A DNA stretch of 64,000 nt from Kineococcus aurantiacus (GTDB lineage: Bacteria; Actinomycetota; Actinomycetes; Actinomycetales; Kineococcaceae). The DNA is taken from contig NZ_JACCBB010000002.1 of NCBI RefSeq assembly GCF_013409345.1, positions 62,001 through 126,000 on the forward strand. The letters run 5' to 3'. A program made the translations under genes and the position numbers. The notes under the pieces are model-generated. The model saw only the letters and a list, made by a program, of their open reading frames with translations. It did not search any database and was not told where the DNA came from. Each line of letters opens with the position of its first letter. Within the stretch, counting starts at the first letter, position 1. Below, in pieces: positions 1 to 64,000 of the stretch.

Positions 1-469
1 ACCCTGACTCAGCTGCACCGATAGTGGGGAGGTCAAGGCGCTGAAGGCGGAGAGAAGGCGTCCATGAGCGACCGGTGAAGGCCTGCGATCGGCCCCGGCC
101 TGGCCGCGGGCGCTCGACCCACGTCAGTGCTGATCGTGGCCTTCGTCGATCCGATGACGTGACGGGACTTGGCAGTCGAGTCGCTCTGCGCCGCGCGCAG
201 CGAACACGGCTGCCGAGTCGCCGCGAGGAGCTACCGGGCCTAGAGGCGAGGCCACCCCGACGCAACACGCACGGTTGTCAGCGCCTGTTGGATGTTGTCA
301 GCAACCGCGTGACAGCACCTTCCGGGCCGGGAACCGAAGGCGCCGGGGTGCACAGGGCCTGGACGAGACAATCGAGGCGATCAAGCCCCATCCGCCGCAC
401 CTACCTGAACCCTGTGTGCTCACCTCTCGTACCAGCCTCGACGTCCCAGCGTCCTGGTCCAGGCCGTCG
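1..469. other. No gene recognised
   Basis: The open frames here are short, overlapping and have no recognisable domain. The stretch leads into transposase debris and is probably decayed insertion-sequence flank. Confidence 0.4.
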
Positions 470-664
470 GCCGGTCTGCTGTTCGCCCACCGGACCCGCA
501 TCAGCACACGCCGAAGCCGCCGGGCACTGGGCTGCTTCACGCAGGCGCTCCTGCTGCTGCGCTTCATGGGTCAACGCGTCACGGTTGCCGACCTGGCCCA
601 CGACGACAGCGTCAACGTGAAGACCGCCTACCGGTACCTGCAGGAAGCCTTGCAGCTCACTTGA
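470..664 (+). pseudogene. Transposase N-terminal HTH fragment
   Basis: The translation ends in a helix-turn-helix resembling the N-terminal domain of IS5-superfamily DDE_Tnp_4 transposases: a run of Leu/Arg (ALLLLRFMGQR), then LAHDDSVNVKTAYRYLQEAL, then a stop. The catalytic DDE domain is absent. The next element begins immediately after it, so it was probably truncated by that insertion or by a deletion. The family call rests on one motif; a general HTH protein remnant is the alternative. Confidence 0.45.
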
Positions 665-1370
665 CTGTGAGTCGTGAGCTTGTTGAGGCTGTCGCAGCCT
701 GGTCGGCATGACCGACGAGGCCATGCTGCAGCGAGTCGCGCAGCTGGTGCCCGATGGGCTGTGGCAGCGAGTGCAGCCACCGCTGCCCCCACGCCCACCG
801 CGCCGGTTCCACCACCTCGGATGACTACCGCACGATGGCCGCGCTGTGCGCCGCCGGCACGCTGGACCTGGACGCCGCAGTCGTGGACGGCTCGCACGTA
901 CGGGCCCTCAGGAGGACCACACCCGCTCTCCACCGGTGGACCGTACCCGCAACGGATCTGAGTACCACCTTCCCACCGACCCGAACGGCGTCCTGCTGGT
1001 CGTGACCCTCACCGGCACCGACCGTCATGACGTCACCCAGTTCCTGCCTCTGGTCGGCACTTCCCCGATCGTGCGCGGTGTCCGCGGCCGGCCGCGCCTG
1101 CGGTACCTGTCCGCTGACCGCGGTGACGATCACGACATCTACCGTCGTGCGCTACGCGCACGCGGGATCACCCCGTGCATCGCCCGACGCGGCGTCCTCC
1201 ACAGCTCGGGACTGGGCCGCATCCGCTGGGTCGTCGAGCGCGGCTTCGCCTGGCTGCACCAGCTCAAACGGCTACGCACCCGCTACGGGGCTCGAGCCGA
1301 TCTACGTCTGGGCTTACTGCAACTGGCCTGCGCGTCGATCTGCTACCGGGAACTCCCGACCTCGTCGTGA
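654..1370 (+). mobile_element. IS5-type element 1, internally deleted transposase
   Basis: The ATG at 708 begins MTDEAMLQRVAQLVPDGLWQ, nearly the same start as the element at 41.3-42.2 kb. The frame stops after about 38 codons at RRFHHLG. A piece present in the other copy (about 65 residues including GCTWGQVPTEQFG) is missing. Coding then resumes in another frame with AVVDGSHVRAL (first catalytic Asp region) and runs to the C-terminal part (GLGRIRWVVERGFAWLHQ) and a stop at 1370. The left end (AGCTCACTTGACTGTGAG, from about 654) resembles the outer end of the second copy. Normal members make one transposase by frameshifting between two frames; here the deletion makes activity unlikely. Confidence 0.75.
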
Positions 1371-1814
1371 GGCCCGCTGTTGGAGGATCTCTCGTCATGG
1401 ACCTCACGGTCCTCGGCGTATCGCCGAAGTGCGCGTTCAGAAACGCGGCGGACCCGACTGGCCCTTGCCGTGAGCCGTGTCAGCTCAGCGAGCTTGTTCA
1501 CCGCGGGGAGCGGCGCCCTGAGGAGCGGAGGCGGCTTCAGGGGTCGCCCCGTCCCCCCGTGCCTGCTCTGCCAGCCGTTGCCGGTCGCCGTCGCGCTCCA
1601 CCCAAGCCAGTCCCATCCGTACCCGAGTGGTGTACATCAGCGCCTCGAAGAAGTTCATCGACGTCTCCACCCGAAGTGACCCGCTTGCGGCGCCGAATCC
1701 TTTCGCGCAGCACCTGTCCATTCGTCAAGCATGTACGTCCGCCTCCCGATGGAACCAGAGTCGTTGAGGAGCGCCGTGTGCACCACAGTCGTCATCGACC
1801 AGTGCCCACAGTAC
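1371..1814. other. Intergenic; no gene recognised
   Basis: A 78-codon leftward frame (1485-1721) has no recognisable domain. The right part is probably the upstream control region of the MFS gene. Confidence 0.35.
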
Positions 1815-1830
1815 CCTAACAATCGTTAGG
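1815..1830. promoter_or_regulatory. TetR-type operator, MFS gene, distal site
   Basis: The 16-bp inverted repeat CCTAACAATCGTTAGG lies about 150 bp before the MFS start and differs from the consensus CCTAACGNNCGTTAGG at one base. It is one of eight related sites in the window. Confidence 0.65.
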
Positions 1831-1905
1831 AGCATAGGGTTTCGAGATCGTCACTCCCCTCAAGTCGCCTACTCCTCCTAGTGTCATCTTGAACACACCA
1901 TGTAA

Positions 1906-1921
1906 CCTAACGATCGTTAGT
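1906..1921. promoter_or_regulatory. TetR-type operator, MFS gene, proximal site
   Basis: CCTAACGATCGTTAGT, about 58 bp before the MFS start, is a near-perfect inverted repeat. Two sites 91 bp apart (centre to centre) upstream of one gene would allow cooperative binding; that use is inferred. Confidence 0.7.
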
Positions 1922-1979
1922 GACACTGCTCGCATTAGCAGCAGCGCCGCCCAAGGCCTAGGACGCCGGAGGACGCGAC

Positions 1980-3185
1980 GTGCAAGCCCTCTACCGACGA
2001 CCTTGGAGGTGCTTAGCTGCTCTGTTCGCGCTGCCCGGACGTGCGTTGTCGTCCTGGGTCGCCCGGACTTCGAACATCCGTGACCTGCTGGCAGCCTCCA
2101 CCGGCGAGGTGGGTCTCGTGGGCGGCGGCTTGTCGATGGGCTCGATGGTCGGTGTCATGTCATCCAGTCCGTTCATCACCCGCTTCGGGGCCCGACGGGT
2201 GGTACTGGCTGGGATCGCCACGAGGGCCGCCAGCCTGCCCATGGTCGGGCTGGGCACGATGGTCGGACCAGGTCAGACGGCAGCAGCTCCAGTGCTCTTC
2301 GCGCTCGGGATGGACGCGGCGGAGATCGCCGTCAACGTCGAGGGGGCTCTGGTCGAGTCCACTCGAGCGTGTCCCTTGCTACCCTTCCTACACGGCTGCC
2401 ACAGCGTGGGAACCGTGGCCAGCTCGGGTCTGGGATTGACTGTGGCCGCTGTCGACGTCCCGGAGCAGGTTGAGCTCGTGATCGTCGGCACAATGATCAT
2501 GGCTGTGCTGGTCTCAACCGTTCGCGTTGTCTCGATCGATGGTGGGCGCCGGCCATCGGCAGTCGGTGGGGACGTTGCGGAAGAACGTGCACCAGCACTG
2601 AAGCGCGGCCGATTGCTGCTCATCGGACTGCTGGCGCTGGCCTCAGCCGAAGGCACCGCGAACGACTGGCTGCCCCTGCTCGTGGTGGATCTACTTGGAC
2701 TTCGCCCGGTGGATGGTTCGCGCGCTGTCACCATCTTCGCCGTTACCACGACGGTAGGACGCTTCTCCGGTAGCGCTCTCTTTTCCCGGTTCGGGCGCGC
2801 ACCCGTACTGCGGATCAGCGCGGTGGCCGCCGCCAGCGGCATCGTCCTCGTGTCGTTCGGCCACGGCCAGGTTGCGCTACTAGCGGCAGTCGTGCTGTGG
2901 GGCGCCGGCGCCTCCCTTGCCTTTCCGATCGTCATCTCAGCCGCGGGGAGCTCTGGCCAGGACTCCGCTGCACCGGTGGCCCTGGTCCCAACGGTCGGTT
3001 GTATGGCCTTCCTCGTCGGTCCTCCTCTGTTGGGCGTGCTCGACGAGCACTTCGGCCTGGCCAAGGCGATGCTGGTCCCCCTGGGCGCAGTCATCACCGC
3101 CTTCTTCCTCGCTCCTGCGGTGCGGTCCCGGCGACCGCAAGACATCTCAGAACACGGGAGCCCACCGGCGCCCCTCAATGGTTAA
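1980..3185 (+). CDS. MFS permease (block A copy, intact)
   Basis: A 401-residue very hydrophobic protein with about 12 predicted membrane segments. It begins at a GTG preceded by CCGGAGGA. The opening part (SSWVARTSNIRDLLAASTGE) and a later APVLFALGMDAAEIAVNVEG segment are typical of the FucP/YbjJ-like actinobacterial major facilitator branch, so it is a secondary transporter in the cytoplasmic membrane; the substrate is unknown. Two palindromic operators precede it. A homologue at 45.7-46.9 kb is broken by frameshifts, so this is the only working copy here. The glycosidase gene follows after 67 bp, suggesting co-transcription. Confidence 0.8.
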   Translation: MQALYRRPWRCLAALFALPGRALSSWVARTSNIRDLLAASTGEVGLVGGGLSMGSMVGVMSSSPFITRFGARRVVLAGIATRAASLPMVGLGTMVGPGQTAAAPVLFALGMDAAEIAVNVEGALVESTRACPLLPFLHGCHSVGTVASSGLGLTVAAVDVPEQVELVIVGTMIMAVLVSTVRVVSIDGGRRPSAVGGDVAEERAPALKRGRLLLIGLLALASAEGTANDWLPLLVVDLLGLRPVDGSRAVTIFAVTTTVGRFSGSALFSRFGRAPVLRISAVAAASGIVLVSFGHGQVALLAAVVLWGAGASLAFPIVISAAGSSGQDSAAPVALVPTVGCMAFLVGPPLLGVLDEHFGLAKAMLVPLGAVITAFFLAPAVRSRRPQDISEHGSPPAPLNG

Positions 3186-3252
3186 CGCGTGCGCGTGCAT
3201 CAGGCTGGATCCCACTGACACCTGACGCTCTCTCATCACCTGGAGTCTCACC

Positions 3253-5946
3253 ATGGCAGTCACACCGCACTCTTCGGACGATCCAATGAACGAGCCGCAG
3301 CACCGCAGCGCCGAGCACGCGCGGATGGCCGAGTCCCCCGGGGCCGACGGTCCCTGGCGGCTGTGGGGGCCCTACGTCTCCGGCCGGCAGTGGGGCACCG
3401 TCCGGGAGGACTACACCCCCACCGGTGACGCCTGGACCGCCTTCCCCTTCGACCAGGCGCGCTCCCGGGCCTACCGCTGGGGCGAGGACGGCCTGGGGGC
3501 CGTCTGCGACCGCTTCGGCTTCCTCAACCTCGGCGTCGCCCTGTGGAACCGCAAGGACCCCTTCCTCAAGGAGCGCCTCTTCGGCCTCACCAACGGCGAG
3601 GGCAACCACGGCGAGGACGCCAAGGAGTACTGGTGGGCCGTGGACGGCACCCCCAGCCACTCCTGGATGAAGTGGCTCTACCGCTACCCGCAGGCCGAGT
3701 TCCCCTACGCGCAGCTGCGCGAGGAGAACGCCCGCCGCGGGCGCGACGAGCGCGAGTACGAGCTCGGGGACACCGGGGTCCTCGACGAGAACCGCTTCTT
3801 CGACGTCGAGGTCACCTACGCCAAGGCCGGGCCCGACGACCTGTGCATGGTCGTCTCGGCGACCAACCACGGACCCGACCCCGCCCCCCTGGACCTCGTC
3901 CCGCAGGTCTGGTTCCGCAACACCTGGGCCTGGGGCTGGGACCGCCGCCGCGGCACTCTTGCACGAGCAGAACGACAGGAGATCGGAGAGCCCAACCACG
4001 TCACCGTCGACTGCCGGCACGATTTTCTGGGCAATTACCACGTGAGCGCCGAGGGACATCCAGACGTCTTGTTCTGTGAGAACGAGACCAACTTCGTCGA
4101 ACTGTTCGGCGCGGCCAGCAACCCGACGAAGTACACCAAGGACGGGGTCGACCGCCGCATCGTGGGAGGAGACCGAGGGGCCATCAACCCGGCGCAGCGC
4201 GGGACGAAGGCAGCCTTCTGGTACGCCTTCGACGAGGTGCTGCCCGGTCAGACCGTGACCGTGCGTCTACGACTCTCCTCCCAGGTGCCAACCACAGGAA
4301 CTTTCGGGCCCGGGTACGACGCCGTCCTGCGCGACCGGCAGGCCGAGGCCGACGAGTTCTACGACCACGTCATCCACCCCGCCCTGTCCGACTCCGACCG
4401 GCACATCGCCCGGCGCGCCTACGCGGGGCTGCTGTGGACCAAGCAGCTCTACCGCTACGACGTCCGCCAGTGGCTCGGCGGCGACCCCGAGACCGAACCG
4501 GCCCCCGAGTCGCGCAAGGCCCGCGGCGCCCGCAACGTCGCCTGGACGCACCTGTCCCTGGCCGACGTCATCTCCATGCCCGACGAGTGGGAGTACCCCT
4601 GGTTCGCCGCCTGGGACCTCGCCTTCCACGCCATCCCCCTGGCCCACGTCGACCCCGACTTCGCCAAGGAACAGCTCGTCCTCATGTGCCGCGAGTGGTC
4701 CATGCACCCCAACGGGCAGCTGCCCGCCTACGAGTGGGCCTTCGGCGACGTCAACCCTCCCGTCCACGCCTGGGCCGCCTGGCACGTCTACCGCCTCGAC
4801 GGCTACCGGGACCAGGGCTTCCTCGTCCGCGTCTTCACCAAGCTGCTGCTGAACTTCTCCTGGTGGGTCAACCGCAAGGACGCCAGCGGGTCCAACCTCT
4901 TCGAGGGCGGCTTCCTGGGCATGGACAACATCGGCCTGTTCGACCGCTCCGCCGAGCTGCCGCCCGGGTACCGGCTCGAGCAGTCCGACGCCACCAGCTG
5001 GATGGCCTTCTACTGCCAGCAGATGTTCAAGATCGCCCTGGAGCTGTCGCGGCACGACCCCGCCTGGGAGGACGCCGCGACGAAGTTCCTCGAGCACTTC
5101 CTGTCCATCGCCCAGGCCCTGACCAGCTTCGGCGCCACCGACACCAGCCTGTGGGACGAGGAGGACGGCTTCTTCTACGACGTCCTGCTGCACCCCGACG
5201 GCACCGCCGAACCCATGCGCGTGCCGTCCATGGTCGGCCTCCTGCCCATCCTCGGCGCCACCGACGTGCCGTCCTGGATCGCCGAGGAGACCCCCGACCT
5301 CACGGCCCGGCTGCGCTGGCTGCAGAAGCGCCGCCCCGACCTGACCCTGCCGCTGCTGACCAAGGTCGACGAGGACGGTGAAAAGTCGATCCTCTCCCTG
5401 GTCGACAAGCCCCGGCTGCAGCGGGTCCTCGACCGCATGTTCGATCCAAACCAGTTCCTGTCCAGGCACGGCATCCGCTCGTTGTCGGCGGCGGCGAGCG
5501 CCGCGATCAGCACTCGGATCGAGGGACAGGAGTGGTCGATCGCCTACGAACCCGGTGAGTCCACCGGGCCGATGTTCGGGGGGAACTCCAACTGGCGCGG
5601 CCCTGTGTGGTTCCCGGTGAACATCATCCTCACCGACCGGCTGCGGACACTGGGGCGCTTCTTCGGCGACGACGTGACCGTCGAGTACCCGCCCGGCTCC
5701 GGGGAACGGATCGACCTCCTTCAAGCTGCGCGGCACCTGGAGGACGATCTGGTCTCGTTGTTCAGGCCCGTCGACGGCCGCCGCCCCGCCGACGGGCAGC
5801 GGATCGAGGCCACCGACGACCCGCTGTGGCGCGACCACATCACGTTCAACGAGTACTTCGACGGCGACACCGGCGAAGGCCTGGGCACGAGCCACCAGGG
5901 GTGGACGTCCTACGTCGTCCACTTCCTGGCCCGTCGTCGTCCTTGA
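3253..5946 (+). CDS. GH63/MGH1-like glycosidase
   Basis: An 897-residue cytoplasmic protein (no signal peptide) of the mannosylglycerate-hydrolase/GH63-like (alpha/alpha)6-barrel group. An N-terminal beta-rich part spans about residues 30-360 and the helical barrel about 380-890. Family-type acidic motifs are visible: FAAWDLAFHAIPLAHVDPD near residue 453 and FNEYFDGDTGEGLG near 866, where this clan has its catalytic acid and base. It probably hydrolyses an alpha-glucosyl or alpha-mannosyl link in a small glycoside; the substrate is not predictable. Codon bias is patchy: nearly all G/C third positions at 3253-3950 and 4320-5380, clearly lower at 3955-4320 and after about 5385. This suggests recombination with another copy. 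A truncated duplicate lies at 46.9-47.2 kb. Confidence 0.8.
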   Translation: MAVTPHSSDDPMNEPQHRSAEHARMAESPGADGPWRLWGPYVSGRQWGTVREDYTPTGDAWTAFPFDQARSRAYRWGEDGLGAVCDRFGFLNLGVALWNRKDPFLKERLFGLTNGEGNHGEDAKEYWWAVDGTPSHSWMKWLYRYPQAEFPYAQLREENARRGRDEREYELGDTGVLDENRFFDVEVTYAKAGPDDLCMVVSATNHGPDPAPLDLVPQVWFRNTWAWGWDRRRGTLARAERQEIGEPNHVTVDCRHDFLGNYHVSAEGHPDVLFCENETNFVELFGAASNPTKYTKDGVDRRIVGGDRGAINPAQRGTKAAFWYAFDEVLPGQTVTVRLRLSSQVPTTGTFGPGYDAVLRDRQAEADEFYDHVIHPALSDSDRHIARRAYAGLLWTKQLYRYDVRQWLGGDPETEPAPESRKARGARNVAWTHLSLADVISMPDEWEYPWFAAWDLAFHAIPLAHVDPDFAKEQLVLMCREWSMHPNGQLPAYEWAFGDVNPPVHAWAAWHVYRLDGYRDQGFLVRVFTKLLLNFSWWVNRKDASGSNLFEGGFLGMDNIGLFDRSAELPPGYRLEQSDATSWMAFYCQQMFKIALELSRHDPAWEDAATKFLEHFLSIAQALTSFGATDTSLWDEEDGFFYDVLLHPDGTAEPMRVPSMVGLLPILGATDVPSWIAEETPDLTARLRWLQKRRPDLTLPLLTKVDEDGEKSILSLVDKPRLQRVLDRMFDPNQFLSRHGIRSLSAAASAAISTRIEGQEWSIAYEPGESTGPMFGGNSNWRGPVWFPVNIILTDRLRTLGRFFGDDVTVEYPPGSGERIDLLQAARHLEDDLVSLFRPVDGRRPADGQRIEATDDPLWRDHITFNEYFDGDTGEGLGTSHQGWTSYVVHFLARRRP

Positions 5947-6092
5947 TCCCCAGCAACCTTCCCGGACCAGGACGGTTGGCGTACACCGTTCGTGCCTAGC
6001 CTCCCGGGCGGATCCCTGCCACGGGGTCGAAGGTCTCGATCGATCCTGCTCCTCGGACGACCAGCGCCGGGGTCGGACAGCAGGAGGCACGC

Positions 6093-7440
6093 ATGGCAGC
6101 CGAGTCAGCAGACACCCGGACTGGCCGAGCGGCCGGGTCGAGGACACCGGTCGACGGTGGTGCTCACCGCTTGCGTGGTGAACTGGGTGTTGGAGAGCTG
6201 GTTATGGGCGTGCTCGCCTTCTCGGCGCCCCTGTCGACGGCCGCAGGCTTCATCTCCGTGCTCTTGACGTACAGTGGCAACACCGGTCCTGCGATCCACC
6301 TCCTGCAGACGTTGTTCTGCATCCTCATCTCGGTGGCTTCATCACGATGGGACGGAAGGTAGAGAACCCGGGGGTTTCTACTCCTTCGTCTGCGCCAGCC
6401 TGGGCGAGCCCGCCGGCCTGGGCGATGCGTTCCTGGCCACTTTCGGCTACACGGCGATCGGCTTCTCCGCCCCGGCCTTGTTCGCAGTCACGCGCCAGGG
6501 CTACGTCGTCGGCCTGAGTGGTCCTTCGATCCCCCGGTACTGGATCGCGCTGGCCATCGTCGCCGGCGTGACGGCGCTGCCGTACCGGCGCATCGACGTG
6601 TCTACCAAGGTGCTGAGCGCGGTGATGGTGTTTGAGGTCGTCGTGGTGGTCGTCTTCGGCGTCGTGTCGCTCGTCACGGGGTACGGCGCCGGTCGCAGAG
6701 GAGGCGACCTGACCCTGCCGTGGGTCAGCGACGCGAACATCGGACTCGCCCTGCTGTTCGTGATAGGCAGCTTCTTCGGTTTCGAGGCTACGGTGATCTA
6801 CCGGGAGGAGGTCGAAGATCCCCGACGTACGACCCCTCGGGCGACGGCCGTCGCCGTTGGAGGGATCGGCCTCTCCTCCGCCGTCGCGGCGTGGGCCTCG
6901 TTGCCTTCTCCGGTGCGGGCGAGGTCCGGGGTGCAGCGACGCGGGACGCGTCCGGTCTCTTCAACACGGCGTTGACCGCACCTCGTCGGGAAAACCGTCG
7001 TGGATGTCGTCATGCGTCTGCTCATGACGCCGATCCTGGCGTCCATGCTCCCCGTCCAGAACGTGTCTGGACGCTACCTCTACTCCCTCGGGACCGTGTC
7101 CTGCCCCGGTCCCCAAGTCGGGTCCACCCGTGGCATGGACCACCGCGCGTCTCAGCGGCGCAGGTCGGCGGGCTGTGGGCCGCCCTGATCGTGGTCCTCG
7201 CGCTGCTGGGGACGTCCCCAGCCCTGTTGTGCGCCCGAGCCAGCGGTGTAGGTACCTTGGTGGTCCTGCTGTTGCTTCTTGCTACCAGTATGGCCGCACT
7301 TGCCTACTCCCCGCCACCCGGACCCGTCGGAGTCGGTCGCAGGGACGCTCGTGGCGCCGCTGCTGTCCGCGCTCGGCCTGGCCGTCGTGACCTACCTGGC
7401 GATCACGAACTACTCAGGACGACTCTTCACCGGTGGCGCC
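6093..7440 (+). pseudogene. APC-family amino-acid permease, frameshifted
   Basis: The start at 6093 opens into LVMGVLAFSAPLSTAAGFIS, then stops at 6360. Homology continues in other frames: GGFYSFVCASLGEP (equivalent to GAFYTYISLGFG in the intact APC genes), FFGFEATVIYREEVEDPRRT, then fragments LASMLPVQNVSGRYLYSLG and a final LVAPLLSALGLAVVTYLAI. At least four frame changes and a shortened C-terminal half rule out a functional transporter. It is more diverged from the two intact APC permeases than they are from each other, so it is a separate paralogue. Confidence 0.75.
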
Positions 7441-7464
7441 TGGTCACATTCCGTGACGTCAAGG

Positions 7465-8025
7465 TCACCGGGGCGTATCGCTGCGCTCCAGGTCCCCCAC
7501 GACGGCACGGACCACTTCACGCACCGCTTCGACGTCCACGCTCCGGTGCAGCAGCACCCCGTCGAGGACGGAACGGCACAGTAGGGCCTCCTCCGCCCCC
7601 AGCCGGGTCCGCAATGCTGCGAGCACACCGAAGGTGAAGGATTCCGCCACCCGGCGAAACCGTTCGTCACGCAGGGCGGCGGCGAACAGCTCAGCCCGCA
7701 CGACGACGGCTGGGGGGACGACCCGCAGCTCCTGCTCGACGTAGTCGCCCAGCACCGTCGCCAGCTCCTGCCCCGCCCGGCTCGACAGGGCCTCTTCCAG
7801 GCGGCGTACGGCAAGGACACCCCACCGCTCGAACGCAGCCAGCAGCATCGCGTCGCGACTGTTGAAGTAGTAGGTCAGCGAGCCCAGAGGAATCCCTGTT
7901 GACCGTGTGATCGAGCGGTGGGTCACCCCCTCTGCGCCCGACCGTCCGATCTGCTGCAGGACGTCGTCCAAGACCCGGCGCTGGCGGTCCGCGATGGTTT
8001 CCTTCCGGTGTCCCTGTGCCGTCAT
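7465..8025 (-). CDS. TetR-family regulator
   Basis: A 186-residue protein with an N-terminal TetR helix-turn-helix (residues about 10-60: VTHRSITRSTGIPLGSLTYY then FNSRDAMLLAAF) and an all-helical C-terminal ligand domain. The ATG at 8025 is chosen because upstream codons lack HTH similarity and overlap the next gene. It sits tail-to-tail with the dead APC permease and may once have controlled it. It is not closely similar to the other TetR proteins here. Confidence 0.8.
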   Translation of the reverse strand: MTAQGHRKETIADRQRRVLDDVLQQIGRSGAEGVTHRSITRSTGIPLGSLTYYFNSRDAMLLAAFERWGVLAVRRLEEALSSRAGQELATVLGDYVEQELRVVPPAVVVRAELFAAALRDERFRRVAESFTFGVLAALRTRLGAEEALLCRSVLDGVLLHRSVDVEAVREVVRAVVGDLERSDTPR

Positions 8026-8107
8026 CGTCTCTGCAGTCGGGTCAGGTGACGCCGTCACCGGACACCGGTCCAAAAGCGGGCGGCTCGACGAGCCTGCGCC
8101 GACCGCC

Positions 8108-8829
8108 GTCGAGCATCGTGCTCCACGAAGGCTTCGACGACGTTTGAGGCGCGTGATCGACTGGCGCAGCACCTCGCCCAGGTGGATGCGACCCGGCAGA
8201 CGGAGTCGCGGTGACGGATCTTGCGGGCCTTCTTGCGCCTGGCTGCTGAGCACGGTGTCTCCTCAGTCATGATGCGCATGCTCGGACGTGCGGTCAACGT
8301 GCAGGCTCCTAGCATCTGTGCCCACTTCCCGCAGGGTCGGGACGAGATCGTCGTCGAGTCGCTGCGCTGGAGCTTCCATGAGTTCGGTACGGCTCTGCTC
8401 GAAGCGGTCACCGACGCGGTGACCCCGCGCGAGCACTGGGACGCCATCGTCCGTGTCCACCTTGGCCGGCAGCTCCAGCTCCCGGAGAGCAGCCTGTGAG
8501 ACCTCCTGGTCGCGACCGACCGCATGGCCGGCACCCTGCCACCGCAGGGGCGGGCGGAGGCCGACCAGCTGATGGAGCTGCACGAGAGAATCCTCGTCGC
8601 GGCCGCGCTCGAGATGGGCGTGCGCTCAGCGCAGCCGCCGGTGAGCATCGTGGTGACCCTCCTCGAAGGTGCCACCCGGTGGAACGGGTGGACGGGGGAC
8701 GATGAGCAACTGCCAGGCCTCGCCAACCGTGCCGTGCACCTCGCCGGTCTCCTGCTGGAGGAAGCCGTAGCCGATGACGCCCTCCTGCCCGTGGCGATCG
8801 CTCGTCGCCCACCGGTGCCTTCCGCCTGA
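8108..8829 (+). pseudogene. TetR-family regulator, block A copy, nonsense-mutated
   Basis: It aligns end to end with the intact regulator at 49330-50049 (for example FLRLAAEHGVSSVMMRMLGR against FLRLAAEHGVSSVTMRMLGR). The start codon is lost. An in-frame TGA lies at 8212 in the N-terminal arm, and a second TGA at 8497 replaces the Trp codon of the LWDLLVATDRMAG segment. Downstream of each stop the same frame continues to be homologous, so these are point mutations. No active protein is expected. Confidence 0.85.
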
Positions 8830-9337
8830 CACCGCGGTTCGACCGGGACAGGACGTCGACCTGGCGGCCGGCGACGCCCGTCGACCTGCTCGTGCACGGT
8901 CGGGTGAGGCCACGAGCACGACGGCGCCCACCTGGGTGCTCGGGCCCTACACGCTCCGACACTGCAGGCAGCCCCGGCAGCCTGGCGCTCACCGATCGCG
9001 GCTCGACCGTGACGTGGACGTTGGGCAGGAGGCCAGCGGCGGGCGCCCCCGGTGCCTTCGGCGGCGGGAAGTGCTGTCCGTACCGAGCGGCCGCCCTCGC
9101 CATTCACGGCGTCACCATCGCCTGTCGCCTTCACCAAAAGACACCTCCCCGTTTGTCTCGATCGACTAACCCTGCTGGACGGCACAGAGTCCGGAAAAGG
9201 CGGGGTCAACGAGCGCTTCCAACCTCAACCGTTGTCTCGCAACGCATACTCACCTACACCCTCACGCGAGGAGACCAGTCTCCTCCTTGGCGGAGTTTTC
9301 ACACGCGTAACAAATCAGTAACCTCCTGCCGCTTCAG
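8830..9337. other. Intergenic; no gene recognised
   Basis: No supported coding sequence. The last 60 bases resemble the region upstream of the block B permease (shared GGAGTTTTC, GTAACC and CAGTCTAACTAGCG words), so this end is the APC promoter region. Confidence 0.4.
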
Positions 9338-9353
9338 TCTAACTAGCGTTAGG
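9338..9353. promoter_or_regulatory. TetR-type operator, APC permease A
   Basis: TCTAACTAGCGTTAGG, ending 109 bp before the APC start. The identical 16 bases occur 106 bp before the block B APC start, so both sequence and position are conserved. Confidence 0.75.
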
Positions 9354-9462
9354 TTCGGCCGGAAGCGCTGCCCACCGATGCGGGTGGCGACCGGTGATCG
9401 ACGCAGCCCACCGACGACCGCGACGCGTGATCGATGACGTTCACCCGCCGCTAGGAGGAACC

Positions 9463-10968
9463 ATGAGCAACACCTCAGCTGAACCCGGCAGTGCCGTACA
9501 CCACCGGACGCCGCCCCAGGACGGCTCGCGGCTATCGGGGAACATGGGGACGACCTCGTTGGTTCTCAGCGTGCTGGCCTTCTCCGCTCCCCTAGTCACC
9601 GTCGCCGGTTACATCTCCTTCGCCATCGGGTTCGTCGGCAAGGCCGCACCGATCGCGTGGCTGGTCGCGACGGTCGTCCTGCTGATCTTCGCCGTCGGAT
9701 ACACGACGATGACGAGGCACATCCCCCGCCCAGGCGCGTTCTACACCTACATCTCGCTCGGGTTCGGTCGGGTCTTCGGAGTCGGCAGCGCCTATCTCGC
9801 CACCATCTCCTACCTGGCCATCACCGCCGGCATCTACGCGTTCGCCGGCACGTCCCTGGGCGCCCTGGTCGGCATCCTGCACGGACCGTCCGCCCCGTGG
9901 TGGGTCTGGGCCCTAGTCGTTTGGGTGATCGTCACCGGGCTGGGCCACTTCAACGTGGAGCTGTCGGCGAAGGTCCTCGGCATCGTGATGGTCCTCGAGA
10001 TCATCGTGGTGGGCGTCTTCAACGTGTTCACCCTGGCCAAGGGAGGGGCCGAAGGACTGTCTGCAGCCCCCATCGACCCGTCAGCGTTCATCAACGGCGG
10101 CACCGGCATGGCTCTGCTCTTCGCCTTCGGCAACTTCATCGGCTTCGAGGCTACGGCGCTCTTCCGGGACGAGGTCAAGGATCCCGACCGGACCATCCCG
10201 CGCGCGACCTACATCTCCGTGCTGCTCATCGGACTCTTCTACGCGGTGTCGGCCTACTCGCTGATCCTCGCCTACGGTCCGGACAAGGCCCAGGGCACAT
10301 CGACCAGCGCCCCCGGCGACATGTTCCACGACGCCCTGTCCACCTTCGTGGCTCCTGCGGTCTCCCAGGTCGCTGTCCTGCTCGTCACGACGTCCGCCCT
10401 GGCTTCGGTGCTCTCGGTGCACAACGTCTCGGCCCGGTACCTGTTCAACCTGGGTGCCGACCACGCCCTACCGCACACCTTGGCGGCGGTGCATCCGCGC
10501 CACAAGTCCCCGTACCGTGCCTCGCTGGCCACCGCGATCATCACTCTGGTAATGGTCGCCCCGTTCGCGGTGTTCTCTGACAACCCCGGTTTCCTCCAAG
10601 GCACGGGCAGTGGCGTCGGTACCGCTGGTGTCCTCATCCTCATGGCTCTGGTGAGTCTGGCTGTCGTCAAGTGGTTCGCCCGGACCGGACGCCCTGCTGG
10701 TGAGTCCCGCTGGAACGTGTCCATCGCCCCGATCCTGTCCTTCGTCGGGCTCGCGGCGGTCGTCATCTTCGCCGTCGTCCGGTTTGACCTGCTCGTGGGT
10801 GGGGCCCCCGGTGAGTACTTCTGGATGCTCGGCGTCCTGCTGGCCTTCGTCGCCGCCGGCTGCGGGGTCGCCCTCTACTACCGCTCCGCCCGGCCGGAGT
10901 GGTACGCCCGCCTGGGTCGTCAGGACGGCACCACCGCCGAGGAAGAAGCCCCCCTCGTCAAGGAGTGA
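9463..10968 (+). CDS. APC-superfamily amino-acid/polyamine permease (block A)
   Basis: A 501-residue membrane protein with about 12 transmembrane helices. APC hallmarks are visible: a first helix with LVLSVLAFSAPLVTVAGYIS, IPRPGAFYTYISLGFGR after helix 2, and NFIGFEATALFRDEVKDPDR around residue 225-245, as in amino-acid transporters of the AmAT type. It probably imports an amino acid or amine by proton coupling. The ATG follows AGGAGG by 4 bases. It closely resembles the permease at 50.9-52.4 kb over its whole length. The tail-to-tail neighbour is a dead TetR. Likely controlled by the palindrome at 9338. Confidence 0.85.
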   Translation: MSNTSAEPGSAVHHRTPPQDGSRLSGNMGTTSLVLSVLAFSAPLVTVAGYISFAIGFVGKAAPIAWLVATVVLLIFAVGYTTMTRHIPRPGAFYTYISLGFGRVFGVGSAYLATISYLAITAGIYAFAGTSLGALVGILHGPSAPWWVWALVVWVIVTGLGHFNVELSAKVLGIVMVLEIIVVGVFNVFTLAKGGAEGLSAAPIDPSAFINGGTGMALLFAFGNFIGFEATALFRDEVKDPDRTIPRATYISVLLIGLFYAVSAYSLILAYGPDKAQGTSTSAPGDMFHDALSTFVAPAVSQVAVLLVTTSALASVLSVHNVSARYLFNLGADHALPHTLAAVHPRHKSPYRASLATAIITLVMVAPFAVFSDNPGFLQGTGSGVGTAGVLILMALVSLAVVKWFARTGRPAGESRWNVSIAPILSFVGLAAVVIFAVVRFDLLVGGAPGEYFWMLGVLLAFVAAGCGVALYYRSARPEWYARLGRQDGTTAEEEAPLVKE

Positions 10969-10976
10969 CCGCACCA

Positions 10977-11740
10977 TCACGAGCGCTCGGGGAATGGGAG
11001 CAGGGGTCCCTCTCCCCGTTGTGCTGTCCCCCGCAACCACCGGCACAGCGTCACAGCACGGTCCTCGAGCCGGGTCAGGCCCTCAGGCGCTTCGGACCAG
11101 TCGTTCCAACGGCCTGCTCCGCCCAGGAGGATCATCACCAGCTTCGCCAGCTCACCCGGACGTCACATACCCACTGCTGCGTCCACCGCCGCAAAGAGCC
11201 CCTCGTAGCAAGCGGTGTGTCGCTGGGCGTATGCGCGCGCTGCAGGGGCAGGACCCCCAGCTGCTCGTGGGTCTGGATGATGAGGTCCTACAGGTCGCTC
11301 CCCGGAAGTGCGAGCTGGCGTCGGAAGTGGGTCCGGACCACCCCGTCCCACCTCCCCTCCGCAGACTCAACGGAGTTCAACTCAGGGAGCAGGTCCTGGG
11401 CGAAACGGTGCGCGTGCCAGGCGAGCGATTGGGTGACGAGGTCGGTGCGACTACCCGGGAAGTGCGCGTACAGGCTCGGCTCCTGCGCGGACAGAACAGA
11501 CCCCAGCTTCCGCATCGAGACCGATCCCAGGCCCTGCCGGCCGGCCGGTTGGAGGAAGGTCTCCAAGATCACCTGCTCTGTCGCAGACAGCCCGGGCCAG
11601 TCAGCCTGCGCGGTGTGCTCGATCCAGCGCGGCCTGGACCTCTGGATGTCGGTACCGAGTCACGCCATCGACCTCTGGTCGGTCGGAGGTCCCACGCTGC
11701 CCGCCACTGCACCCCCGGTGCGTTCGAGACGGGGTGGATC
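10977..11740 (-). pseudogene. TetR-family regulator 2, block A copy, nonsense-mutated
   Basis: Homologous to the intact gene at 52526-53329; matching pieces include ILETFL, SLYAHFPGSRTDLVTQSLAW and AGRWNDWSEAPEGLTRLEDR. The stop at 11288 is a TAG in place of the Trp codon of the LWDLI segment. A second in-frame stop follows VDAAVGM near 11166. Upstream similarity (RWIEHTAQADWPGLS) reaches about 11650 without a clear start. It cannot encode a full regulator. Confidence 0.85.
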
Positions 11741-11762
11741 CCTGCGAGCAACCTCTAGCCTT

Positions 11763-11778
11763 TCTAACGCTCGTTAGG
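11763..11778. promoter_or_regulatory. TetR-type operator upstream of dead TetR 2 (block A)
   Basis: TCTAACGCTCGTTAGG, immediately upstream of the pseudogene. The intact block B homologue has an equivalent site, which points to ancestral autoregulation. Confidence 0.65.
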
Positions 11779-12087
11779 TTACTCTGGTCCTCCAGCTCAC
11801 GTCAGGACGAGCGCCCGGGTCCCGCGCACGCGGCGCGGAACGGGCACGGACTTCAGCGACGAGGGGATGGGTACCATGGACGTGGTGACATCGATCACGT
11901 GGACCACACGTTGCCAGACGGGTCTGCGATGGGCCGAGGCCGAGCGGCGCCAGCGGCGGGACGCTCCTGAGGACAGCGCGACACCTCAGGAGGACGAAGC
12001 ACCTCTGCGCACATCCTGACCCGTACCCGGCGAGGACACCCGGTCCATGGGGGAGACCGAGCACCTCATCAGGTGCGGTCGAGCACG
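11779..12087. other. Intergenic; no gene recognised
   Basis: No supported coding sequence between the dead TetR and the dehydrogenase fragment. Confidence 0.35.
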
Positions 12088-12610
12088 TCAGGGGTGGAAC
12101 CCCTGAAGCCGGTGCGCCTCGGCTACCCGCCCGACGGCCAGGGTCGTCGCCGCCTCACGGAGGGTGGGGTCGTGCACGGAGGGAAGTGGAGGACCCGGTG
12201 CCACGCGGAGAGCATCCGGGTCTCCAGCCGAGACTCGCCCGCCTCAGCGTTCCACCAGCACGTCTGGTTCGACTGCGCCCACTCGAAGTACGACACGATC
12301 ACCCCGCCGGCGTTCGCCAGGATGTCTGGAACCACGAGCGCCCCCGATCGTTCAGGATCTCGTCGGCGGCTGTGGACGTTGGCCCGTTCGCACCTTCGAC
12401 CACCTCCCGGGCCTGGACGCGGTGCGCATTCCCGAAGTGAATCGCCGTTTCGAGGGCGGCGGGCGCCAGAAGGTCGACGCCGAGCTCCAGCAGCGTATCC
12501 GGTTTCAGCTCGTCACTGCCAGGTGCGCCCACAACGCTCCCGGTGACGTCCAGGTGCCGACCAACAGCGTCGACGTCCAGACCGCGGTCGTCGTGGCCTG
12601 CGTCCACCCC
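12088..12610 (-). pseudogene. Glu/Leu dehydrogenase, C-terminal fragment (block A)
   Basis: The C-terminal third of a gene like the intact dehydrogenase at 53.4-54.7 kb: RHLDVTGSVVGAPGSDEL, ALETAIHFGNAHRVQARE and VPDILANAGGVIVSYFEW. A frameshift lies near 12330, between the NDRG and VPDILANAGG pieces. Another lies near 12180, before the terminal TLAVGRVAEAHRLQGFHP. The N-terminal catalytic domain is missing, replaced at about 12610 by an unrelated alcohol dehydrogenase fragment. Confidence 0.85.
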
Positions 12611-13030
12611 CGCCCGCCCGGCGGATGCCCTGGACGACGCAGGCGGTCGGTTCGATGAGCGCAGCTCGTTCCGCGTCGACGTCTTCGACAACCACCAGGC
12701 ACGCGGCGGCGGGCATCGTGAAGCGCTCGGCCAACACTCCGTCCGAGGTGAACCCGAGCCAGAAGTCCCCCGGCAGGGGGCCGTGATCGATGACGCGCTC
12801 ACCCACCTCGATCTTGGACACGGCTCAGCCGCGCCCCACGACCCGGCCCACCCACTCGTGGCCGGGGACGACCGGGTACCAAGAACCCGTTCCCTTCTCG
12901 ACGTGCCCCGCGAAGAGCTCGAGGTCTGATCCGTAGATCCCGCGAGTTCGGACTCCACGAGCAGGTCATCGGGCTCCGGCACCGGGTCGAGAACTCTTTC
13001 GACCGCGAAAGTGGGGGTACCACCGTTCCT
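12610..13030 (-). pseudogene. Zinc alcohol dehydrogenase, N-terminal fragment
   Basis: The first about 140 residues of a threonine-dehydrogenase-like medium-chain dehydrogenase: MRRNGGTPTFAVERVLDPVP, then, after a frameshift, GIYGSDLELFAGHVEKG and VVPGHEWVGRVVGRG. A further break comes before FTMPAAACLVVVEDVDAERA and LIEPTACVVQGIRRAG. The usual CGTD is degraded. The NAD domain is missing because the sequence runs directly into the glutamate dehydrogenase fragment, so this is a deletion junction. Confidence 0.7.
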
Positions 13031-13235
13031 GCGCATCACGACTGCACCGATCACCGCTGTTCGCTCTGCACCGGGTGTTGAGCGCTCACAACTGCTCCAG
13101 CGCCCACTCGGCGTTGGTGGCCGTGAGTCGCACAACACTGTTTCGGCAGTGTTTCTCGCCTGTTTCCGCGAGCCGGTCGGCGCTGAGCACAGGTGGGTGG
13201 GGCGCGCTGGGGACACGTTCGCTGGTCGATGCCGG

Positions 13236-15839
13236 TCACGCCCCCGACGGGACGCCTGCAGGGCCCGGCCGCCGGAGCACCCGGATCACCAGCGAGCGCA
13301 CCCCGGAGGTGTTCTCCCCACCGCGCGAGTAGGCCAGCAGCGCGACCACCGTGAGGATCCCGACGATCATGAAGCTCCACGCGTCAGAGATGCCGAGCAT
13401 CGGTACGATCGTGTTGGACAGCGCCAGCAGGAGCCCGCCCAGGAGGCACCCAAAGAGGCATCCCCGCCCGCCGAGCAGGCTCGCGCCGCCCAGTACCGGG
13501 GCCGCCATCGACAGCAGCGTGAAGTCGTTGCCGGCCGTGGCCTCACCGGTGCCGACGGAGCCGGCCAGGACCAGCCCTGCGAGGCCCGCGGTGACGCCGC
13601 AGGCCAGGTAGGAGGCCACGCGCAGCCGGCGGACGGGGATGCCCAGTCGTAGGGCGTAGTTCGGTTGCAGCCCCGCGGCCCGCAGCCGGACCCCGGGGCC
13701 GCTGCGCCAGATGCACCAGTCCCCCACCAGGAGCAGCGGGACGAGGACGAGTGTGAGGGTCGGCAACGCCCCGGTCTGGTGGGTGAGCCACGTGAGCAGG
13801 TCGGGGCTCAGCAGCCCGGCCGCGGTCGGGCGCAGCACGAGGGCCAGACCGCCGGCGATGCCCATGGTCGCGATCGTCGCGACTACGGCGACGATCTTGG
13901 CGCCTTCGACGAGCAGGGCGTTGAGGGCACCGACCAGGAGGCCGCACACCACGACTGTGACGACCGCGACGACCGCGAGCATGGCACCTCCGCCGGAGGT
14001 GGCGGTGAAGGACAGCGCGACGAGGCTCAAGCCCATGGTGGCGCCGACGGCGATATCGATGCCGCCGACCAGGAGGACCCAGAACTGAGCCACCGCGGCC
14101 ACCGTGAGGGGCAGCGCCAGCAGGCCGATGTTGTAGATGCTGGCCGCGGAGCTGAACGACGGGTTGACCCCCTGGGCGTAGCTGAACAGGGCGACGAGCA
14201 CGACCGCGAGCACCCCCAGCCGGAATAGGTCCTCGTGGGCGCGGAGCACCCGGCGCACGCTTCCTCCGCTGGTCGCGGCCGATACCGCTGCCGACGAGGC
14301 GGGGTCGACCACCTCGCTCTCGACCGCGAAGGCGGAGACGATCGAGTCCTCCGTCGCCGTCGGGCCGTCGAGCTCGGTGATGATCCGGCCACGGGACATG
14401 ACGGCGATCCGGTCGCAGATGCCAGCCAGCTCGGCGGCGTCGGAGGAGACCACGACGACGGCCGAACCGGCGTCGGCCGCCGCGCGCAGCGTCCGGTAGA
14501 TGTCCATCCGGGAACGTACGTCCACCCCCTGCGTGGGCTCATCCACCAGCAGGACCCGGGGCGCGTCGGACAGGGCCCGGCTGATCGCCACCTTCTGCTG
14601 GTTGCCGCCGGAGAGGAAGCTCACCGGCTGCGCCGGGCTCCCCACCCGGATGCCGAAGGCTTGGATCTGCTCCCGCGCGTGCTCGCGCTCCCGTCGGGGA
14701 TGCACCAGACCGTTCTCCCGGAGCCGGCCCAGCACCCCGGCGGTGAGGTTCTCCAGTACGCTCAGCGTAGGGAACAGTGACTCCCTCTTGCGGTCCCCGG
14801 ACAGGTACACGACCCCCTTGGCCTTGGCGGCCACCGGTGAGCGCAGCTCGGTGTCCCCGACGGTCAGCACGCCTCCCGCCCCGGCGTTGGCCCCCAGCGC
14901 CCGCAGCAGCAGCCCCTGCCCGTTGCCGTCGGCACCGGCCAGTCCGAGGACCTCCCCGGCCCGGACGTCGAGGGAGACGTCCTTGAGGTTGCCCTGCGAG
15001 AGCCCACGACCGGTGAGGACGACAGGGGCGTCGGCGGGCACCCCCGGGCGGACGGGGAAGTCCAGCCCCACCGAGGTCCCCGCCATGAGGTCGACCAGGT
15101 CGCCGGTGCTCAACGACGACGCCGGGACCGTGCTCTGCCACTCCCCGTCCCGCAGGACGGAGATGTTGTGGGCGACCCGGAACACCTCACCCAGCCGGTG
15201 GGTCACGAACAGGACCGCAGAACCCGCCGCCGCGCTGCGGACGATCATGTCCATGACGCGGTCGACGCCCGAGGCGTCCAGGGCCGAAGTCGCCTCGTCC
15301 AGGATCAGCAGCGGCGGCCGGGCGTGCACGGCGCGGGCGATCTCGATCAGCTGGCGGTCGCCGGGCGGGATTTCCCGGGTCGCGGTGCGGCTCGACACCC
15401 CGGTGATTCCGCTCGTCTCCAGCAGTTCCTGCGCCCAGGCGTCCACCTGGTGGTAGCGCGGTCGCTGGTCCGCCCGGGTCCCGATGTACAGGTTCTGCCC
15501 CACCGTGAGTTCGGGGAGCATGGACCCGTCCTGGAAGACCGTCATCACCCCGAGCCGCGCCGCCGCGGCGGGCGTATTGCGCAGCAGCACCTGCCCGGCG
15601 ATCTCGACCGATCCGGCGGTGGGGGCGACGGTCCCCGACACGAGGTTCACCAGGGTGGACTTCCCCGAGCCGTTCTCACCCACCAGGGCGTGGATCTCAC
15701 CGCCGGTGAGGGCGAGGCGGGCGTCGGCGAGGGCGACGACCGGCCCGTACTCCTTGCGCAGACCGGTCACCCGCAGCGCGGGACCGTCCTGGCGTGACAC
15801 GGTCGTCTCCGACGGTTCGGTGGTGCGGTTCGCGCTCAT
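13236..15839 (-). CDS. Sugar-type ABC importer, fused ATPase-ATPase-permease
   Basis: An 867-residue fusion. Residues about 20-500 are an RbsA/MglA-type double ATPase: Walker A GENGSGKS at 54-61, LLILDEATSALD as Walker B of the first half, and a second half with a degenerate P-loop (GADGNGQG), signature LSGGNQQK and LLVDEPTQGVDV. From about 525 a complete RbsC-type permease follows (VGGIDIAVGATMGL, GGASLLGGRGCLFG). These are normally separate proteins. It is the last gene of a leftward set with a binding protein and a second permease, so the importer probably pairs this fused permease with the separate one. It energises uptake across the cytoplasmic membrane. Substrate unknown. Confidence 0.85.
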   Translation of the reverse strand: MSANRTTEPSETTVSRQDGPALRVTGLRKEYGPVVALADARLALTGGEIHALVGENGSGKSTLVNLVSGTVAPTAGSVEIAGQVLLRNTPAAAARLGVMTVFQDGSMLPELTVGQNLYIGTRADQRPRYHQVDAWAQELLETSGITGVSSRTATREIPPGDRQLIEIARAVHARPPLLILDEATSALDASGVDRVMDMIVRSAAAGSAVLFVTHRLGEVFRVAHNISVLRDGEWQSTVPASSLSTGDLVDLMAGTSVGLDFPVRPGVPADAPVVLTGRGLSQGNLKDVSLDVRAGEVLGLAGADGNGQGLLLRALGANAGAGGVLTVGDTELRSPVAAKAKGVVYLSGDRKRESLFPTLSVLENLTAGVLGRLRENGLVHPRREREHAREQIQAFGIRVGSPAQPVSFLSGGNQQKVAISRALSDAPRVLLVDEPTQGVDVRSRMDIYRTLRAAADAGSAVVVVSSDAAELAGICDRIAVMSRGRIITELDGPTATEDSIVSAFAVESEVVDPASSAAVSAATSGGSVRRVLRAHEDLFRLGVLAVVLVALFSYAQGVNPSFSSAASIYNIGLLALPLTVAAVAQFWVLLVGGIDIAVGATMGLSLVALSFTATSGGGAMLAVVAVVTVVVCGLLVGALNALLVEGAKIVAVVATIATMGIAGGLALVLRPTAAGLLSPDLLTWLTHQTGALPTLTLVLVPLLLVGDWCIWRSGPGVRLRAAGLQPNYALRLGIPVRRLRVASYLACGVTAGLAGLVLAGSVGTGEATAGNDFTLLSMAAPVLGGASLLGGRGCLFGCLLGGLLLALSNTIVPMLGISDAWSFMIVGILTVVALLAYSRGGENTSGVRSLVIRVLRRPGPAGVPSGA

Positions 15840-15925
15840 GCTGCTCCTACGAGGTCTTCGGCCAGGCTCACGGTCGACGAAGGGGCGACGGTGGGGCGGC
15901 CGGCGCGCCGGCCGGCCCGGTCACG

Positions 15926-17191
15926 TCAGTTCATCTGGTTCAGCAGGTCGGCCGGAATCAACGTGCTCTCGACGTAGTCCTCGCCGCGGTCCTGCACCCA
16001 GCTGGTGGCGCTGGCCTTGACGAACGGCTGAGGGAAGACGATCTTCTCGGGGAGCTCGGCCCCGGCGAGGTCCTCCATCGCCGCGGTGAGGGCCACGCGC
16101 GCCGTCCAGTTCGTGCCGTTCGTGTAGTACAGGTCGAACGCCTCCGGCGTGCCCTGCGCCTGCGACCACGCCTTGTTCAGGCCGTTGTTGCACGTCGAGG
16201 TGATGAACGCCGGCGGCTTCACCCCGGCCTGCTGGTAAGCCTTGAACACCTGCACCATCGGTTCAGCGTAGTCCGTGAGGATCGCCTTCACCGGGGCGCC
16301 GCTGGCGATGACCGCGGAGGCGGCCTTGTAGTACCCGTCCGGCGTCCAGTTCGTGTCCAGGGACCGGGCGACAGTGATGCCCGGGTACTTGGCCTTGAAC
16401 TGGTCGGTCGCGCACTTGTTCCAGATCACCCCAGCCGGGTTACCCGGGGTACCGTTGAAGTAGGCGACCTGACCGCTGCCGCCGATCGCTGCCGCCGTGG
16501 CGTCGGCCTGATCCTTGCCGAGCTGGCAGTTGTCGGGCAGCACCTGGGCCGCCACGTCCTGCTTCGTCGCACTGCCCACCGGGGTGGTGTAAAGGGCGAC
16601 CTTCGCGCCGGAACGCTGTGCCGCGGCGTAGGTCGGCTTCATCGCGTCGCCGAAGTCGTTGTAGGACACGATCACCTTCGCGCCTTGCGCCACCAGGCTC
16701 CGGACGTTGGACTGCATTGTCGCGAGGTTCGACTTGGCGTCGACATACATGATCTTGCCGATGTTGGGGTAGGCGAGCGCCTGCAGGATCGCCTCCATCT
16801 TGGAATACTGCCGCCAGGTGTTCCCGGCGAACCCGTCGGCGATCCCGACGATCACGTCGCCTCCACCGGGCACGGTGCAGGTGTTCTTCTCCCAGCACTC
16901 CAAGGCGAGCTTCTGCTTGTCCGCCGGGAGCTGCGCGGCGGCCACCGCGAACGCGTCCTGGATGCTCTTGTCGACGGTGCCGATATTCACGTCGGCCAGG
17001 GTCGCCTGCGTGAACAGCGCCTGGATCGCGGCCGCGTCGTCGCTGCGCAGCGGCTTGTCGGCGGTCGCGGCGGTCGAGTTCTCCGACGACGTGTCCGCTC
17101 CACCGCCGCACGCGCTCAGTGCCAGGGTGGCGGTGAGCAGCCCTGCCACCACGGCCACGCAGGAACTCCACGGACGAGCTGATCTGACCAT
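15926..17191 (-). CDS. Sugar-type ABC substrate-binding lipoprotein
   Basis: A 421-residue secreted lipoprotein: MVRSARPW, hydrophobic stretch VAVVAGLLTATLALSAC with lipobox Leu-Ser-Ala-Cys, then a Gly/Ser/Thr linker and a type-1 periplasmic-binding fold (IVSYNDFGDAMKPTYAAAQ, AILTDYAEPMVQVFKAYQQA). The ATG at 17191 is preferred because GAAGGA precedes it by 9 bases; an upstream ATG at 17209 is possible. It lies 15 bp after the permease gene and 86 bp before the ATPase-permease gene, in one operon behind an alcohol dehydrogenase. The ligand may therefore be an alcohol or polyol (inference). Confidence 0.85.
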   Translation of the reverse strand: MVRSARPWSSCVAVVAGLLTATLALSACGGGADTSSENSTAATADKPLRSDDAAAIQALFTQATLADVNIGTVDKSIQDAFAVAAAQLPADKQKLALECWEKNTCTVPGGGDVIVGIADGFAGNTWRQYSKMEAILQALAYPNIGKIMYVDAKSNLATMQSNVRSLVAQGAKVIVSYNDFGDAMKPTYAAAQRSGAKVALYTTPVGSATKQDVAAQVLPDNCQLGKDQADATAAAIGGSGQVAYFNGTPGNPAGVIWNKCATDQFKAKYPGITVARSLDTNWTPDGYYKAASAVIASGAPVKAILTDYAEPMVQVFKAYQQAGVKPPAFITSTCNNGLNKAWSQAQGTPEAFDLYYTNGTNWTARVALTAAMEDLAGAELPEKIVFPQPFVKASATSWVQDRGEDYVESTLIPADLLNQMN

Positions 17192-17205
17192 GTGCCCATT
17201 CCTTC

Positions 17206-18216
17206 TCATGTCTGGGGGGTCCCCGGTCCACGGGGGGCGGTCGAACCGGCACGAACGCCGGCGGAGCGCACCGCGGAACGGCGCCGGAAGAGGTGGATCG
17301 CCGAAAGACCACCGGCCAGCACACACCCCTGCGCGAAGAGCGACACACCGGTCGAGTAACCGGCCACTCGCAGCACGTAGTCCAGGAGCGTGACGAAGAC
17401 GGCGCCGAGGGCGATGGCCGGGAAGTTCACCCGGCCACCGGTGAGGGCGGCCCCAGCCAGCACCACCGCGACGATCGGCGGCAACTGGAAGGAGTTGCCG
17501 AAGGTGAGGTCCGGGGAGCCGAGCAGCCCAGACAGCGAGACGGCCCCGATCCCGTAGAGCACCGCGGCGGCGGTGTAAGCCGCGACGCGGAACGTCCGGG
17601 CTCGGATGCCGATGAGGTACGCGGTGCGGGGAGCGGCGGAGCTGGCCACGAGACGACGTCCCGCGACCGTGCGGAACGTGACGAACGTCAGGACGGCCAC
17701 CATGACCACCGCGACGAGGAGCAGGGCGCTGAACCCCGCAGCGTTCAGGCGGGCTCCGGACTGCAGCAGGTCAGGAACGCTGGTGTGGCGATCGACGGGT
17801 CCGCGGTACAGCCGGGTCAGGCCGGCCACGATCAGTCCGACCGAGAGGGTGGCGACCAGCGGGTTGAGGCCGAACGCCTCGACGAGGACACCGTTGGCCA
17901 GGCCGATCAGGGCGCAGGCCGCGAGGGAGACGAGGACGGCCTGGGGAACCTTGGAGCCGTCGTTCGCGCCGACGTACACCATCGTCGTCCCCACGAGGGT
18001 CATGACGTACGGGGTGCTCAGGTCGATTCCCCCGGTGCCGATGACCAGCCCCTGACCGGCCGCCAGCAGGACCGCGACGGCTAGGAGCGGAGTGAGGGTC
18101 GACAGAGTCGACCCCTTGAGCAGGTTGCCGGACGACACCCACAGGGCGATCCCGGCGAGCACGACGGTCGCGAGCAGCAGACCGCGGACGGGGGTGAGGC
18201 GAAGGCCTCCTCGCAT
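17206..18216 (-). CDS. Sugar-type ABC permease (RbsC-like)
   Basis: A 336-residue membrane protein with 8-10 hydrophobic helices. It carries the RbsC-family GQGLVIGTGGIDLSTPYVMT near residue 54 and a final cytoplasmic tail. It is the second membrane subunit beside the permease half of the fusion protein downstream, probably forming a heterodimeric channel. The gene lies between the alcohol dehydrogenase (91 bp upstream) and the binding lipoprotein (14 bp downstream). Confidence 0.85.
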   Translation of the reverse strand: MRGGLRLTPVRGLLLATVVLAGIALWVSSGNLLKGSTLSTLTPLLAVAVLLAAGQGLVIGTGGIDLSTPYVMTLVGTTMVYVGANDGSKVPQAVLVSLAACALIGLANGVLVEAFGLNPLVATLSVGLIVAGLTRLYRGPVDRHTSVPDLLQSGARLNAAGFSALLLVAVVMVAVLTFVTFRTVAGRRLVASSAAPRTAYLIGIRARTFRVAAYTAAAVLYGIGAVSLSGLLGSPDLTFGNSFQLPPIVAVVLAGAALTGGRVNFPAIALGAVFVTLLDYVLRVAGYSTGVSLFAQGCVLAGGLSAIHLFRRRSAVRSAGVRAGSTAPRGPGTPQT

Positions 18217-18307
18217 CGGCTCTCCTGTTCCGGTTCCCTCCCCGGCGAGGACGCACGGCGGGGAGGAGCCTGGTGGGCTGGGTGTCGGACGGTGCAGCCG
18301 TGAGAGC

Positions 18308-19498
18308 TCAGGTGCGGCTGGCGAGTTGGGGGACCTGGTCCTGCGCCGTCCATGTGCCCTCGGGGTCGGGAGCGTCCAGGTCGTACACGACGACCCCGCG
18401 GATCAGCTTGCCGTCCCGCATGTCTTGATATGCCTCGTTGATCTGCTCCAGGCTGTAGGTCCTGGTGACGAGCTCGTCGAGCTTGAGCTCACCGCTCATG
18501 TAGTAGTCGAGCAACTGCGGGATGGCGGTCCGCGCGTTGGCCGACCCGTAGAGCGTCCCGATGATCTTCTTCTCGTAGACGTTCAGAGAAAACAGGTCCA
18601 GCGTGACCTCGGTCTGGTGGATGTCGGCCACCGCGGTCTCGATGAGCGAACCGCCCTTGCCCAGCAGCTTCATCGCCGGTTCGAGCAGGTCCCCGTGCAG
18701 GACCCCGACGGTCAAGATCACCTTCTCCGCCATCTTCCCCCACGTCAGGTCGCGGACGACCGTCTCGGCCTCCTGGATGCTGGTGGCGGTGTGCGTGGCC
18801 CCGAACCGCCGCGCGAGCTCGACCTTCCAGGGCACCAGGTCCACCGCGACGACCCGGCGGGCCCCGGCCATCCGTGCCCCTTGGACTGAGTTCATCCCGA
18901 CGCCGCCGAGCCCGACGACGACGACCGTCTCCCCCGCGCCCACCTGTCCCGCCGTCACGGCCGAGTGCCAGCCAGTGGTCACCCCGCACCCCACCAGGGC
19001 CGCCTTGTCGAGCGGGACGTCATCCCGGATCTTCACGGCCGACGCTTCGTGCACGACGACGTAGGGGCTGAAGGTGCCCAGGAGGCACATCGTGCCCAGA
19101 CCCTGTCCGCGGGCGTGGATCCGTTGCGTGCCGTCGGAGATCTCGACGCCGTCGAAGGTGATCGCGCCGAGGTCGCAGAGGCGGGATCGTCCTGACACGC
19201 ACGACTCGCACCGCCCGCAGGAGGGGACGAAGGTCAGGACCACGTGGTCACCCGGCACGAGCGTGGAGACGCTCGACCCCACCTTGAGGACGATGCCCGC
19301 GCCCTCGTGCCCCCCGACGACAGGTTTGAGGTCGTCCGGGTAGTGGCCGGCGTCGATGTGGTCGTCGGAGTGGCAAAGACCCGAGGCGGCGAGCTTGACG
19401 AGGACCTCGTCATGCCGGGGTTCGTCGATCTCGATCTCCTCGACGCTCCACCCCTTGCCCTTGCCAGGTTCCCAACAGATGGCTCCTGTCGTCTTCAT
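18308..19498 (-). CDS. NDMA-type, mycofactocin-linked zinc alcohol dehydrogenase
   Basis: A 396-residue medium-chain dehydrogenase. Its start MKTTGAICWEPGKGKGWSVE is typical of the NDMA-dependent alcohol dehydrogenase subfamily. Catalytic zinc ligands are in GLCHSDDHIDAG and GGHEGAG, structural zinc cysteines in CGRCESCVSGRSRLC, and the nucleotide fold is VVGLGGVGMNSVQGA. Members hold NAD(H) tightly and need an external acceptor; co-occurrence studies and biochemistry assign that role to mycofactocin. Presence next to mft genes fits. It oxidises a primary alcohol to an aldehyde in the cytoplasm; the downstream importer genes suggest the alcohol is taken up actively. Alternative: an ordinary class III-like dehydrogenase, less likely given context. 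Confidence 0.88.
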   Translation of the reverse strand: MKTTGAICWEPGKGKGWSVEEIEIDEPRHDEVLVKLAASGLCHSDDHIDAGHYPDDLKPVVGGHEGAGIVLKVGSSVSTLVPGDHVVLTFVPSCGRCESCVSGRSRLCDLGAITFDGVEISDGTQRIHARGQGLGTMCLLGTFSPYVVVHEASAVKIRDDVPLDKAALVGCGVTTGWHSAVTAGQVGAGETVVVVGLGGVGMNSVQGARMAGARRVVAVDLVPWKVELARRFGATHTATSIQEAETVVRDLTWGKMAEKVILTVGVLHGDLLEPAMKLLGKGGSLIETAVADIHQTEVTLDLFSLNVYEKKIIGTLYGSANARTAIPQLLDYYMSGELKLDELVTRTYSLEQINEAYQDMRDGKLIRGVVVYDLDAPDPEGTWTAQDQVPQLASRT

Positions 19499-19934
19499 CG
19501 AGCTTCAGCTCCTCGAGAGGTCGCGAGTGGAAGGCGTGTTCTGGGTCAGCTCCGCCGCCGAGACGCCGAGACGCCGGGGCGCCGGGGTACCGGTGATGCG
19601 CGCCAGTGGGCACGGGCCGGACGCGCGGCTTAGAGCTCGGGGTTCCCGGCGTGGGCGGTCCTACAGGACCCCGGGGCCGCTTCGCGGTGACGCCTCTCCC
19701 CGTCGGAGAAGCCACGCAGCGAAAGCCGGTGAATGAACCGTAGTGCAGAGGATCGTTGCCGACAAGGGGTTCTTCCGAAACCATCGGCGCCACAGCGTTG
19801 GACGCCGAAGCTGTTGCACCGCAACGGTGTAGCTCCAGATCGGTTATCTTCTCCGAGCGATCGGTGCCGCCACCGACATCTTCCGATGCTTACCGGGTGC
19901 GGCCTCTTTGGGGAAAATCACAAGACATGACGGC
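19499..19934. promoter_or_regulatory. Upstream region of the alcohol dehydrogenase-importer operon
   Basis: 436 bases without a gene, between mftG and the dehydrogenase, both leftward. It contains the dyads GTTGCACCGCAAC (19813-19825) and GGTCCTACAGGACC (19657-19670). A strong ribosome-binding site is not obvious just before the ATG (AGGAGCTGAAGCTCG). An independent promoter is likely but I cannot place its -35 and -10 elements. Confidence 0.45.
19861..19876. repeat. Inverted repeat after mftG
   Basis: TCGGTG-CCGC-CACCGA has perfect 6-bp arms, 59 bp past the mftG stop. It could be a terminator stem (no T-run follows) or a regulator site for the dehydrogenase operon. Confidence 0.35.
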
Positions 19935-21491
19935 TCAATTGGGAGAACTGAGACGTCCGGCCAACCCCCGCGCCACCAGTTCTCCGATCAGCACGGCGGT
20001 CGCTGCCGGCCCGCGCCGGGGGGCCGTCGGCAGGATCGAGGTGTCGGCGACCGTCAACCCGCTGATCCCGTGGACCGCACCCCAGCCGTTCACGACCGAG
20101 CCCCGGGATCCGGCCGGCCCCATGGCCGCGGTGGACGTGGGGTGCATCGCCGTCCCGAGGCGCTCGCGGACCCACCGGTCGAGCGCCCGGTCGTCCACCA
20201 GCACGGACAGCGGGAGTCCGACCACCCCGGCCCCCGGCCCGCCGCGCCCAGACCACGCCGGGAACGCGACGAGCTGACAGGCCAGACGCACCCCCTCTCG
20301 CAGCGCGCGCCGTTCGACGGGGTCGGCCAGGTAGCCGTGGTGCACGATCGCCGGACCGCCCGGATCCCCGCCGCAGACGGCAACCGAGCCTGTCCTGCCC
20401 TGTCCCTGGGTGGACACGAGCAGCGGTAGGGGATCTGCCGCGCGCGGTGCGGAGTTCGAGGTCAAGACATGCATCGGCAGCAGCGACTGGAGGACCTCGA
20501 CGCTGACGTCCTCCACGAAACCGTCCAGGTTCACCGCCGCGGCGAACCAGTGGTCGGCAGGAACCGGCAGGGGGCCGCGCGGCAACCAGTCGACCACCAC
20601 CTGCGGGTGGTTGGCCAGGACACCGACCCCCGGCAGGTCGGCCTGGACCTCGATGCCCACCCGTTCCAGGTGGCGGGCAGCCCCGATCCCCGAGCGCTGC
20701 AGGAGGACCGCGGTGTCCACCGCACCGGCGCTGAGCACGACGTGACCGGCGGCCAGGAACTTCCGCTTCCCGCCAACCAGCAGGTCGACCCCGCGGACGG
20801 TTCCCCTTTGGACGCGAACCCCCAAGACGGTGACGCCACCCCGGACCGTCAGGTTCGGCCGCCCCATCGCAGGGGCCAGGTACGTCATGGCCGTGCTGAG
20901 CCGGATCCCGCTGACCGCGTTCCGCGGCACCGCACCAAAGCCGGCGGTGGACCGGGCATCGTTCTTGTCCAGCTCCTCGGCGATGCCCAGGGACGACGAG
21001 GCGGCGGCGAGGGCCTGTACCGCCGGGTGCTCCAAGGCCGGGCGCCGGACAGGGATCGGACCGCCGTTCCCGTGCTGGTCGGAGTCCGGGAAGTCGAGGT
21101 CGTCCTCGAGGGCCCGCAAGAGGGGGAGGACGTTCTCATGTCTCCAGGCCGGCCCGCCCGCGGCCGACCACCGATCGAAGTCCTCCACTCGGGCGCGGAC
21201 GAAGTAGGCGCCGTTCACCGACGACGATCCACCGAGCCCGGAACCGCGGACGATCCCCCACGGCCGACCAGGCGCCAGGTGGGTCGCACGGGTCGTGCTG
21301 GCCACGTGTCCCGGCGAGACCGCACGGACCCGTCCGGCGTCCAGGACGTCGGCGTGCACGCGGTCCGTGCCGTATGCCGCCGCCCCTTCCTCGAGCAGCG
21401 TCACGGACATCGACGGGTCCGAGCTGAGCCGGACGGCGACCACGCACCCCGCGGTTCCGCCCCCGACCACCACCACGTCGGCACTGCGCAT
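19935..21491 (-). CDS. mftG: Mycofactocin-system GMC oxidoreductase MftG
   Basis: A 518-residue FAD enzyme of the glucose-methanol-choline family. The N-terminal dinucleotide fold is DVVVVGGGTAGCVVAVRLSS, the GMC signature region is GSGLGGSSSVNGAYFVR, and the C-terminal active-site part is AMHPTSTAAMG followed by GLTVADTSILPTAP. MftG is known as the enzyme that re-oxidises reduced mycofactocin and passes electrons towards respiration. Of two adjacent ATGs, the second (21491) has better spacing (5 bases) from GGAG. It is the third gene of the leftward set mftR-methyltransferase-mftG. Confidence 0.9.
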   Translation of the reverse strand: MRSADVVVVGGGTAGCVVAVRLSSDPSMSVTLLEEGAAAYGTDRVHADVLDAGRVRAVSPGHVASTTRATHLAPGRPWGIVRGSGLGGSSSVNGAYFVRARVEDFDRWSAAGGPAWRHENVLPLLRALEDDLDFPDSDQHGNGGPIPVRRPALEHPAVQALAAASSSLGIAEELDKNDARSTAGFGAVPRNAVSGIRLSTAMTYLAPAMGRPNLTVRGGVTVLGVRVQRGTVRGVDLLVGGKRKFLAAGHVVLSAGAVDTAVLLQRSGIGAARHLERVGIEVQADLPGVGVLANHPQVVVDWLPRGPLPVPADHWFAAAVNLDGFVEDVSVEVLQSLLPMHVLTSNSAPRAADPLPLLVSTQGQGRTGSVAVCGGDPGGPAIVHHGYLADPVERRALREGVRLACQLVAFPAWSGRGGPGAGVVGLPLSVLVDDRALDRWVRERLGTAMHPTSTAAMGPAGSRGSVVNGWGAVHGISGLTVADTSILPTAPRRGPAATAVLIGELVARGLAGRLSSPN

Positions 21492-21525
21492 CATTTCTCC
21501 CGTGGTCGGTTTAGAAGGGGCCTGC

Positions 21526-22110
21526 TCAGAAGGGGACGAAGTGGTTCCACTCGCGAGTGTCGTAACCGGTGCGCCGCAGGTGCAGGAAGTCCTCAACCGG
21601 GCAGGGCATCTGCGTGAGGTCCTCCCGGTTGGCCAGGATGAAGTCCCGAACCCGTCGCACCCCCGGCATCCAGAGGTCGTCAATCACCATGTGCCCCCCC
21701 ACGGCCAACAGCTGGGCACAGAAGTAGACGTCCACGAGGGTCTCGTCGAACTTGTGACCGCCGTCCACGTAGATCAGGTCAAACGTGCACTGCTGGCGCA
21801 CGAGCTCGGCGAGTTCGATCTGCGACGCCCGCTCGCGGTGGTCCACGAGACCGGCGAACCCCTCGGCCGCGATGTTCTGCAACCCGGCGTACCGGTAGCT
21901 GCGCGCCCACGGGTCGACGACTACGTGCGGCAAGCGCGTCGCCGCCATGATGTAGACCGCCGAACTGCCGAAACCGAGCCCGACCTCGAGCGTCTTCGCG
22001 GCCGCAGTCAGGCGCGCCAGCTCGTACAGGTAGGAACCTTGCTCGTGGTTGGTCGCCACCGACCGGTGTTCGTCGGGGATCTGCAGGCGGGAGAAGTAGT
22101 TGTCGACCAT
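21526..22110 (-). CDS. mftM: SAM-dependent methyltransferase, probable MftM
   Basis: A 194-residue class I methyltransferase (Methyltransf_24 type). Motif I is LEVGLGFGSSAVYI at about residue 41, and an acidic DLIYVDGGHKFDETLVDVYF segment is typical of this branch. It lies 9 bp after mftR and 35 bp before mftG. MftM, which methylates a glucose of the mycofactocin oligosaccharide, is known from mycobacteria. Position and size fit, but I cannot confirm orthology from the sequence alone, so the symbol is provisional. Confidence 0.7.
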   Translation of the reverse strand: MVDNYFSRLQIPDEHRSVATNHEQGSYLYELARLTAAAKTLEVGLGFGSSAVYIMAATRLPHVVVDPWARSYRYAGLQNIAAEGFAGLVDHRERASQIELAELVRQQCTFDLIYVDGGHKFDETLVDVYFCAQLLAVGGHMVIDDLWMPGVRRVRDFILANREDLTQMPCPVEDFLHLRRTGYDTREWNHFVPF

Positions 22111-22119
22111 GCCGCGACC

Positions 22120-22758
22120 CTAGGGGCGGAGGCGCACGTCCCGCGCGCCACGGTCGGCCGACACGTAGACGCGCAGCCCGCGCAGGGCTTCGTCGATCAG
22201 GTCGGCCAGCGAGGCCCGCTCATCGGACAACCAGGCCTCGTAGGCGGTGAGCGCCAATGCGAGGGAGACGTGACCGACGGTCTGCGGGAAGAGGTCGGCG
22301 GGCCGCCCGCCGCAGCACCGGGCCACGTGCTGGCTGATGACCTCCCGCCACGCGCGGTACTTCAGCACCGAGTGGGCCTGCAGCGCCGGGGTGCCCAGGA
22401 TGAGTCCCATGCGCCGACGGTGCGAGGCCATCGTCTCGTCGGGGAACGCGTTGTAGCTCAGCACGGCCGCGTGAATCCCGTCCACCAGGGAGGTCGTGGC
22501 AGGGGTGGCGGCCAGGACCGCCCGGAACGCGGCCAGCGTCTCCTCGAACTGTCCCCAGGGGATGTCGTTCTTGGAGGGGTAGTACCGAAAGAGGGTCCGC
22601 GGGGCGACGCCCACCGCCGCGGCGATGGCGGTCATGGTCGTCTCCTCGAAGCCGCGCTCGTCGAACAGGGCGAAGGCCGCAGCCTCGATCGCCGCGTGGG
22701 TGGTGGCCTCGGGACGGCCCGTCGTGGCCGTTCGGGCGCGTCGGTGCGTCGGCGACAC
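22120..22758 (-). CDS. mftR: TetR-family mycofactocin regulator MftR
   Basis: A 212-residue TetR protein. The helix-turn-helix spans about residues 35-75 (TAIAAAVGVAPRTLFRYYPS) followed by KNDIPWGQFEETL, close to the MftR pattern. The C-terminal helices form the ligand pocket; mycobacterial MftR responds to long-chain acyl-CoA. It is transcribed away from mftA with a 119-bp shared control region, the usual arrangement for autoregulation plus repression of the mft genes. Confidence 0.88.
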   Translation of the reverse strand: MSPTHRRARTATTGRPEATTHAAIEAAAFALFDERGFEETTMTAIAAAVGVAPRTLFRYYPSKNDIPWGQFEETLAAFRAVLAATPATTSLVDGIHAAVLSYNAFPDETMASHRRRMGLILGTPALQAHSVLKYRAWREVISQHVARCCGGRPADLFPQTVGHVSLALALTAYEAWLSDERASLADLIDEALRGLRVYVSADRGARDVRLRP

Positions 22759-22877
22759 GCCTGCATTGAACTACACGGCAGCGACATCCAACCAGTCCGT
22801 TGCAACCTCTAGCTTTCTGCAGTCACTGCCATTACAGTCGTGCCACTTCCGAGAACGACCTCGACTGGAGGCTCATC
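22759..22877. promoter_or_regulatory. Divergent mftR / mftA control region
   Basis: A 119-bp gap between divergent starts. It contains the self-complementary GTTGCAAC (22799-22806), which shares half-sites with the GTTGC/GCAAC dyad upstream of the alcohol dehydrogenase, and CTGGAGG as the mftA ribosome-binding site. The actual MftR operator cannot be assigned. Confidence 0.5.
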
Positions 22878-23006
22878 GTGATCGATCCCGCACCCTCCCC
22901 CACGCCCGTCGACGCGTCCGATCCATCATTCTCGTCGCAGGAGGTGCTCCTGTCCGAGGTCCTCGTCGAGGAGGTCTCCATCGACGGCATGTGCGGCGTC
23001 TACTGA
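22878..23006 (+). CDS. mftA: Mycofactocin precursor peptide MftA
   Basis: A 42-residue peptide. Its C-terminus, SIDGMCGVY, is the conserved MftA core; the last Val-Tyr is the part converted to the cofactor. The GTG start follows GGAGG by 7 bases. Acidic leader residues (LLSEVLVEEV) fit recognition by MftB. Its position first in a rightward mftABCDEF series and opposite mftR makes identification secure. Confidence 0.95.
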   Translation: MIDPAPSPTPVDASDPSFSSQEVLLSEVLVEEVSIDGMCGVY

Positions 23007-23023
23007 ACGACGGAGGCACCCCG

Positions 23024-23347
23024 GTGCACCCCGACGGCGTCTTCCCCACCGCCCCAGGTGCCGTGGCTCTCCAGCAGGCGTGGCGACTGTCCCCGTCGGT
23101 CGCCCTCCGGCCGGAGCCTTTCGGCGCACTGGTCTACGACTTCACCTCGCGCCGGCTCTCGTTCCTCAAGCGTCCCGAACTGCTGTCGGTGGTCCGGGAA
23201 CTCGCCGATCGCGATTCCGTCGCGGCAGCGTTCGACGCCGCCGGCATCCGGCCGGACCAGCGACAGCAGTACATGACCGCCCTGAACCAGTTGGCTCGCA
23301 ATGGGACCATCTGCCCGCGAGCCAAGGACGGAGGATCCGAGCCGTGA
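23024..23347 (+). CDS. mftB: Mycofactocin peptide chaperone MftB
   Basis: A 107-residue RiPP recognition element (PqqD-like fold): RLSPSVALRPEPFGALVYDF, a strand-turn-strand, then SFLKRPELLSVVRELADRDS and a final helix. It binds the MftA leader and delivers it to MftC. It begins at a GTG after CGGAGG, 17 bp past mftA. Its stop overlaps the mftC start (GTGA), a sign of translational coupling. Confidence 0.93.
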   Translation: MHPDGVFPTAPGAVALQQAWRLSPSVALRPEPFGALVYDFTSRRLSFLKRPELLSVVRELADRDSVAAAFDAAGIRPDQRQQYMTALNQLARNGTICPRAKDGGSEP

Positions 23348-24627
23348 CCGTCCTCGCAGCAGCACCCGCAAAGACCCAGCCCTCGAGTGCGTCCCTCGTG
23401 CGGCAGTTCGAACTTGGGTTGAACGCCCCGATCTGCCTGACGTGGGAACTCACCTACGCCTGCAACCTGTCGTGCGCCCACTGCCTGTCGTCCTCCGGGC
23501 GGCGTGATCCGCGCGAACTCACGACCGCACAGGCCGAGGCGGTGATCGACGAACTCCAGCGCATGCAGGTGTTCTACGTGAACATCGGTGGCGGCGAACC
23601 CACCATCCGCCCCGACTTCTGGCACCTGCTGGAGTACGCCGTCGCGCACGACGTGGGAGTGAAGTTCTCCACCAACGGAGTCCGCCTGACCCCCGAGCGC
23701 GCCCAGTACCTCGCCGGCACCGACTACGTCGACGTCCAGATCTCGCTCGACGGCGCGACGGCCGAAGTCAACGACTACGTCCGCGGGCCGGGTTCCTACG
23801 ACACGGCGCTCCAGGCCCTGACGAACCTGCGGGATGCCGGTTTCCAAGACGCCAAGATCAGCGTCGTCTGCACCCGGCAGAACATCGGGCAACTCGACGA
23901 GTTCCAGGCCATCGCCGACGAGTACGGGGCGACGCTGCGACTCACCCGGCTCCGGCCGTCCGGGCGCGGCGCCGACGTCTGGGACGAACTCCACCTGCTC
24001 CCCCACCAGCAGCGCGAGCTGTACGACTGGCTCCTGCAACACGGCGAGAGGGTCCTGACCGGTGACTCGTTCTTCCACCTGGCGGCCTTCGGTGAAAGCC
24101 TGCCCGGGCTCAACCTCTGCGGTGCCGGTCGTGTCGTCTGCCTCATCGACCCCGTCGGCGACGTCTACGCCTGCCCCTTCGCCATCCACGACGAGTTCCT
24201 GGCCGGCAACGTCCTGGACGACGGTGGCTTCGCCACGGTGTGGCGCGACTCGCCACTGTTCGCCGATCTGCGGTCCCCGCAGACCAGTGGTGCCTGCTCG
24301 CGCTGCACCTTCTTCGACAGCTGCCGCGGCGGCTGCATGGCGGCGAAGTTCTTCACCGGGCTTCCTCTGGACGGCCCGGACCCGGAGTGCGTGCGGGGTT
24401 TCGGTGAGCAGGCCCGTGAGGAACTTTCCCGGCACGGCGACATCCAGCGGCCGAGCACCGGTCAAGACCACTCCCGGCGCACCCCAATCCGCAACCAGCC
24501 GGTGATGCTCACGCTGGGGACCAGGCCCGCGGCCGCGAACCTGCTGATCCCGGCCGCCGGGCGTCCCGTCAGCGCCTGCGCGCAGAACCCCCTGGCCGGG
24601 TTCAGTCCAGGCGGTCGCCCGTGTTGA
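23344..24627 (+). CDS. mftC: Mycofactocin radical SAM maturase MftC
   Basis: A 427-residue radical SAM-SPASM enzyme. The CNLSCAHC motif at 40-47 (Cys 40, 44, 47) binds the SAM cluster. The C-terminal SPASM cysteines include NLCGAGR, CPFAIHD and CSRCTFFDSCRGGC for auxiliary clusters. MftC decarboxylates the terminal Tyr of MftA and then crosslinks it to Val. The tail after the SPASM region (about 60 residues ending NPLAGFSPGGRPC) is longer than usual and looks disordered. The stop overlaps mftD by 7 bases. Confidence 0.94.
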   Translation: MTVLAAAPAKTQPSSASLVRQFELGLNAPICLTWELTYACNLSCAHCLSSSGRRDPRELTTAQAEAVIDELQRMQVFYVNIGGGEPTIRPDFWHLLEYAVAHDVGVKFSTNGVRLTPERAQYLAGTDYVDVQISLDGATAEVNDYVRGPGSYDTALQALTNLRDAGFQDAKISVVCTRQNIGQLDEFQAIADEYGATLRLTRLRPSGRGADVWDELHLLPHQQRELYDWLLQHGERVLTGDSFFHLAAFGESLPGLNLCGAGRVVCLIDPVGDVYACPFAIHDEFLAGNVLDDGGFATVWRDSPLFADLRSPQTSGACSRCTFFDSCRGGCMAAKFFTGLPLDGPDPECVRGFGEQAREELSRHGDIQRPSTGQDHSRRTPIRNQPVMLTLGTRPAAANLLIPAAGRPVSACAQNPLAGFSPGGRPC

Positions 24628-25874
24628 GGATCGAGAACCCCTGGAAGCGGAACCCCTGGTTCGAATCGGTCGCCGTCGCCCAACGGCGCGCGCAGAAGCG
24701 GCTCCCTGCGCCGGTGTACTCCGCGCTGGTCGCCGGTTCCGAACGAGGACAGACGATCGCGGACAACCAGGCGGCGTTCGCCGATGTCGGCTTCGCTCCC
24801 CACGTGGCGGGACAGTCGCGCACCCGAGACCTCAGCACGGTCCTGATGGGCCAGCCACTGTCCCTGCCGGTCGTCATCAGCCCCACCGGCGTCCAAGCCG
24901 TGCACCCCGACGGTGAGGTGGCCGTCGCCCGCGCCGCCGCCGCGCGCGGCACCGTGATGGGCCTGAGCAACTTCGCGAGCAAGTCAGTGGAGGAGGTCAC
25001 CGCCACCGGCGCTCCGACGTTCTTCCAGATGTACTGGACGGGCGAGCGCGACGTCATGGTGCAGCGGATGCAGCGGGCCCACGACGCCGGCAGCAAGGGG
25101 CTCATCGCCACCCTGGACTGGTCGTTCTCCTCCGGTCGGGACTGGGGCAGCCCGGAGATCCCTGAGCGGCTGGACCTCAAGGCGGCGGTCCGGCTCGCCC
25201 CCCACGTCGTCGTCAGACCGCGGTGGTTGTGGAGCTTCGGGCGCAGGGGTGTGATCCCCGACCTCACCGCGCCGAACCTCACCGCGCCGGGACGGTCCGC
25301 GCCGACGTTCTTCGGCGCCTACTACGAGTGGATGCAGACGGCCCCCGCCTCGTGGGAGGACGTGCGGTGGATGCGCGACACGTGGTCCGAGCTGAGCGGC
25401 GGCGCGCCGTTCATGCTGAAGGGCGTCTGCCGCGTCGACGACGCCCTGCGCGCCGTCGACGCGGGCGTGCAGGCCATCTCCGTGTCCAACCACGGCGGGA
25501 ACAACCTCGACGGCACCCCCGCCGCGCTGCGGGTGCTCAAACCCGTCGCGACCGCGGTGGGGAACCAGGTGGAGATCGTCCTCGACGGCGGGGTGCGCCG
25601 TGGGTCCGATGTCGTCAAGGCCGTCGCCCTGGGCGCACGGGCGGTGATGATCGGGCGGGCCTACCTGTGGGGCCTAGCCGCGAACGGGCAGACCGGAGTC
25701 GAGAACGTCCTGGACATCCTGCGCAGCGGCATCGACTCAGCCTTGATGGGCCTGGGCGTGATGTCCGTGGCCGACCTGAGCGAGGACGACCTCCTCGTCC
25801 CGGAGGGTTTCCACCGGGCCCTGGGGGTTCCCCCGCTGCACACCAGCGGGCTCGCGACACCCATGACGCGGTGA
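24621..25874 (+). CDS. mftD: Pre-mycofactocin synthase MftD
   Basis: A 417-residue FMN-dependent alpha-hydroxyacid-oxidase-family protein. It shows FFQMYWTGERDVMVQRMQ (flavin-binding loop), a conserved SNHGGNNLDGTP near residue 290 with the catalytic His, and EIVLDGGVRRGSDVVKAVAL for phosphate binding. It oxidatively deaminates the released Val-Tyr product to give the alpha-keto amide of pre-mycofactocin, the redox-active centre. GTG start, overlapping the end of mftC. Confidence 0.94.
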   Translation: MLRIENPWKRNPWFESVAVAQRRAQKRLPAPVYSALVAGSERGQTIADNQAAFADVGFAPHVAGQSRTRDLSTVLMGQPLSLPVVISPTGVQAVHPDGEVAVARAAAARGTVMGLSNFASKSVEEVTATGAPTFFQMYWTGERDVMVQRMQRAHDAGSKGLIATLDWSFSSGRDWGSPEIPERLDLKAAVRLAPHVVVRPRWLWSFGRRGVIPDLTAPNLTAPGRSAPTFFGAYYEWMQTAPASWEDVRWMRDTWSELSGGAPFMLKGVCRVDDALRAVDAGVQAISVSNHGGNNLDGTPAALRVLKPVATAVGNQVEIVLDGGVRRGSDVVKAVALGARAVMIGRAYLWGLAANGQTGVENVLDILRSGIDSALMGLGVMSVADLSEDDLLVPEGFHRALGVPPLHTSGLATPMTR

Positions 25875-25892
25875 TGGGGCGGTGAGCGCGCG

Positions 25893-26585
25893 GTGACGGC
25901 GGACCGATCGGCGTTGAAGTCCCACACCTGGGAGTCCGTCCCCGCCTGGGCGACCGTCCTCGTCCCGGTCGGCTCCTTCGAGCAGCACGGTCCTCACTTG
26001 CCACTCGACACCGACACCGCCGTGGCAGCCGAGGTCGCCGACCGAGCCGCGCGAGCCCTGTCGACCGCCCACGTGGTTGTCGCACCCGCCATCCCGTACG
26101 GTTCCAGCGGCGAGCACCAGGCGTTCCCGGGGACCATGTCCATCGGGACCCCCGTCCTGACGTCCGTACTCGTCGAACTCGGGCGCTCCCTACGGACCTG
26201 GGCGGCCGCGGTCGTCTTCGTCAACGGGCACGGGGGAAACCTCGACGCGGTCACCGGCGCAGTGGAGGTCCTGCGCGCCGAGGGTCAGACCGTCGCCTGG
26301 TTCCCCTGCGCGTCGGCCGACGCCGACCCGCACGCCGGGTGGGCCGAAACCTCCGTCATGCTCCGGCTGCGGCCGCAGGACGTCCGGTCCGAGCGCGCCC
26401 GCCCGGGCAACTGCGCCCCCCTCCACATGCTGCTGCCCGCCTTGCGGGAGCAAGGCCTGCGGGCCGTCACCGCGAACGGCGTCCTGGGCGACCCTTCCGG
26501 GGCCGACGCGGACGCCGGGGAGGCGCTGGTGGTGGACATGGTCGCCACCGTCGCCAACGGCGTCCGGCGACTGGGTCCGCCGTGA
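25893..26585 (+). CDS. mftE: Mycofactocin peptidase MftE
   Basis: A 230-residue creatininase-family metallopeptidase. Metal-binding motifs are FEQHGPHLPLDTDT at residue 30-43, VNGHGGN and HAGWAETS. It cuts the modified Val-Tyr dipeptide from MftA. The GTG at 25893 is chosen because the nearer upstream GTG (25882) hits a stop after four codons. The stop overlaps the mftF GTG by 4 bases. Confidence 0.93.
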   Translation: MTADRSALKSHTWESVPAWATVLVPVGSFEQHGPHLPLDTDTAVAAEVADRAARALSTAHVVVAPAIPYGSSGEHQAFPGTMSIGTPVLTSVLVELGRSLRTWAAAVVFVNGHGGNLDAVTGAVEVLRAEGQTVAWFPCASADADPHAGWAETSVMLRLRPQDVRSERARPGNCAPLHMLLPALREQGLRAVTANGVLGDPSGADADAGEALVVDMVATVANGVRRLGPP

Positions 26586-28003
26586 CGGGTGCGGGGACGG
26601 CCCGGGGCGGGCTGCCGCACGGGTCCCGTGTCGTCCTCACCCGCGACGTCAAGGCCCTCGACGGTGGTCGGGTGCTCGCCGGGGGGTCCCCCCTGACCGC
26701 CGTCCAGCTCAGCGACGCCGCTGCGCAGGTCCTGCGGGGCTGGGCGGTCCCCGTGCAGGACGACACGTCGGCGGCGGTCGCCGACAGGCTCCTCGCCCTC
26801 GACCTGGCTGACCCCCGCTTCGACGACGGCCCGGCGACGACGGCGACGGCACGCGACCTGACGGTGGTCGTGCCCGTGCGCGACCGGACCACTCCCCTCG
26901 ACCGGTGCCTGTCGGCGCTGGCACCGCTGCGCGTCGTCGTCGTGGACGACGGGTCACACGATCCCGCCGCCGTGGCAGCCGTCGTCCACCGCCACGGGGC
27001 TGGACTCATCGCCCTGCCGGAGAACCACGGACCGGCCGCAGCCCGCAACGCCGGGCTGCGGCAGGTCCGCACACCGCTCGTGGCGTTCGTGGACTCCGAC
27101 GTCCGCGCACCTGCGGAGGTGCTGCGGCGACTGGGTCGCGAGTTCGCCGACCCCGCGCTGGACCTCGTCGGTCCCCGCGTCGTGCCTGCGCCCCGGGCCG
27201 GCCGCGTGCGGTGGTTCCACCGGTACGACGAGATCGCCTCATCCCTGGACATGGGCCCGGCCGCGGGCCGAGTCCGGCCCGGTGCCCGCCTCTCCTACCT
27301 GCCGAGCGCGTGCCTCGTGGCACGGACGGCGTCCCTGGCTCCGGGGTTCGCCCCCGAGTTGCGCGTCGGGGAGGACGTGGACCTGGTCTGGAGGCTGGCT
27401 GCGGCCGGGGGCGTCGTGCGCTACGTCCCCCGGTACGTCGTCCGGCACGACAGCCGGGACACCTTCCGGGAGTGGTTCGCGACGAAGTTCTCCTACGGCA
27501 GCGGGGGGGCCGATCTGGGCCGGCGTCACGGACCGCTCATCGCGCCCGCGGTGCTGACCGGCCCGACCGCCGCCGTCGCGGTCGCCGTCCTGCTCCGCCG
27601 GCGCTGGGGGGTCCCGGTCGTCCTCGGTGCGATCGCCCTAACGGCCGTGCGGAGCGCCCGGCGCCTGCCCCGCAGCGAGGGCCGCCACCGACTGGCCCTC
27701 ACTCTGTCCGCGGGTGCCGCGCTGGGGGGCGTTCACCAGGCGTCGTCGCTCCTGCTGCGCGCCTGGTGGCCGGTCGTGTGGCCGCTTGCGCTGGTCAGCC
27801 GCACCGTGCGGCGGGCAGTGACGACGGCGGTCGTGGTCGACGTCGTCAGCGCCCGGCATGCTCATCCCCGTGAGCCCCTCCTGCGCACCCTCCTGGGACG
27901 CCGACTCGACGACCTCGCCTACGGCGCGGGGTTGTGGGTGGGGGCTCTACGCGAGCGGCAGCTGTCCTGCCTCGCCGTGGTCCGCCCGCGCCGACGCGGA
28001 TGA
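26582..28003 (+). CDS. mftF: Mycofactocin glycosyltransferase MftF
   Basis: A 473-residue protein: an about 90-residue N-terminal region, a GT2-type glycosyltransferase domain (LTVVVPVRDRTTPLDRCLSA, VVVVDDGSHDP, metal-binding VAFVDSDVR, ELRVGEDVDLVWRLAAAGG), then a hydrophobic C-terminal part with likely membrane helices. It attaches beta-1,4-linked glucose units to pre-mycofactocin. It is the last gene of the mft series, which ends here before a convergent permease gene. Confidence 0.92.
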   Translation: MTGAGTARGGLPHGSRVVLTRDVKALDGGRVLAGGSPLTAVQLSDAAAQVLRGWAVPVQDDTSAAVADRLLALDLADPRFDDGPATTATARDLTVVVPVRDRTTPLDRCLSALAPLRVVVVDDGSHDPAAVAAVVHRHGAGLIALPENHGPAAARNAGLRQVRTPLVAFVDSDVRAPAEVLRRLGREFADPALDLVGPRVVPAPRAGRVRWFHRYDEIASSLDMGPAAGRVRPGARLSYLPSACLVARTASLAPGFAPELRVGEDVDLVWRLAAAGGVVRYVPRYVVRHDSRDTFREWFATKFSYGSGGADLGRRHGPLIAPAVLTGPTAAVAVAVLLRRRWGVPVVLGAIALTAVRSARRLPRSEGRHRLALTLSAGAALGGVHQASSLLLRAWWPVVWPLALVSRTVRRAVTTAVVVDVVSARHAHPREPLLRTLLGRRLDDLAYGAGLWVGALRERQLSCLAVVRPRRRG

Positions 28004-28177
28004 TTCGATGCCACGCCCCCGGACCGAGCGTGCGCTCGGGTGCCGGCAGCAGAACGGTAGTGAATCCGGGGAGGTCACGACGGGGAGCGGGGGCTGTAGC
28101 GAACTGCCGCCCACTTCGGGACCGGGAAGCGGATGGGGCCACGGTGTCACCCCGGACCGACCATGCCGGTGCGGGTG

Positions 28178-28194
28178 CCCCTCTCCTGGAGGGG
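28178..28194. terminator. Possible bidirectional terminator
   Basis: CCCCTC-TCCTG-GAGGGG hairpin in the 236-bp gap between the convergent mftF and APC genes. No T-run, as is common in high-GC actinobacteria. Confidence 0.4.
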
Positions 28195-28239
28195 TGGGTA
28201 GACGCCGGTGCCTGTCGCCCGGGGCGCTCGGTGCACGCC

Positions 28240-29712
28240 TCACTCGAGGGCGCGGCCGATGCGAGCGTAGGTGTCAGGACGCCGACGCCGCAGGACGAGG
28301 GCGTGGAGGACCCCGACCACCAGGGAGGCGTAGGGGATGAGCAGGAGGACCAACAGCAGCAGTGGTGAGCCGACCACGAGCAGGTCCATGTTGAAGGTGG
28401 CCGTCAACAGGGCGAAGCCGATGCCGACCAGGGCGACCACGGGCGCGATCAGCGTGCGCCACACGGAGCCGTCGCGGTTGCGCCGGAAGTAGGTGATGAC
28501 GGCGATGCCGGTCAGGAACAGCAGCAGGAGCATTCCGTAGAACGCGACGCCCCCGGCCGCGGCGTACAGGACGTTGGCGTCCCCGCCGAAAACGATCAGC
28601 ACGATCAGCACGGTGAGCAGGACACCGAACAGGGCCATGGCGGCCCGATGCGGAGAGCCGTGACGGGAGTGCACGGCGGCGATGGCCCGCGGGAAGATCC
28701 CGTCCACCGCCAGGGAGTGGGTGTAGCGCGACAGGATGTTCTGCAGGGACAGCGTGGAGGCGAAGAAGCTGGTGACCAGGAGGATGGAGATGAGCTGGTT
28801 GGCGAACATGCCGAAGTAGGTCAGCAGGGCGTCGGGCATCATCGCGGTGGGATCCTTCCCGGCGACCTCCACGGCGCGCGACGCCCCGGCGGAGAGGATG
28901 AGGGCGTAGGCCGACAGCGCGTAGAACACTCCGAGGAAACCGATGGCGAGGTAGGTCGCGCGGGGGATGGTGACCTCTGGCCGGCGCACCTCGTCGCGGT
29001 AGATCGCGGTGGCCTCGAAACCGTTGAAGACGCCGATGCTGAACAGCAGCAACACCCCGAGGGAGGGGGTGAGGAGGTGAGCGGGGTTCCAGGCCGCGAC
29101 GGACTGGCCCTCGACGCCGCCGGAGGCGATGAGGCGCACGTCGAAGATCGTCACCAGCAGCACCTCGATGACGAGGATCACTGAGAGCACCTTCGCGGAC
29201 AGCTCGACGTTGAAGTAGCTCAGGCCACCGGCGACGACGAGCAGGACCAAGCTCCACAGCCACCAGGGTGCACTGAGACCGTCGGTGAAGGCGCCGATGA
29301 GGTTGTTGACGGCGATGCCGCCGACGACCAGCGCCGAAGTGATGTTGAACCCGTAGGTGACCAGCGCGAGGAACGAGCCGCCGAGTCCTAGGGGACGTCC
29401 CAGACCCTCGCGGATGTAGGTGTAGAACGCGCCGGGCCGGGGGACGGCCCGGGTCATCGCGGTGAAGCCGAGGGCGAAGAGACCGACCAGGACGGCCACG
29501 AGGATGAAGGCCGCCGGCACGGCGATGCCGAAGGAGATGTTGACGGAGACGAAGCCGTAGACGACTCCGAGGGGGGCGGTGAAGGCCAGGACGGTGAACA
29601 GCAATCCGCCGGTGCCCATCCGACCGCGCAGCTGGTAGGTGGTGTCAGGGAGTTCCGTCGCCGCGGCTGGGGGCACCACACGATCGGGCTGGCGGACCTC
29701 TTCAGCAGACAT
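28240..29712 (-). CDS. APC-superfamily permease
   Basis: A 490-residue membrane protein, about 12 helices: MGTGGLLFTVLAFTAPLGVV, AVPRPGAFYTYIREGLGRP and GFEATAIYRDEVRRPEVTIP. It belongs to the same broad family as the block A and B permeases but is clearly divergent. The ATG at 29712 (MSAEEVRQPDR) is preferred over upstream in-frame starts for its GAAGGGAAG ribosome-binding site. A dyad matching those before the ALDH and monooxygenase genes lies 159 bp upstream, so it probably belongs to the activator's regulon. Substrate likely an amino acid or amine. Confidence 0.82.
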   Translation of the reverse strand: MSAEEVRQPDRVVPPAAATELPDTTYQLRGRMGTGGLLFTVLAFTAPLGVVYGFVSVNISFGIAVPAAFILVAVLVGLFALGFTAMTRAVPRPGAFYTYIREGLGRPLGLGGSFLALVTYGFNITSALVVGGIAVNNLIGAFTDGLSAPWWLWSLVLLVVAGGLSYFNVELSAKVLSVILVIEVLLVTIFDVRLIASGGVEGQSVAAWNPAHLLTPSLGVLLLFSIGVFNGFEATAIYRDEVRRPEVTIPRATYLAIGFLGVFYALSAYALILSAGASRAVEVAGKDPTAMMPDALLTYFGMFANQLISILLVTSFFASTLSLQNILSRYTHSLAVDGIFPRAIAAVHSRHGSPHRAAMALFGVLLTVLIVLIVFGGDANVLYAAAGGVAFYGMLLLLFLTGIAVITYFRRNRDGSVWRTLIAPVVALVGIGFALLTATFNMDLLVVGSPLLLLVLLLIPYASLVVGVLHALVLRRRRPDTYARIGRALE

Positions 29713-29870
29713 CGATCGTACTTCCCTTCGTGAGCCGGGAACCGAGTACCGCGGGTGGTGCGGACGCGACGGCACGCGCCTGCTCTGCCGTGTGACGTGG
29801 TGCCCGGTGGGTGGTGGTGAGTGCCGCGCCGTTCAGAGCCACAACTTCCGGCCTCACGCACGGGCTGGAC

Positions 29871-29887
29871 TGTGCCAAAGTGGAGCA
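29871..29887. promoter_or_regulatory. Putative activator site, APC permease
   Basis: TGTGCC-AAAGT-GGAGCA, a 17-bp imperfect dyad 159 bp upstream of the permease start. It shares spacing and ends with the dyads at 33486 and 35525. Confidence 0.5.
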
Positions 29888-29966
29888 GGGAAACGGTCGT
29901 CTCGATACGGCTGATGACCTCACCACTTGAACGGTGGTCGCGGCGCGAGGGACGTCGTGGTGCCGC

Positions 29967-31811
29967 TCACCCCAGCTCCAGGTCGAACCCGCGCCCCTCG
30001 TAGGACTCGATCTTGCGGTACAAGGTGGAACGTCCGATGCCCAGCAGCCGTGCGGCACGCAGACGGTTGCCGTTGGCCTCGGCCAGTGCCAGCCTGATCT
30101 GCTGCAGCTCCGCCTCCTCCAGCCGCGTCAGAGGTGATGTCGCCAACGACCGCAGGTGGACGTCGGACAGGTCCGCGAGCCGGGCCTCCTCACCCGGACG
30201 GTCCAGCGACATCGAGGCGACCACCTCCCGCAGCTGGTGGACGTTCCCGGGCCAGTCGGCGGCGACCAGCGCGCTACGCAGCTTGGCCGACAGGCGGGTC
30301 ACCGACGTGCCGCGCTCGCGCAGGAAGTGCTCGGCGAGCGCCGTGATGTCCTCGCGGCGTTCCCGCAGGGGAGGCAGCGTGATCTCGATGCCGCGCAGCG
30401 CCGAGACGATGGGCAGGACGTGGTCCGTGACCGCGTTGGAAGTGACGAGGATCTGCGGCTGCTCCAGCAAGCTGAGCAGGGCGACCAGCTCGTCGCGGTA
30501 CTCCGGGCTGCACCGGTCCACGCGGTGCAGCACGACCGCTGCGCCCCGCTCGAGCGTGCGGTCCAGGTCGTCGACCGACGGTAGCTGCTGTCGAGTGGCC
30601 CGCAGGTCGACGACCTCGACCTGCTCGGCAAGCAGCCTGGCGACGCCCTCGGCCAGCCGCAGCTTGCCGGTTCCCTGCTCCCCGACCACGTAGGCCGGCA
30701 TGCGCCTGCTGGCGGCGGTCGCCGCGGCGTCCAGCGCCCGGCGCAAGCCGCGGGTGGTGCCCACGAAGTCCTCGAAGGGGGTCGAGCGCGTCGTGCGCTT
30801 GGCGCTGAGCGGGACGGTTGCGGCGGCGCTGGGCCACTGCACGCGTACCACAGCCGCCGCCGAGGCCCCCAGGTCCCCGAAGTTCATCGGCCTGACCTGC
30901 AGGGTGACCTCGCGACCGGCGCTGACGGTCACGCTGCGTTGAAGGGGGTTCTGGGTGGTCTCGGCCTCTCGGGCCAGGGCCGCCAGCACGGCGAAGTCGC
31001 TCTGGTCGAACACGCTGAGCGCGGTCCGGCTGGCGATGGTCATGCGGTCGTCCATCGCCACCACGGCGTCGGCTCCGCGTTTGCGCACCTCACGCATGTA
31101 CTCGGCCATGAGTGCCTGCTCACGGGCCGAGAGCCGCTCGGCGAGGCGGCGGGTGATCTCCGCGGCGGCGCCGGTGACCAGAAGCAGCATGGACTTGGCG
31201 TTGGCGGACCGGGCGACGTGCTCGGGCAGCATCACCCCCAGCACGCCGCGGATCGAACGCCGGACGGGGTCGCGGACCGGGACGGACGTGCAGTAGCTCG
31301 TCTGCAGCGCCTCGTTGAAGTGCTCCGGGCCCCAGACCTGAACGGCCTCACCCTCTTCCAGCGCGGTTCCGTCGGAGTTGGTGCCGACCAGGTCCTCCCC
31401 CATGCGGCCCCCGACCGTCGGGAAGAGCCGCTCGGCGCGCCGCAGCTCGGCGGCGTCGCCGCGGAAGACCGCGACGGTGCCTTCGGCGTCGGTCAGGACG
31501 ACCGAACCGCCGGCGTCCGAGCACAAGCGCTCGAGCTCGCTGAGCACCGGTTCGGCGGCCAGCAGCAGTTGTTCGTCGGCGTGCGGGGCGAAGAGCTGCA
31601 GGAGGGAGCCGGCGGCGTTGACGTTGCAGGCCAGGCTGCGCAGCCAGGACCGGGCGATGACGGGGCGCAGGCCACTGAGGTCAGTGCCTCGCGGGTCGCT
31701 GAGGAACCGCTCGCGCAGGGCGTGGACCGTGCTGTTGGACAGCTCACCCGCGCCCGGGACCACGATGCCGCCGCCCCCACTGGTCGTCCCCTCGGACACC
31801 GAAGAAGTCAT
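29967..31811 (-). CDS. AcoR/MimR-type transcriptional activator
   Basis: A 614-residue regulator. The N-terminal GAF-like sensor spans about residues 70-230 (GRMGEDLVGTNSDGTALEEG, TSYCTSVPVRDPVRRSIRGV). The central AAA-like domain has an altered Walker A (VVGEQGTGKLRLAEG) and a weak Walker B (AVVLHRVDRCSP). The GAFTGA loop that contacts sigma-54 is absent. A Fis-type helix-turn-helix is at the C-terminus (ALAEANGNRLRAARLLGIGR then STLYRKI). Actinobacteria lack sigma-54, and relatives such as MimR activate alcohol/ketone oxidation genes. It lies 31 bp after the ALDH gene, so probably in the same transcript, and likely controls ALDH, SDR, monooxygenase and permease promoters. Confidence 0.85.
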   Translation of the reverse strand: MTSSVSEGTTSGGGGIVVPGAGELSNSTVHALRERFLSDPRGTDLSGLRPVIARSWLRSLACNVNAAGSLLQLFAPHADEQLLLAAEPVLSELERLCSDAGGSVVLTDAEGTVAVFRGDAAELRRAERLFPTVGGRMGEDLVGTNSDGTALEEGEAVQVWGPEHFNEALQTSYCTSVPVRDPVRRSIRGVLGVMLPEHVARSANAKSMLLLVTGAAAEITRRLAERLSAREQALMAEYMREVRKRGADAVVAMDDRMTIASRTALSVFDQSDFAVLAALAREAETTQNPLQRSVTVSAGREVTLQVRPMNFGDLGASAAAVVRVQWPSAAATVPLSAKRTTRSTPFEDFVGTTRGLRRALDAAATAASRRMPAYVVGEQGTGKLRLAEGVARLLAEQVEVVDLRATRQQLPSVDDLDRTLERGAAVVLHRVDRCSPEYRDELVALLSLLEQPQILVTSNAVTDHVLPIVSALRGIEITLPPLRERREDITALAEHFLRERGTSVTRLSAKLRSALVAADWPGNVHQLREVVASMSLDRPGEEARLADLSDVHLRSLATSPLTRLEEAELQQIRLALAEANGNRLRAARLLGIGRSTLYRKIESYEGRGFDLELG

Positions 31812-31842
31812 CGCCGCCTCCTACATGCTGGACCCCGGTCCG

Positions 31843-33387
31843 TCAGTACGTGAGCAGGTCCGCGAGGTCAGCGGAGACCTTGCGAGCCTGCTGACGCGCG
31901 AACTGCTGGAAGTACCACTTTCCCAGCGTCTGCTTGCCCGTGGTGCCGCTTCCCTTCCAGCCGCCGAAGGTCTGCGGACCGGGCCACCACCCCGTGGTGG
32001 CGTGACCGGGGACGTTCACGTCGACGCAGCCGGCTTCGATCTCGTCCAGGAACCGGCGGGCCTCCTCCAGCTCGCCGGTGTAGACCCCTGCGGTCAGGCC
32101 CATGTCGGTGGCGTTCGCGACGCGCAGACCTTCTTCGAAGGTGGCGACCTCGCTGATGGTCAGCAGCGGCAGGAAGTGCTCGACGGTGGCCAGGTCATGG
32201 TCGGCGGGGACCCCGGAGACCACCGTGGCAGGCACGAAGTAGCCGTCGCCGTCCGCCACCGTGCCGGTGGTGATCCGGAAGTCCTGGGCGCGCGCCGCCG
32301 CTAGGACGCGCTCGTAGCGCGTGATGGACTCGGTGGAGATCACCGGGCCGCTGAAGGCGTCGGCGTCGATCGGGTCGGACGCCTTCAGCTCGCGGACCCG
32401 GTCCTCAACGAGGTCCACCAGGCGGTCACGGGCGCCGGGGGTCACCAGGACCCGCGAGAGCGCGCTGCACTTCTGCCCGCTGAGGTCGAAGGCGGAGAAG
32501 ACGATGCCGTCCGCGGCCAGTTCCAGGTCAGCGGTGTCGGTGACCACGACGGGGTTCTTACCGCCCATCTCGGCGATGACCGGGCGGTAGTAGGCGCTGG
32601 CCGCGAAAGCGCGGACGATGGACTGCCCCACCGCGACCGAGCCGGTGAAGCTGATCCCGTCCACGTCGGAGGCCGCCAACGCACGGCCCGGCTCGTCCGC
32701 GCCGTGGACGACGTTGACCAAGCCGGTGGGCAGGTCCATCGCCTGGCACAACTCGTGCACCGCGTGGCCGGACCAGGGCCCGTGATGAGAGGTCTTGATC
32801 ACCACGCCGTTGCCCGCGAGCAGAGCGCCCACGGTGGGACCGGCCGCCTGCACGATCGGGTAGTTGAAGGGGGTGATCACACCGAAGACGCCGTAGGGCT
32901 TGAGCACCGAGTCGTTGGCCGCCCCCGAGGGGTCGGTCTCGCGGACGTCCTCGAAAGACTTCGGCGCGGCGGCGTACCGCGTGTAAAAGCGCAGGATCTC
33001 CAGGACCTCCGCGCCCTCGCCCCTGGCACCCGCGTGGGGCTTGCCGGTCTCCAGGGCCACGCGCACCGCCCACTCATCGAGGCGGGCCTCGACGAAGGGG
33101 ATGGCACGCCGGACGCGCTCGACGCGCTCGGCCAGCGGGACGCGGCGCCACTCGCGCTGCGCCCGCCGGCTGGCGGCGATGGCCCGGGTGACCAGCTCGG
33201 CCGGCGCGTCGTGGCAGGCGCTGACGGTCAGTCCGGGGTGGCTGGGGTCCTCCCGGCGCAGGAGAGCCCCGGTGAACAACTCCTCGCCGTCGACGACGTG
33301 GGGGACGGTCGGGTGCTCGGCGGCGCGCTGCTGCGCGACCGCAGCCGCGAACGCCTCCTGGGTGTGAGCCTCGATGGTCGTGGACAT
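31843..33387 (-). CDS. NAD(P)-dependent aldehyde dehydrogenase
   Basis: A 514-residue ALDH-superfamily protein. It shows VFGVITPFNYPIVQAAG, DGISFTGSVAVGQSIV, the general-base Glu in VIAEMGGKNPVVV and the nucleophile Cys in LSGQKCSALSRVL. It oxidises an aldehyde to the acid, probably the product of the alcohol dehydrogenase or of amine oxidation; closest subfamily type looks like semialdehyde dehydrogenases (inference). The ATG at 33387 follows a GGAGG sequence. A perfect 17-bp dyad lies 99 bp upstream. It heads the ALDH-activator transcript. Confidence 0.85.
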   Translation of the reverse strand: MSTTIEAHTQEAFAAAVAQQRAAEHPTVPHVVDGEELFTGALLRREDPSHPGLTVSACHDAPAELVTRAIAASRRAQREWRRVPLAERVERVRRAIPFVEARLDEWAVRVALETGKPHAGARGEGAEVLEILRFYTRYAAAPKSFEDVRETDPSGAANDSVLKPYGVFGVITPFNYPIVQAAGPTVGALLAGNGVVIKTSHHGPWSGHAVHELCQAMDLPTGLVNVVHGADEPGRALAASDVDGISFTGSVAVGQSIVRAFAASAYYRPVIAEMGGKNPVVVTDTADLELAADGIVFSAFDLSGQKCSALSRVLVTPGARDRLVDLVEDRVRELKASDPIDADAFSGPVISTESITRYERVLAAARAQDFRITTGTVADGDGYFVPATVVSGVPADHDLATVEHFLPLLTISEVATFEEGLRVANATDMGLTAGVYTGELEEARRFLDEIEAGCVDVNVPGHATTGWWPGPQTFGGWKGSGTTGKQTLGKWYFQQFARQQARKVSADLADLLTY

Positions 33388-33485
33388 GCGGGGTCCTCCT
33401 GATGCTCGTCGGTGCCTGCTGCCCTGGCGCGACCAGCGCGACCAGGAGCCTGGGCGCAACGCTAGGAACAGACGCCGCCGCGGAC

Positions 33486-33502
33486 TGTCCCATCCCGGGA
33501 CA
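33486..33502. promoter_or_regulatory. Putative activator site, aldehyde dehydrogenase
   Basis: TGTCCC-ATCCC-GGGACA is a perfect 6+5+6 dyad 99 bp before the ALDH start, a usual distance for an upstream activator site. Confidence 0.6.
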
Positions 33503-33665
33503 AGCGGTCGGTGGTGCTGCGGCGGGCGGACCCGGGGGGTGGCGCCGGGGGCCAGGTGGCGCAGCGGCGGGAGCCGAGGTGGTGCCCGGTGCTCACGACG
33601 ACCGTGTCAGCGCCGGACCGGTCCCGGCGGGCCGGAAGAGAACGCCGCTCCGGTACAGACCGCCG

Positions 33666-34412
33666 TCACAGCGCGGTGTACCCGCCGTCGACCATCACCG
33701 CTGAGCCGGTCATCTTGCGCGACTCGTCCGAGACGAGGAAGACGGCCACCTCGGCCACCTCCTCGGCCTCGATCAGGCCCGACGGCTGATACTTCCGCTG
33801 TGCCTCGGCGTCGGTGAGAAACGCCTCGTCGAAGAACCCCGACACCATCGGGGTCTTCACTCCCCCCCGGGCACAGGCAGTTGGCGCGGATGCTGTTCCC
33901 GGCGTACTCGACGGCGACCTACTTGGTGATCATCAGGACGGCACCCTTGGTGGCCGAGTAGGCCGAGGTGTTCGGCTCGGCGACCACGGAGTTCACCGAG
34001 CTCCAGTTGACGATCGCGCCTCCCCCGCTGCGCCGCAAGGCCGGGACCGCCGCCTGACACCCGTAGAAGACGCCCTTGAGGTTGATGTCGACGATCCGGT
34101 CGAGCATTTCCTCGCTGGCCTCCAGCAGCGACGCCGCGCGCAGATAGCCGGCGCAGTTGAGCATGGCGTGCAGACCGCCGAACTGCTGTTCGGCAGCGGC
34201 GACCAGCGCCTCGACCTGGGATCGCCGGCTGACGTCGCAGACGAACGTGGCGGCGCGGGCGTCCTCGGCCTGCAACCGCTGCAGGCTTGCGGCGTCAATG
34301 TCTGCCGCCATGACCTGCGCCACATTCCGCAGCAGTGCGCGGACGGTCGCCGCCCCCTGTCCGGCCCCGCTCCCGTGACGATCGCGACCTTGCCCTCGAG
34401 TCGTGCGCGCAC
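33666..34412 (-). pseudogene. Short-chain dehydrogenase, broken
   Basis: Homology runs from VRARLEGKVAIVTGAG through FVCDVSRRSQVEALVAAAEQ and STSAYSATKGAVLMITK to VFLVSDESRKMTGSAVMVDG. A frameshift follows the NAD-binding glycines. A TAG replaces the codon after ITK near 33920. A frame change occurs at a run of seven G near 33866. Each alone would destroy the product. It lies back-to-back with the intact SDR. Confidence 0.85.
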
Positions 34413-34522
34413 GTCCCACTCCTCGTCCTGGCCCTTGCCCGGGCTCTGTCCGGTCCTCGTCTGACCCTCGTCGTCTGCCCCTCGTCGCCGGCGTGATGCT
34501 TCCCGACGTGGAAGCGCCCGAC

Positions 34523-34539
34523 TGTCCGGATCTGACACA
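34523..34539. promoter_or_regulatory. Putative activator site, SDR gene
   Basis: TGTCCG-GATCT-GACACA, 81 bp before the SDR start. Only the outer TGT/ACA and the 17-bp length match well, so it is the weakest of four related dyads. Confidence 0.35.
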
Positions 34540-34619
34540 GACCCGCAGTCCCGGACCGCCTACCGTCGCGGGATCGGCGCCGTGCCCCGGCGTCGTTCCC
34601 GTCGACATCAGGAGCTGCA

Positions 34620-35369
34620 GTGGGCCGCGTTCAGGACAAGGTCACCATCATCACGGGTGCTGCGAGGGGGCAGGGGGAGTCACATGCCCGCCTGTTCGCC
34701 CAGGAAGGCGCGAAGGTCCTGCTCACTGACGTCCTCGACGAGCAGGGTGAGCAGGTCGCCGCGGCGCTGCGGGCCGCCGGCCACGACGTGCACTACACGA
34801 GCCTGAACGTCTCCTCCGAGGAGGGCTGGGCGGCGGTCGTCGCGGAAGCAGAACACCGCTGGGGCCGGATCGACGTCCTGATCAACAACGCCGGGATCGT
34901 TGGCACCATGAAGTCGGTCGCCGACGAGCTGCTGGAGGGCTGGCAGAAGATGACGGCCATCAACCAGCAGGGCGTCTTCCTCGGTATCAAGTTCGCCGCG
35001 CCGGTCATCGAACGCACCGGCGGCGGTGCCATCGTCAACACTTGTTCCATCAACGGGACGGTCGGCAACCCCGGTGGTTTCTCCTACCAGGCCTCCAAGG
35101 GGGCAGTGAAGATGATGACCCGTGCGGCGGCCATGGAGTACGCCGACCGCGGCGTTCGGGTGAACTCCGTTTCCCCCGGTCTGGTCATGACGCACATGGC
35201 CGAGCAGGAGGGGGCCGAGTCCAACCGCGAGTTCAGCGAGGCCACGCCCATGAAGCGCGCCGCCCAGCCGCTCGAGGTGAGCTACGGGGTCCTCTACCTG
35301 GCCTCGGACGAGGCCAGCTACGTCACCGGGGCGGACCTGCTCATCGACGGTGGGTACACGGCCCAGTGA
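34620..35369 (+). CDS. Short-chain dehydrogenase/reductase (SDR)
   Basis: A 249-residue classical SDR: TGAARGQGESHARLF (NAD-binding TGxxxGxG), INNAGIVG, and the catalytic triad in NTCSINGTVGN and SYQASKG, with YVTGADLLIDGGYT at the end. The acidic residue after strand 2 (LLTDVLDEQG) suggests NAD preference. GTG start after GGAGCTGCA. The substrate is a secondary alcohol or ketone. It lacks the long insertion of mycofactocin-coupled SDRs, so direct MFT use is unlikely. Confidence 0.85.
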   Translation: MGRVQDKVTIITGAARGQGESHARLFAQEGAKVLLTDVLDEQGEQVAAALRAAGHDVHYTSLNVSSEEGWAAVVAEAEHRWGRIDVLINNAGIVGTMKSVADELLEGWQKMTAINQQGVFLGIKFAAPVIERTGGGAIVNTCSINGTVGNPGGFSYQASKGAVKMMTRAAAMEYADRGVRVNSVSPGLVMTHMAEQEGAESNREFSEATPMKRAAQPLEVSYGVLYLASDEASYVTGADLLIDGGYTAQ

Positions 35370-35412
35370 GACCCGCCGCGGTGAGCGGGCCGTGACCGCG
35401 TGCCCGGTAGGG

Positions 35413-35434
35413 GGTCCGCCCGGTTCCGCGGACC
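35413..35434. terminator. Probable terminator after the SDR gene
   Basis: GGTCCGC, 8-base loop, GCGGACC: a perfect 7-bp GC-rich stem 43 bp past the stop. Confidence 0.5.
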
Positions 35435-35524
35435 GGGTGGTCGTCGTCCCCGTCCCGGCGCGCGACGGGTTGCCCCACCGTCGTGGTGCTCCGCTGATGC
35501 GCTGACCTTGACCCCCGCCGCGAC

Positions 35525-35541
35525 CGTCCCGAAGTGGAACG
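35525..35541. promoter_or_regulatory. Putative activator site, monooxygenase
   Basis: CGTCCC-GAAGT-GGAACG, 121 bp before the start codon. It shares AAGTGGA and spacing with the dyad at 29871. Confidence 0.5.
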
Positions 35542-35662
35542 GTCTACCCCAGGATGCAGGCACACTCTGCACCGAACCAAGAACGGGCTCCAGCGAAGGT
35601 GCCGACCGCCTCCCCCCGCTGACGCACCTGGAGTTCCCGCCGTCCCGACCAGGAGGAACGTC

Positions 35663-37441
35663 ATGACCGACACCGCCACCCAGATTAGCCCTACGAGTTC
35701 TGCACCCCGCTGGGACGACCTCGACGTCCTGACACACTGGCTGCAGGCGCTCAAGGAGGCCGTGTCCTCCCGCGACGGTGGCGCCATCGCCGACCTCTTC
35801 CAGGACGACGCGACGGCGCGCGACCTGCTAGTCACCGAGTGGGACTTCCGCAACGCGGTGGGCCGTGAGGAACTGAGCGGCTTCTTCCTCACCGACGACA
35901 CCAGCGCCGTGGACTCGCTGACGCCGCGCCCCGTCAACAGGCTGTTCCCCGGCCAGGAGAACGGCCGCCGGACGCTCGGCGCCTTCCTGAAGTTCACGAC
36001 CGGCCGGGGCGCCGGCGAGGGCTACGTCCGGCTGGTAGAGGGGCCCGACGGTGCCTGGACGGCCTCCTCGCTGGCGCTGTCGCTGTCCTCCCTCGACAGC
36101 CACCCGGAGCGTGTCGGAGAGCGGCGCCCCGACGGCCGGACCCACGGCCCCATCCTCGACCGCGTCGGGTGGGCCGAGCAGCTCGACCACGAGTTCACCC
36201 GGGAGGACCCCACCGTCGTCGTCCTCGGCGCTGGGCACAACGGCCTGATGCTCGCGGCGCGACTGCGCTCGCTGGGCATCAGGTCGCTCATCGTCGAACG
36301 CAACCAGCGGGTCGGCGACAACTGGCGCAAGCGGTACAGCACCCTGGCCCTGCACACCCCGATCGTCTCCGACCAGCTGCCCTACATCCCGTTCCCCCCC
36401 ACCTGGACGCGCTTCACCCCCAAGGACAAGCTGGCGGACTTCCTGGAGTGCTACGCCACGCTGCTGGACCTGCCGGTGTGGACCGGCACGACCGCCAGCA
36501 ACGTCCACCACGACCAGGCCCAGGGCCGCTGGTTGCTGGACGTCGTGCGCCCCGACGGGTCGCGGCGGTCCCTGAACGTCAAGCACCTGGTCTTCGCCAC
36601 CGGCATGAACGGTGAACCAGCGATGCCCGACCTGCCGGGCGCCGACGAGTTCCTGGGCACCGTGATGCACGCGGTGGACTACCGCGGTCACCAGCCGTGG
36701 ATCGGCAAGCGCGCCGTGGTGGTGGGTGCGGGCGTCAGCGGTCACGACCTGTCCCAGGACCTCGCCGAGCACGGCGTGGACGTCACGATGATCCAGCGCT
36801 CCCCCACGTACGTCATGAACACGTCGTCCTTCCACGCCGTCATGCACGCCAACCACGTGGCGGGCACCTACACCGCCGACGAAGCGGACCTGGTCAACGC
36901 GACCATCCCGTTCGGCGACCTGCCGCGCTTCGGCCCCGGTCAGGTCGCCGCGGCGAAGGCGATGGACAAGGAGCTCTTGGAACGGCTGGCGGCCGCAGGC
37001 TTCGAGCTCAGCGATGGTCCCGACGGCCAGGGGGTCCTCGGGCTGATCTTCGGGCACAACACGACCGGCTACTACTACAACGCCGGGGCCTCCGAACTGA
37101 TCGCCGACGGCACCATCGGACTCCGCCACGGCAGCGTCACCGGCCTCGACCGGGACGGCGTGGTGCTGGACGACGGCAGCACCGTGCCGGCCGACCTGGT
37201 GGTCATGGCGGTGGGCTACCGCGGTCCGGGCACCGCAGCGCGCGAGGTCTTGGGCGAGGAGATCGCCGACCAGCTCGGGGAGTTCGCCGCCGTCGGCCCG
37301 GACCGGGAGTACGGCCGTCTGTTCCGCCGGTCCGGCATCGAGGGCCTGTGGTTCATGATCTCTCTGGGGATCGACAGCGGGCGCTTCTACTCCAAGCTGC
37401 TCGCCCTGCAGATCGCCGCTGCGGAGGCCGGCGAACTTTGA
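35663..37441 (+). CDS. Flavin monooxygenase with N-terminal NTF2-like domain
   Basis: A 592-residue protein. Residues about 12-150 look like an NTF2/SnoaL-like domain (WLQALKEAVSSRDGGAIADL then FQDDATARDLLVTEWDFRNA). From about 185 it is a two-dinucleotide-domain monooxygenase: TVVVLGAGHNGLMLAARLRS for FAD, FLGTVMHAVDYRGHQPW, a variant of the FMO/BVMO fingerprint, and RAVVVGAGVSGHDLSQDLAE for NADPH. It likely inserts oxygen into a ketone or oxidises an N/S atom. The ATG follows AGGAGGA by 5 bases. Transcribed alone, ending in a strong hairpin; preceded by an activator-type dyad. Confidence 0.85.
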   Translation: MTDTATQISPTSSAPRWDDLDVLTHWLQALKEAVSSRDGGAIADLFQDDATARDLLVTEWDFRNAVGREELSGFFLTDDTSAVDSLTPRPVNRLFPGQENGRRTLGAFLKFTTGRGAGEGYVRLVEGPDGAWTASSLALSLSSLDSHPERVGERRPDGRTHGPILDRVGWAEQLDHEFTREDPTVVVLGAGHNGLMLAARLRSLGIRSLIVERNQRVGDNWRKRYSTLALHTPIVSDQLPYIPFPPTWTRFTPKDKLADFLECYATLLDLPVWTGTTASNVHHDQAQGRWLLDVVRPDGSRRSLNVKHLVFATGMNGEPAMPDLPGADEFLGTVMHAVDYRGHQPWIGKRAVVVGAGVSGHDLSQDLAEHGVDVTMIQRSPTYVMNTSSFHAVMHANHVAGTYTADEADLVNATIPFGDLPRFGPGQVAAAKAMDKELLERLAAAGFELSDGPDGQGVLGLIFGHNTTGYYYNAGASELIADGTIGLRHGSVTGLDRDGVVLDDGSTVPADLVVMAVGYRGPGTAAREVLGEEIADQLGEFAAVGPDREYGRLFRRSGIEGLWFMISLGIDSGRFYSKLLALQIAAAEAGEL

Positions 37442-37454
37442 GCGGCGACCCGCA

Positions 37455-37491
37455 GCCCGGTCGACGACGGACGGGACGTCGTGGGCCGGGC
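37455..37491. terminator. Probable terminator after the monooxygenase gene
   Basis: Nested stem GCCCGG...CCGGGC enclosing ACGAC...GTCGT, starting 13 bp after the stop codon. Confidence 0.5.
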
Positions 37492-37550
37492 AGCGGCCTC
37501 ACGGGCACCACCCAGGCCGCTCCCGCAAGTCAACCATTGGAGTACATCTC

Positions 37551-38389
37551 GTGTTGTCCGTCGCCCTGGCCGCCAGCGGCGCACTCGTCTTCGGCGTCGC
37601 CGACTTCCTGGGGGCCTGGCGGCCCGTCGCACCCCCGCCGGCCGCGTGGTCGCCGTGTCCCAGGCGATCGGCGTGCTGCCGCTGGGTGTCCTGGTGGTCA
37701 TGTCGTCGGCCCGCTTCGGGACCGGGGCCCTCATGTGGGGGGTCCTGGTGGGAGTGACGAACGCGCTGGGACTGGTGCTGTTCTACCGGGGCCTGGCCCA
37801 GGACTCCATGTCCACGGTGGCGCCGGTGACGACCCTGACGTCCGCGCTGGTCCCGTCGTCGGTGGGCTGGTGCTGAGGGACGGCCTGACGTTCCCGGGCT
37901 GGCTCGGTGTTGGCGCGGCTCTCGTTGCGATCATCCTGGTCAGCGCCGAGCACGGCCGGCTCCCCTCGGTGCACCAGCTGGTCCACGATGGCGCCACTGG
38001 CCGGGCGCTGGTCGCCCGCGCGTCCTTCGGGCTGTTCTTCGTCCTCGTCTCCCGGGCGGACGCCTCCAGCGGCGTCGCCCCCTCGCGGTCGCCCGCGTGT
38101 GCTCGATCGCGGTGATCGTGGCCCTGGGCGGGAAGCTGCTGCGTGCTCGGGCGCCGTCGTCGTCCTGGGTTCTGCTCGCCACCACAGGTATGGCGGGCGT
38201 GGCCGGCAACGTGCTGTTCCTGCACACGGCCCGGTCGGGCCGCTCAGCCTGAACGGAGTCGTCGTCTCCCTGTAGCCCGCCGCCACGGTAGTGCTCGCCC
38301 TCCTGGTGCTGCGTGAGAGGACGAGTCGCCTGCCGGTGTTGGGGTTCTTCTGGGCCCTGGTCGCCCTGGTGCTCATCGCTGGGAGGTGA
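37551..38389 (+). pseudogene. EamA-type drug/metabolite transporter, frameshifted
   Basis: Pieces of a 10-helix EamA permease are spread over all three frames: LAASGALVFGVADFLG, GALMWGVLVGVTNALGLVLF, GVGAALVAIILVSAEHGR, LLATTGMAGVAGNVLFLHTA and VLALLVLRERTSRLPVLGFF. Four or more frame changes and a stop before PAATVV rule out function. Confidence 0.8.
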
Positions 38390-38396
38390 GCCCGGA

Positions 38397-38965
38397 TCAC
38401 TGGAAGACGTCGCGACCCACCCCCTCGAGCACGCGCCGCACCGCCGGAGCCGTCTCCCCGGTGCGGTGCACGACCAGGAGGGCGCTGCGCAGCCGGAGGC
38501 CCCGCAGCCGGGCGTACGTGACCCCCGGCATGGACAGCCCCGAGACGCACTCGGGCACGAGGGCCACAGCGATCCCGGCCCCACAAGCGCCAGGGAGGCC
38601 AGGTAGTACCGCATGGCCCCTCACCCGCGGGGCGCCCAGCTCTCCCGCCCGCGCGACGACCGAAACCTCCGCTCGGGCGTCGTGCACCTCGCCGCAGGAC
38701 GGCACAGCGAAGAGGGTACCCGCCAGAGCCGCGCGGGGGATGACCGAGAGCCGGGCGGCGGGGTGCTGGCGGGGCAACGCGATGAGCACATGCTCGCGGC
38801 GGACGACCGTGCTGGTCAACGGCTCCGGCAGCTCGGGACGCTCCCGGGGGATGCCGACGTCGATCTGGCCCACGAACCAACCGCCCGCAGCGCGACGTCG
38901 GGAACGTAGAACGTCATCGGCACGACGTCACCCCACCCGGCCCCGACCAAGATGGCGGCGCAGTG
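38397..38965 (-). pseudogene. LysR-type regulator, effector-domain remnant
   Basis: GQIDVGIPRERPELPEPLTS and HVLIALPRQHPAARLS fit the LysR substrate-binding domain. A preceding piece, VGAGWGDVVPMTFYVPDVAL, lies in another frame. No N-terminal helix-turn-helix is present upstream. Confidence 0.6.
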
Positions 38966-39153
38966 CGCGAAGACGTTGTGCTTGCGCTTGAGGGTCGACG
39001 GGGACGGTCGTCGTCCCCGCGTCGCACCCCACGACCACGGTGGACACCACTAAGGGTCCCCGCCGGGCCGCCGAGGGAGCGGGCTGCGGTGGGAGAAGGT
39101 TTCGATCCCGGCGGTCCGGCGGGCGGCGCCCTCCGCCGCCGACGCCGCCCGGG

Positions 39154-39640
39154 TCACGGGCGACCCTCCATCGGGGCGGGCCACCTCCGGGCGACCCACT
39201 GCTCGTGCTCCGGCCGGCGCGCCGCCGACAGCGGGAAGACCCCGAGGGTGCCCTCCCCTGGCCCACGCGCTGCACCGCCCACGTCTCCTCATCGTCCTGC
39301 TGCCAGGGCGTCCGGGGCGACCTCCTCGGCCAGGGCGGCCGAAACCACGACGCAGCCGCCGCCGTCACCGACGACGACGTCGCCGGGCACGACGAGGACC
39401 CCGGCGCAGCTGACCGGGCGGTCCACCTCGTAGTGCACGTGCCGGTAGCCGAACGTGGCTCCGTGGACGGCCTGGGCGTGCGCCGGCATGTATGGGCCCG
39501 CGAGCACATCGGAGTCGCGCACGGCCCTGTCGGTCATGGCGCCCGCGGCCTCGCGCTGCTGCAGGCCAGGTCCAGGAGGTCGCCCAGCGTGCCGGCGTCC
39601 GGAACCCCGCGGGCCTCGATCGCCGAAGAGGTCGAGCTCC
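39154..39640 (-). pseudogene. RraA/HMG-aldolase-like protein, frameshifted
   Basis: DRAVRDSDVLAGPYMPAHAQ and RPVSCAGVLVVPGDVVVGDG are typical of the RraA-like aldolase/demethylmenaquinone methyltransferase-like family. Two frame changes break the C-terminal part (DDEETWAVQRVGQ, then GEGTLGVFPLSAARRPEHEQ). The N-terminal half is not recognisable. Confidence 0.7.
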
Positions 39641-39680
39641 CGGCCTCGACCCACGCCGCCTTCGCGACCCCGCTGCCCAA

Positions 39681-40895
39681 TCACTCCAAGAGCGGGCGCA
39701 GCGGTGCGTTCAGGAAGGTTCCGGTCGGGTCCAAGCGACGCCGCAACCGCACGAAGTCGTCCCATCGGGGATAAAGGGTGCGGAAGAATTCCCTGTCCCG
39801 AAGGTAAGGCTGCTTGCCCCAGTGGGGCCGGGCAGGGAAGGGCGCCAATGCCTCGTCCGCGGCGTGGAAGAAGGGCCGGTTGTCCGGGCCCCACGTGCGA
39901 CACAGGTTCACCGTGATCGACTCTTGTCCCTGCGTCGGGGATAGCCAGGCATCGTCGCCCGCGATCGTCCGCACCTCGAGGGGGAAAACATCGGGGAACT
40001 TCTCCAACAGTTCGAGACTGACCGCGAAGGCCTCCCGTGACCGCTCGAAGGGAATGTACGGCTCGATCTCCTCCCACGCCGGCTCGTACTGGTCGGGGTA
40101 GATGCGGTACGGGCGATTGATGCGCTGACCGGGACCGTCGCTGTCCACCGCGTCGAGGTCGACTGCGTCGTAGATGCGGACCAGTGTCGGATCGTCCGTC
40201 CCCTCGGGCACCGGCGGCAGGACCGCGGACATGTCGTACATCGGGCCGCGCACGAAGCTGAAGTGACGGTGAGCTCGCGTCTCCTCCTCCCACCGTTCGA
40301 GGACCTCGGCGAAGGGCCAAAACTCCAGGCGCTCAGCAATCTTGAAGATCGGCTCCAACTGGAGGTCAAGGCTGACGATCACGCCGAGAGTCCCGACCGC
40401 TGCACGCAGAGCTGGCAACCGCGGGTCGTTCGCCTCGAACCGTTCCACCTCACCGGAGGCGAGGACGACGTCGGCTCCGACGATCCCAGCCGACAGCATA
40501 GGAAGAGCGAGCCCCGAGCCATGCGTGGATGTACTCATCGCTCCCGCGATGGTCTGAGCGTCGATCGCACCTTGGTTGCGCAGCGTCAGCCCAGCGTCCC
40601 AAAGGGGCTCACCCAAGGCCGCGATGGTCGTCCCGGCGCCGATCGTCGCTTGATGGAGCGCGGGATCAATGGACGTGATTCCGCTGAGCGCTGAGATGTC
40701 GAGCACGATGCCATCGGTCGGCACGAGCGGGGCGAAGGAGTGACCGCTGCCGACCGGGCGAACCGTCACACCTCGTCGGGTGGCGTCAGCGACGATCTCA
40801 CTGACGTGCTCGACGGACTGCGCTCGCAGGACCGCCTCAGGACGACAGCTTTCCGTGCCGGCCCAGTTCTCCCAGACCGCGGGGCTGCTGGACAA
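39681..40895 (-). CDS. FAD-linked lactone/alditol-type oxidase
   Basis: A 404-residue cytoplasmic flavoprotein of the D-arabinono-1,4-lactone / L-gulonolactone / alditol oxidase family. The N-terminal PCMH FAD domain has RPVGSGHSFAPLV, whose His normally bonds FAD covalently, and IAGAMSTSTHGSGLALP. The C-terminal ALO domain ends YPRWDDFVRLRRRLDPTGTF. It oxidises a sugar lactone or polyol with oxygen, producing peroxide (family knowledge). A second, broken copy lies at 47.7-48.9 kb. No palindromic operator is evident upstream. Confidence 0.85.
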   Translation of the reverse strand: MSSSPAVWENWAGTESCRPEAVLRAQSVEHVSEIVADATRRGVTVRPVGSGHSFAPLVPTDGIVLDISALSGITSIDPALHQATIGAGTTIAALGEPLWDAGLTLRNQGAIDAQTIAGAMSTSTHGSGLALPMLSAGIVGADVVLASGEVERFEANDPRLPALRAAVGTLGVIVSLDLQLEPIFKIAERLEFWPFAEVLERWEEETRAHRHFSFVRGPMYDMSAVLPPVPEGTDDPTLVRIYDAVDLDAVDSDGPGQRINRPYRIYPDQYEPAWEEIEPYIPFERSREAFAVSLELLEKFPDVFPLEVRTIAGDDAWLSPTQGQESITVNLCRTWGPDNRPFFHAADEALAPFPARPHWGKQPYLRDREFFRTLYPRWDDFVRLRRRLDPTGTFLNAPLRPLLE

Positions 40896-41276
40896 CTCAT
40901 ACCGCCTTCCGTTGTCGACGGCTCACGCCCTGTCAGCCGCGGGTACGTCCCAGCGCTCACCACAGCACCTCCTGCGCTTGGTGATCCGTGCCAAGTTGGG
41001 ACACTCCATTGCCGGGTCGGCAGCGTCGTTCTCGACTGAGCTCGCAGGAGCACCGGGTACGAAGCGTTTGCTCAATGGCACGCCTCGGGCGCCGTTTCGA
41101 TGACCTGAGGCTCCAAGAGTTCGCCGGATGGCGGATGCGGAACCACAGAACCCTGTGACCCTTCACGCCACCCTCTGATGAAACCGTTCAGCCGGAGCAA
41201 ACCTGCTGCATTCGGCCTGCGCTCGCCTCGCTCAACGACCCGCGTAGGCGAGACGCCCGTCCGCTACCAACTCTTT
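40896..41276. other. Intergenic; no gene recognised
   Basis: Upstream region of the oxidase gene up to the IS5-type element. No supported coding sequence. Confidence 0.35.
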
Positions 41277-42172
41277 TCAGTAAGGCGTCGTGAGTTTGCG
41301 GTAGCAGATCAGTGCACAGGTCAGCTGCAGCAGGCCCAGGTGCGGATCAGCGCGGACTTCGGAGCGGATGCGCAGCCGCTTGAACTGGTGCAGCCAGGCG
41401 AAGCTGTGCCCCACGACCCAGCGGGTGCGCCCGAGTCCGAAGCCGTGGACGGCGCCGCGGCGGGCGATGCGCGGAACGATGCCACGTGCGCGCAGGGCGC
41501 GGCGGTAGACGTCGTAGTCGTAGCCCTGCTGATGTCACGGTCGGCGAACAGGTACCGCGGGCGCAGGCGGGCCCGGCCGCGGGTACCGCGCACGATGGGG
41601 AAGGCGTCGACCAGAGGCAGCAACGGTGTCACGTCGTGGCGGTTGCCGCCGGTGAGGGTCACGACCAGCGGAACACCACCGGCATCGGTGAGCAGGTGGT
41701 GCTTGGAGCCGTTGCGGGCCCGGTCTACCGGTGAGGGGCCGATGCGAGCCCCCCTTTGAGGGCCCGCACGTGCGAGCCGTCCACGACTGCGGTGTCCAGG
41801 TCCAGCTTGCCGGCGGCGCGCAGTTCATCGAGCAAGACCTGGTGCCGCTGAGGCCACACGCCGGCTTCGGTCCAGGCCCGCAGTCGCCGCCAGCACGTGA
41901 CGCCGGAACAGCCGAACTGTTCGGTCGGTACCTGGCCCCAGGTGCAGCCGGTGATCAGGACGTGCACGATCCCGGCCAGCGCGGCGCGGTCATCGCGGGG
42001 CAGGCGGCCGGGGTGGTGGAAGCGGCGCGGAGGGCGCGATGGCAGCAAGGGCTGCACCCGCTGCCACAGCCCGTCGGGCACCGGCTCCGCGACTCGCTGC
42101 GGCACCACCTCATCGGTCATACCGGCGAGGCTGTAACAGCCTCAGCGGGCTCGCAACTCATAGTGGAATGAG
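41277..42172 (-). mobile_element. IS5-type element 2 with two-frame transposase
   Basis: Upstream frame 41725-42120 (MTDEVVPQRVAEPVPDGLWQ to AVVDGSHVRALKGGL) and downstream frame from about 41730 (ARNGSKHHLLTDAGGVPLVV, LFADRD). This is the A/B arrangement read by programmed frameshift in this family. A further frame change after LFADRD puts the C-terminal GLGRTRWVVGHSFAWLHQ out of phase, so this copy is probably dead. The outer end is near AGCTCATTCCACTATGAG (complement of 42155-42172), shared with element 1. No clear target duplication was found. Confidence 0.75.
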
Positions 42173-42176
42173 CTGT

Positions 42177-42563
42177 AAGGCAGCCTCCAGGTCCAGCTTC
42201 CCGGCGACGCGCAGCTCCTCGAGCAGGACCTGGTGCAGCTGCGGCCAGACGTCGGCTTCGGTCCAGTCCCGTAGTCGCCGCCAGCACGTCACGCCGGAGC
42301 AGCCGAACTGCTCAGTCGGCACCTGGCCCCAGGTGCAGCCGATGGTCCGGACATGGGCGATGCCGGCTGACGCGGCGCGGTCGTTGCGCGGCAGGCGGCC
42401 GGGGCGGCGAAAGGGCGCGGTGGACGCTGCGGCAGCAACGGCTGCACCCGCCGCCACAGCCCGTCCGGCACCAGCCCCGCGATCTCTGCGGCACCACCTC
42501 GTCGGTCATGTCATCAAGGCTGTGATGACCACAGCCGTCCCGCAAGTCATGGTGGAATCAGCT
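42177..42563 (-). mobile_element. IS5-type element 3, truncated
   Basis: An N-terminal transposase fragment from the ATG at 42509, frameshifted early, with GCTWGQVPTEQFGCSGVTCW and WTEADVWPQLHQVLLEELRV. It ends abruptly at KLDLEAA, exactly where element 2 begins. Tandem contact suggests insertion or unequal exchange between copies. Confidence 0.7.
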
Positions 42564-42884
42564 ATCAGACCGGTTGACCCCCCTCGAGTACGAGGCCATC
42601 GTGCCCGCGTCGGCCAGTCCGGCCGCGTGACGCAGCTGTCACCTGATCGTGCAGCAGACCCAGGGTCCACGTCATCGTGTTCAAGCGCGCCCGGCCCTGT
42701 GAACTCCACCCGACCTTACGCAAGAGAAGGACGCGTACGACGCATCACTGTGACATGTGTCCTCTCACCTGCGATGCAGGACGGACCGCACTGTCCCGTC
42801 GGACACTGAGGTCCACCGCCCTCTCGCGTCGTCATTGACGCGGTGGTCCGGTGCGGCAGCGACGACGTCATCGCCCTAGCGATC
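42564..42884. other. No gene recognised; possible transposase tail
   Basis: A short LTPLEYEAIVPASASPAA stop sequence near 42570-42628 resembles the end of IS3/IS481-type transposases, but it is too short to assign. Confidence 0.3.
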
Positions 42885-43296
42885 TCAGGAACGAACGTGC
42901 GCGATGGCGCCAATCTCGATGAGAGCGCCTTCGCCGCCGAGGCTAGCGACCCTGAACCCCGCCCGTGCGCGGTAGGGCGCGGTGAAGTGCTTGGACTTGA
43001 CCGGCAGGAACCGTGGATCGGTCTCGGCCATGCCGCCCTTGTGGAACGTCTGGAGCTGCACGACGTCACGATGGTGGCGCCAGCCTCGTCCAGGATGCTC
43101 TTGAGCGCTTCCAGCACGAGTTCGGCCTGGCGAGCCCCGTCGGCCGGGATGGTGCCGTCGGCCTCGATCCCCAGCTGGCCAGACGCGAAGATGAGGTCTC
43201 CGACCCGAAGCCCTGGAGCGAGTCCAAAGGTGGCGAGTCCTCCTCGGATCCTGCGGGGGCCAGGTACATGAAGTTTTCCCTGGCGTTGTCGGTCAT
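42885..43296 (-). pseudogene. ridA: RidA-family enamine/imine deaminase, frameshifted
   Basis: MTDNARENFMYLAPAG, then in a second frame FGLAPGLRVGDLIFASGQLG and ELVLEALKSILDEAGATI, then in a third VVQLQTFHKGGMAETDPRFL and RVASLGGEGALIEIGAIAHV. All RidA elements are present, but two frame changes split them. It lies directly after the amine oxidase; RidA often detoxifies imines made by such enzymes. Confidence 0.8.
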
Positions 43297-43310
43297 CGGA
43301 AGTGCCCCGT

Positions 43311-44695
43311 TCAGAGGGTGGAGGTTGAGCTGGACGAGTAGGTCTCGAGGACTGCCGCGGCGGCGGCTTCACCGGCCTGGACGGCACCTTCCATGTATCC
43401 GGTCCACGCCGCGGCCGCTTCGGTCCCGGCGAAGTGGATCGGGCCGACGGAGGCCGACAGGGCTTCGCCGACGGCACTTAGCACGCCCGGAGGCAGGTAG
43501 GTGACGGGGGCGCCCATGGTGTGGTCCACGACCGGCCAGTCGGTCTCGACTAGGCCAACGGAGCCGCCGCCTCGGGACCGAAGGCCTGGACCAGCAGGTT
43601 GACGAAGGCCGCCCGGCGGTCCTCGTGCGACTTCACCGCCCAGGTGTCGTAGAGGTATCCGCCGATGAAGCCCACCATCGTGGCGTTCTCGTCACCGGGG
43701 CGGGTCGCATCGTAAGCGAGGCAGCCCAGATCGGCATCGAACACCTCGCCGGACAAGTCTTGCTCGCGCCAGAACGGGGCCGCGTAGCGCAGTTGGAGCT
43801 TGACCTCGCGGCCCATCGGCGCACGGGACTGCAGCTGGCGACGTGCCGGGGGCAGCGCCGGCGTGAAACGCAGGGCGTTGGCCGCTGCGGGCGGGGCGGC
43901 GATGATCAGCGCGGGCGCACGGTAGGTCCCCGTGGTGGCGTGCACGACCGTCTCGGTGCCGGTCCACTTGACGGCGGTCGCCTGCGCGTCGGTGACGACC
44001 GTGATGCCGTCGAGCTCCGCGATCCGTTCGGAGATCTGCTGGGCTCCCCCCAGCCACAGCGCGTCCTGTGCGGAGACCTGCAGCGCCCGGATTCCTTCGC
44101 ACTTGGCGACGAACTGGGCCATGAACAGCGCCGAAACCTCGGCGGGGTCGGCGCCGAAGTAGGCGCTCAGGTCCACCACGACGATGTGCAGGACGACGGG
44201 GTCTTCGACCCGGGCGGCGAGCCAGGCTCCAGCCGACTGGGCGTCCAGCGTCCGGTGCTCAGGCGAGTCCCAGGGGCCGACCGGCCCGACGGTCTTGGCG
44301 AGGTCGTCGATCAGCCCGTAGGCTTTGGCCAGCTTGGCGTCGAAGCCCTCTGATCCGGCCAGCGACGCCGGGTAGCCCCCGTCCGGGGCGTGCGTGAGAC
44401 TGCCGTCGACGCGGAAGAGCATGCGACCGCCAGGCCGGGCGCTCACTGCGTGCAGGCCCAGCGCCTCCCCCAGCGCACGAGAGCGGTGGTGCGTCGCGCC
44501 GATGAACATCCCGCCGAAGTCGACTGGACCACCCTCGAACGTCTGGTCGGTGTGCGTCCGGCCACCGACGCGGTCTTTGGCCTCCAGCACAGTGACCTGG
44601 AGCCCCTGCTGGATCAGCGTGTAAGCGGCTGCGAGACCGGACAGGCCGGCGCCGACGACGAGAACGTCGGGGGTCGATGGGTTAGTCGAGTTCAT
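43311..44695 (-). pseudogene. Flavin monoamine oxidase, single frameshift
   Basis: The first 381 codons are intact: VLVVGAGLSGLAAAYTLIQQ, EAKDRVGGRTHTDQTFEGGP, and substrate-domain parts to QAFGPEAAAPLA. A stop follows near 43550, and the family's C-terminal part continues in the next frame (VETDWPVVDHTMGAPVTYLP, IHFAGTEAAAAWTGYMEGAV). One base change in length restores a full about 460-residue enzyme that would oxidise a primary amine to an aldehyde. A palindromic operator lies 55 bp before the start. It is either a recent pseudogene or a sequencing error. Confidence 0.8.
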
Positions 44696-44749
44696 GCAGT
44701 CTCATCCTCTTCCGGTCGATGCTCGAGGAGCAGCATCATTCGCCGCTGG

Positions 44750-44765
44750 ACTAACGCTAGTTAGG
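44750..44765. promoter_or_regulatory. TetR-type operator, amine oxidase
   Basis: ACTAACGCTAGTTAGG, 55 bp upstream of the amine oxidase start, matches the window-wide palindrome. Confidence 0.65.
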
Positions 44766-45645
44766 GTCTGTTTCTGACATGTCTCAGTGCGGTAACAGCA
44801 AGCTAACGAACATCAGGAAGCCGAAAACTCCTCACCGGCGTGTCCACCTGCTTCGTGGGCGCGACGCACGCCACTTCGGCGCGAGGGCCAGCCGACCTTG
44901 CAGCAGCCACAGCGCGGTGAACCCGTGCACAGGCTGGGCATGAGAGCAGTTCCACCGAGCCTGGCAACAGCAACCTCGAGACCCACGTGGCGATCAAGCA
45001 TGCAGCTTCGACGATCGTCTCCAGACCCACTGGGCCACCGTCCCAGCGGCTCCATGATCCGATCCCTGGCAAGACGGTCGAGATCCGCGACGTCGCCTGA
45101 CGGAAGGTTCCTGGCAGCGCAGGGTGCTGCGATGTTCTCATGGACAGGTCGTCCTCCGCGGTGACCCGCGCCTTCACATTCCCCCGCATGGAGGTCGGAA
45201 GCTCGAGGCGATGCGATCGCTCGCCAGCAGCATGTGGAACATGCAGCTATCCGACACCTTGAGCCGAGTACGTACGTGGTAGCCGATAAGTCGGTCAAGA
45301 ACCCGGCGACCGTCGATCCGACCGAGGGCGCCAAGGATCCCGATGTCCGCTACGTGCAGCAAAACCTCAGTGCGACCTAACTCACCCCGTCGCAGCCGCC
45401 AAAGAACGAGCTCTTCCCCGTAGCGGCCTGACAATCACGGCCAGCCACGTCATGCGGTCGCGCTCCGAGTGCAAGACGACCAGAACAGGAGCAGCGATCG
45501 TCCCCATCTCCCATGGTCAAGACCGTGCGGTCAAGACCCCGCGGAAACGTGCGGACATCAGTGATGACGACCCGGGCAACCCTCGACCAGCCACCTTTGA
45601 CGTGACTGATCACTCGATCGACAGAACTCGTCACCGCTCGTGTAG
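44766..45645. other. Degenerate region, no gene assigned
   Basis: A leftward 86-codon frame (45174-45434) with LHVADIGILGALGRIDGRRV is faintly like the region before the HTH in PucR/CdaR regulators. No helix-turn-helix can be found and the call is not safe. Nothing else is recognisable. Confidence 0.3.
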
Positions 45646-45661
45646 CCTAACGACTGTTAGA
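45646..45661. promoter_or_regulatory. TetR-type operator, MFS pseudogene (block B)
   Basis: CCTAACGACTGTTAGA lies just upstream of the dead MFS copy and corresponds to the site at 1906. Confidence 0.6.
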
Positions 45662-45681
45662 ACCGAGCACCGGAGGACGAT

Positions 45682-46904
45682 GGTGCCCACCTGAATACCG
45701 ACGGCAGCGATGGGCACTGTCCTTGCTCGTCGTGCTCCCGGGCTTGTCGATCTCCTCGTGGGTGGCCCGGACTCCCGCGATCCGCGACCTGCTGAGCGCT
45801 TCGACCGGTGAGATGGGTCTGGTGCTGGGCGGACGTTCGATGGGCTCGACACTCGGGGTGCTGACGTCCAGCGCCTGGATCGGGCGGTTCGACAACCACC
45901 GCGTCGTCCTGGTGGGCGGTGCCGTCATGGCTGTCAGCCTTCCCCTCATCGGTACCGTCGCTGCGCTCGCGACCACCGCGACCGCAGCATCGCTCCTGCT
46001 CTTCGGTGCCGCGATGGGGCTGACCGAGGTCGCCCTGTACGTGGAGGGTGCACTGCTGGAAGCGAGGCTCGGTCGGTCCGTCCTGCCGGCGCTGCATGGC
46101 TTCTTCAGCTTAGGAACCCTCCTCGGATCCACTTCGGGCATGGGAGCGATCGCCGGGCGCCGGCCGTCCTCACCCACCTCGCTCTTGTCGCGGTGGTCGT
46201 GGTGGGCGTGGTCACCGCGACCGCCTGGCTGGTGTCGGTCGAGGTCGGCTCGTGTCGGTGGAGGGAGGCCGACGGACGCCGTCTTGGGGTCGGTAACACA
46301 CTCCGGGCCGCCGCTGCTGCGCGACCGCCGACTCCTGGTCCTCGGTCTGCTCGTCCTCGTCATGGCAGGGACCGAGGGACGGTCAACGACTGGCTACCGC
46401 TGCTCATGGTGGACCTGCACCGCCTGTCGTCATGCAAGGGCTCCTTCGTGTTCGCGGTCTTCGCCCTGTTCATGGCGATTGGGCGCTTCACCGGCGGCTG
46501 GGTGATCCCCCACTACGGCAGTGGTCGTCGTCCTGCGGGGCAGCGCCGCCTGCGCGGTAGCAGGCATCGGTCTCGTCGCGTTCGGGCGGGGAGTGGGAGT
46601 GTTGATCCCGGCCGTCGTGCTGTGGGGCCTGGGCGCCTCGTTGGCCTTCCCGATCACCCTGTCCGCTGCAGGGGACTCGGGGCCGGACCCCGCCGCCCGG
46701 GTCTCTTTATCGGCGCTGGGCTGTGTCGCCTTCCTGGTGGAACCTCCCCTGCTGGGCGCTCTCGGCAAACACGGGGGACTCGCCCAAGCGGTGCTCGTCC
46801 CGATGATCGCGGTGGCCCTCAGTTTGTTCCTGGCCCACGTCGTCCAGCCACGCCGCCAACTCGATCCGGCTGCGACGGTTGCTCAGTCGTCGAAAGCTTC
46901 ATGA
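45682..46904 (+). pseudogene. MFS permease, block B copy, frameshifted
   Basis: Homologous to the intact gene at 1980: SSWVARTPAIRDLLSASTGE, EVALYVEGALLEARLGRSVL, TVNDWLPLLMVDLHRLSSCK and GASLAFPITLSAAGDSGPDP. An extra base near the start shifts the first codons. Breaks occur near 46163, 46380 and 46520. Several lesions indicate long inactivity. Confidence 0.85.
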
Positions 46905-46929
46905 CCTACCACCCGCGCACGCAGAGGAG

Positions 46930-47175
46930 CTCGACGTTAACCCGTCTCGAGAGCGCCGCAGGCACCGAAGCGCCGAGCACGCGCGGATGGCCGAGTCCCC
47001 CGGGGCCGACGGTCCCTGGCGCCTGTGGGGGCCCTACGTCTCCGGCCGGCAGTGGGCATGTCCAGGAGGACCACACCCCCACCGGCGATGCCTGGACCGC
47101 CTTCCCCTGCGACCAGGCGCGCTCCCGCGCGTACCGCTGGGGCGAGGACGGCCACCGAGGTGGGAGCCACCTCGG
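46930..47175 (+). pseudogene. GH63-like glycosidase, 5' remnant (block B)
   Basis: Roughly 190 bases (46971-47165) are almost the same as 3306-3500 of the intact glycosidase (encoding HARMAESPGADGPWRLWGPY), with a 2-base deletion near 47056 that shifts frame. Similarity then stops; over 2.4 kb of the gene is deleted. The match is tighter than elsewhere between blocks A and B. Confidence 0.85.
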
Positions 47176-47690
47176 GTGAAGACGGTTCTTACCACAGTGA
47201 CGAGCAGCACTCCGTCGGAAGTGCGGGCCGTCTGCGGAAGGCCACCGATCACCGTACCTGCCACCTGAGCACATCGATCGAACCGCCGGCGCGGGCTGGT
47301 ACCACTCTCCTGGCGCCGACCGACCTGCCAAATTGATGCCTTGTGGAGTTCGCCTGGATCGGGCCTTCGCACAGCAGCCGACTCCAGCAGCCGTCATGCT
47401 GGCGCGAGGAGTCATCTCCCCCGTCCCAGTCCGAGCAACGAGGAATCCTCGTAGATCGATCAGCAGGAGACATCCAATCAGATGCAGTGGCCGGTCTGCG
47501 GCTCCATCGTGCTCCGGCGTCGAGAAGACGCACACCTGTCGCGGGGAGGGTGACATTGAACCGTGGAGTCCTGGCGGCTGAAGCACGGTGAGCGTCGACG
47601 GACGCACCCCATCACTGTTGCTCCAGGGCAAGGCCGATCCAGCACGGAGGTGAAGCGGCGAACGAATTCGGTGCTCAAGCGGACCGGAAG
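47176..47690. other. No gene recognised
   Basis: Sequence of unknown origin between the glycosidase remnant and the dead oxidase, with short frames only. Confidence 0.35.
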
Positions 47691-48929
47691 TCAGCGCTCA
47701 CTCGATAACCTGCGCAACGACGTGTTTATGAAGGTACCCGTGGTAACCAGCTGGTGGCGAAGCTGGATGAAACCATTCCACGGTGGGTACACGCTGCGAT
47801 GGAAATCGGGGGTCCGCAGGTAGGGCTGTCTGCCCCAGTGCGGACGGACGGGGAAAGGGTCGAGCGCCCCCTCGACAGCGCGGAAGGAGGGACCGTTGTC
47901 GGGGCCCCAGGTGCGGCAAAGATTGATCGAGACGGATGCGACCCCAGCCGTGGGCGAGGGCCACGCGTCGTCCATGCGATCGTCCGGACTTCGACCGGGT
48001 AGACATCTGGAAACCGTCCGGGCAGTATCCGGTTCACGGCGATGGTGTCGAGCGACGTGTCGTAGGGGACGTATGGTTCCACCTCTTCCCATGCTGGTTC
48101 GTAGTGGTCGGGGTAGATGCGGTGGGGCCTGTTCACCCGGGCGGCAGAAAGCTCACTGTCAGGTGCGTCCACCTCGACGACGTCGTAGGTGTGAACCAGG
48201 GTCGGATCGACCATGCCCTCGGGTGCCGGGTGCCGGGTGCCGGGTGCACGACGGCGGACATGTAGTACACGGGCATGCGGACGAAACCGACGTGGCGGTG
48301 CGCGTGAGTCTCCTCGTCCCGCCGCTCCAACACCTCGGCGAAAGGCCAGAACGCCAACGTCTCGGCGAGCTTGAAGATCGGCTCGACGCGCAGATCGATG
48401 CTGACGATCACTCCCAGCAAGCCCACGGAGGCTCGCAGTACGGCAAGGCGCGGACCATCGGAGTCGATACCTTCGGCTTCACCGGAGGCGGTGACGACGG
48501 TCGCGCCGACCACTCTCCCCGACATCACGGAAGAGCCAGTCCCGAGCCGTGGGTGGAGGTGCTGATGGCGCCGGCAATGGTTGGCGAGTCGATCGCCCCC
48601 TGCTTGCTCAACGCCAGGCCGGCGTTCCACAAAGGCTCACCCAACGCTGCGATCGTGGTTCCGGCCCTCACCGTCACCCGGCGGGCTTCCACATCGATCG
48701 CGCTGATCCCACTAAGGCCCGAGACGTCCAACAGGACGTCGTTCACGGGCACCAGGGGCGCGGAGGAGTGCCCACTGCCGACCGGTCCGACCGTGACCCC
48801 TCTCCGGGTCGCGTCGGCGACGACCTCGCTGACCTGGTCCACGGACGTAGCGTGCACGATCACCTCGGGCTGGCAGTTCTTCGTGCCTGCCCAGTTCGTC
48901 CAGGTCGGGCTCTTGGTCGTCACCGACAT
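47691..48929 (-). pseudogene. FAD-linked oxidase, second copy, broken
   Basis: Homologous to the intact oxidase at 39681-40895. The start MSVTTKSPTWTNWAGTKNCQ and VGPVGSGHSSAPLVPV are in one frame to a stop at 48525. VEPIFKLAETLAFWPFAEVL is in another, then INRILPGRF-like pieces and a last INLCRTWGPDNGPSFRAVEG in a third. One break coincides with a 7-base tandem repeat. Confidence 0.85.
48221..48247. repeat. 7-bp tandem repeat GGGTGCC, about 4 copies
   Basis: Nearly four perfect copies of GGGTGCC inside the dead oxidase. The intact paralogue has only one CTCGGGCACCGG-like stretch here, so this is probably slippage expansion. Confidence 0.7.
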
Positions 48930-49329
48930 GCGGTGCTCCTCAGTCACCGGCGACGAGTAGAGCAATCGGTGCGCAGCCGCACTTGTGCTCCCTTGAGACA
49001 CGTTGGTCTACGAGCACCATCGTCGAGCAGTCCGTGGTCAGGTCGGGACCAGGACGACTGGCGGTCAACGGCAGGGCGTCGACCCCCGCGCACAGGGCTG
49101 GGTGGGCGCGACCTCCGCCGGAGCTCGAAGCGCCCATCGACGGTCCTGCGTGCTGCTCCACCCCTGGCAGGTGCCTGCGTAAAGCACTCGTGACACGACG
49201 GAAGGCTCGCCTGTCGGCGCCCAGCGACTCATCAGCGCCTAGCATGTCCGAGTCGCAGGTCTGGCAAGGCCCGCGACAGCGACGGCCTGCGAGGGGCACG
49301 GCCGGTGACGACAGCGGAGACCATGCACC
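48930..49329. other. Intergenic; no gene recognised
   Basis: Shared upstream region of the dead oxidase and the TetR gene. No palindromic operator of the CCTAACG type is present. Confidence 0.35.
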
Positions 49330-50049
49330 ATGGCTGGCACGGCAACGCAGACGACGCTGGAGGCGCGCGACAGGCTCGCCCGACACCTGGCCGGGATGGG
49401 CGATCCCGGGAAGACGCCGGCGCGACGCAACATCCTCAAGGCGTTCCTGCGTCTAGCGGCCGAGCACGGCGTGTCATCGGTCACCATGCGCATGCTCGGC
49501 CGGGCCGTCGGGATCCAGGCTCCGAGCATCTACGCTCACTTCCCTCAGGGCCGTGATGAGATCGTCGTGGCCTCTCTGCGCTGGAACTTCCACGAGTTCG
49601 GCTCAGCCCTCCTCGAGGGCGTCGCGAGCGCTGTGACACCCCGGGAGCACTGGGACGCCATCGTTCGCGTGCACCTGGTGCGGCAGCTGCAGCTGCCGGA
49701 GAGCAACTTGTGGGACCTGCTGGTTGCCACCGACCGGATGGCAGGCACCCTGCCCCCTCAGGGTCGGGCGGAGGCGAACCAGCTCATGGAGCTGCACGAG
49801 AGCATCTTGGAAGCCGCTGCTCGTGAGATGGGCGTTCGGCATCCGCGCCCACTCGTGGGCATCGTCGTGACGCTGCTGGAGGGGGCGACCCGTTGGAACG
49901 GCTGGGACGGAGACGAAAGCCACCTGCCGGCTCTGGCCGAGCGAGCTGTGCAGCTGGCCGGTGGGTTGCTGGAACAGGCGATCACCACGGACGTCCTTGT
50001 CCCAGGTCCCGTCGTGTCGCGACAGCGCGGCATCACCTCTGCGCACTGA
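49330..50049 (+). CDS. TetR-family regulator 1 (block B, intact)
   Basis: A 239-residue TetR protein. HTH about residues 35-80: KAFLRLAAEHGVSSVTMRML, GRAVGIQAPSIYAHFPQGRD. The ligand domain contains LWDLLVATDRMAGTLPPQGR and ATRWNGWDGDE. It is the working version of the pseudogene at 8108. It lies upstream of the APC permease, same direction. The second TetR in this block shares the domain architecture (SLYAHFPGGRREVV, LWDLIVATDAQ), so both may recognise the same palindrome. Confidence 0.85.
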   Translation: MAGTATQTTLEARDRLARHLAGMGDPGKTPARRNILKAFLRLAAEHGVSSVTMRMLGRAVGIQAPSIYAHFPQGRDEIVVASLRWNFHEFGSALLEGVASAVTPREHWDAIVRVHLVRQLQLPESNLWDLLVATDRMAGTLPPQGRAEANQLMELHESILEAAAREMGVRHPRPLVGIVVTLLEGATRWNGWDGDESHLPALAERAVQLAGGLLEQAITTDVLVPGPVVSRQRGITSAH

Positions 50050-50796
50050 TCAGCGCTCCCGGCACCCGGTCAGCCTGGATCAGCGCCCGCGTACCGCCAC
50101 TACCGGATCGGTCCTTGCCACCGCTCGCAGCGTGAGGACCTGAGCTCACCGGCGCTGGCCGCGGCGTGGTCCGTCGCGAGTCGGCGGAATGCCCGGCGTT
50201 CGGCGTACCGAGGTCTGAGACGTCAAGCCGCTGAGATCACCGGTCGTCGCCTGTCAGCGACCGCGACCAGTGTCACGACGGGCCGGGTGTGGGCGTCCAC
50301 GCCGCGATCACCGTCGTGAGGTCGCCACTACTGCGGTCGACGTGGGTGCCGTCGCCCCTGTGTGCTGCGGCGTCCGACACCGGTGTGCCTCAAAGGGGTC
50401 TTCGGGCGTAGCCTGCGGTGCCTTCTGCACGCGCCGAACCATCGGCCGATTCGTCCACGGTGGAGCGCGGGAGCGATGCTGCTCGTGCCCGTGTCGGGCC
50501 TCTCGATCGCCTTGTCGTGGAGACCGACTCGTCGGGTACCACGCGCCATGCCTGTGAGGAGTCTGGTGGGGTGGGCGCGGGCGGTGTGGCCAGCGGCCCG
50601 CCGTGCCTCCTGCTGTCTTTTCCACCAATCGGCGGACGCGGTCCTGTCCTGTTCGACGAATACCGGTACGGCGATCCGCAACCGCTCGTACTGTGCGGCT
50701 TCTCTGGGGTCCGCCTACGACTCCTGCGGATGGGGCATCGGCCGCGCTTGGGAGTTTTCCTCAACGTAACAACGCGGTAACCTCGTCCCGCTCCAG
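50050..50796. other. Intergenic; no gene recognised
   Basis: 747 bases without a supported gene. The last about 60 bases resemble the upstream region of the block A APC gene and probably carry the promoter. Confidence 0.4.
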
Positions 50797-50812
50797 TCTA
50801 ACTAGCGTTAGG
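50797..50812. promoter_or_regulatory. TetR-type operator, APC permease B
   Basis: TCTAACTAGCGTTAGG, identical to the block A site and at the same distance from the start (106 versus 109 bp). Confidence 0.75.
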
Positions 50813-50918
50813 TTTCAACCGGAAGCACCGCTCCCAGAGCCGGGAGCGGCCGGGCCGACGCACCACACGACGACCGCGGCGCGAGACCAACGATGCTCGT
50901 CCGCCGCAAGGAGGAAGC

Positions 50919-52421
50919 ATGAGCAACACCTCAGCCCGGCCAGTCACCGAGATCACCAGCGGTACCGCAGCCACCGAGTCCAGTCGGCTGTGCGGCAACA
51001 TGGGCACGACCTCCTTGGTCCTCAGCGTCCTGGCCTTCTCAGCTCCGCTCGTCACGGTGGCCGGCTACGTCTCCTTCGCCATCGGCTTCGTCGGGCAGGC
51101 CGCTCCCCTGGCCTGGGTCGTGGCTACAGCGGTCCTGCTCATCTTCGCGGTCGGCTACACGACCATGACGCGTCACATCCCCCGACCCGGCGCGTTCTAC
51201 ACGTACATCTCCCTCGGCTTCGGCCGCGTGTTCGGCGTCGGCAGCGCCTACCTCGCCACCGTGTCCTACCTGGCCATCACCGCTGGCATCTACGCCTTCG
51301 CCGGGACATCACTGGGGTCCATGGTGAGCATGCTGCATGGTCCATCGGCTCCCTGGTGGGTGTGGGCTCTGGTCACCTGGGTGATCGTCACCGTGCTCGG
51401 GCACTTCAACGTCGAGCTGTCGGCGAAGGTCCTTGGCGTCGTCATGGTGTTCGAGATCGTGGTGGTGGTGATCTTCAACGTCTTTACGCTCGTCAAGGGC
51501 GGGGCCGAAGGCCTGTCGGCGGCACCCCTGTCCCCGTCGGCGTTCATCAACGGCGGGACGGGCATGGCGCTGCTCTTCGCCTTCGGCAACTTCATTGGGT
51601 TCGAGGCGACAGCACTGTTCCGGGACGAGGTCCGCACCCCAAACAGGACCATCCCGCGCGCGACCTACATCTCGGTGGCCCTCATCGGGGTCCTCTACGC
51701 GGTCTCGGCCTACTCGTTGATCATCGCCTATGGACCGGCGGCCGCTCAGGACAGCGCGAACAGCGCGCCCGGTGACATGTTCCACGACGCGCTGTCGCTG
51801 TACGTCGCACCGGCCGTCTCACAGGTGGCTATCCTGCTGGTGACGACCTCTGCGCTGGCTTCGGTGCTGTCGGTGCACAACGTTTCGGCGCGCTACCTGT
51901 TCAACCTCGGTGCGGACCGTGCCCTCCCCCACGCGTTGGCCGCGGTGCACACCCGGCACAAGTCCCCCCACCGAGCCTCGCTGGTCGCCGCGATCATCGT
52001 CTTGCTCATGGTCTCGCCCTTCGCGCTCGCCTCCAGCGACCCCGGCTTCCTGCAAGGCACTGGCAGCGGGATCGGCACGGCCGGGGTGCTCATCCTCATG
52101 GCGATGGTGAGCCTCGCGGTCGTGGCCTACTTCGCCCGTCGGGGCCGTCCGGCCGGCGAGTCGCGCTGGAACGTCCTGGTGGCTCCGATCCTGGCCTTCC
52201 TCGGGCTGGCAGCGGTCGTCGTCTTCGCCATCGCACGCTTCGACCTGCTGGTGGGCGGGGCTCCGGGCGAGAACCTGTGGATGCTGCTGGTACTGCTGGC
52301 CTTCGTGGCCCTGGGCTGTGCCGTGGCGCTGTACTACCGCGTCAAGCGTCCGGACCTGTACGCCCGCCTGGGCCGGCACGCCGACAGCGACCCGATCGAA
52401 GCCGAACTCGTCGACCAGTGA
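50919..52421 (+). CDS. APC-superfamily amino-acid/polyamine permease (block B)
   Basis: A 500-residue membrane protein with 12 predicted helices, closely similar to the block A permease throughout (MGTTSLVLSVLAFSAPLVTV, SVHNVSARYLFNLGAD). Differences cluster at the N-terminal 25 residues, the C-terminal tail and a few loops. The ATG follows AAGGAGG by 6 bases. It is the only gene intact in both blocks, so the two proteins may differ in substrate or affinity. Flanking TetR genes and an upstream palindrome suggest induction by the transported compound. Confidence 0.86.
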   Translation: MSNTSARPVTEITSGTAATESSRLCGNMGTTSLVLSVLAFSAPLVTVAGYVSFAIGFVGQAAPLAWVVATAVLLIFAVGYTTMTRHIPRPGAFYTYISLGFGRVFGVGSAYLATVSYLAITAGIYAFAGTSLGSMVSMLHGPSAPWWVWALVTWVIVTVLGHFNVELSAKVLGVVMVFEIVVVVIFNVFTLVKGGAEGLSAAPLSPSAFINGGTGMALLFAFGNFIGFEATALFRDEVRTPNRTIPRATYISVALIGVLYAVSAYSLIIAYGPAAAQDSANSAPGDMFHDALSLYVAPAVSQVAILLVTTSALASVLSVHNVSARYLFNLGADRALPHALAAVHTRHKSPHRASLVAAIIVLLMVSPFALASSDPGFLQGTGSGIGTAGVLILMAMVSLAVVAYFARRGRPAGESRWNVLVAPILAFLGLAAVVVFAIARFDLLVGGAPGENLWMLLVLLAFVALGCAVALYYRVKRPDLYARLGRHADSDPIEAELVDQ

Positions 52422-52525
52422 GCTGAACACGGCAGCTGAGGAGGCAGCCCCTCCTGGACACTGTCCGGAGGAGCCGCCCCTCATCGAGCGGCGCCCTGCG
52501 GCTGGCGGTGGTCTCCCTAGCGGTG

Positions 52526-53329
52526 TCAGTGCCCGTTCGAACGCGCCTGTGCCAGCACCCAGCCGCAGACGGCCACCGCCCGGTCCTCCAAGTGCTTCAG
52601 GTCCTCAGGCGCACCGGACCAGTCGTTCCAACGCCCCGCGCCTTCCAGCAGCGTCAGGACGAGCCGGACGAGAGAGCTGGGGTCAGGGACGCCGAGCTGG
52701 ACCACGACGGCCGTGAGCAGGTCCTCGTAGCAGGCGACGTGCCCCTGTGCCGTGGCCCGGGCGGCATCGGGCAGCCCACCCACCTGCGCGTCGGTTGCCA
52801 CGATGAGGTCCCACAGATCGCTTTCAGGGAGGGCGAGCTGGCGGCGCAGGTGGATGCGCACGAGCGTCTCCCAGGCGTCATCGGCCGTGGTGGCGCCGGC
52901 CAGGGAGGACAAGACCGCTCGGGCGAAGCGGTGGGCGGACCAGCTCAGAGACTGGATGACCACTTCGCGTCGGCCTCCGGGGAAGTGCGCGTAGAGGCTA
53001 GGCGCCTTGACCGACATCGCCTGCCCGAGCATCCGCATGGTCACCGAGGACCATCCGTGCCGAGCCGCCAGTCCTAGGAACGTCTCCAAGATCGCCAGCT
53101 TCATCGGCGACAGGTCCGTCCAGTCGGTCCTGCTGGTGTGCGCGTCCCAGCGCTGACAGGCTTCCTGCACCGCAGTGCTCAGCGTGGATCCAGCACCGGG
53201 TCCACCCGGGAGGGACGCCCTCAGGTCGATCACGGCCGGGGCGCTCGACGGGTCGGGCACCCAGGTTGCGCCCGGGGCAGCAGCGGCGGGACCGGCCCGC
53301 CCGTTCTCGGCATGCACCTGCGTCACCAT
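52526..53329 (-). CDS. TetR-family regulator 2 (block B, intact)
   Basis: A 267-residue TetR protein with a long about 65-residue N-terminal extension. HTH: ILETFLGLAARHGWSSVTMR, MLGQAMSVKAPSLYAHFPGG. Ligand domain: LWDLIVATDAQVGGLPDAAR and AGRWNDWSGAPED. The ATG at 53329 follows AGGAGG. A palindromic site 44 bp upstream makes it the best candidate for the autoregulated repressor that binds all eight sites. The block A homologue is a pseudogene. Confidence 0.85.
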   Translation of the reverse strand: MVTQVHAENGRAGPAAAAPGATWVPDPSSAPAVIDLRASLPGGPGAGSTLSTAVQEACQRWDAHTSRTDWTDLSPMKLAILETFLGLAARHGWSSVTMRMLGQAMSVKAPSLYAHFPGGRREVVIQSLSWSAHRFARAVLSSLAGATTADDAWETLVRIHLRRQLALPESDLWDLIVATDAQVGGLPDAARATAQGHVACYEDLLTAVVVQLGVPDPSSLVRLVLTLLEGAGRWNDWSGAPEDLKHLEDRAVAVCGWVLAQARSNGH

Positions 53330-53373
53330 CGACCTCCTCCGCCCCGGGTCACACGACTCGGTGCACCTCTACA

Positions 53374-53389
53374 CCAAACGGACGTTAGG
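53374..53389. promoter_or_regulatory. TetR-type operator, TetR 2 gene
   Basis: CCAAACGGACGTTAGG, one mismatch in the left arm, 44 bp upstream of the TetR 2 start. Confidence 0.6.
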
Positions 53390-53448
53390 TCATTTCCTCA
53401 ATAGTGGCTCCGCGGGGTGATGCAGATCACCAAGGGTGGGTCGTCGGC

Positions 53449-54735
53449 TCACGGGTACAACCCGCGCAGACGGTGCGCCTCCGCCACCCGGCCGACGGCG
53501 AGCGCCGTGGCGGCAGCGCGCAGGCTCAAGCGGCGGTCTGCGGCGAAGCGAACCACCTGCTCCCACGCCGAGAGCATGCGTGCTTCCAGGCGCGACTCCA
53601 CCTCGTCGGCGCTCCACCAGTAGGTCTGGTTCGACTGGACCCACTCGAAGTACGACACGATCACGCCACCTGCGTTGGCCAGGATGTCGGGGACGACGAG
53701 GACGCCGTGGTCGGCGAGGACTTGATCAGCCGCCGTCGTCGTGGGCCCGTTCGCACCTTCGACCACCACGCGGGCCTGCACTCGGTGGGCGTTGCCCTCG
53801 TGGATCGCCCCCTCCAGGGCCGCCGGCACCAGCAGCTCCACGTCGAGCTCGAGCAGCGCCTCGCGTTCCAGCTCGTCCGAGCCCGGGGCACCGACCACGC
53901 TGCCGGTGACGTCCAGGTGCCGAACGACCGCGGCGATGTCGAGGCCGCCGTCGTGGTGCACCGCCCCGTACTGGTCGCTCACAGCGATGACGCGCAGCCC
54001 CGCCTCGGCGAGGAAGCGTGCTGCGTCACGGCCCACCTTCCCCATGCCTTGGACCGCGACTCGAGCACCCCGTCGCGCGATGCCGGCGTGCTGCAGGGCA
54101 GCGAGCGCAATGTGGGTCACGCCGCGGCTGGTGGCGGACGCGCGTCCCAGGGACCCCCCGAGCTCCAGCGGCTTGCCGGTGACCACGCCAGGGACCGTGT
54201 ACCCCGAGTTCACCGAGTAGGTATCCATGATCCAGGCCATGGTGCTCTCGTCGGTCCCCACGTCGGGGGCAGGGATGTCGCGCTCAGGGCCGATGACGGG
54301 CAGGATCTCACTGGTGTACCGCCGCGTCAGGCGTTCCAGCTCGGCGCGGGAGTGGTCACGGGGTTGGATCGCGATACCGCCTTTGGCCCCACCGTAGGGG
54401 ACGTCGAGCAGCGCCGACTTCCACGTCATCCACATCGCCAGCGCACGTACCTCGTCCAGGTCCACCGTCGGGGCGTACCGCAGCCCGCCCTTGGCCGGGC
54501 CGCGGGAGAAGTTGTGCTGCACCCGGTGGCCGATGTACAGCTCCACATCGCCGTTGTCCAGCCGTAGGGGAACGCTAACGGTCACTTCCCGCCGCGGGTG
54601 TGCCAGCAGCCGGTAAGTGCCCTCGGACAGACCCAGGTGCGACACGGCCTCGGCAAGCTGTCGGCGTGCGTCCTCCAGCGGAGCGGCACGCACCGGCGCG
54701 GGGGGCGTCCTGAGGATGTTGGTGTCAGTGCTCAC
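53449..54735 (-). CDS. Glu/Leu/Phe/Val dehydrogenase
   Basis: A 428-residue oxidative amino-acid dehydrogenase. The N-terminal catalytic domain has GGLRYAPTVDLDEVRALAMW and SALLDVPYGGAKGGIAI with the active-site Lys. The C-terminal NAD domain has VAVQGMGKVGRDAARFLAEA. It interconverts glutamate (or a branched amino acid) and the 2-oxoacid plus ammonia. The GTG at 54735 after AGAAGGA overlaps the end of the upstream FAD/Fe-S gene by 11 bases, so they are coupled. A C-terminal fragment of a paralogue is in block A. Confidence 0.88.
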   Translation of the reverse strand: MSTDTNILRTPPAPVRAAPLEDARRQLAEAVSHLGLSEGTYRLLAHPRREVTVSVPLRLDNGDVELYIGHRVQHNFSRGPAKGGLRYAPTVDLDEVRALAMWMTWKSALLDVPYGGAKGGIAIQPRDHSRAELERLTRRYTSEILPVIGPERDIPAPDVGTDESTMAWIMDTYSVNSGYTVPGVVTGKPLELGGSLGRASATSRGVTHIALAALQHAGIARRGARVAVQGMGKVGRDAARFLAEAGLRVIAVSDQYGAVHHDGGLDIAAVVRHLDVTGSVVGAPGSDELEREALLELDVELLVPAALEGAIHEGNAHRVQARVVVEGANGPTTTAADQVLADHGVLVVPDILANAGGVIVSYFEWVQSNQTYWWSADEVESRLEARMLSAWEQVVRFAADRRLSLRAAATALAVGRVAEAHRLRGLYP

Positions 54736-57727
54736 GGTCAGGTCCTTCTGCGGTCGGTCGTGGTCGTTGGGTGGCGGGGCTGGCTTCCGCATCGGGAGAC
54801 GGTGCGGGGTCGAGCATCGACGCCAGGTGACTACTGCCACGGAGTGCGTCGATCTGGCTTACCTGCATGGCGCAGCTGAAACCGTCGGTGAGTACTGGTG
54901 CCTCGGCTGCGCTGGACAGGGCCGGCGCGATCGAGTGTGCGGCCACCTGCATGGACGTGTCGAAGTGCTCGGCCTCGAACCCGAAGTTCCCGGCGACACC
55001 GCAGCAGGAGGAGGAGGTGGTCACGTCCGCGACCCCCCACGTCGCCAGGACCCGGCGCTGGGCTTCGGAGCCGAAGACGGCGTGCTCGTGGCAGTGCACC
55101 TGCAGCACGGCACGCTGCGGCGGTGTCGCGCTCGGTCGCCAGCCTCGGGCCAGTGCCTCGTCCACGGCGGTGGCGAAGGACCGCACGCGGGCGGCCACCC
55201 GCTGCGCGGCCTCGCCCCCGACGAGCTTGGGCGCCTCATCACGGATCGTGGCCGCGCAGCTGGGCTCGAGCACCACGATGGGACGGTCGGTTCCGTCGTC
55301 GAAGCGTTCGACCAGCCGCCGCAACCGGCGCCTGGCGCCGTCGCGCTGCCCCGTGGAGATCCAGGTCAGTCCGCAGCAGGCCTCGGGGGTGCATCCCACG
55401 GACGCTCCCGTCTCCTCCAGGACCCTGGCCGCAGCGGGGATGACTTCTGGACGGAAGGCGCGGGTGAAGCTGTCGGCGAAGACGAGCACCTCGGCGTGGT
55501 CGTTGAAGTCGGCTTCGCGGAGGTGCCGCCGCCTCACTCGGGCGGGGACGAAGGCGGGTAGGCGGCGCCGGGAGCTGATGCCCAGCCGCTCCCCCAGCCG
55601 GCGTGCCAGGGGCACCCGTGCCCCGACGTTGGCCAGCGGCGCAATCTGGGTCAACAGCGGCAGCCACCGCGGGAGCCAGCCGATCGTGTAGTGCGTGAAG
55701 GGTCGCAGCCGGCCGCGGTAGTGCTCATCGATCAATTGCGACTTCGCCTCGGCGATGTCCACGCCGGTCGGGCAGTCGCTCGAGCACGCCTTGCAGGACA
55801 GACACAGATCGAGCGCCTCCCGCACTTGTGGCGTCGACCACCCGCCCAGGTTGCTCCCCTGGGTGCGAGTCAGCTCCTGCAGGACGCGTGCCCTGCCCCG
55901 GGTGGAGTCCTTCTCATCCTTCGTGGCCCGGTAGCTGGGGCACATGAACCCGCCGGAGGTGGCTCGGCACCGTCCTACCCCGATGCAGGCGTGGCTACTG
56001 CCTGCGAACGCGGCCGCCGACAGCTCGCCGCGAACGGGCAGCTCAGATCCCACCTCGACGATCTTGCCGCCCAGCTGCCCTGAGCTTCCTGCACCTCGGG
56101 GGTGGTCGGCCTCGGGCAGTCCGTGCAGCGCCAGGTCGGCCGAGAAGGAGACCGGGTCGACGATGATGCCGGGGTTCAGCGTGCCTTGCGGGTCCCAGAG
56201 CCGCTTGAACTCTCCGAACAGGTCGATCACCTCAGGCGAGTACATGATGTCCAGCAACTGGCTGCGTGCCCGCCCGTCACCGTGCTCACCGGACAACGAG
56301 CCTCCGTGCGCCACGACCAGCGCGGCGGCCCGCTGGGTGAACTGCTCGAACGTTGCGCGGCCGGCTTGGCTGCGCAGGTCGAAGTCGAGTCGCATGTGCA
56401 CGCAACCAGCTCCGAAGTGACCGTAGGTGAAGGCGGTGTACCCGTGCTCGCTTACGAGGGTGAGCAGCGCGGCGAGGTAGTCGGCCAGTCGCTCGGGAGC
56501 CACCGCCGAGTCCTCCCAGCCGGGCCAGGTCTGTACCCCGTCCACGCGGCGTGAGGACAGTCCTGCTCCGTCCTCGCGCACGCGCCACAGTTTGGCCCGC
56601 TCTTGAGGGGCGGTGACGATCGTGTGGTCGAGGACGCGGCCATCGCGGCGCAGCACTTCCAGCAGGCGCTCGCACTCGGCCGCAGCCACGGCGATGGTGT
56701 CGGCCGAGAACTCGACCATGAGGTACGCATTGCCTCGCGGCAGGGAGTCGACGCTGTCCGCACCGCGCCGGTGTCGCATGATCTCCACGATCGAGGAGTC
56801 CAGCCCCTCGATCGCCGTGGGGCTGGTCGCGAGGATGGACATCACGTCCCGTGCCGACTCGACGGTGTCTTCGTAGCCGAGGCACAGCAGCGCGGTCGTG
56901 CGGGGTCTGGGTACGAGAGCGACGCGGGCACGGACGAGCACCGCGCACGTGCCCTCGCTACCGGCGAGGGCGCGTGCGAGGTGGAAGCCGTTCTCCGGCA
57001 GCAGCTCGCCCAGGTGGTACCCGGACACCTGGCGCGGGATGGTCTGCAGTTCCTGTCGGATCGTCGCGAGGTTGTCGCGCGCCAGCTGCCGCAGGTCGGT
57101 CTCCAGTTGGGCTGCTCGCTGGACCGAGGTGACGTCGGACGGGTCGACGGCGCGGATCGTGCCGCGACCCGCGCGCAGGTGGGCGCCGTCGGCGGTCACG
57201 AGCTCGACTTCGAGGACGTGCTGGGTCATCCGGCCGTAGGCCACCGAGTGGTTGCCGCAAGCGTCGTTGCCGATCGAGCCGCCGATCGTCGCTCGGGACA
57301 GGGACGACGGGTCGGGCGCGAAGGTCGACTTGCCGCCTGATACCTGTTCGACGGCGTTGCGCAGCTCTCCGAGTACGACTCCGGCGTCTACCCAGACCGT
57401 CTGCGTCTCGGCGTCGACCTCGTCCGTGGTCGTCATCCACCGGGACAGGTCGAGCACGACGCCTTCGCCCACGGCGTTGCCAGCCATCGAGGTACCACCC
57501 CCGCGGGCGACCACGGGTACGCCGGTGTCTGCACATGCCCGGACCACCTCGCGCACCTCCTCCACGGTGCGCGGGAATGCCACCGCCGCCGGGCTGACCC
57601 GGTAGTTCGAAGCATCGTAGGAGTACTCCCAGAGCCGTCGGGAGGAATCGTCGACCTCGATGCTCCGAAGTCTCAGCGCCTCGACGAGCCCGCCGAGGTC
57701 AGCTGCGGTTCCAGTGGTGATCGGCAT
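54725..57727 (-). CDS. FAD/iron-sulfur D-2-hydroxyacid dehydrogenase fusion
   Basis: A 1000-residue protein. FAD_binding_4 domain (residues about 45-270: VARGGGTSMAGNAVGEGVVL, PDPSSLSRATIGGSIGNDAC). GlcD-type C-terminal domain (about 280-520: GYHLGELLPENGFHLARALA, HGGSLSGEHGDGRARS). Then Fe-S binding with CLSCKACSSDCPTG, and two CCG-type cysteine-rich segments (TPEACCGLTWISTG, SSSCCGVAGNFGFE). This Ydij-like architecture oxidises D-2-hydroxyglutarate or D-lactate and passes electrons to a quinone. Start at MPITTG. Paired with the dehydrogenase after it, it could link 2-hydroxyglutarate, 2-oxoglutarate and glutamate. Confidence 0.88.
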   Translation of the reverse strand: MPITTGTAADLGGLVEALRLRSIEVDDSSRRLWEYSYDASNYRVSPAAVAFPRTVEEVREVVRACADTGVPVVARGGGTSMAGNAVGEGVVLDLSRWMTTTDEVDAETQTVWVDAGVVLGELRNAVEQVSGGKSTFAPDPSSLSRATIGGSIGNDACGNHSVAYGRMTQHVLEVELVTADGAHLRAGRGTIRAVDPSDVTSVQRAAQLETDLRQLARDNLATIRQELQTIPRQVSGYHLGELLPENGFHLARALAGSEGTCAVLVRARVALVPRPRTTALLCLGYEDTVESARDVMSILATSPTAIEGLDSSIVEIMRHRRGADSVDSLPRGNAYLMVEFSADTIAVAAAECERLLEVLRRDGRVLDHTIVTAPQERAKLWRVREDGAGLSSRRVDGVQTWPGWEDSAVAPERLADYLAALLTLVSEHGYTAFTYGHFGAGCVHMRLDFDLRSQAGRATFEQFTQRAAALVVAHGGSLSGEHGDGRARSQLLDIMYSPEVIDLFGEFKRLWDPQGTLNPGIIVDPVSFSADLALHGLPEADHPRGAGSSGQLGGKIVEVGSELPVRGELSAAAFAGSSHACIGVGRCRATSGGFMCPSYRATKDEKDSTRGRARVLQELTRTQGSNLGGWSTPQVREALDLCLSCKACSSDCPTGVDIAEAKSQLIDEHYRGRLRPFTHYTIGWLPRWLPLLTQIAPLANVGARVPLARRLGERLGISSRRRLPAFVPARVRRRHLREADFNDHAEVLVFADSFTRAFRPEVIPAAARVLEETGASVGCTPEACCGLTWISTGQRDGARRRLRRLVERFDDGTDRPIVVLEPSCAATIRDEAPKLVGGEAAQRVAARVRSFATAVDEALARGWRPSATPPQRAVLQVHCHEHAVFGSEAQRRVLATWGVADVTTSSSCCGVAGNFGFEAEHFDTSMQVAAHSIAPALSSAAEAPVLTDGFSCAMQVSQIDALRGSSHLASMLDPAPSPDAEASPATQRPRPTAEGPDREH

Positions 57728-57852
57728 CTCGTGCTCTCCATTCCGGTGGACCGCCGACAGCCTACGAACGGCGATCACCGGTTGGCTGTCCCACATCGAC
57801 ACGTCCGCCGGGCAGCGACCGCGCGGTCGCTGCCCGGAGGTCGGTGACGGCG

Positions 57853-58812
57853 CTACCCGGCGAAGTTCGCCGCGTTGTCCTTGGTGATCAGCTCGAACGG
57901 CAGCGTGTACCGGTCCTCGACCTCCTGCCCCTTGAGGAACTGCGTGGCCACGTCCACCGCCTTCTCTCCTTGTCCTTGCGAATCCTGGCGGATCGTAGCC
58001 GTCATGGCACCGCCCTGGATGGCCTCCACGGCAGCCGGCGTCCCATCCACTCCGACGACGGCCTTGAACTCGGACGTGCGACCGGCGTCGGTGACAGCCG
58101 AGGCGGCGCCGATCGCCATCTCGTCGTTGTTGGCGACGAGGGCGACGATCTCGCCGGCACCGAATCGCTGCAGGACGTCCTCCATGTTGCGCTTGGCGTC
58201 GTCCCGGCTGCCCTTGGCCTGGAATTCGGCGACGACCTTGATGTCCGGGTCGATCTTTTCCTCGAACCCCTTCTTGCGTCGATCGGTCCAGGACGCGCCG
58301 TAGGTGCCGGCGGCGAAGACGATGTCTCCCCCATCGGGCAGGGCTTGGTTGAGGTAGTCAGCTTGCATCTGGCCGGCGAGCGTGTCGTCGACGCCGATGT
58401 AGCTCTCGTAGTCGACGGCGGCTCCTTCGGCGAACTCCGTCGACAAGATGAACAGCGGGATGCCCGCCTCGGTGACGCGCTGCGCGGCGGTCTGGCTCGC
58501 TTCGCCGTCCAGTGGCTGCAGGATGATGGCGTCGACCTGCCGTGTGATCAGGTCTTCGACCTGGTTGAGCTCACTGCCGACGTCTTTCTTGGAGTCGGTG
58601 ACGTCCAGCGCCACACCCTGGGTCGAGGCTTCCTGCTCCATGGCCTTGGTCATCAGGGCCAGGTCGGGGTCCTGCAGGTCCAGTACGACGACACCGACGG
58701 TGTAGGAGCCTTCGGTCCCGCTCTGAGTGCTCGCCGCTGAGCACCCAGACAGCGTCAGAGCTCCGATCGCCAGCACCGCGGCAGCCGCGGAGCGGCTTCG
58801 CTTCGTCTCCAT
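57853..58812 (-). CDS. Ribose-type ABC substrate-binding lipoprotein
   Basis: A 319-residue secreted protein: METKRSRSAAAAVLAIGALT then LSGC lipobox, Ser/Thr linker, and a type-1 binding fold with VTDSKKDVGSELNQVEDLIT, VDAIILQPLDGEASQTAAQR, VGVDGTPAAVEAIQGG. It captures a sugar or similar ligand outside the membrane. It is the last gene of an ATPase-permease-binding protein set. Confidence 0.87.
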   Translation of the reverse strand: METKRSRSAAAAVLAIGALTLSGCSAASTQSGTEGSYTVGVVVLDLQDPDLALMTKAMEQEASTQGVALDVTDSKKDVGSELNQVEDLITRQVDAIILQPLDGEASQTAAQRVTEAGIPLFILSTEFAEGAAVDYESYIGVDDTLAGQMQADYLNQALPDGGDIVFAAGTYGASWTDRRKKGFEEKIDPDIKVVAEFQAKGSRDDAKRNMEDVLQRFGAGEIVALVANNDEMAIGAASAVTDAGRTSEFKAVVGVDGTPAAVEAIQGGAMTATIRQDSQGQGEKAVDVATQFLKGQEVEDRYTLPFELITKDNAANFAG

Positions 58813-58925
58813 GGTCGTTCCTCCAGTCGTAGCTCAGTAGTTGCGCTTCGGTGCCTCAGTGCTTCAGTGCTTCGGTGCCTCGTCGTTCGGGTGATCGGAC
58901 GGTCCGGGCGATTCAGGCCGAACGG

Positions 58926-59924
58926 TCAGTCGGACTTCCACCGGTTGAGCAGGACGGCGAGGACGAGGATCACTCCCTGTACCCCTTGCTGGTAGTACGA
59001 GGACACGCCCAGCAGGTTCATCCCGTTCATCACCACGCCCAGGAGCAGAACACCCAAGACGGTGCCGCGGATGGTCCCGACTCCACCGAACAGGCTCGTG
59101 CCGCCGATGACCACTGCGGCGATCACCTGCAGCTCATAACCCGTACCGGCGACCGGAGCTGCACCGTTGAGCCGAGCGGTCAGCACCAACCCGCCGAGCG
59201 CAGCCATCAGCCCGCCGATGAGGTAGACGGTGAACAGTACGCGGCGGACCGCGATGCCGACCTTCTTCGCAGACTCCTCGTTGCCTCCGACGGCGTAGAC
59301 GTGTGATCCGAACTTGGTTCGGCTCAGCACGAACTCGCAGATCAACGCTGCGAGCAGGAACATCAGGACCGGGACGGGGACCGGCCCGATGAATCCCGAG
59401 CCGAGCCACTCGGCCGGTTCGCTGAGGCCGGAGACGACTTGTCCGTCAGTGATGACCAGTGCGCCGGTGCGGGCGATGGCCATCGTGGCCAGGGTCGCGA
59501 GGAAGGGCAGGATCTTGCCCCAGACCACCAGGGCCGAGCTGAGGAAGCCGACCAGCAGACCAACTGCGGCTCCGGCCAGCAGAGGCAGGACGAAAGCCGT
59601 GCCTGAAGCTGGGGCGAGCAGGGCGTAGACGAGGCCGGCCAATCCGACGACCGACCCCACCGAGAGGTCGATACCAGATGTGATCATGATGAAGGTCATG
59701 CCCAGCGCGACGACGCCAATGATCGACGACTGGCGTACGACGTTGATCATGTTGTTCAGCGACAGGAAGTTGGGCGCGGCGATGGTGAGGGCGATGACGA
59801 TCAACGCGAAGAAGACGAGGATCCCGTAGTCGCCGACGAAGCGCTTGACCCTGGTGGACCTGGCGGAGTCGTCCAGCTTGGCTTTGCCCAAAAACAGCGG
59901 AAGTCGTTCCAAAGTCGATGTCAC
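58926..59924 (-). CDS. Ribose-type ABC permease
   Basis: A 332-residue membrane protein. RbsC-family signatures: TFIMITSGIDLSVGSVVGLA, ATMAIARTGALVITDGQV and VIGGTSLFGGVGTIRGTVLG. The start overlaps the ATPase stop by 4 bases (ATGA), so they are translationally coupled. Confidence 0.88.
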   Translation of the reverse strand: MTSTLERLPLFLGKAKLDDSARSTRVKRFVGDYGILVFFALIVIALTIAAPNFLSLNNMINVVRQSSIIGVVALGMTFIMITSGIDLSVGSVVGLAGLVYALLAPASGTAFVLPLLAGAAVGLLVGFLSSALVVWGKILPFLATLATMAIARTGALVITDGQVVSGLSEPAEWLGSGFIGPVPVPVLMFLLAALICEFVLSRTKFGSHVYAVGGNEESAKKVGIAVRRVLFTVYLIGGLMAALGGLVLTARLNGAAPVAGTGYELQVIAAVVIGGTSLFGGVGTIRGTVLGVLLLGVVMNGMNLLGVSSYYQQGVQGVILVLAVLLNRWKSD

Positions 59925-60784
59925 GAGAGGTTCCCGAGGGTCGATCCGGTCGTGGTTGCGGACGTGCTGCCGATCTTGCGACGGTGTTCAGCAGCGTCGA
60001 TGCCCGAATCGAGGTGATCTTCGATCGTCCCGTGCGAGATGAGCTGCGCCACCTGGGTCTCCGTCACCTCGCCAGTCCTGAAACGGCCGACGACCTGCCC
60101 TTGGCGCATCACCGCGAAGCGGTCGGCGACGGCGAAGGCCTCGTCGAGGCGGTGGGTGATGATGATGACGGCGATACCCAGGTCCTTGAGGCGCTGGGTG
60201 ACTTCGATGAGCTTGTCCACCTTCGCCACGGACAGGTTCGCCGTCGGCTCATCCATGATGATGAGCCGCGCATCGAAGGCCAGGGCGCGTCCGATGGCCA
60301 CAGCCTGCCGCTGACCGCCGGAAAGTCGTCGCACTTTCAGCCGCGGATTGATGGGAATATCGAGGCGCTCCAGGACGCGGTTCGTCTCGTGCTCCATCTT
60401 CTTGCGGTCGATGACGCTCAGGAAAGGGCCCAGTAGCTTCTTCTGCGGTTCACGGCCGAGGAAGACGTTGGTGCGGACGTCTAGATTGTCCGCCAGGGCG
60501 AAATCCTGGTAGACCATCTCGATCCCTTTGCTCCGGGAGGCCGAAGGTGTCGGGAAGTGGGTCGAGGTCCCGTCGAGTTCGATGCATCCGTCGTCGGGCT
60601 GGTGGACGCCGGTGAGGATCTTCATGAGCGTGGACTTGCCGGCGGCGTTGTCGCCCAGCAGGGCGAACGTCTCGCCCGGGAGAACGTCGATGCTGACCCC
60701 GCGCAAGGCGGTCACCGCGCCGAACGTCTTGTGGATGTCGCGCAGCGCGACGAGGGGTCGGGTGGCAGGTGGAGCGTCGGTCAT
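59921..60784 (-). CDS. Ribose-type ABC ATPase, single domain
   Basis: A 287-residue ATPase: Walker A GDNAAGKS, signature LSGGQRQAVAIGRAL, Walker B LIIMDEPTANLS, switch His in IIITHRLDEAFAV. Unlike the usual double RbsA it has one nucleotide-binding domain, so it should act as a homodimer. The ATG at 60784 (MTDAPPATRPL) lies just after a TGACCATGGCATCCTCG-type GAGGATGCC site. First gene of its operon. Confidence 0.87.
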   Translation of the reverse strand: MTDAPPATRPLVALRDIHKTFGAVTALRGVSIDVLPGETFALLGDNAAGKSTLMKILTGVHQPDDGCIELDGTSTHFPTPSASRSKGIEMVYQDFALADNLDVRTNVFLGREPQKKLLGPFLSVIDRKKMEHETNRVLERLDIPINPRLKVRRLSGGQRQAVAIGRALAFDARLIIMDEPTANLSVAKVDKLIEVTQRLKDLGIAVIIITHRLDEAFAVADRFAVMRQGQVVGRFRTGEVTETQVAQLISHGTIEDHLDSGIDAAEHRRKIGSTSATTTGSTLGNLS

Positions 60785-61154
60785 GGCATCCTCGTGATCG
60801 ATAGATTCCCGGCCTAGCAACGCACTGGTGCGGAGATCACCGTCCCGGTGGGCAACACCTGATACTGCAGAGCATTGCGGGAGCGTCACCGTCGACTGCG
60901 AACCCGGTCACCAGTTCGATGCGTTCGAGTGTGACCACCGCGAAAGAAGGCCGGGTGTGCCAGTTCTGCACACTTCGCGTCCTGGGGCAGGTAGATCCAC
61001 CGTCCGGTGCCGACAGGTCACTGCCACGTTTCACGGACGTTGCGAGGACGTTTCGATGAGCCGTCAGCGTGCCGCCTGCACAGGCTGGCTCGTGGTGATC
61101 CGCAGCGGTGCTGGTCGGTCGTGTGCGAGGATCGTGCGGCACTCCATCGTCCTA
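60785..61154. other. Upstream region of the ABC operon
   Basis: 370 bases with no supported gene, between the ABC operon and the IS481 remnant. A promoter must lie here but is not recognisable. Confidence 0.35.
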
Positions 61155-62127
61155 GGGGTACTGACCACTGAGGTCGGTGACGCGCGAAGCAGGTGGTCGC
61201 CGGCCGAGGGCGGTGTGGTGCCGGTGGTGGTTGCAGAGGTGCAGCCAGGTCGGCAAGGCGCGGCGACGGGCGGCCTCGGAGGAGTAGGGGCGGTCGCGGG
61301 CCCACTCGGTGGCCAGGGTCCGGTGGGAGCGCTCGATCGTGCCGTTGTTCTGTGACCGATGCGGCCGGGTCTGCTTGTGGACGGTGCCCGTTGCGGCCAA
61401 CGCGGCGGCGAAGTCGCCGAGCGGTCGTTGGCGCCGTTGTCCATTCGGCAGCAGGCGGTGGTGATGCCGCACCCGGTGAACCAGGCGTTGGCCTGGGCCC
61501 GGATCGTGGCCGTGGTGGAGCCCTCCTCGTCGGGAAGGACCTCGGTGAAGGCTAGGAGGTGGAGGTCGTCCACGACGGTTCGCGTTGCCGCGGCCATGAA
61601 ATCGCCAGCCGCCGCCGCCAGTGGTGACGCTGAGCCCTTTCACGTCGATGTGCACCAGATGTCCTGCGGTGGCGTGCTCGTAGCGTCGGACTTCGCGGCG
61701 GATGCGCTGACGGTCGCTCAGACCGACGTCGCACAACCTGGGCAGGTCCTCCCGGGCGATGCCGACGGCGACGGTCGAGACGGGCAAGCCCAGCTCGGGT
61801 CCGATGCGGACTGGTCCTCAAGCGCGGGTGGTGCGCAGGTGCACCACTTTGTTCCCGCCGCCTGCGGGGTCCGCGTCGGACTGCGGTGCGGTCAAGAGGA
61901 CCGCCCGACCAGCCCGGGTTCTTCACGACGGCCGGCAGCGCCCAGCTCAAGCAGGCGCTCGGTGCAGCGGGCGGCGGTGGGTCAGGAGACCGGGGGGTCT
62001 CCCGCTCGGGAGGGCGAAGCGTTCGGCAGCCCGACGGATGGGCCAGCGTTCACCGATGATGAGCTGAGTCAACTCGAGTCTCCCGACGGGGGCCAAGGCG
62101 GCGTTGCGATGGGGCACGAGGACCTCC
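61155..62127 (-). mobile_element. IS481-family transposase, decayed
   Basis: Start VPHRNAALAPVGRLELTQLI with RRAAERFALPSG, then in other frames RRYEHATAGHLVHIDVKGLS (first catalytic Asp), DEEGSTTATIRAQANAWFTG, GCGITTACCRMDNGANDRS (second Asp region) and RPHRSQNNGTIERSHRTLA with the final Glu. At least three frame changes. Left and right ends are not defined. Confidence 0.8.
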
Positions 62128-62670
62128 GAGTGGCATGCGTGGGGTCGCCCTCAGCAGCTCCACACTGCCGTCGGAAGTCCTCCCTCCGCTCGGACTGGGC
62201 CAGTCCGGGCGTGTCGCCAACGTCCATGGTCAGGACAACCAGGTCACTGGCGGAGTGGGTCTACCAGCGCGGACCCGCCTCAAGGCATCACCAGCAGCCC
62301 GACGGCCCCCACCTACGGCGCCGGCGGTCCGCGACGGAAGCCGCCTCAAGCTCCCTCAACCGCCGGCCCCGAAGGGACGCCCCTCGTACGAGGTCGTCTT
62401 TAGTGACAGCGCAGGAGAAGCGGCAGGGCGAGGTGACCGCCTCGACCAGCTGTGGAGCCGCCCGGAGACGGTCGTCCAGGGAGAGTTGCTGCCGGTGACG
62501 ACGACCGCCGGTCGAGCGCCTCGCGCGCCGCGACAGACGGCTGCCCACCCGCTTGGCGTCCGCGCCGCTGCGGGAGCGCTCCGGTCAACCCCCACCGAGC
62601 CACCGCGCCGGTGAGTGCCCGCACCCGATGAGGCGACGCTCCGACCCCCGGCGCGAGGAGCTCCGGAGGC
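62128..62670. other. No gene recognised
   Basis: 543 bases between the IS481 remnant and the hydroxyacid dehydrogenase. Short GC-rich frames only. Confidence 0.35.
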
Positions 62671-63726
62671 TCAGTGACCGGTTGAGGCCGGCGCCGTGGC
62701 TCCTAGACGGCGCAGGTCGACGACGTCCTGCAACGGCTGGCCAGCCTTCCAGCGACGCAGGTTGTCCACGAACCGGTCCACGACACGGCCACGCCAGCCC
62801 ACCAGGTCGCCCGAAGCGTGCGGCGACACCAGGACGTTGGAGCGGCTCCAGAAGGGATGCTCGGGGGGCAGTGGTTCCTGTTCGAAGACATCGAGCGCCG
62901 CACCACCGAGGTGGCGGCCGTCGATCGCGGCCAGCAGGTCGTCCGCCACCACGACGGCCCCCCGACCGACGTTGACCAGCCGAGCACCCGAACGCATCAG
63001 CCCCAGCTTGCGGGCGTCGAACAGCCCTCGTGTCTCCTCGGTCAACGGCAGCGTCAGAACGACGTCGTCAGCCAGCGGGAGCAGGTCGTCGAGGTCGGTG
63101 ATGGCTCGGACCCCACCGAGCTCAGCGTCCTCGCGAGCGCTGCGTCCGACCACGGTGACGTCCATGCCGGCCGCCCGCAACAGCAGGACAGTCTCGCGCC
63201 CCACCGGACCGGGACCGGCGACCAGGACGCGGCGACCCTGGATCGCTTCGGTCTCCCGATGCTGCCAACTGTGTCGGGACTGCAGCTCGATGGTGCGACG
63301 CAGGTCCTTGGTGAACAGCAGGAGCACGCCGAGGATCCACTCGGCGATGGGACGCTCGCAGACCCCGCGGGTGTTGCTGGCCACGATGTCGCTGTCGATG
63401 ATCGATGCGGTCAACAGCGGGTCCATCCCGATGCTGGAGGTGTGGATCCAGCGCAGTCGACCAGGCCCCACCTCCCGCAACAAGGTGCTGCGGAAGTCGT
63501 TGAGGAAGAGGATCTCCGCGTCCTCCTGGGCCGCTCGCAGCTCCCCGGACGTGCGCACGACGGTGAGGTCCGCTTCGGCCTCGGCCGCAGCCAGTGGAGG
63601 CACCACCCCGTCGCGGGGGACAACGACGATCGCCTTGGGTCGGGACATCCTCGCACCGTCGCCCACTGCCGCTTCGACCGCCTCGGTCTTCCCCAGGTCC
63701 GCGCCGCTCACCAGCCCCCCTGCCAT
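62671..63726 (-). CDS. D-2-hydroxyacid dehydrogenase
   Basis: A 351-residue NAD-dependent dehydrogenase of the D-isomer family. NAD fold: VLVAGPGPVGRETVLLLRAA. Arg in LVNVGRGAVVVADDLLAAI, Glu in ALDVFEQEPLPPEHPFW and His in VLVSPHASGD form the catalytic set. The start at 63726 overlaps the upstream dehydratase by 19 bases; a later ATG at 63648 (MSRPKAIVVV) is also possible and gives 325 residues. It probably reduces a 2-oxoacid such as glyoxylate or hydroxypyruvate. It sits directly after an IlvD/Edd-type dehydratase. Confidence 0.86.
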   Translation of the reverse strand: MAGGLVSGADLGKTEAVEAAVGDGARMSRPKAIVVVPRDGVVPPLAAAEAEADLTVVRTSGELRAAQEDAEILFLNDFRSTLLREVGPGRLRWIHTSSIGMDPLLTASIIDSDIVASNTRGVCERPIAEWILGVLLLFTKDLRRTIELQSRHSWQHRETEAIQGRRVLVAGPGPVGRETVLLLRAAGMDVTVVGRSAREDAELGGVRAITDLDDLLPLADDVVLTLPLTEETRGLFDARKLGLMRSGARLVNVGRGAVVVADDLLAAIDGRHLGGAALDVFEQEPLPPEHPFWSRSNVLVSPHASGDLVGWRGRVVDRFVDNLRRWKAGQPLQDVVDLRRLGATAPASTGH

Positions 63727-64000
63727 CCGCTCGTCAGGCCGTGAGGCAGTCGCTGCGGCTCCTCGTCCGGCAGCTTCTGCAGGAAGTCGAAGTCGCAGCC
63801 CTCATCGGCTTGGGTGACGTGGTCGACGAAGAGCTTGCCGTAGCCGCGACGGTACTTCGGCGCCGGTGGGACGGCTTCGGCCAGTCGACGCTCGATCTCA
63901 TCCTGAGGCACTTCCAAGTCCAGTCGCTGCTCCTGCACGTCGAGCAGGATGTGATCGCCGTCGCGCACGGCCGCCAGCGGACCCCCGACGGCCGCCTCCG
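63708..64000 (-). CDS. IlvD/Edd-family dehydratase, 3' end (partial)
   Basis: Only the last about 97 codons lie in the window: EAAVGGPLAAVRDGDHILLD and KYRRGYGKLFVDHVTQADEG followed by CDFDFL, the normal end of dihydroxyacid or sugar-acid dehydratases. Sugar-acid dehydratases of this family remove water from aldonates to give 2-keto-3-deoxy acids. A catabolic role fits the neighbouring hydroxyacid dehydrogenase and sugar-type importer, but IlvD itself cannot be excluded. The gene continues beyond the right edge. Confidence 0.8.
   Translation of the reverse strand, partial: EAAVGGPLAAVRDGDHILLDVQEQRLDLEVPQDEIERRLAEAVPPAPKYRRGYGKLFVDHVTQADEGCDFDFLQKLPDEEPQRLPHGLTSGWQGGW

Follow-up and report, generated by a model that had tools for sequence, protein, structure and literature searches.

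The window analyzed here, a stretch of 64,000 nucleotides from Kineococcus aurantiacus, carries a 16-bp inverted repeat, CCTAACGNNCGTTAGG, in front of genes for transporters, a TetR regulator, and an amine oxidase, some of them broken. This raises the question of which protein reads the palindrome and what it controls. Judging from sequence, the palindrome is very probably the operator of a TetR subfamily with three paralogues, which would repress transporter and amine-oxidation genes in a set that is now decaying.

The palindrome and the genes behind it

At up to three mismatches, CCTAACGNNCGTTAGG is found 11 times in the window, compared with 1.43 expected by chance (100 shuffles, SD of 1.30, largest count 5). 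The eight sites of the original prediction (1815, 1906, 9338, 11763, 44750, 45646, 50797, and 53374) proved exact in their coordinates, each with one or two mismatches to the 16-mer, whose 14-letter core is CTAACGNNCGTTAG. Their assignment to MFS (1980 onward), APC (9463 and 50919), TetR2 (53329), and amine oxidase (44695) genes, or to broken copies, was right as well. The features are as follows, with scores from a matrix built from 20 sites of relatives' loci.

1815-1830, candidate operator CCTAACAATCGTTAGG, 149 bp upstream of MFS copy A, score 19.5
1906-1921, candidate operator CCTAACGATCGTTAGT, 58 bp upstream of MFS copy A, perfect core, score 28.0
1980-3185, + strand, MFS copy A, a transporter with a 401-aa ORF (Pfam MFS_1, 61.4 bits)
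8119-8808, + strand, broken TetR1 copy, 74% identity, two stops
9338-9353, candidate operator TCTAACTAGCGTTAGG, 109 bp upstream of APC permease copy A
9463-10968, + strand, APC amino-acid/amine permease copy A, open (Pfam AA_permease_2, 111.4 bits)
11019-11659, - strand, broken TetR2 copy, two pieces of 52-56% identity, one stop each
11763-11778, candidate operator TCTAACGCTCGTTAGG with a perfect core, 5' of the broken TetR2 copy, score 26.7
42894-43258, - strand, RidA-like gene downstream of the amine oxidase, matched as two pieces in different frames
43389-44695, - strand, flavin amine oxidase, cyclohexylamine-oxidase-like, frameshifted, ATG at 44695
44750-44765, candidate operator, 54 bp upstream of the amine oxidase ATG, score 18.7
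44802-44817, probably an additional weak operator upstream of the amine oxidase gene, score 17.4
45646-45661, candidate operator, 34 bp before the first recognizable part of broken MFS copy B, score 18.8
45696-46865, + strand, MFS copy B, broken by one stop within the aligned stretch, 43% identical to copy A
49330-50049, + strand, TetR1, 239 aa, intact (PF00440, 38.5 bits), candidate repressor
50797-50812, candidate operator TCTAACTAGCGTTAGG, 106 bp upstream of APC permease copy B, score 21.2
50919-52421, + strand, intact APC permease copy B of 500 aa (Pfam AA_permease_2, 102.1 bits)
52526-53329, - strand, TetR2, 267 aa, intact, with an N-terminal extension (PF00440, 25.0 bits), candidate repressor
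53374-53389, candidate operator, 44 bp upstream of the TetR2 ATG, score 18.7
53449-54840, - strand, glutamate dehydrogenase (Pfam ELFV_dehydrog, 242.5 bits), neighbor in the duplicated block
C2:167103-167822, TetR3, third paralogue, on the contig of the window (C2) and outside the window

The site at 44802, absent from the original list, has three mismatches to the 16-mer and two to the core. Two further matches at up to three mismatches, 17677 and 27637 (the latter within a glycosyltransferase ORF), were set aside as probably due to chance, neither scoring above 9 by the relatives' matrix. Glutamate dehydrogenase, whose 3' end faces the 53374 site, was rejected by this orientation as a probable non-target. 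For the APC permease at 28252-29712, the matrix scan gave no site. Remains of transposases are also present in the window.

All eight predicted sites are real. However, since 9338/50797 and 11763/53374 are pairs in a duplicated block and 1906 and 45646 front the two MFS genes, the eight promoters reduce to four kinds. The 9338 and 50797 sites share the same 16 letters: in the aligned promoters of the two APC permeases (81% identical), the site bases are identical and the flanks have diverged. In the other two pairs, too, the flanking sequences give poor alignments. Sites before dead genes are still recognizable, as had been predicted, three of the listed ones fronting broken genes. The amine oxidase was also named correctly, although it is frameshifted, with an ORF of 381 aa (43550-44695) and the C-terminal part (43389-43559) in another frame. 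Its best match in the PDB is 4i58 (1.1e-84), a cyclohexylamine oxidase that, together with 6lqc, represents its best solved relatives; these solved enzymes have 448-471 residues. Two relatives, L035 (a monoamine oxidase with 59% identity to the window gene) and L039, are full-length (464 and 460 aa). The accessible part of the cyclohexylamine oxidase paper (PMC6262902) names no regulator.

Confinement of the core to one contig

The original prediction would be refuted by a motif equally common at unrelated positions of the genome, which is not the picture at up to one mismatch. At up to one mismatch, the core occurs at 10 places in the 5.03-Mb genome, all of them on C2, the 174.6-kb contig that contains the window (3.5% of the genome), and the reversed pattern at none. 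These places are the eight window sites plus C2:147852 and C2:171276. Similarly, the 16-mer at up to two mismatches gives 11 places, all on C2, compared with two for the reversed control. For the core at up to two mismatches, the count (18) is no higher than that of the reversed control (21), and the signal is thus limited to the strong sites. A scan with the relatives' matrix recovered the ten core places and 44803, and the next-best score (9.1) comes from reading C2:171276 at an offset; this test is only partly independent because the core used to select the relatives' sites came from this window. Moreover, ten genomes of the same genus that have no TetR2 relative (E<=1e-15) contain two core places in total, compared with ten here.

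The two sites outside the window also precede genes, extending the proposed regulon beyond it. C2:147852 lies before an operon that begins with an AcoR/DhaR-like activator and continues with genes for a 2-hydroxyacid dehydrogenase and a class III aminotransferase, and C2:171276 before an APC-SDR-ADH-TetR3 operon. The AcoR-like operon is flanked by a TetR gene of another kind (L019:8625-9446). We do not assert that C2 is a plasmid: the five matches to PF13614 (ParA type) all lie on another contig, C1, and no plasmid nearly identical to positions 40001-64000 of the window was found, the best pieces covering 4%.

The core accompanies one TetR family

TetR1, TetR2, and TetR3 belong to one family. 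The helix-turn-helix domain PF00440 is present in TetR1 and TetR2, the latter barely above the cut-off of 24 and on a long branch of the family tree. TetR2 is about 46-47% and TetR3 38% identical to TetR1, and the recognition-helix regions of the three are alike. The AlphaFold model of TetR1 (pLDDT of 89.1; 11 helices, no strands) has the TetR fold. Among the 50 Foldseek matches listed for it, nearly all are titled transcriptional regulators; the PfiT matches (4mxm and 4mo7) are titled otherwise, the molecule there being named Transcriptional regulator I2. The best NCBIfam match, the SACE_7040 family (NF050111), was rejected, with 39.2 and 36.2 bits against a curated cut-off of 250. Palindromic sites lie before TetR2 itself (53374) and before the TetR3 operon (C2:171276); from this position, TetR2 is probably autoregulated, and no operator was found upstream of the TetR1 gene.

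A scan of genome contigs with TetR2 alone found no relative. Relatives were obtained by a search with a 12-protein alignment, from which the best 80 of 95 were used. They occur in Actinomycetota and Pseudomonadota: the hosts include soil actinobacteria and rhizobia, and some plasmids of enterobacteria carry them too. In the genus and family of K. aurantiacus, none was found at E<=1e-15 outside its own genome, with weak TetR2 matches in two genomes of the genus (1.2e-4 and 3.1e-4).

When one relative per 70% cluster is taken, the core at up to one mismatch lies around the TetR gene at 20 sites in 13 of 19 loci, whereas 179 permuted half-sites averaged 0.50 loci, with a maximum of 5. The 48 family loci together hold 55 sites, in 34 of the loci, compared with 4 of 43 loci (six sites) for distant TetR controls. 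Those four are the closest outgroups (L086-L089), each of which has a site no farther than about 115 bp upstream of the TetR match, and the other 39 have none. The 48 loci exclude the near-copies L033 and L045, which are included among 14 plasmid loci; in these, the commonest of the shuffled palindromes reaches the same number of sites as the core, six. L040 and L046-L049 stand outside all counts, and L131 was only scanned, with no site. A further set of 17 loci comprises L019 of K. aurantiacus itself, the outgroups L086, L088, and L089, and 13 loci from the 48 of the family. In nine whole genomes of relatives (53.2 Mb), 22 of 27 core places lie within 30 kb of a family TetR and five elsewhere; the reversed pattern is commoner there (77 places), so only the clustering by TetR counts as support. 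Six representatives (L034, L036, L042, L044, L065, and L080) have no core at up to one mismatch, and in the larger Rhizobium cluster one of six loci has a site at up to two mismatches; part of the family may therefore use another operator.

The palindrome might be bound by another regulator, the TetR link reflecting only a shared gene neighborhood. The other-kind TetR gene next to the C2:147852 target would fit this explanation, and operator binding by TetR1 or TetR2 is itself read from sequence. However, the link between family and core persists across neighborhoods of differing content: a Sinorhizobium ABC operon, flavodoxin-P450, AcoR-like, and amine oxidase operons vary from locus to locus, the TetR family being common to all. 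Homologues of the C2:147852 operon occur in all ten Arthrobacter-group loci, where the activator is divergent from a family TetR with core sites in between. Together with 22 of 27 sites by TetR in the nine genomes and two in the ten genomes lacking a TetR2 relative, this makes another regulator improbable. Even less credible is the explanation that duplication or a mobile element merely multiplied the sites and that they have no regulatory role. The two duplicate pairs and the transposase remains speak for such spreading, but the APC promoters kept 16 bases while their flanks changed, and the core adjoins the same TetR family in Actinomycetota and Pseudomonadota alike.

The family could also act as an activator, or its paralogues could split the sites into two or three small regulons, which we regard as unlikely, if less so than the former explanations. 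Three paralogues are present, TetR2 and TetR3 being 46% and 38% identical to TetR1, and the sites vary in inner and outer bases. Nonetheless, the recognition-helix regions are similar, and the sites lie 34-149 bp before genes, one of them before TetR2 itself, a placement typical of TetR repressors. The preferred reading is thus repression by the TetR subfamily, with operators most likely shared among the paralogues, as far as their sequences indicate. The original prediction of one repressor, TetR1 or TetR2, agrees with the many relatives that carry the core by their own genes; given the similar recognition helices and the third paralogue outside the window, it should read a paralogous set.

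Proposed mechanism and its meaning

The sites with their number, confinement, and position before genes, the protein family, and its conserved tie to the core are observed; binding, repression, the inducer, and the acting paralogue we infer as follows. Without inducer, a TetR dimer would occupy the operators and repress the promoters of the MFS and APC transporters, of TetR2 itself, and of the cyclohexylamine-oxidase-like gene with the RidA-like gene, as well as those of the APC-SDR-ADH-TetR3 operon (C2:171276) and the AcoR/DhaR-like activator operon (C2:147852). An amine, an amino acid, or a breakdown product would free TetR, and the uptake and oxidation genes would be turned on together. From the gene content, it is plausible that the targets serve uptake (APC, MFS) and oxidation of amines or amino acids. 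Decay would have followed a block duplication, with loss of the second copies of TetR1 and TetR2, one MFS gene, and the amine oxidase gene together with its RidA-like neighbor, the operators persisting.

In mycobacteria, BkaR governs a TetR regulon with a 16-bp palindromic core, autoregulation, and nearby catabolic genes, its targets being branched-chain keto-acid genes, according to the accessible part of the source (PMC3920632). The system proposed here is alike in its TetR protein, palindromic core, autoregulation, and nearby catabolic targets, and BkaR (6yj2, 20% identity) is among the best of the listed Foldseek matches of the TetR1 model. However, BkaR is distant in sequence, and its operator as given in that part, GTTA(N)T(N4)A(N)TAAC, has the half-sites in opposite order and is not matched by the core CTAACGNNCGTTAG. 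The partial literature search found no description of this operator or regulator, which may exist beyond its reach, and six written-out variants of the core turned up in one soybean paper; the claim that the palindrome is undescribed is unproven.

A parallel from Arthrobacter is HdnoR, a TetR protein that represses the 6-hydroxy-D-nicotine oxidase encoded on pAO1, likewise a flavin oxidase belonging to an amine pathway. Outside K. aurantiacus, the core also precedes operons for XplA-like flavodoxin-P450 enzymes. In Rhodococcus R138, a cluster with the core contains a reductase and a flavodoxin-P450 that, among solved structures, is closest to XplA; XplA/XplB are the flavodoxin-P450 and reductase that degrade RDX. 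Close relatives of the R138-type flavodoxin-P450 occur in six further loci, and no P450 relative was found on C2. In Gordonia KTR9 and Rhodococcus DN22 (45% identity), the xplA loci were rejected as targets, since the 19.7-kb stretches covered contain neither such a TetR nor a site. To our knowledge, the natural substrate of XplA is not settled.

The TetR subfamily thereby gains a concrete candidate operator and a target list, so that inducers could be screened with a simple reporter assay. Among the candidate targets are a gene of the cyclohexylamine oxidase type and, elsewhere, relatives of XplA, and the window displays a decaying regulon with candidate operators recognizable before dead genes. 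Tentatively, the TetR-operator module of Actinomycetota and Pseudomonadota, often plasmid-borne, might be a common switch for the catabolism of cyclic or alicyclic amines with interchangeable first oxidation steps, performed by a cyclohexylamine-oxidase-type flavoenzyme or an XplA-like flavodoxin-P450 plus reductase, depending on the host. If this is true, the inducer would reveal the natural substrate class behind the RDX-degrading XplA/XplB.

Distribution of the palindrome in the genome

All eight sites of the original prediction (window positions 1815, 1906, 9338, 11763, 44750, 45646, 50797 and 53374) are found, with one or two mismatches to the 16-mer palindrome CCTAACGNNCGTTAGG, a predicted operator. 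With up to three mismatches, the window holds 11 matches versus 1.43 expected, and the maximum over 100 shuffles is 5. In the whole genome (5,027,298 bases in two contigs), the 16-mer at up to two mismatches occurs at 11 places, all on C2, the 174,614-base contig that carries the window (as C2:62001-126000), versus 2 for the reversed pattern.

The original prediction had also proposed a genome-wide motif scan. Strong sites are not spread evenly over the genome. The 14-mer core CTAACGNNCGTTAG at up to two mismatches matches 18 places versus 21 for the reversed control. Ten of these have zero or one mismatch, all ten being on C2 (reversed control at up to one mismatch, 0), and eight have exactly two, six of them on the other contig, C1, and two on C2. 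Thus, the contig to which strong sites are restricted makes up 3.5% of the genome, and core matches with two mismatches look like background.

Promoters and the duplicated block

The eight sites had been assigned to eight promoters. Every site is real, but the promoters are of only four kinds, because the MFS sites are paired and the following block is duplicated (primes mark broken copies):

Copy A, about 8.1-12.6 kb: TetR1', APC, TetR2', GDH'
Copy B, 49.3-54.8 kb: TetR1 (49330-50049), APC, TetR2 (52526-53329), GDH

Identity between the copies is 74% for TetR1, 81% for APC, 52-56% for the TetR2 pieces and 76-78% for the GDH pieces, APC being the only unbroken gene in copy A. Sites 9338 and 50797 are alike in 16/16 bases, whereas the surrounding APC promoter flanks differ. 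An open MFS gene lies downstream of sites 1815 and 1906, and a broken MFS relative (43% identity to MFS copy A) downstream of site 45646. Site 44750, along with a weaker site at 44802, precedes an amine oxidase whose frame breaks near 43,555, with the C-terminus carrying on in another frame; the RidA-like gene that follows likewise matches in two different frames. The best solved relative of the oxidase is cyclohexylamine oxidase (4i58, 1.1e-84). The TetR2 ATG, with a purine-rich ribosome site, is 44 bp downstream of site 53374, a site faced by the 3' end, not the start, of the glutamate dehydrogenase gene.

A remnant of another APC permease (6147-7307; three pieces, one with a stop) and a further one (28252-29712; 42% to the regulated APCs, match without a stop) both lack an operator. 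Two pieces at 3300-3493 and 46962-47153, about 43.66 kb apart (98% and 93% identity), are far more alike than the remaining duplicated genes, perhaps because copying or conversion took place a second time, more recently. Two direct repeats at 41795-42413 (86% alike, 228-nt copies spaced 391 apart) and a further one at 42094/42483 partly overlap a stretch resembling IS5-transposase records.

The TetR paralogues and the proposed control

TetR2 shares 47% identity with TetR1 and 39% with a third candidate repressor, TetR3 (C2:167103-167822), and the three belong to one family. The tree places TetR1 and TetR2 as sisters (SH-aLRT 93, with a long-branch warning from the tree tool) and TetR3 in a group with Arthrobacter StoSoilB3 and Microbacterium (98). 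No relative of TetR2 at E≤1e-15 turned up in ten further genomes from the genus or in one from the family, weak matches being present in two genomes of the genus. Plasmid-borne relatives number 25 records with TetR2 as query and 35 with TetR1, and come from Arthrobacter, Rhodococcus, Sinorhizobium, Rhizobium, Klebsiella and others.

We infer that a dimer of TetR1, TetR2 or TetR3 would bind the palindrome by the promoter and keep uptake and oxidation genes off, and that an amine, amino acid or product would free the repressor. The recognition-helix regions of the three are alike, which makes shared control of the sites likely. TetR2 and TetR3 are probably autoregulated; no site lies upstream of the TetR1 gene. 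The APC, amine oxidase, RidA, aminotransferase, ABC and SSADH neighbors suggest an amine substrate, a cyclic amine being a weaker reading.

Two sites on C2 lie outside the window. C2:171276 is 63 bp upstream of an APC-SDR-zinc ADH-TetR3 operon. C2:147852 is 38 bp upstream of the point where a protein carrying AAA-lid and Fis-type HTH domains probably starts. We take this protein to be AcoR/DhaR-like (DhaR is its best NCBIfam match, at 81 bits, far under the cut-off of 551); next in line come a D-2-hydroxyacid dehydrogenase and a class III aminotransferase. Arthrobacter-group loci have homologues of all three in 10/10 cases (55-59%, 63-73% and 68-85%, respectively) and a FAH homologue (78-81%) in 9/10, the stretch fetched for the tenth, L052, stopping short of its position. 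In 10/10, the activator is divergent from a family TetR, with sites between the two, a link between C2:147852 and the TetR family that does not depend on the window genes.

TetR regulons are a known kind. In the available text on BkaR (PMC3920632), the operator has its half-sites in reverse order compared with the core reported here, and the available portions of PMC4482099, PMC10820124 and PMC6262902 do not describe this operator. No earlier description was found among the literature matches listed, which come from a collection with few subscription journals, so the word "undescribed" in the original prediction is unproven.

Conservation of the motif and its predicted targets in relatives

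The association between the core and the TetR family is conserved. The best 80 of 95 genome relatives gave 79 loci, being 36 family loci (L050-L085, E of 1e-35 or lower) and 43 controls (L086-L128). At up to two mismatches, the 16-mer has 38 sites in 21 family loci (60 shuffled palindromes: mean 1.8 sites, largest 10), 6 sites in 3 control loci (mean 1.7, largest 17) and 6 sites in 4 of 14 plasmid loci (mean 0.6, largest 6). The core at up to one mismatch has 55 sites in 34 of 48 family loci and, with one locus per 70% cluster, 20 sites in 13/19 (179 permuted half-sites: mean 0.50 loci, maximum 5), being absent from representatives L034, L036, L042, L044, L065 and L080. By cluster, it is present in the Arthrobacter (10/10), Rhodococcus/Mycolicibacterium/Glutamicibacter (7/7) and Sinorhizobium (5/5) groups; the larger Rhizobium group has a site in 1/6 loci at up to two mismatches. 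The controls hold 6 sites in 4/43 loci, inside their own permutation range (mean 0.73 loci; 9/179 reach 4). L086-L089, which are the nearest outgroups, account for these four; in each, a site lies no more than about 115 bp upstream of the TetR match, and the predicted operator extends past the family as delimited here. Their more distant TetR genes belong to Phytoactinopolyspora, Jiangella, Mycobacterium and an uncultured bacterium, a class III aminotransferase adjoining those of L086 and L088.

A symmetrical matrix built solely from relatives' sites, 20 in number, ranked the ten core places and 44803 (the same site as 44802) as the top eleven on C2 (28.0 to 17.4), a test only partly independent because those 20 sites were chosen with the core read in the window. 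The C2:171276 site, read in a shifted register, gives the next score, 9.1. In nine whole genomes of relatives (53.2 Mb), 22/27 core places at up to one mismatch lie within 30 kb of a family TetR (G012 1/2, G013 3/3, G014 2/2, G015 1/1, G016 3/5, G017 1/1, G018 3/5, G019 3/3, G020 5/5). The reversed pattern has 77 places as a total for these genomes, so the raw count shows no excess and only clustering near TetR counts. Ten same-genus genomes have 2 core places (reversed control, 3).

Predicted targets in other organisms, assigned by homology of genes close to sites; the labels polyamine-type (ABC ATPase), SSADH and Baeyer-Villiger-like come from top NCBIfam matches that score under curated cut-offs
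Arthrobacter group: family TetR itself and AcoR-like activator
Rhodococcus, Mycolicibacterium, Glutamicibacter: APC permease; FAD reductase/flavodoxin-P450 operons, some with SSADH, VOC and MFS genes
Arthrobacter StoSoilB3, Microbacterium: amine oxidase-RidA-APC; SDR-FAH
Sinorhizobium: ABC transporter
Modestobacter neighbor: Baeyer-Villiger-like flavoprotein
Poseidonocella neighbor: class III aminotransferase

Every site in a set of 17 loci (13 from the 48 family loci, three outgroups and the own L019) has the start of an ORF of 120 aa or more within about 450 bp, a test that is loose for G+C-rich DNA. A second ORF, of 150 aa or more, also encloses three of the sites (L074 8353, L078 687 and L088 5888), the first perhaps by start-codon choice.

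Finally, the flavodoxin-P450 fusion in the L031:2188-6898 operon has XplA as its best solved relative (5e-115), and L059, L064, L067, L068, L070 and L072 carry relatives of it at 78-93%. These operons include a reductase, and SSADH in some, with the core upstream. The stretches fetched for the xplA loci themselves contain neither a family TetR nor a site. The operons are apparent relatives of the RDX-degrading XplA system, and this link is the most interesting side result of the analysis.
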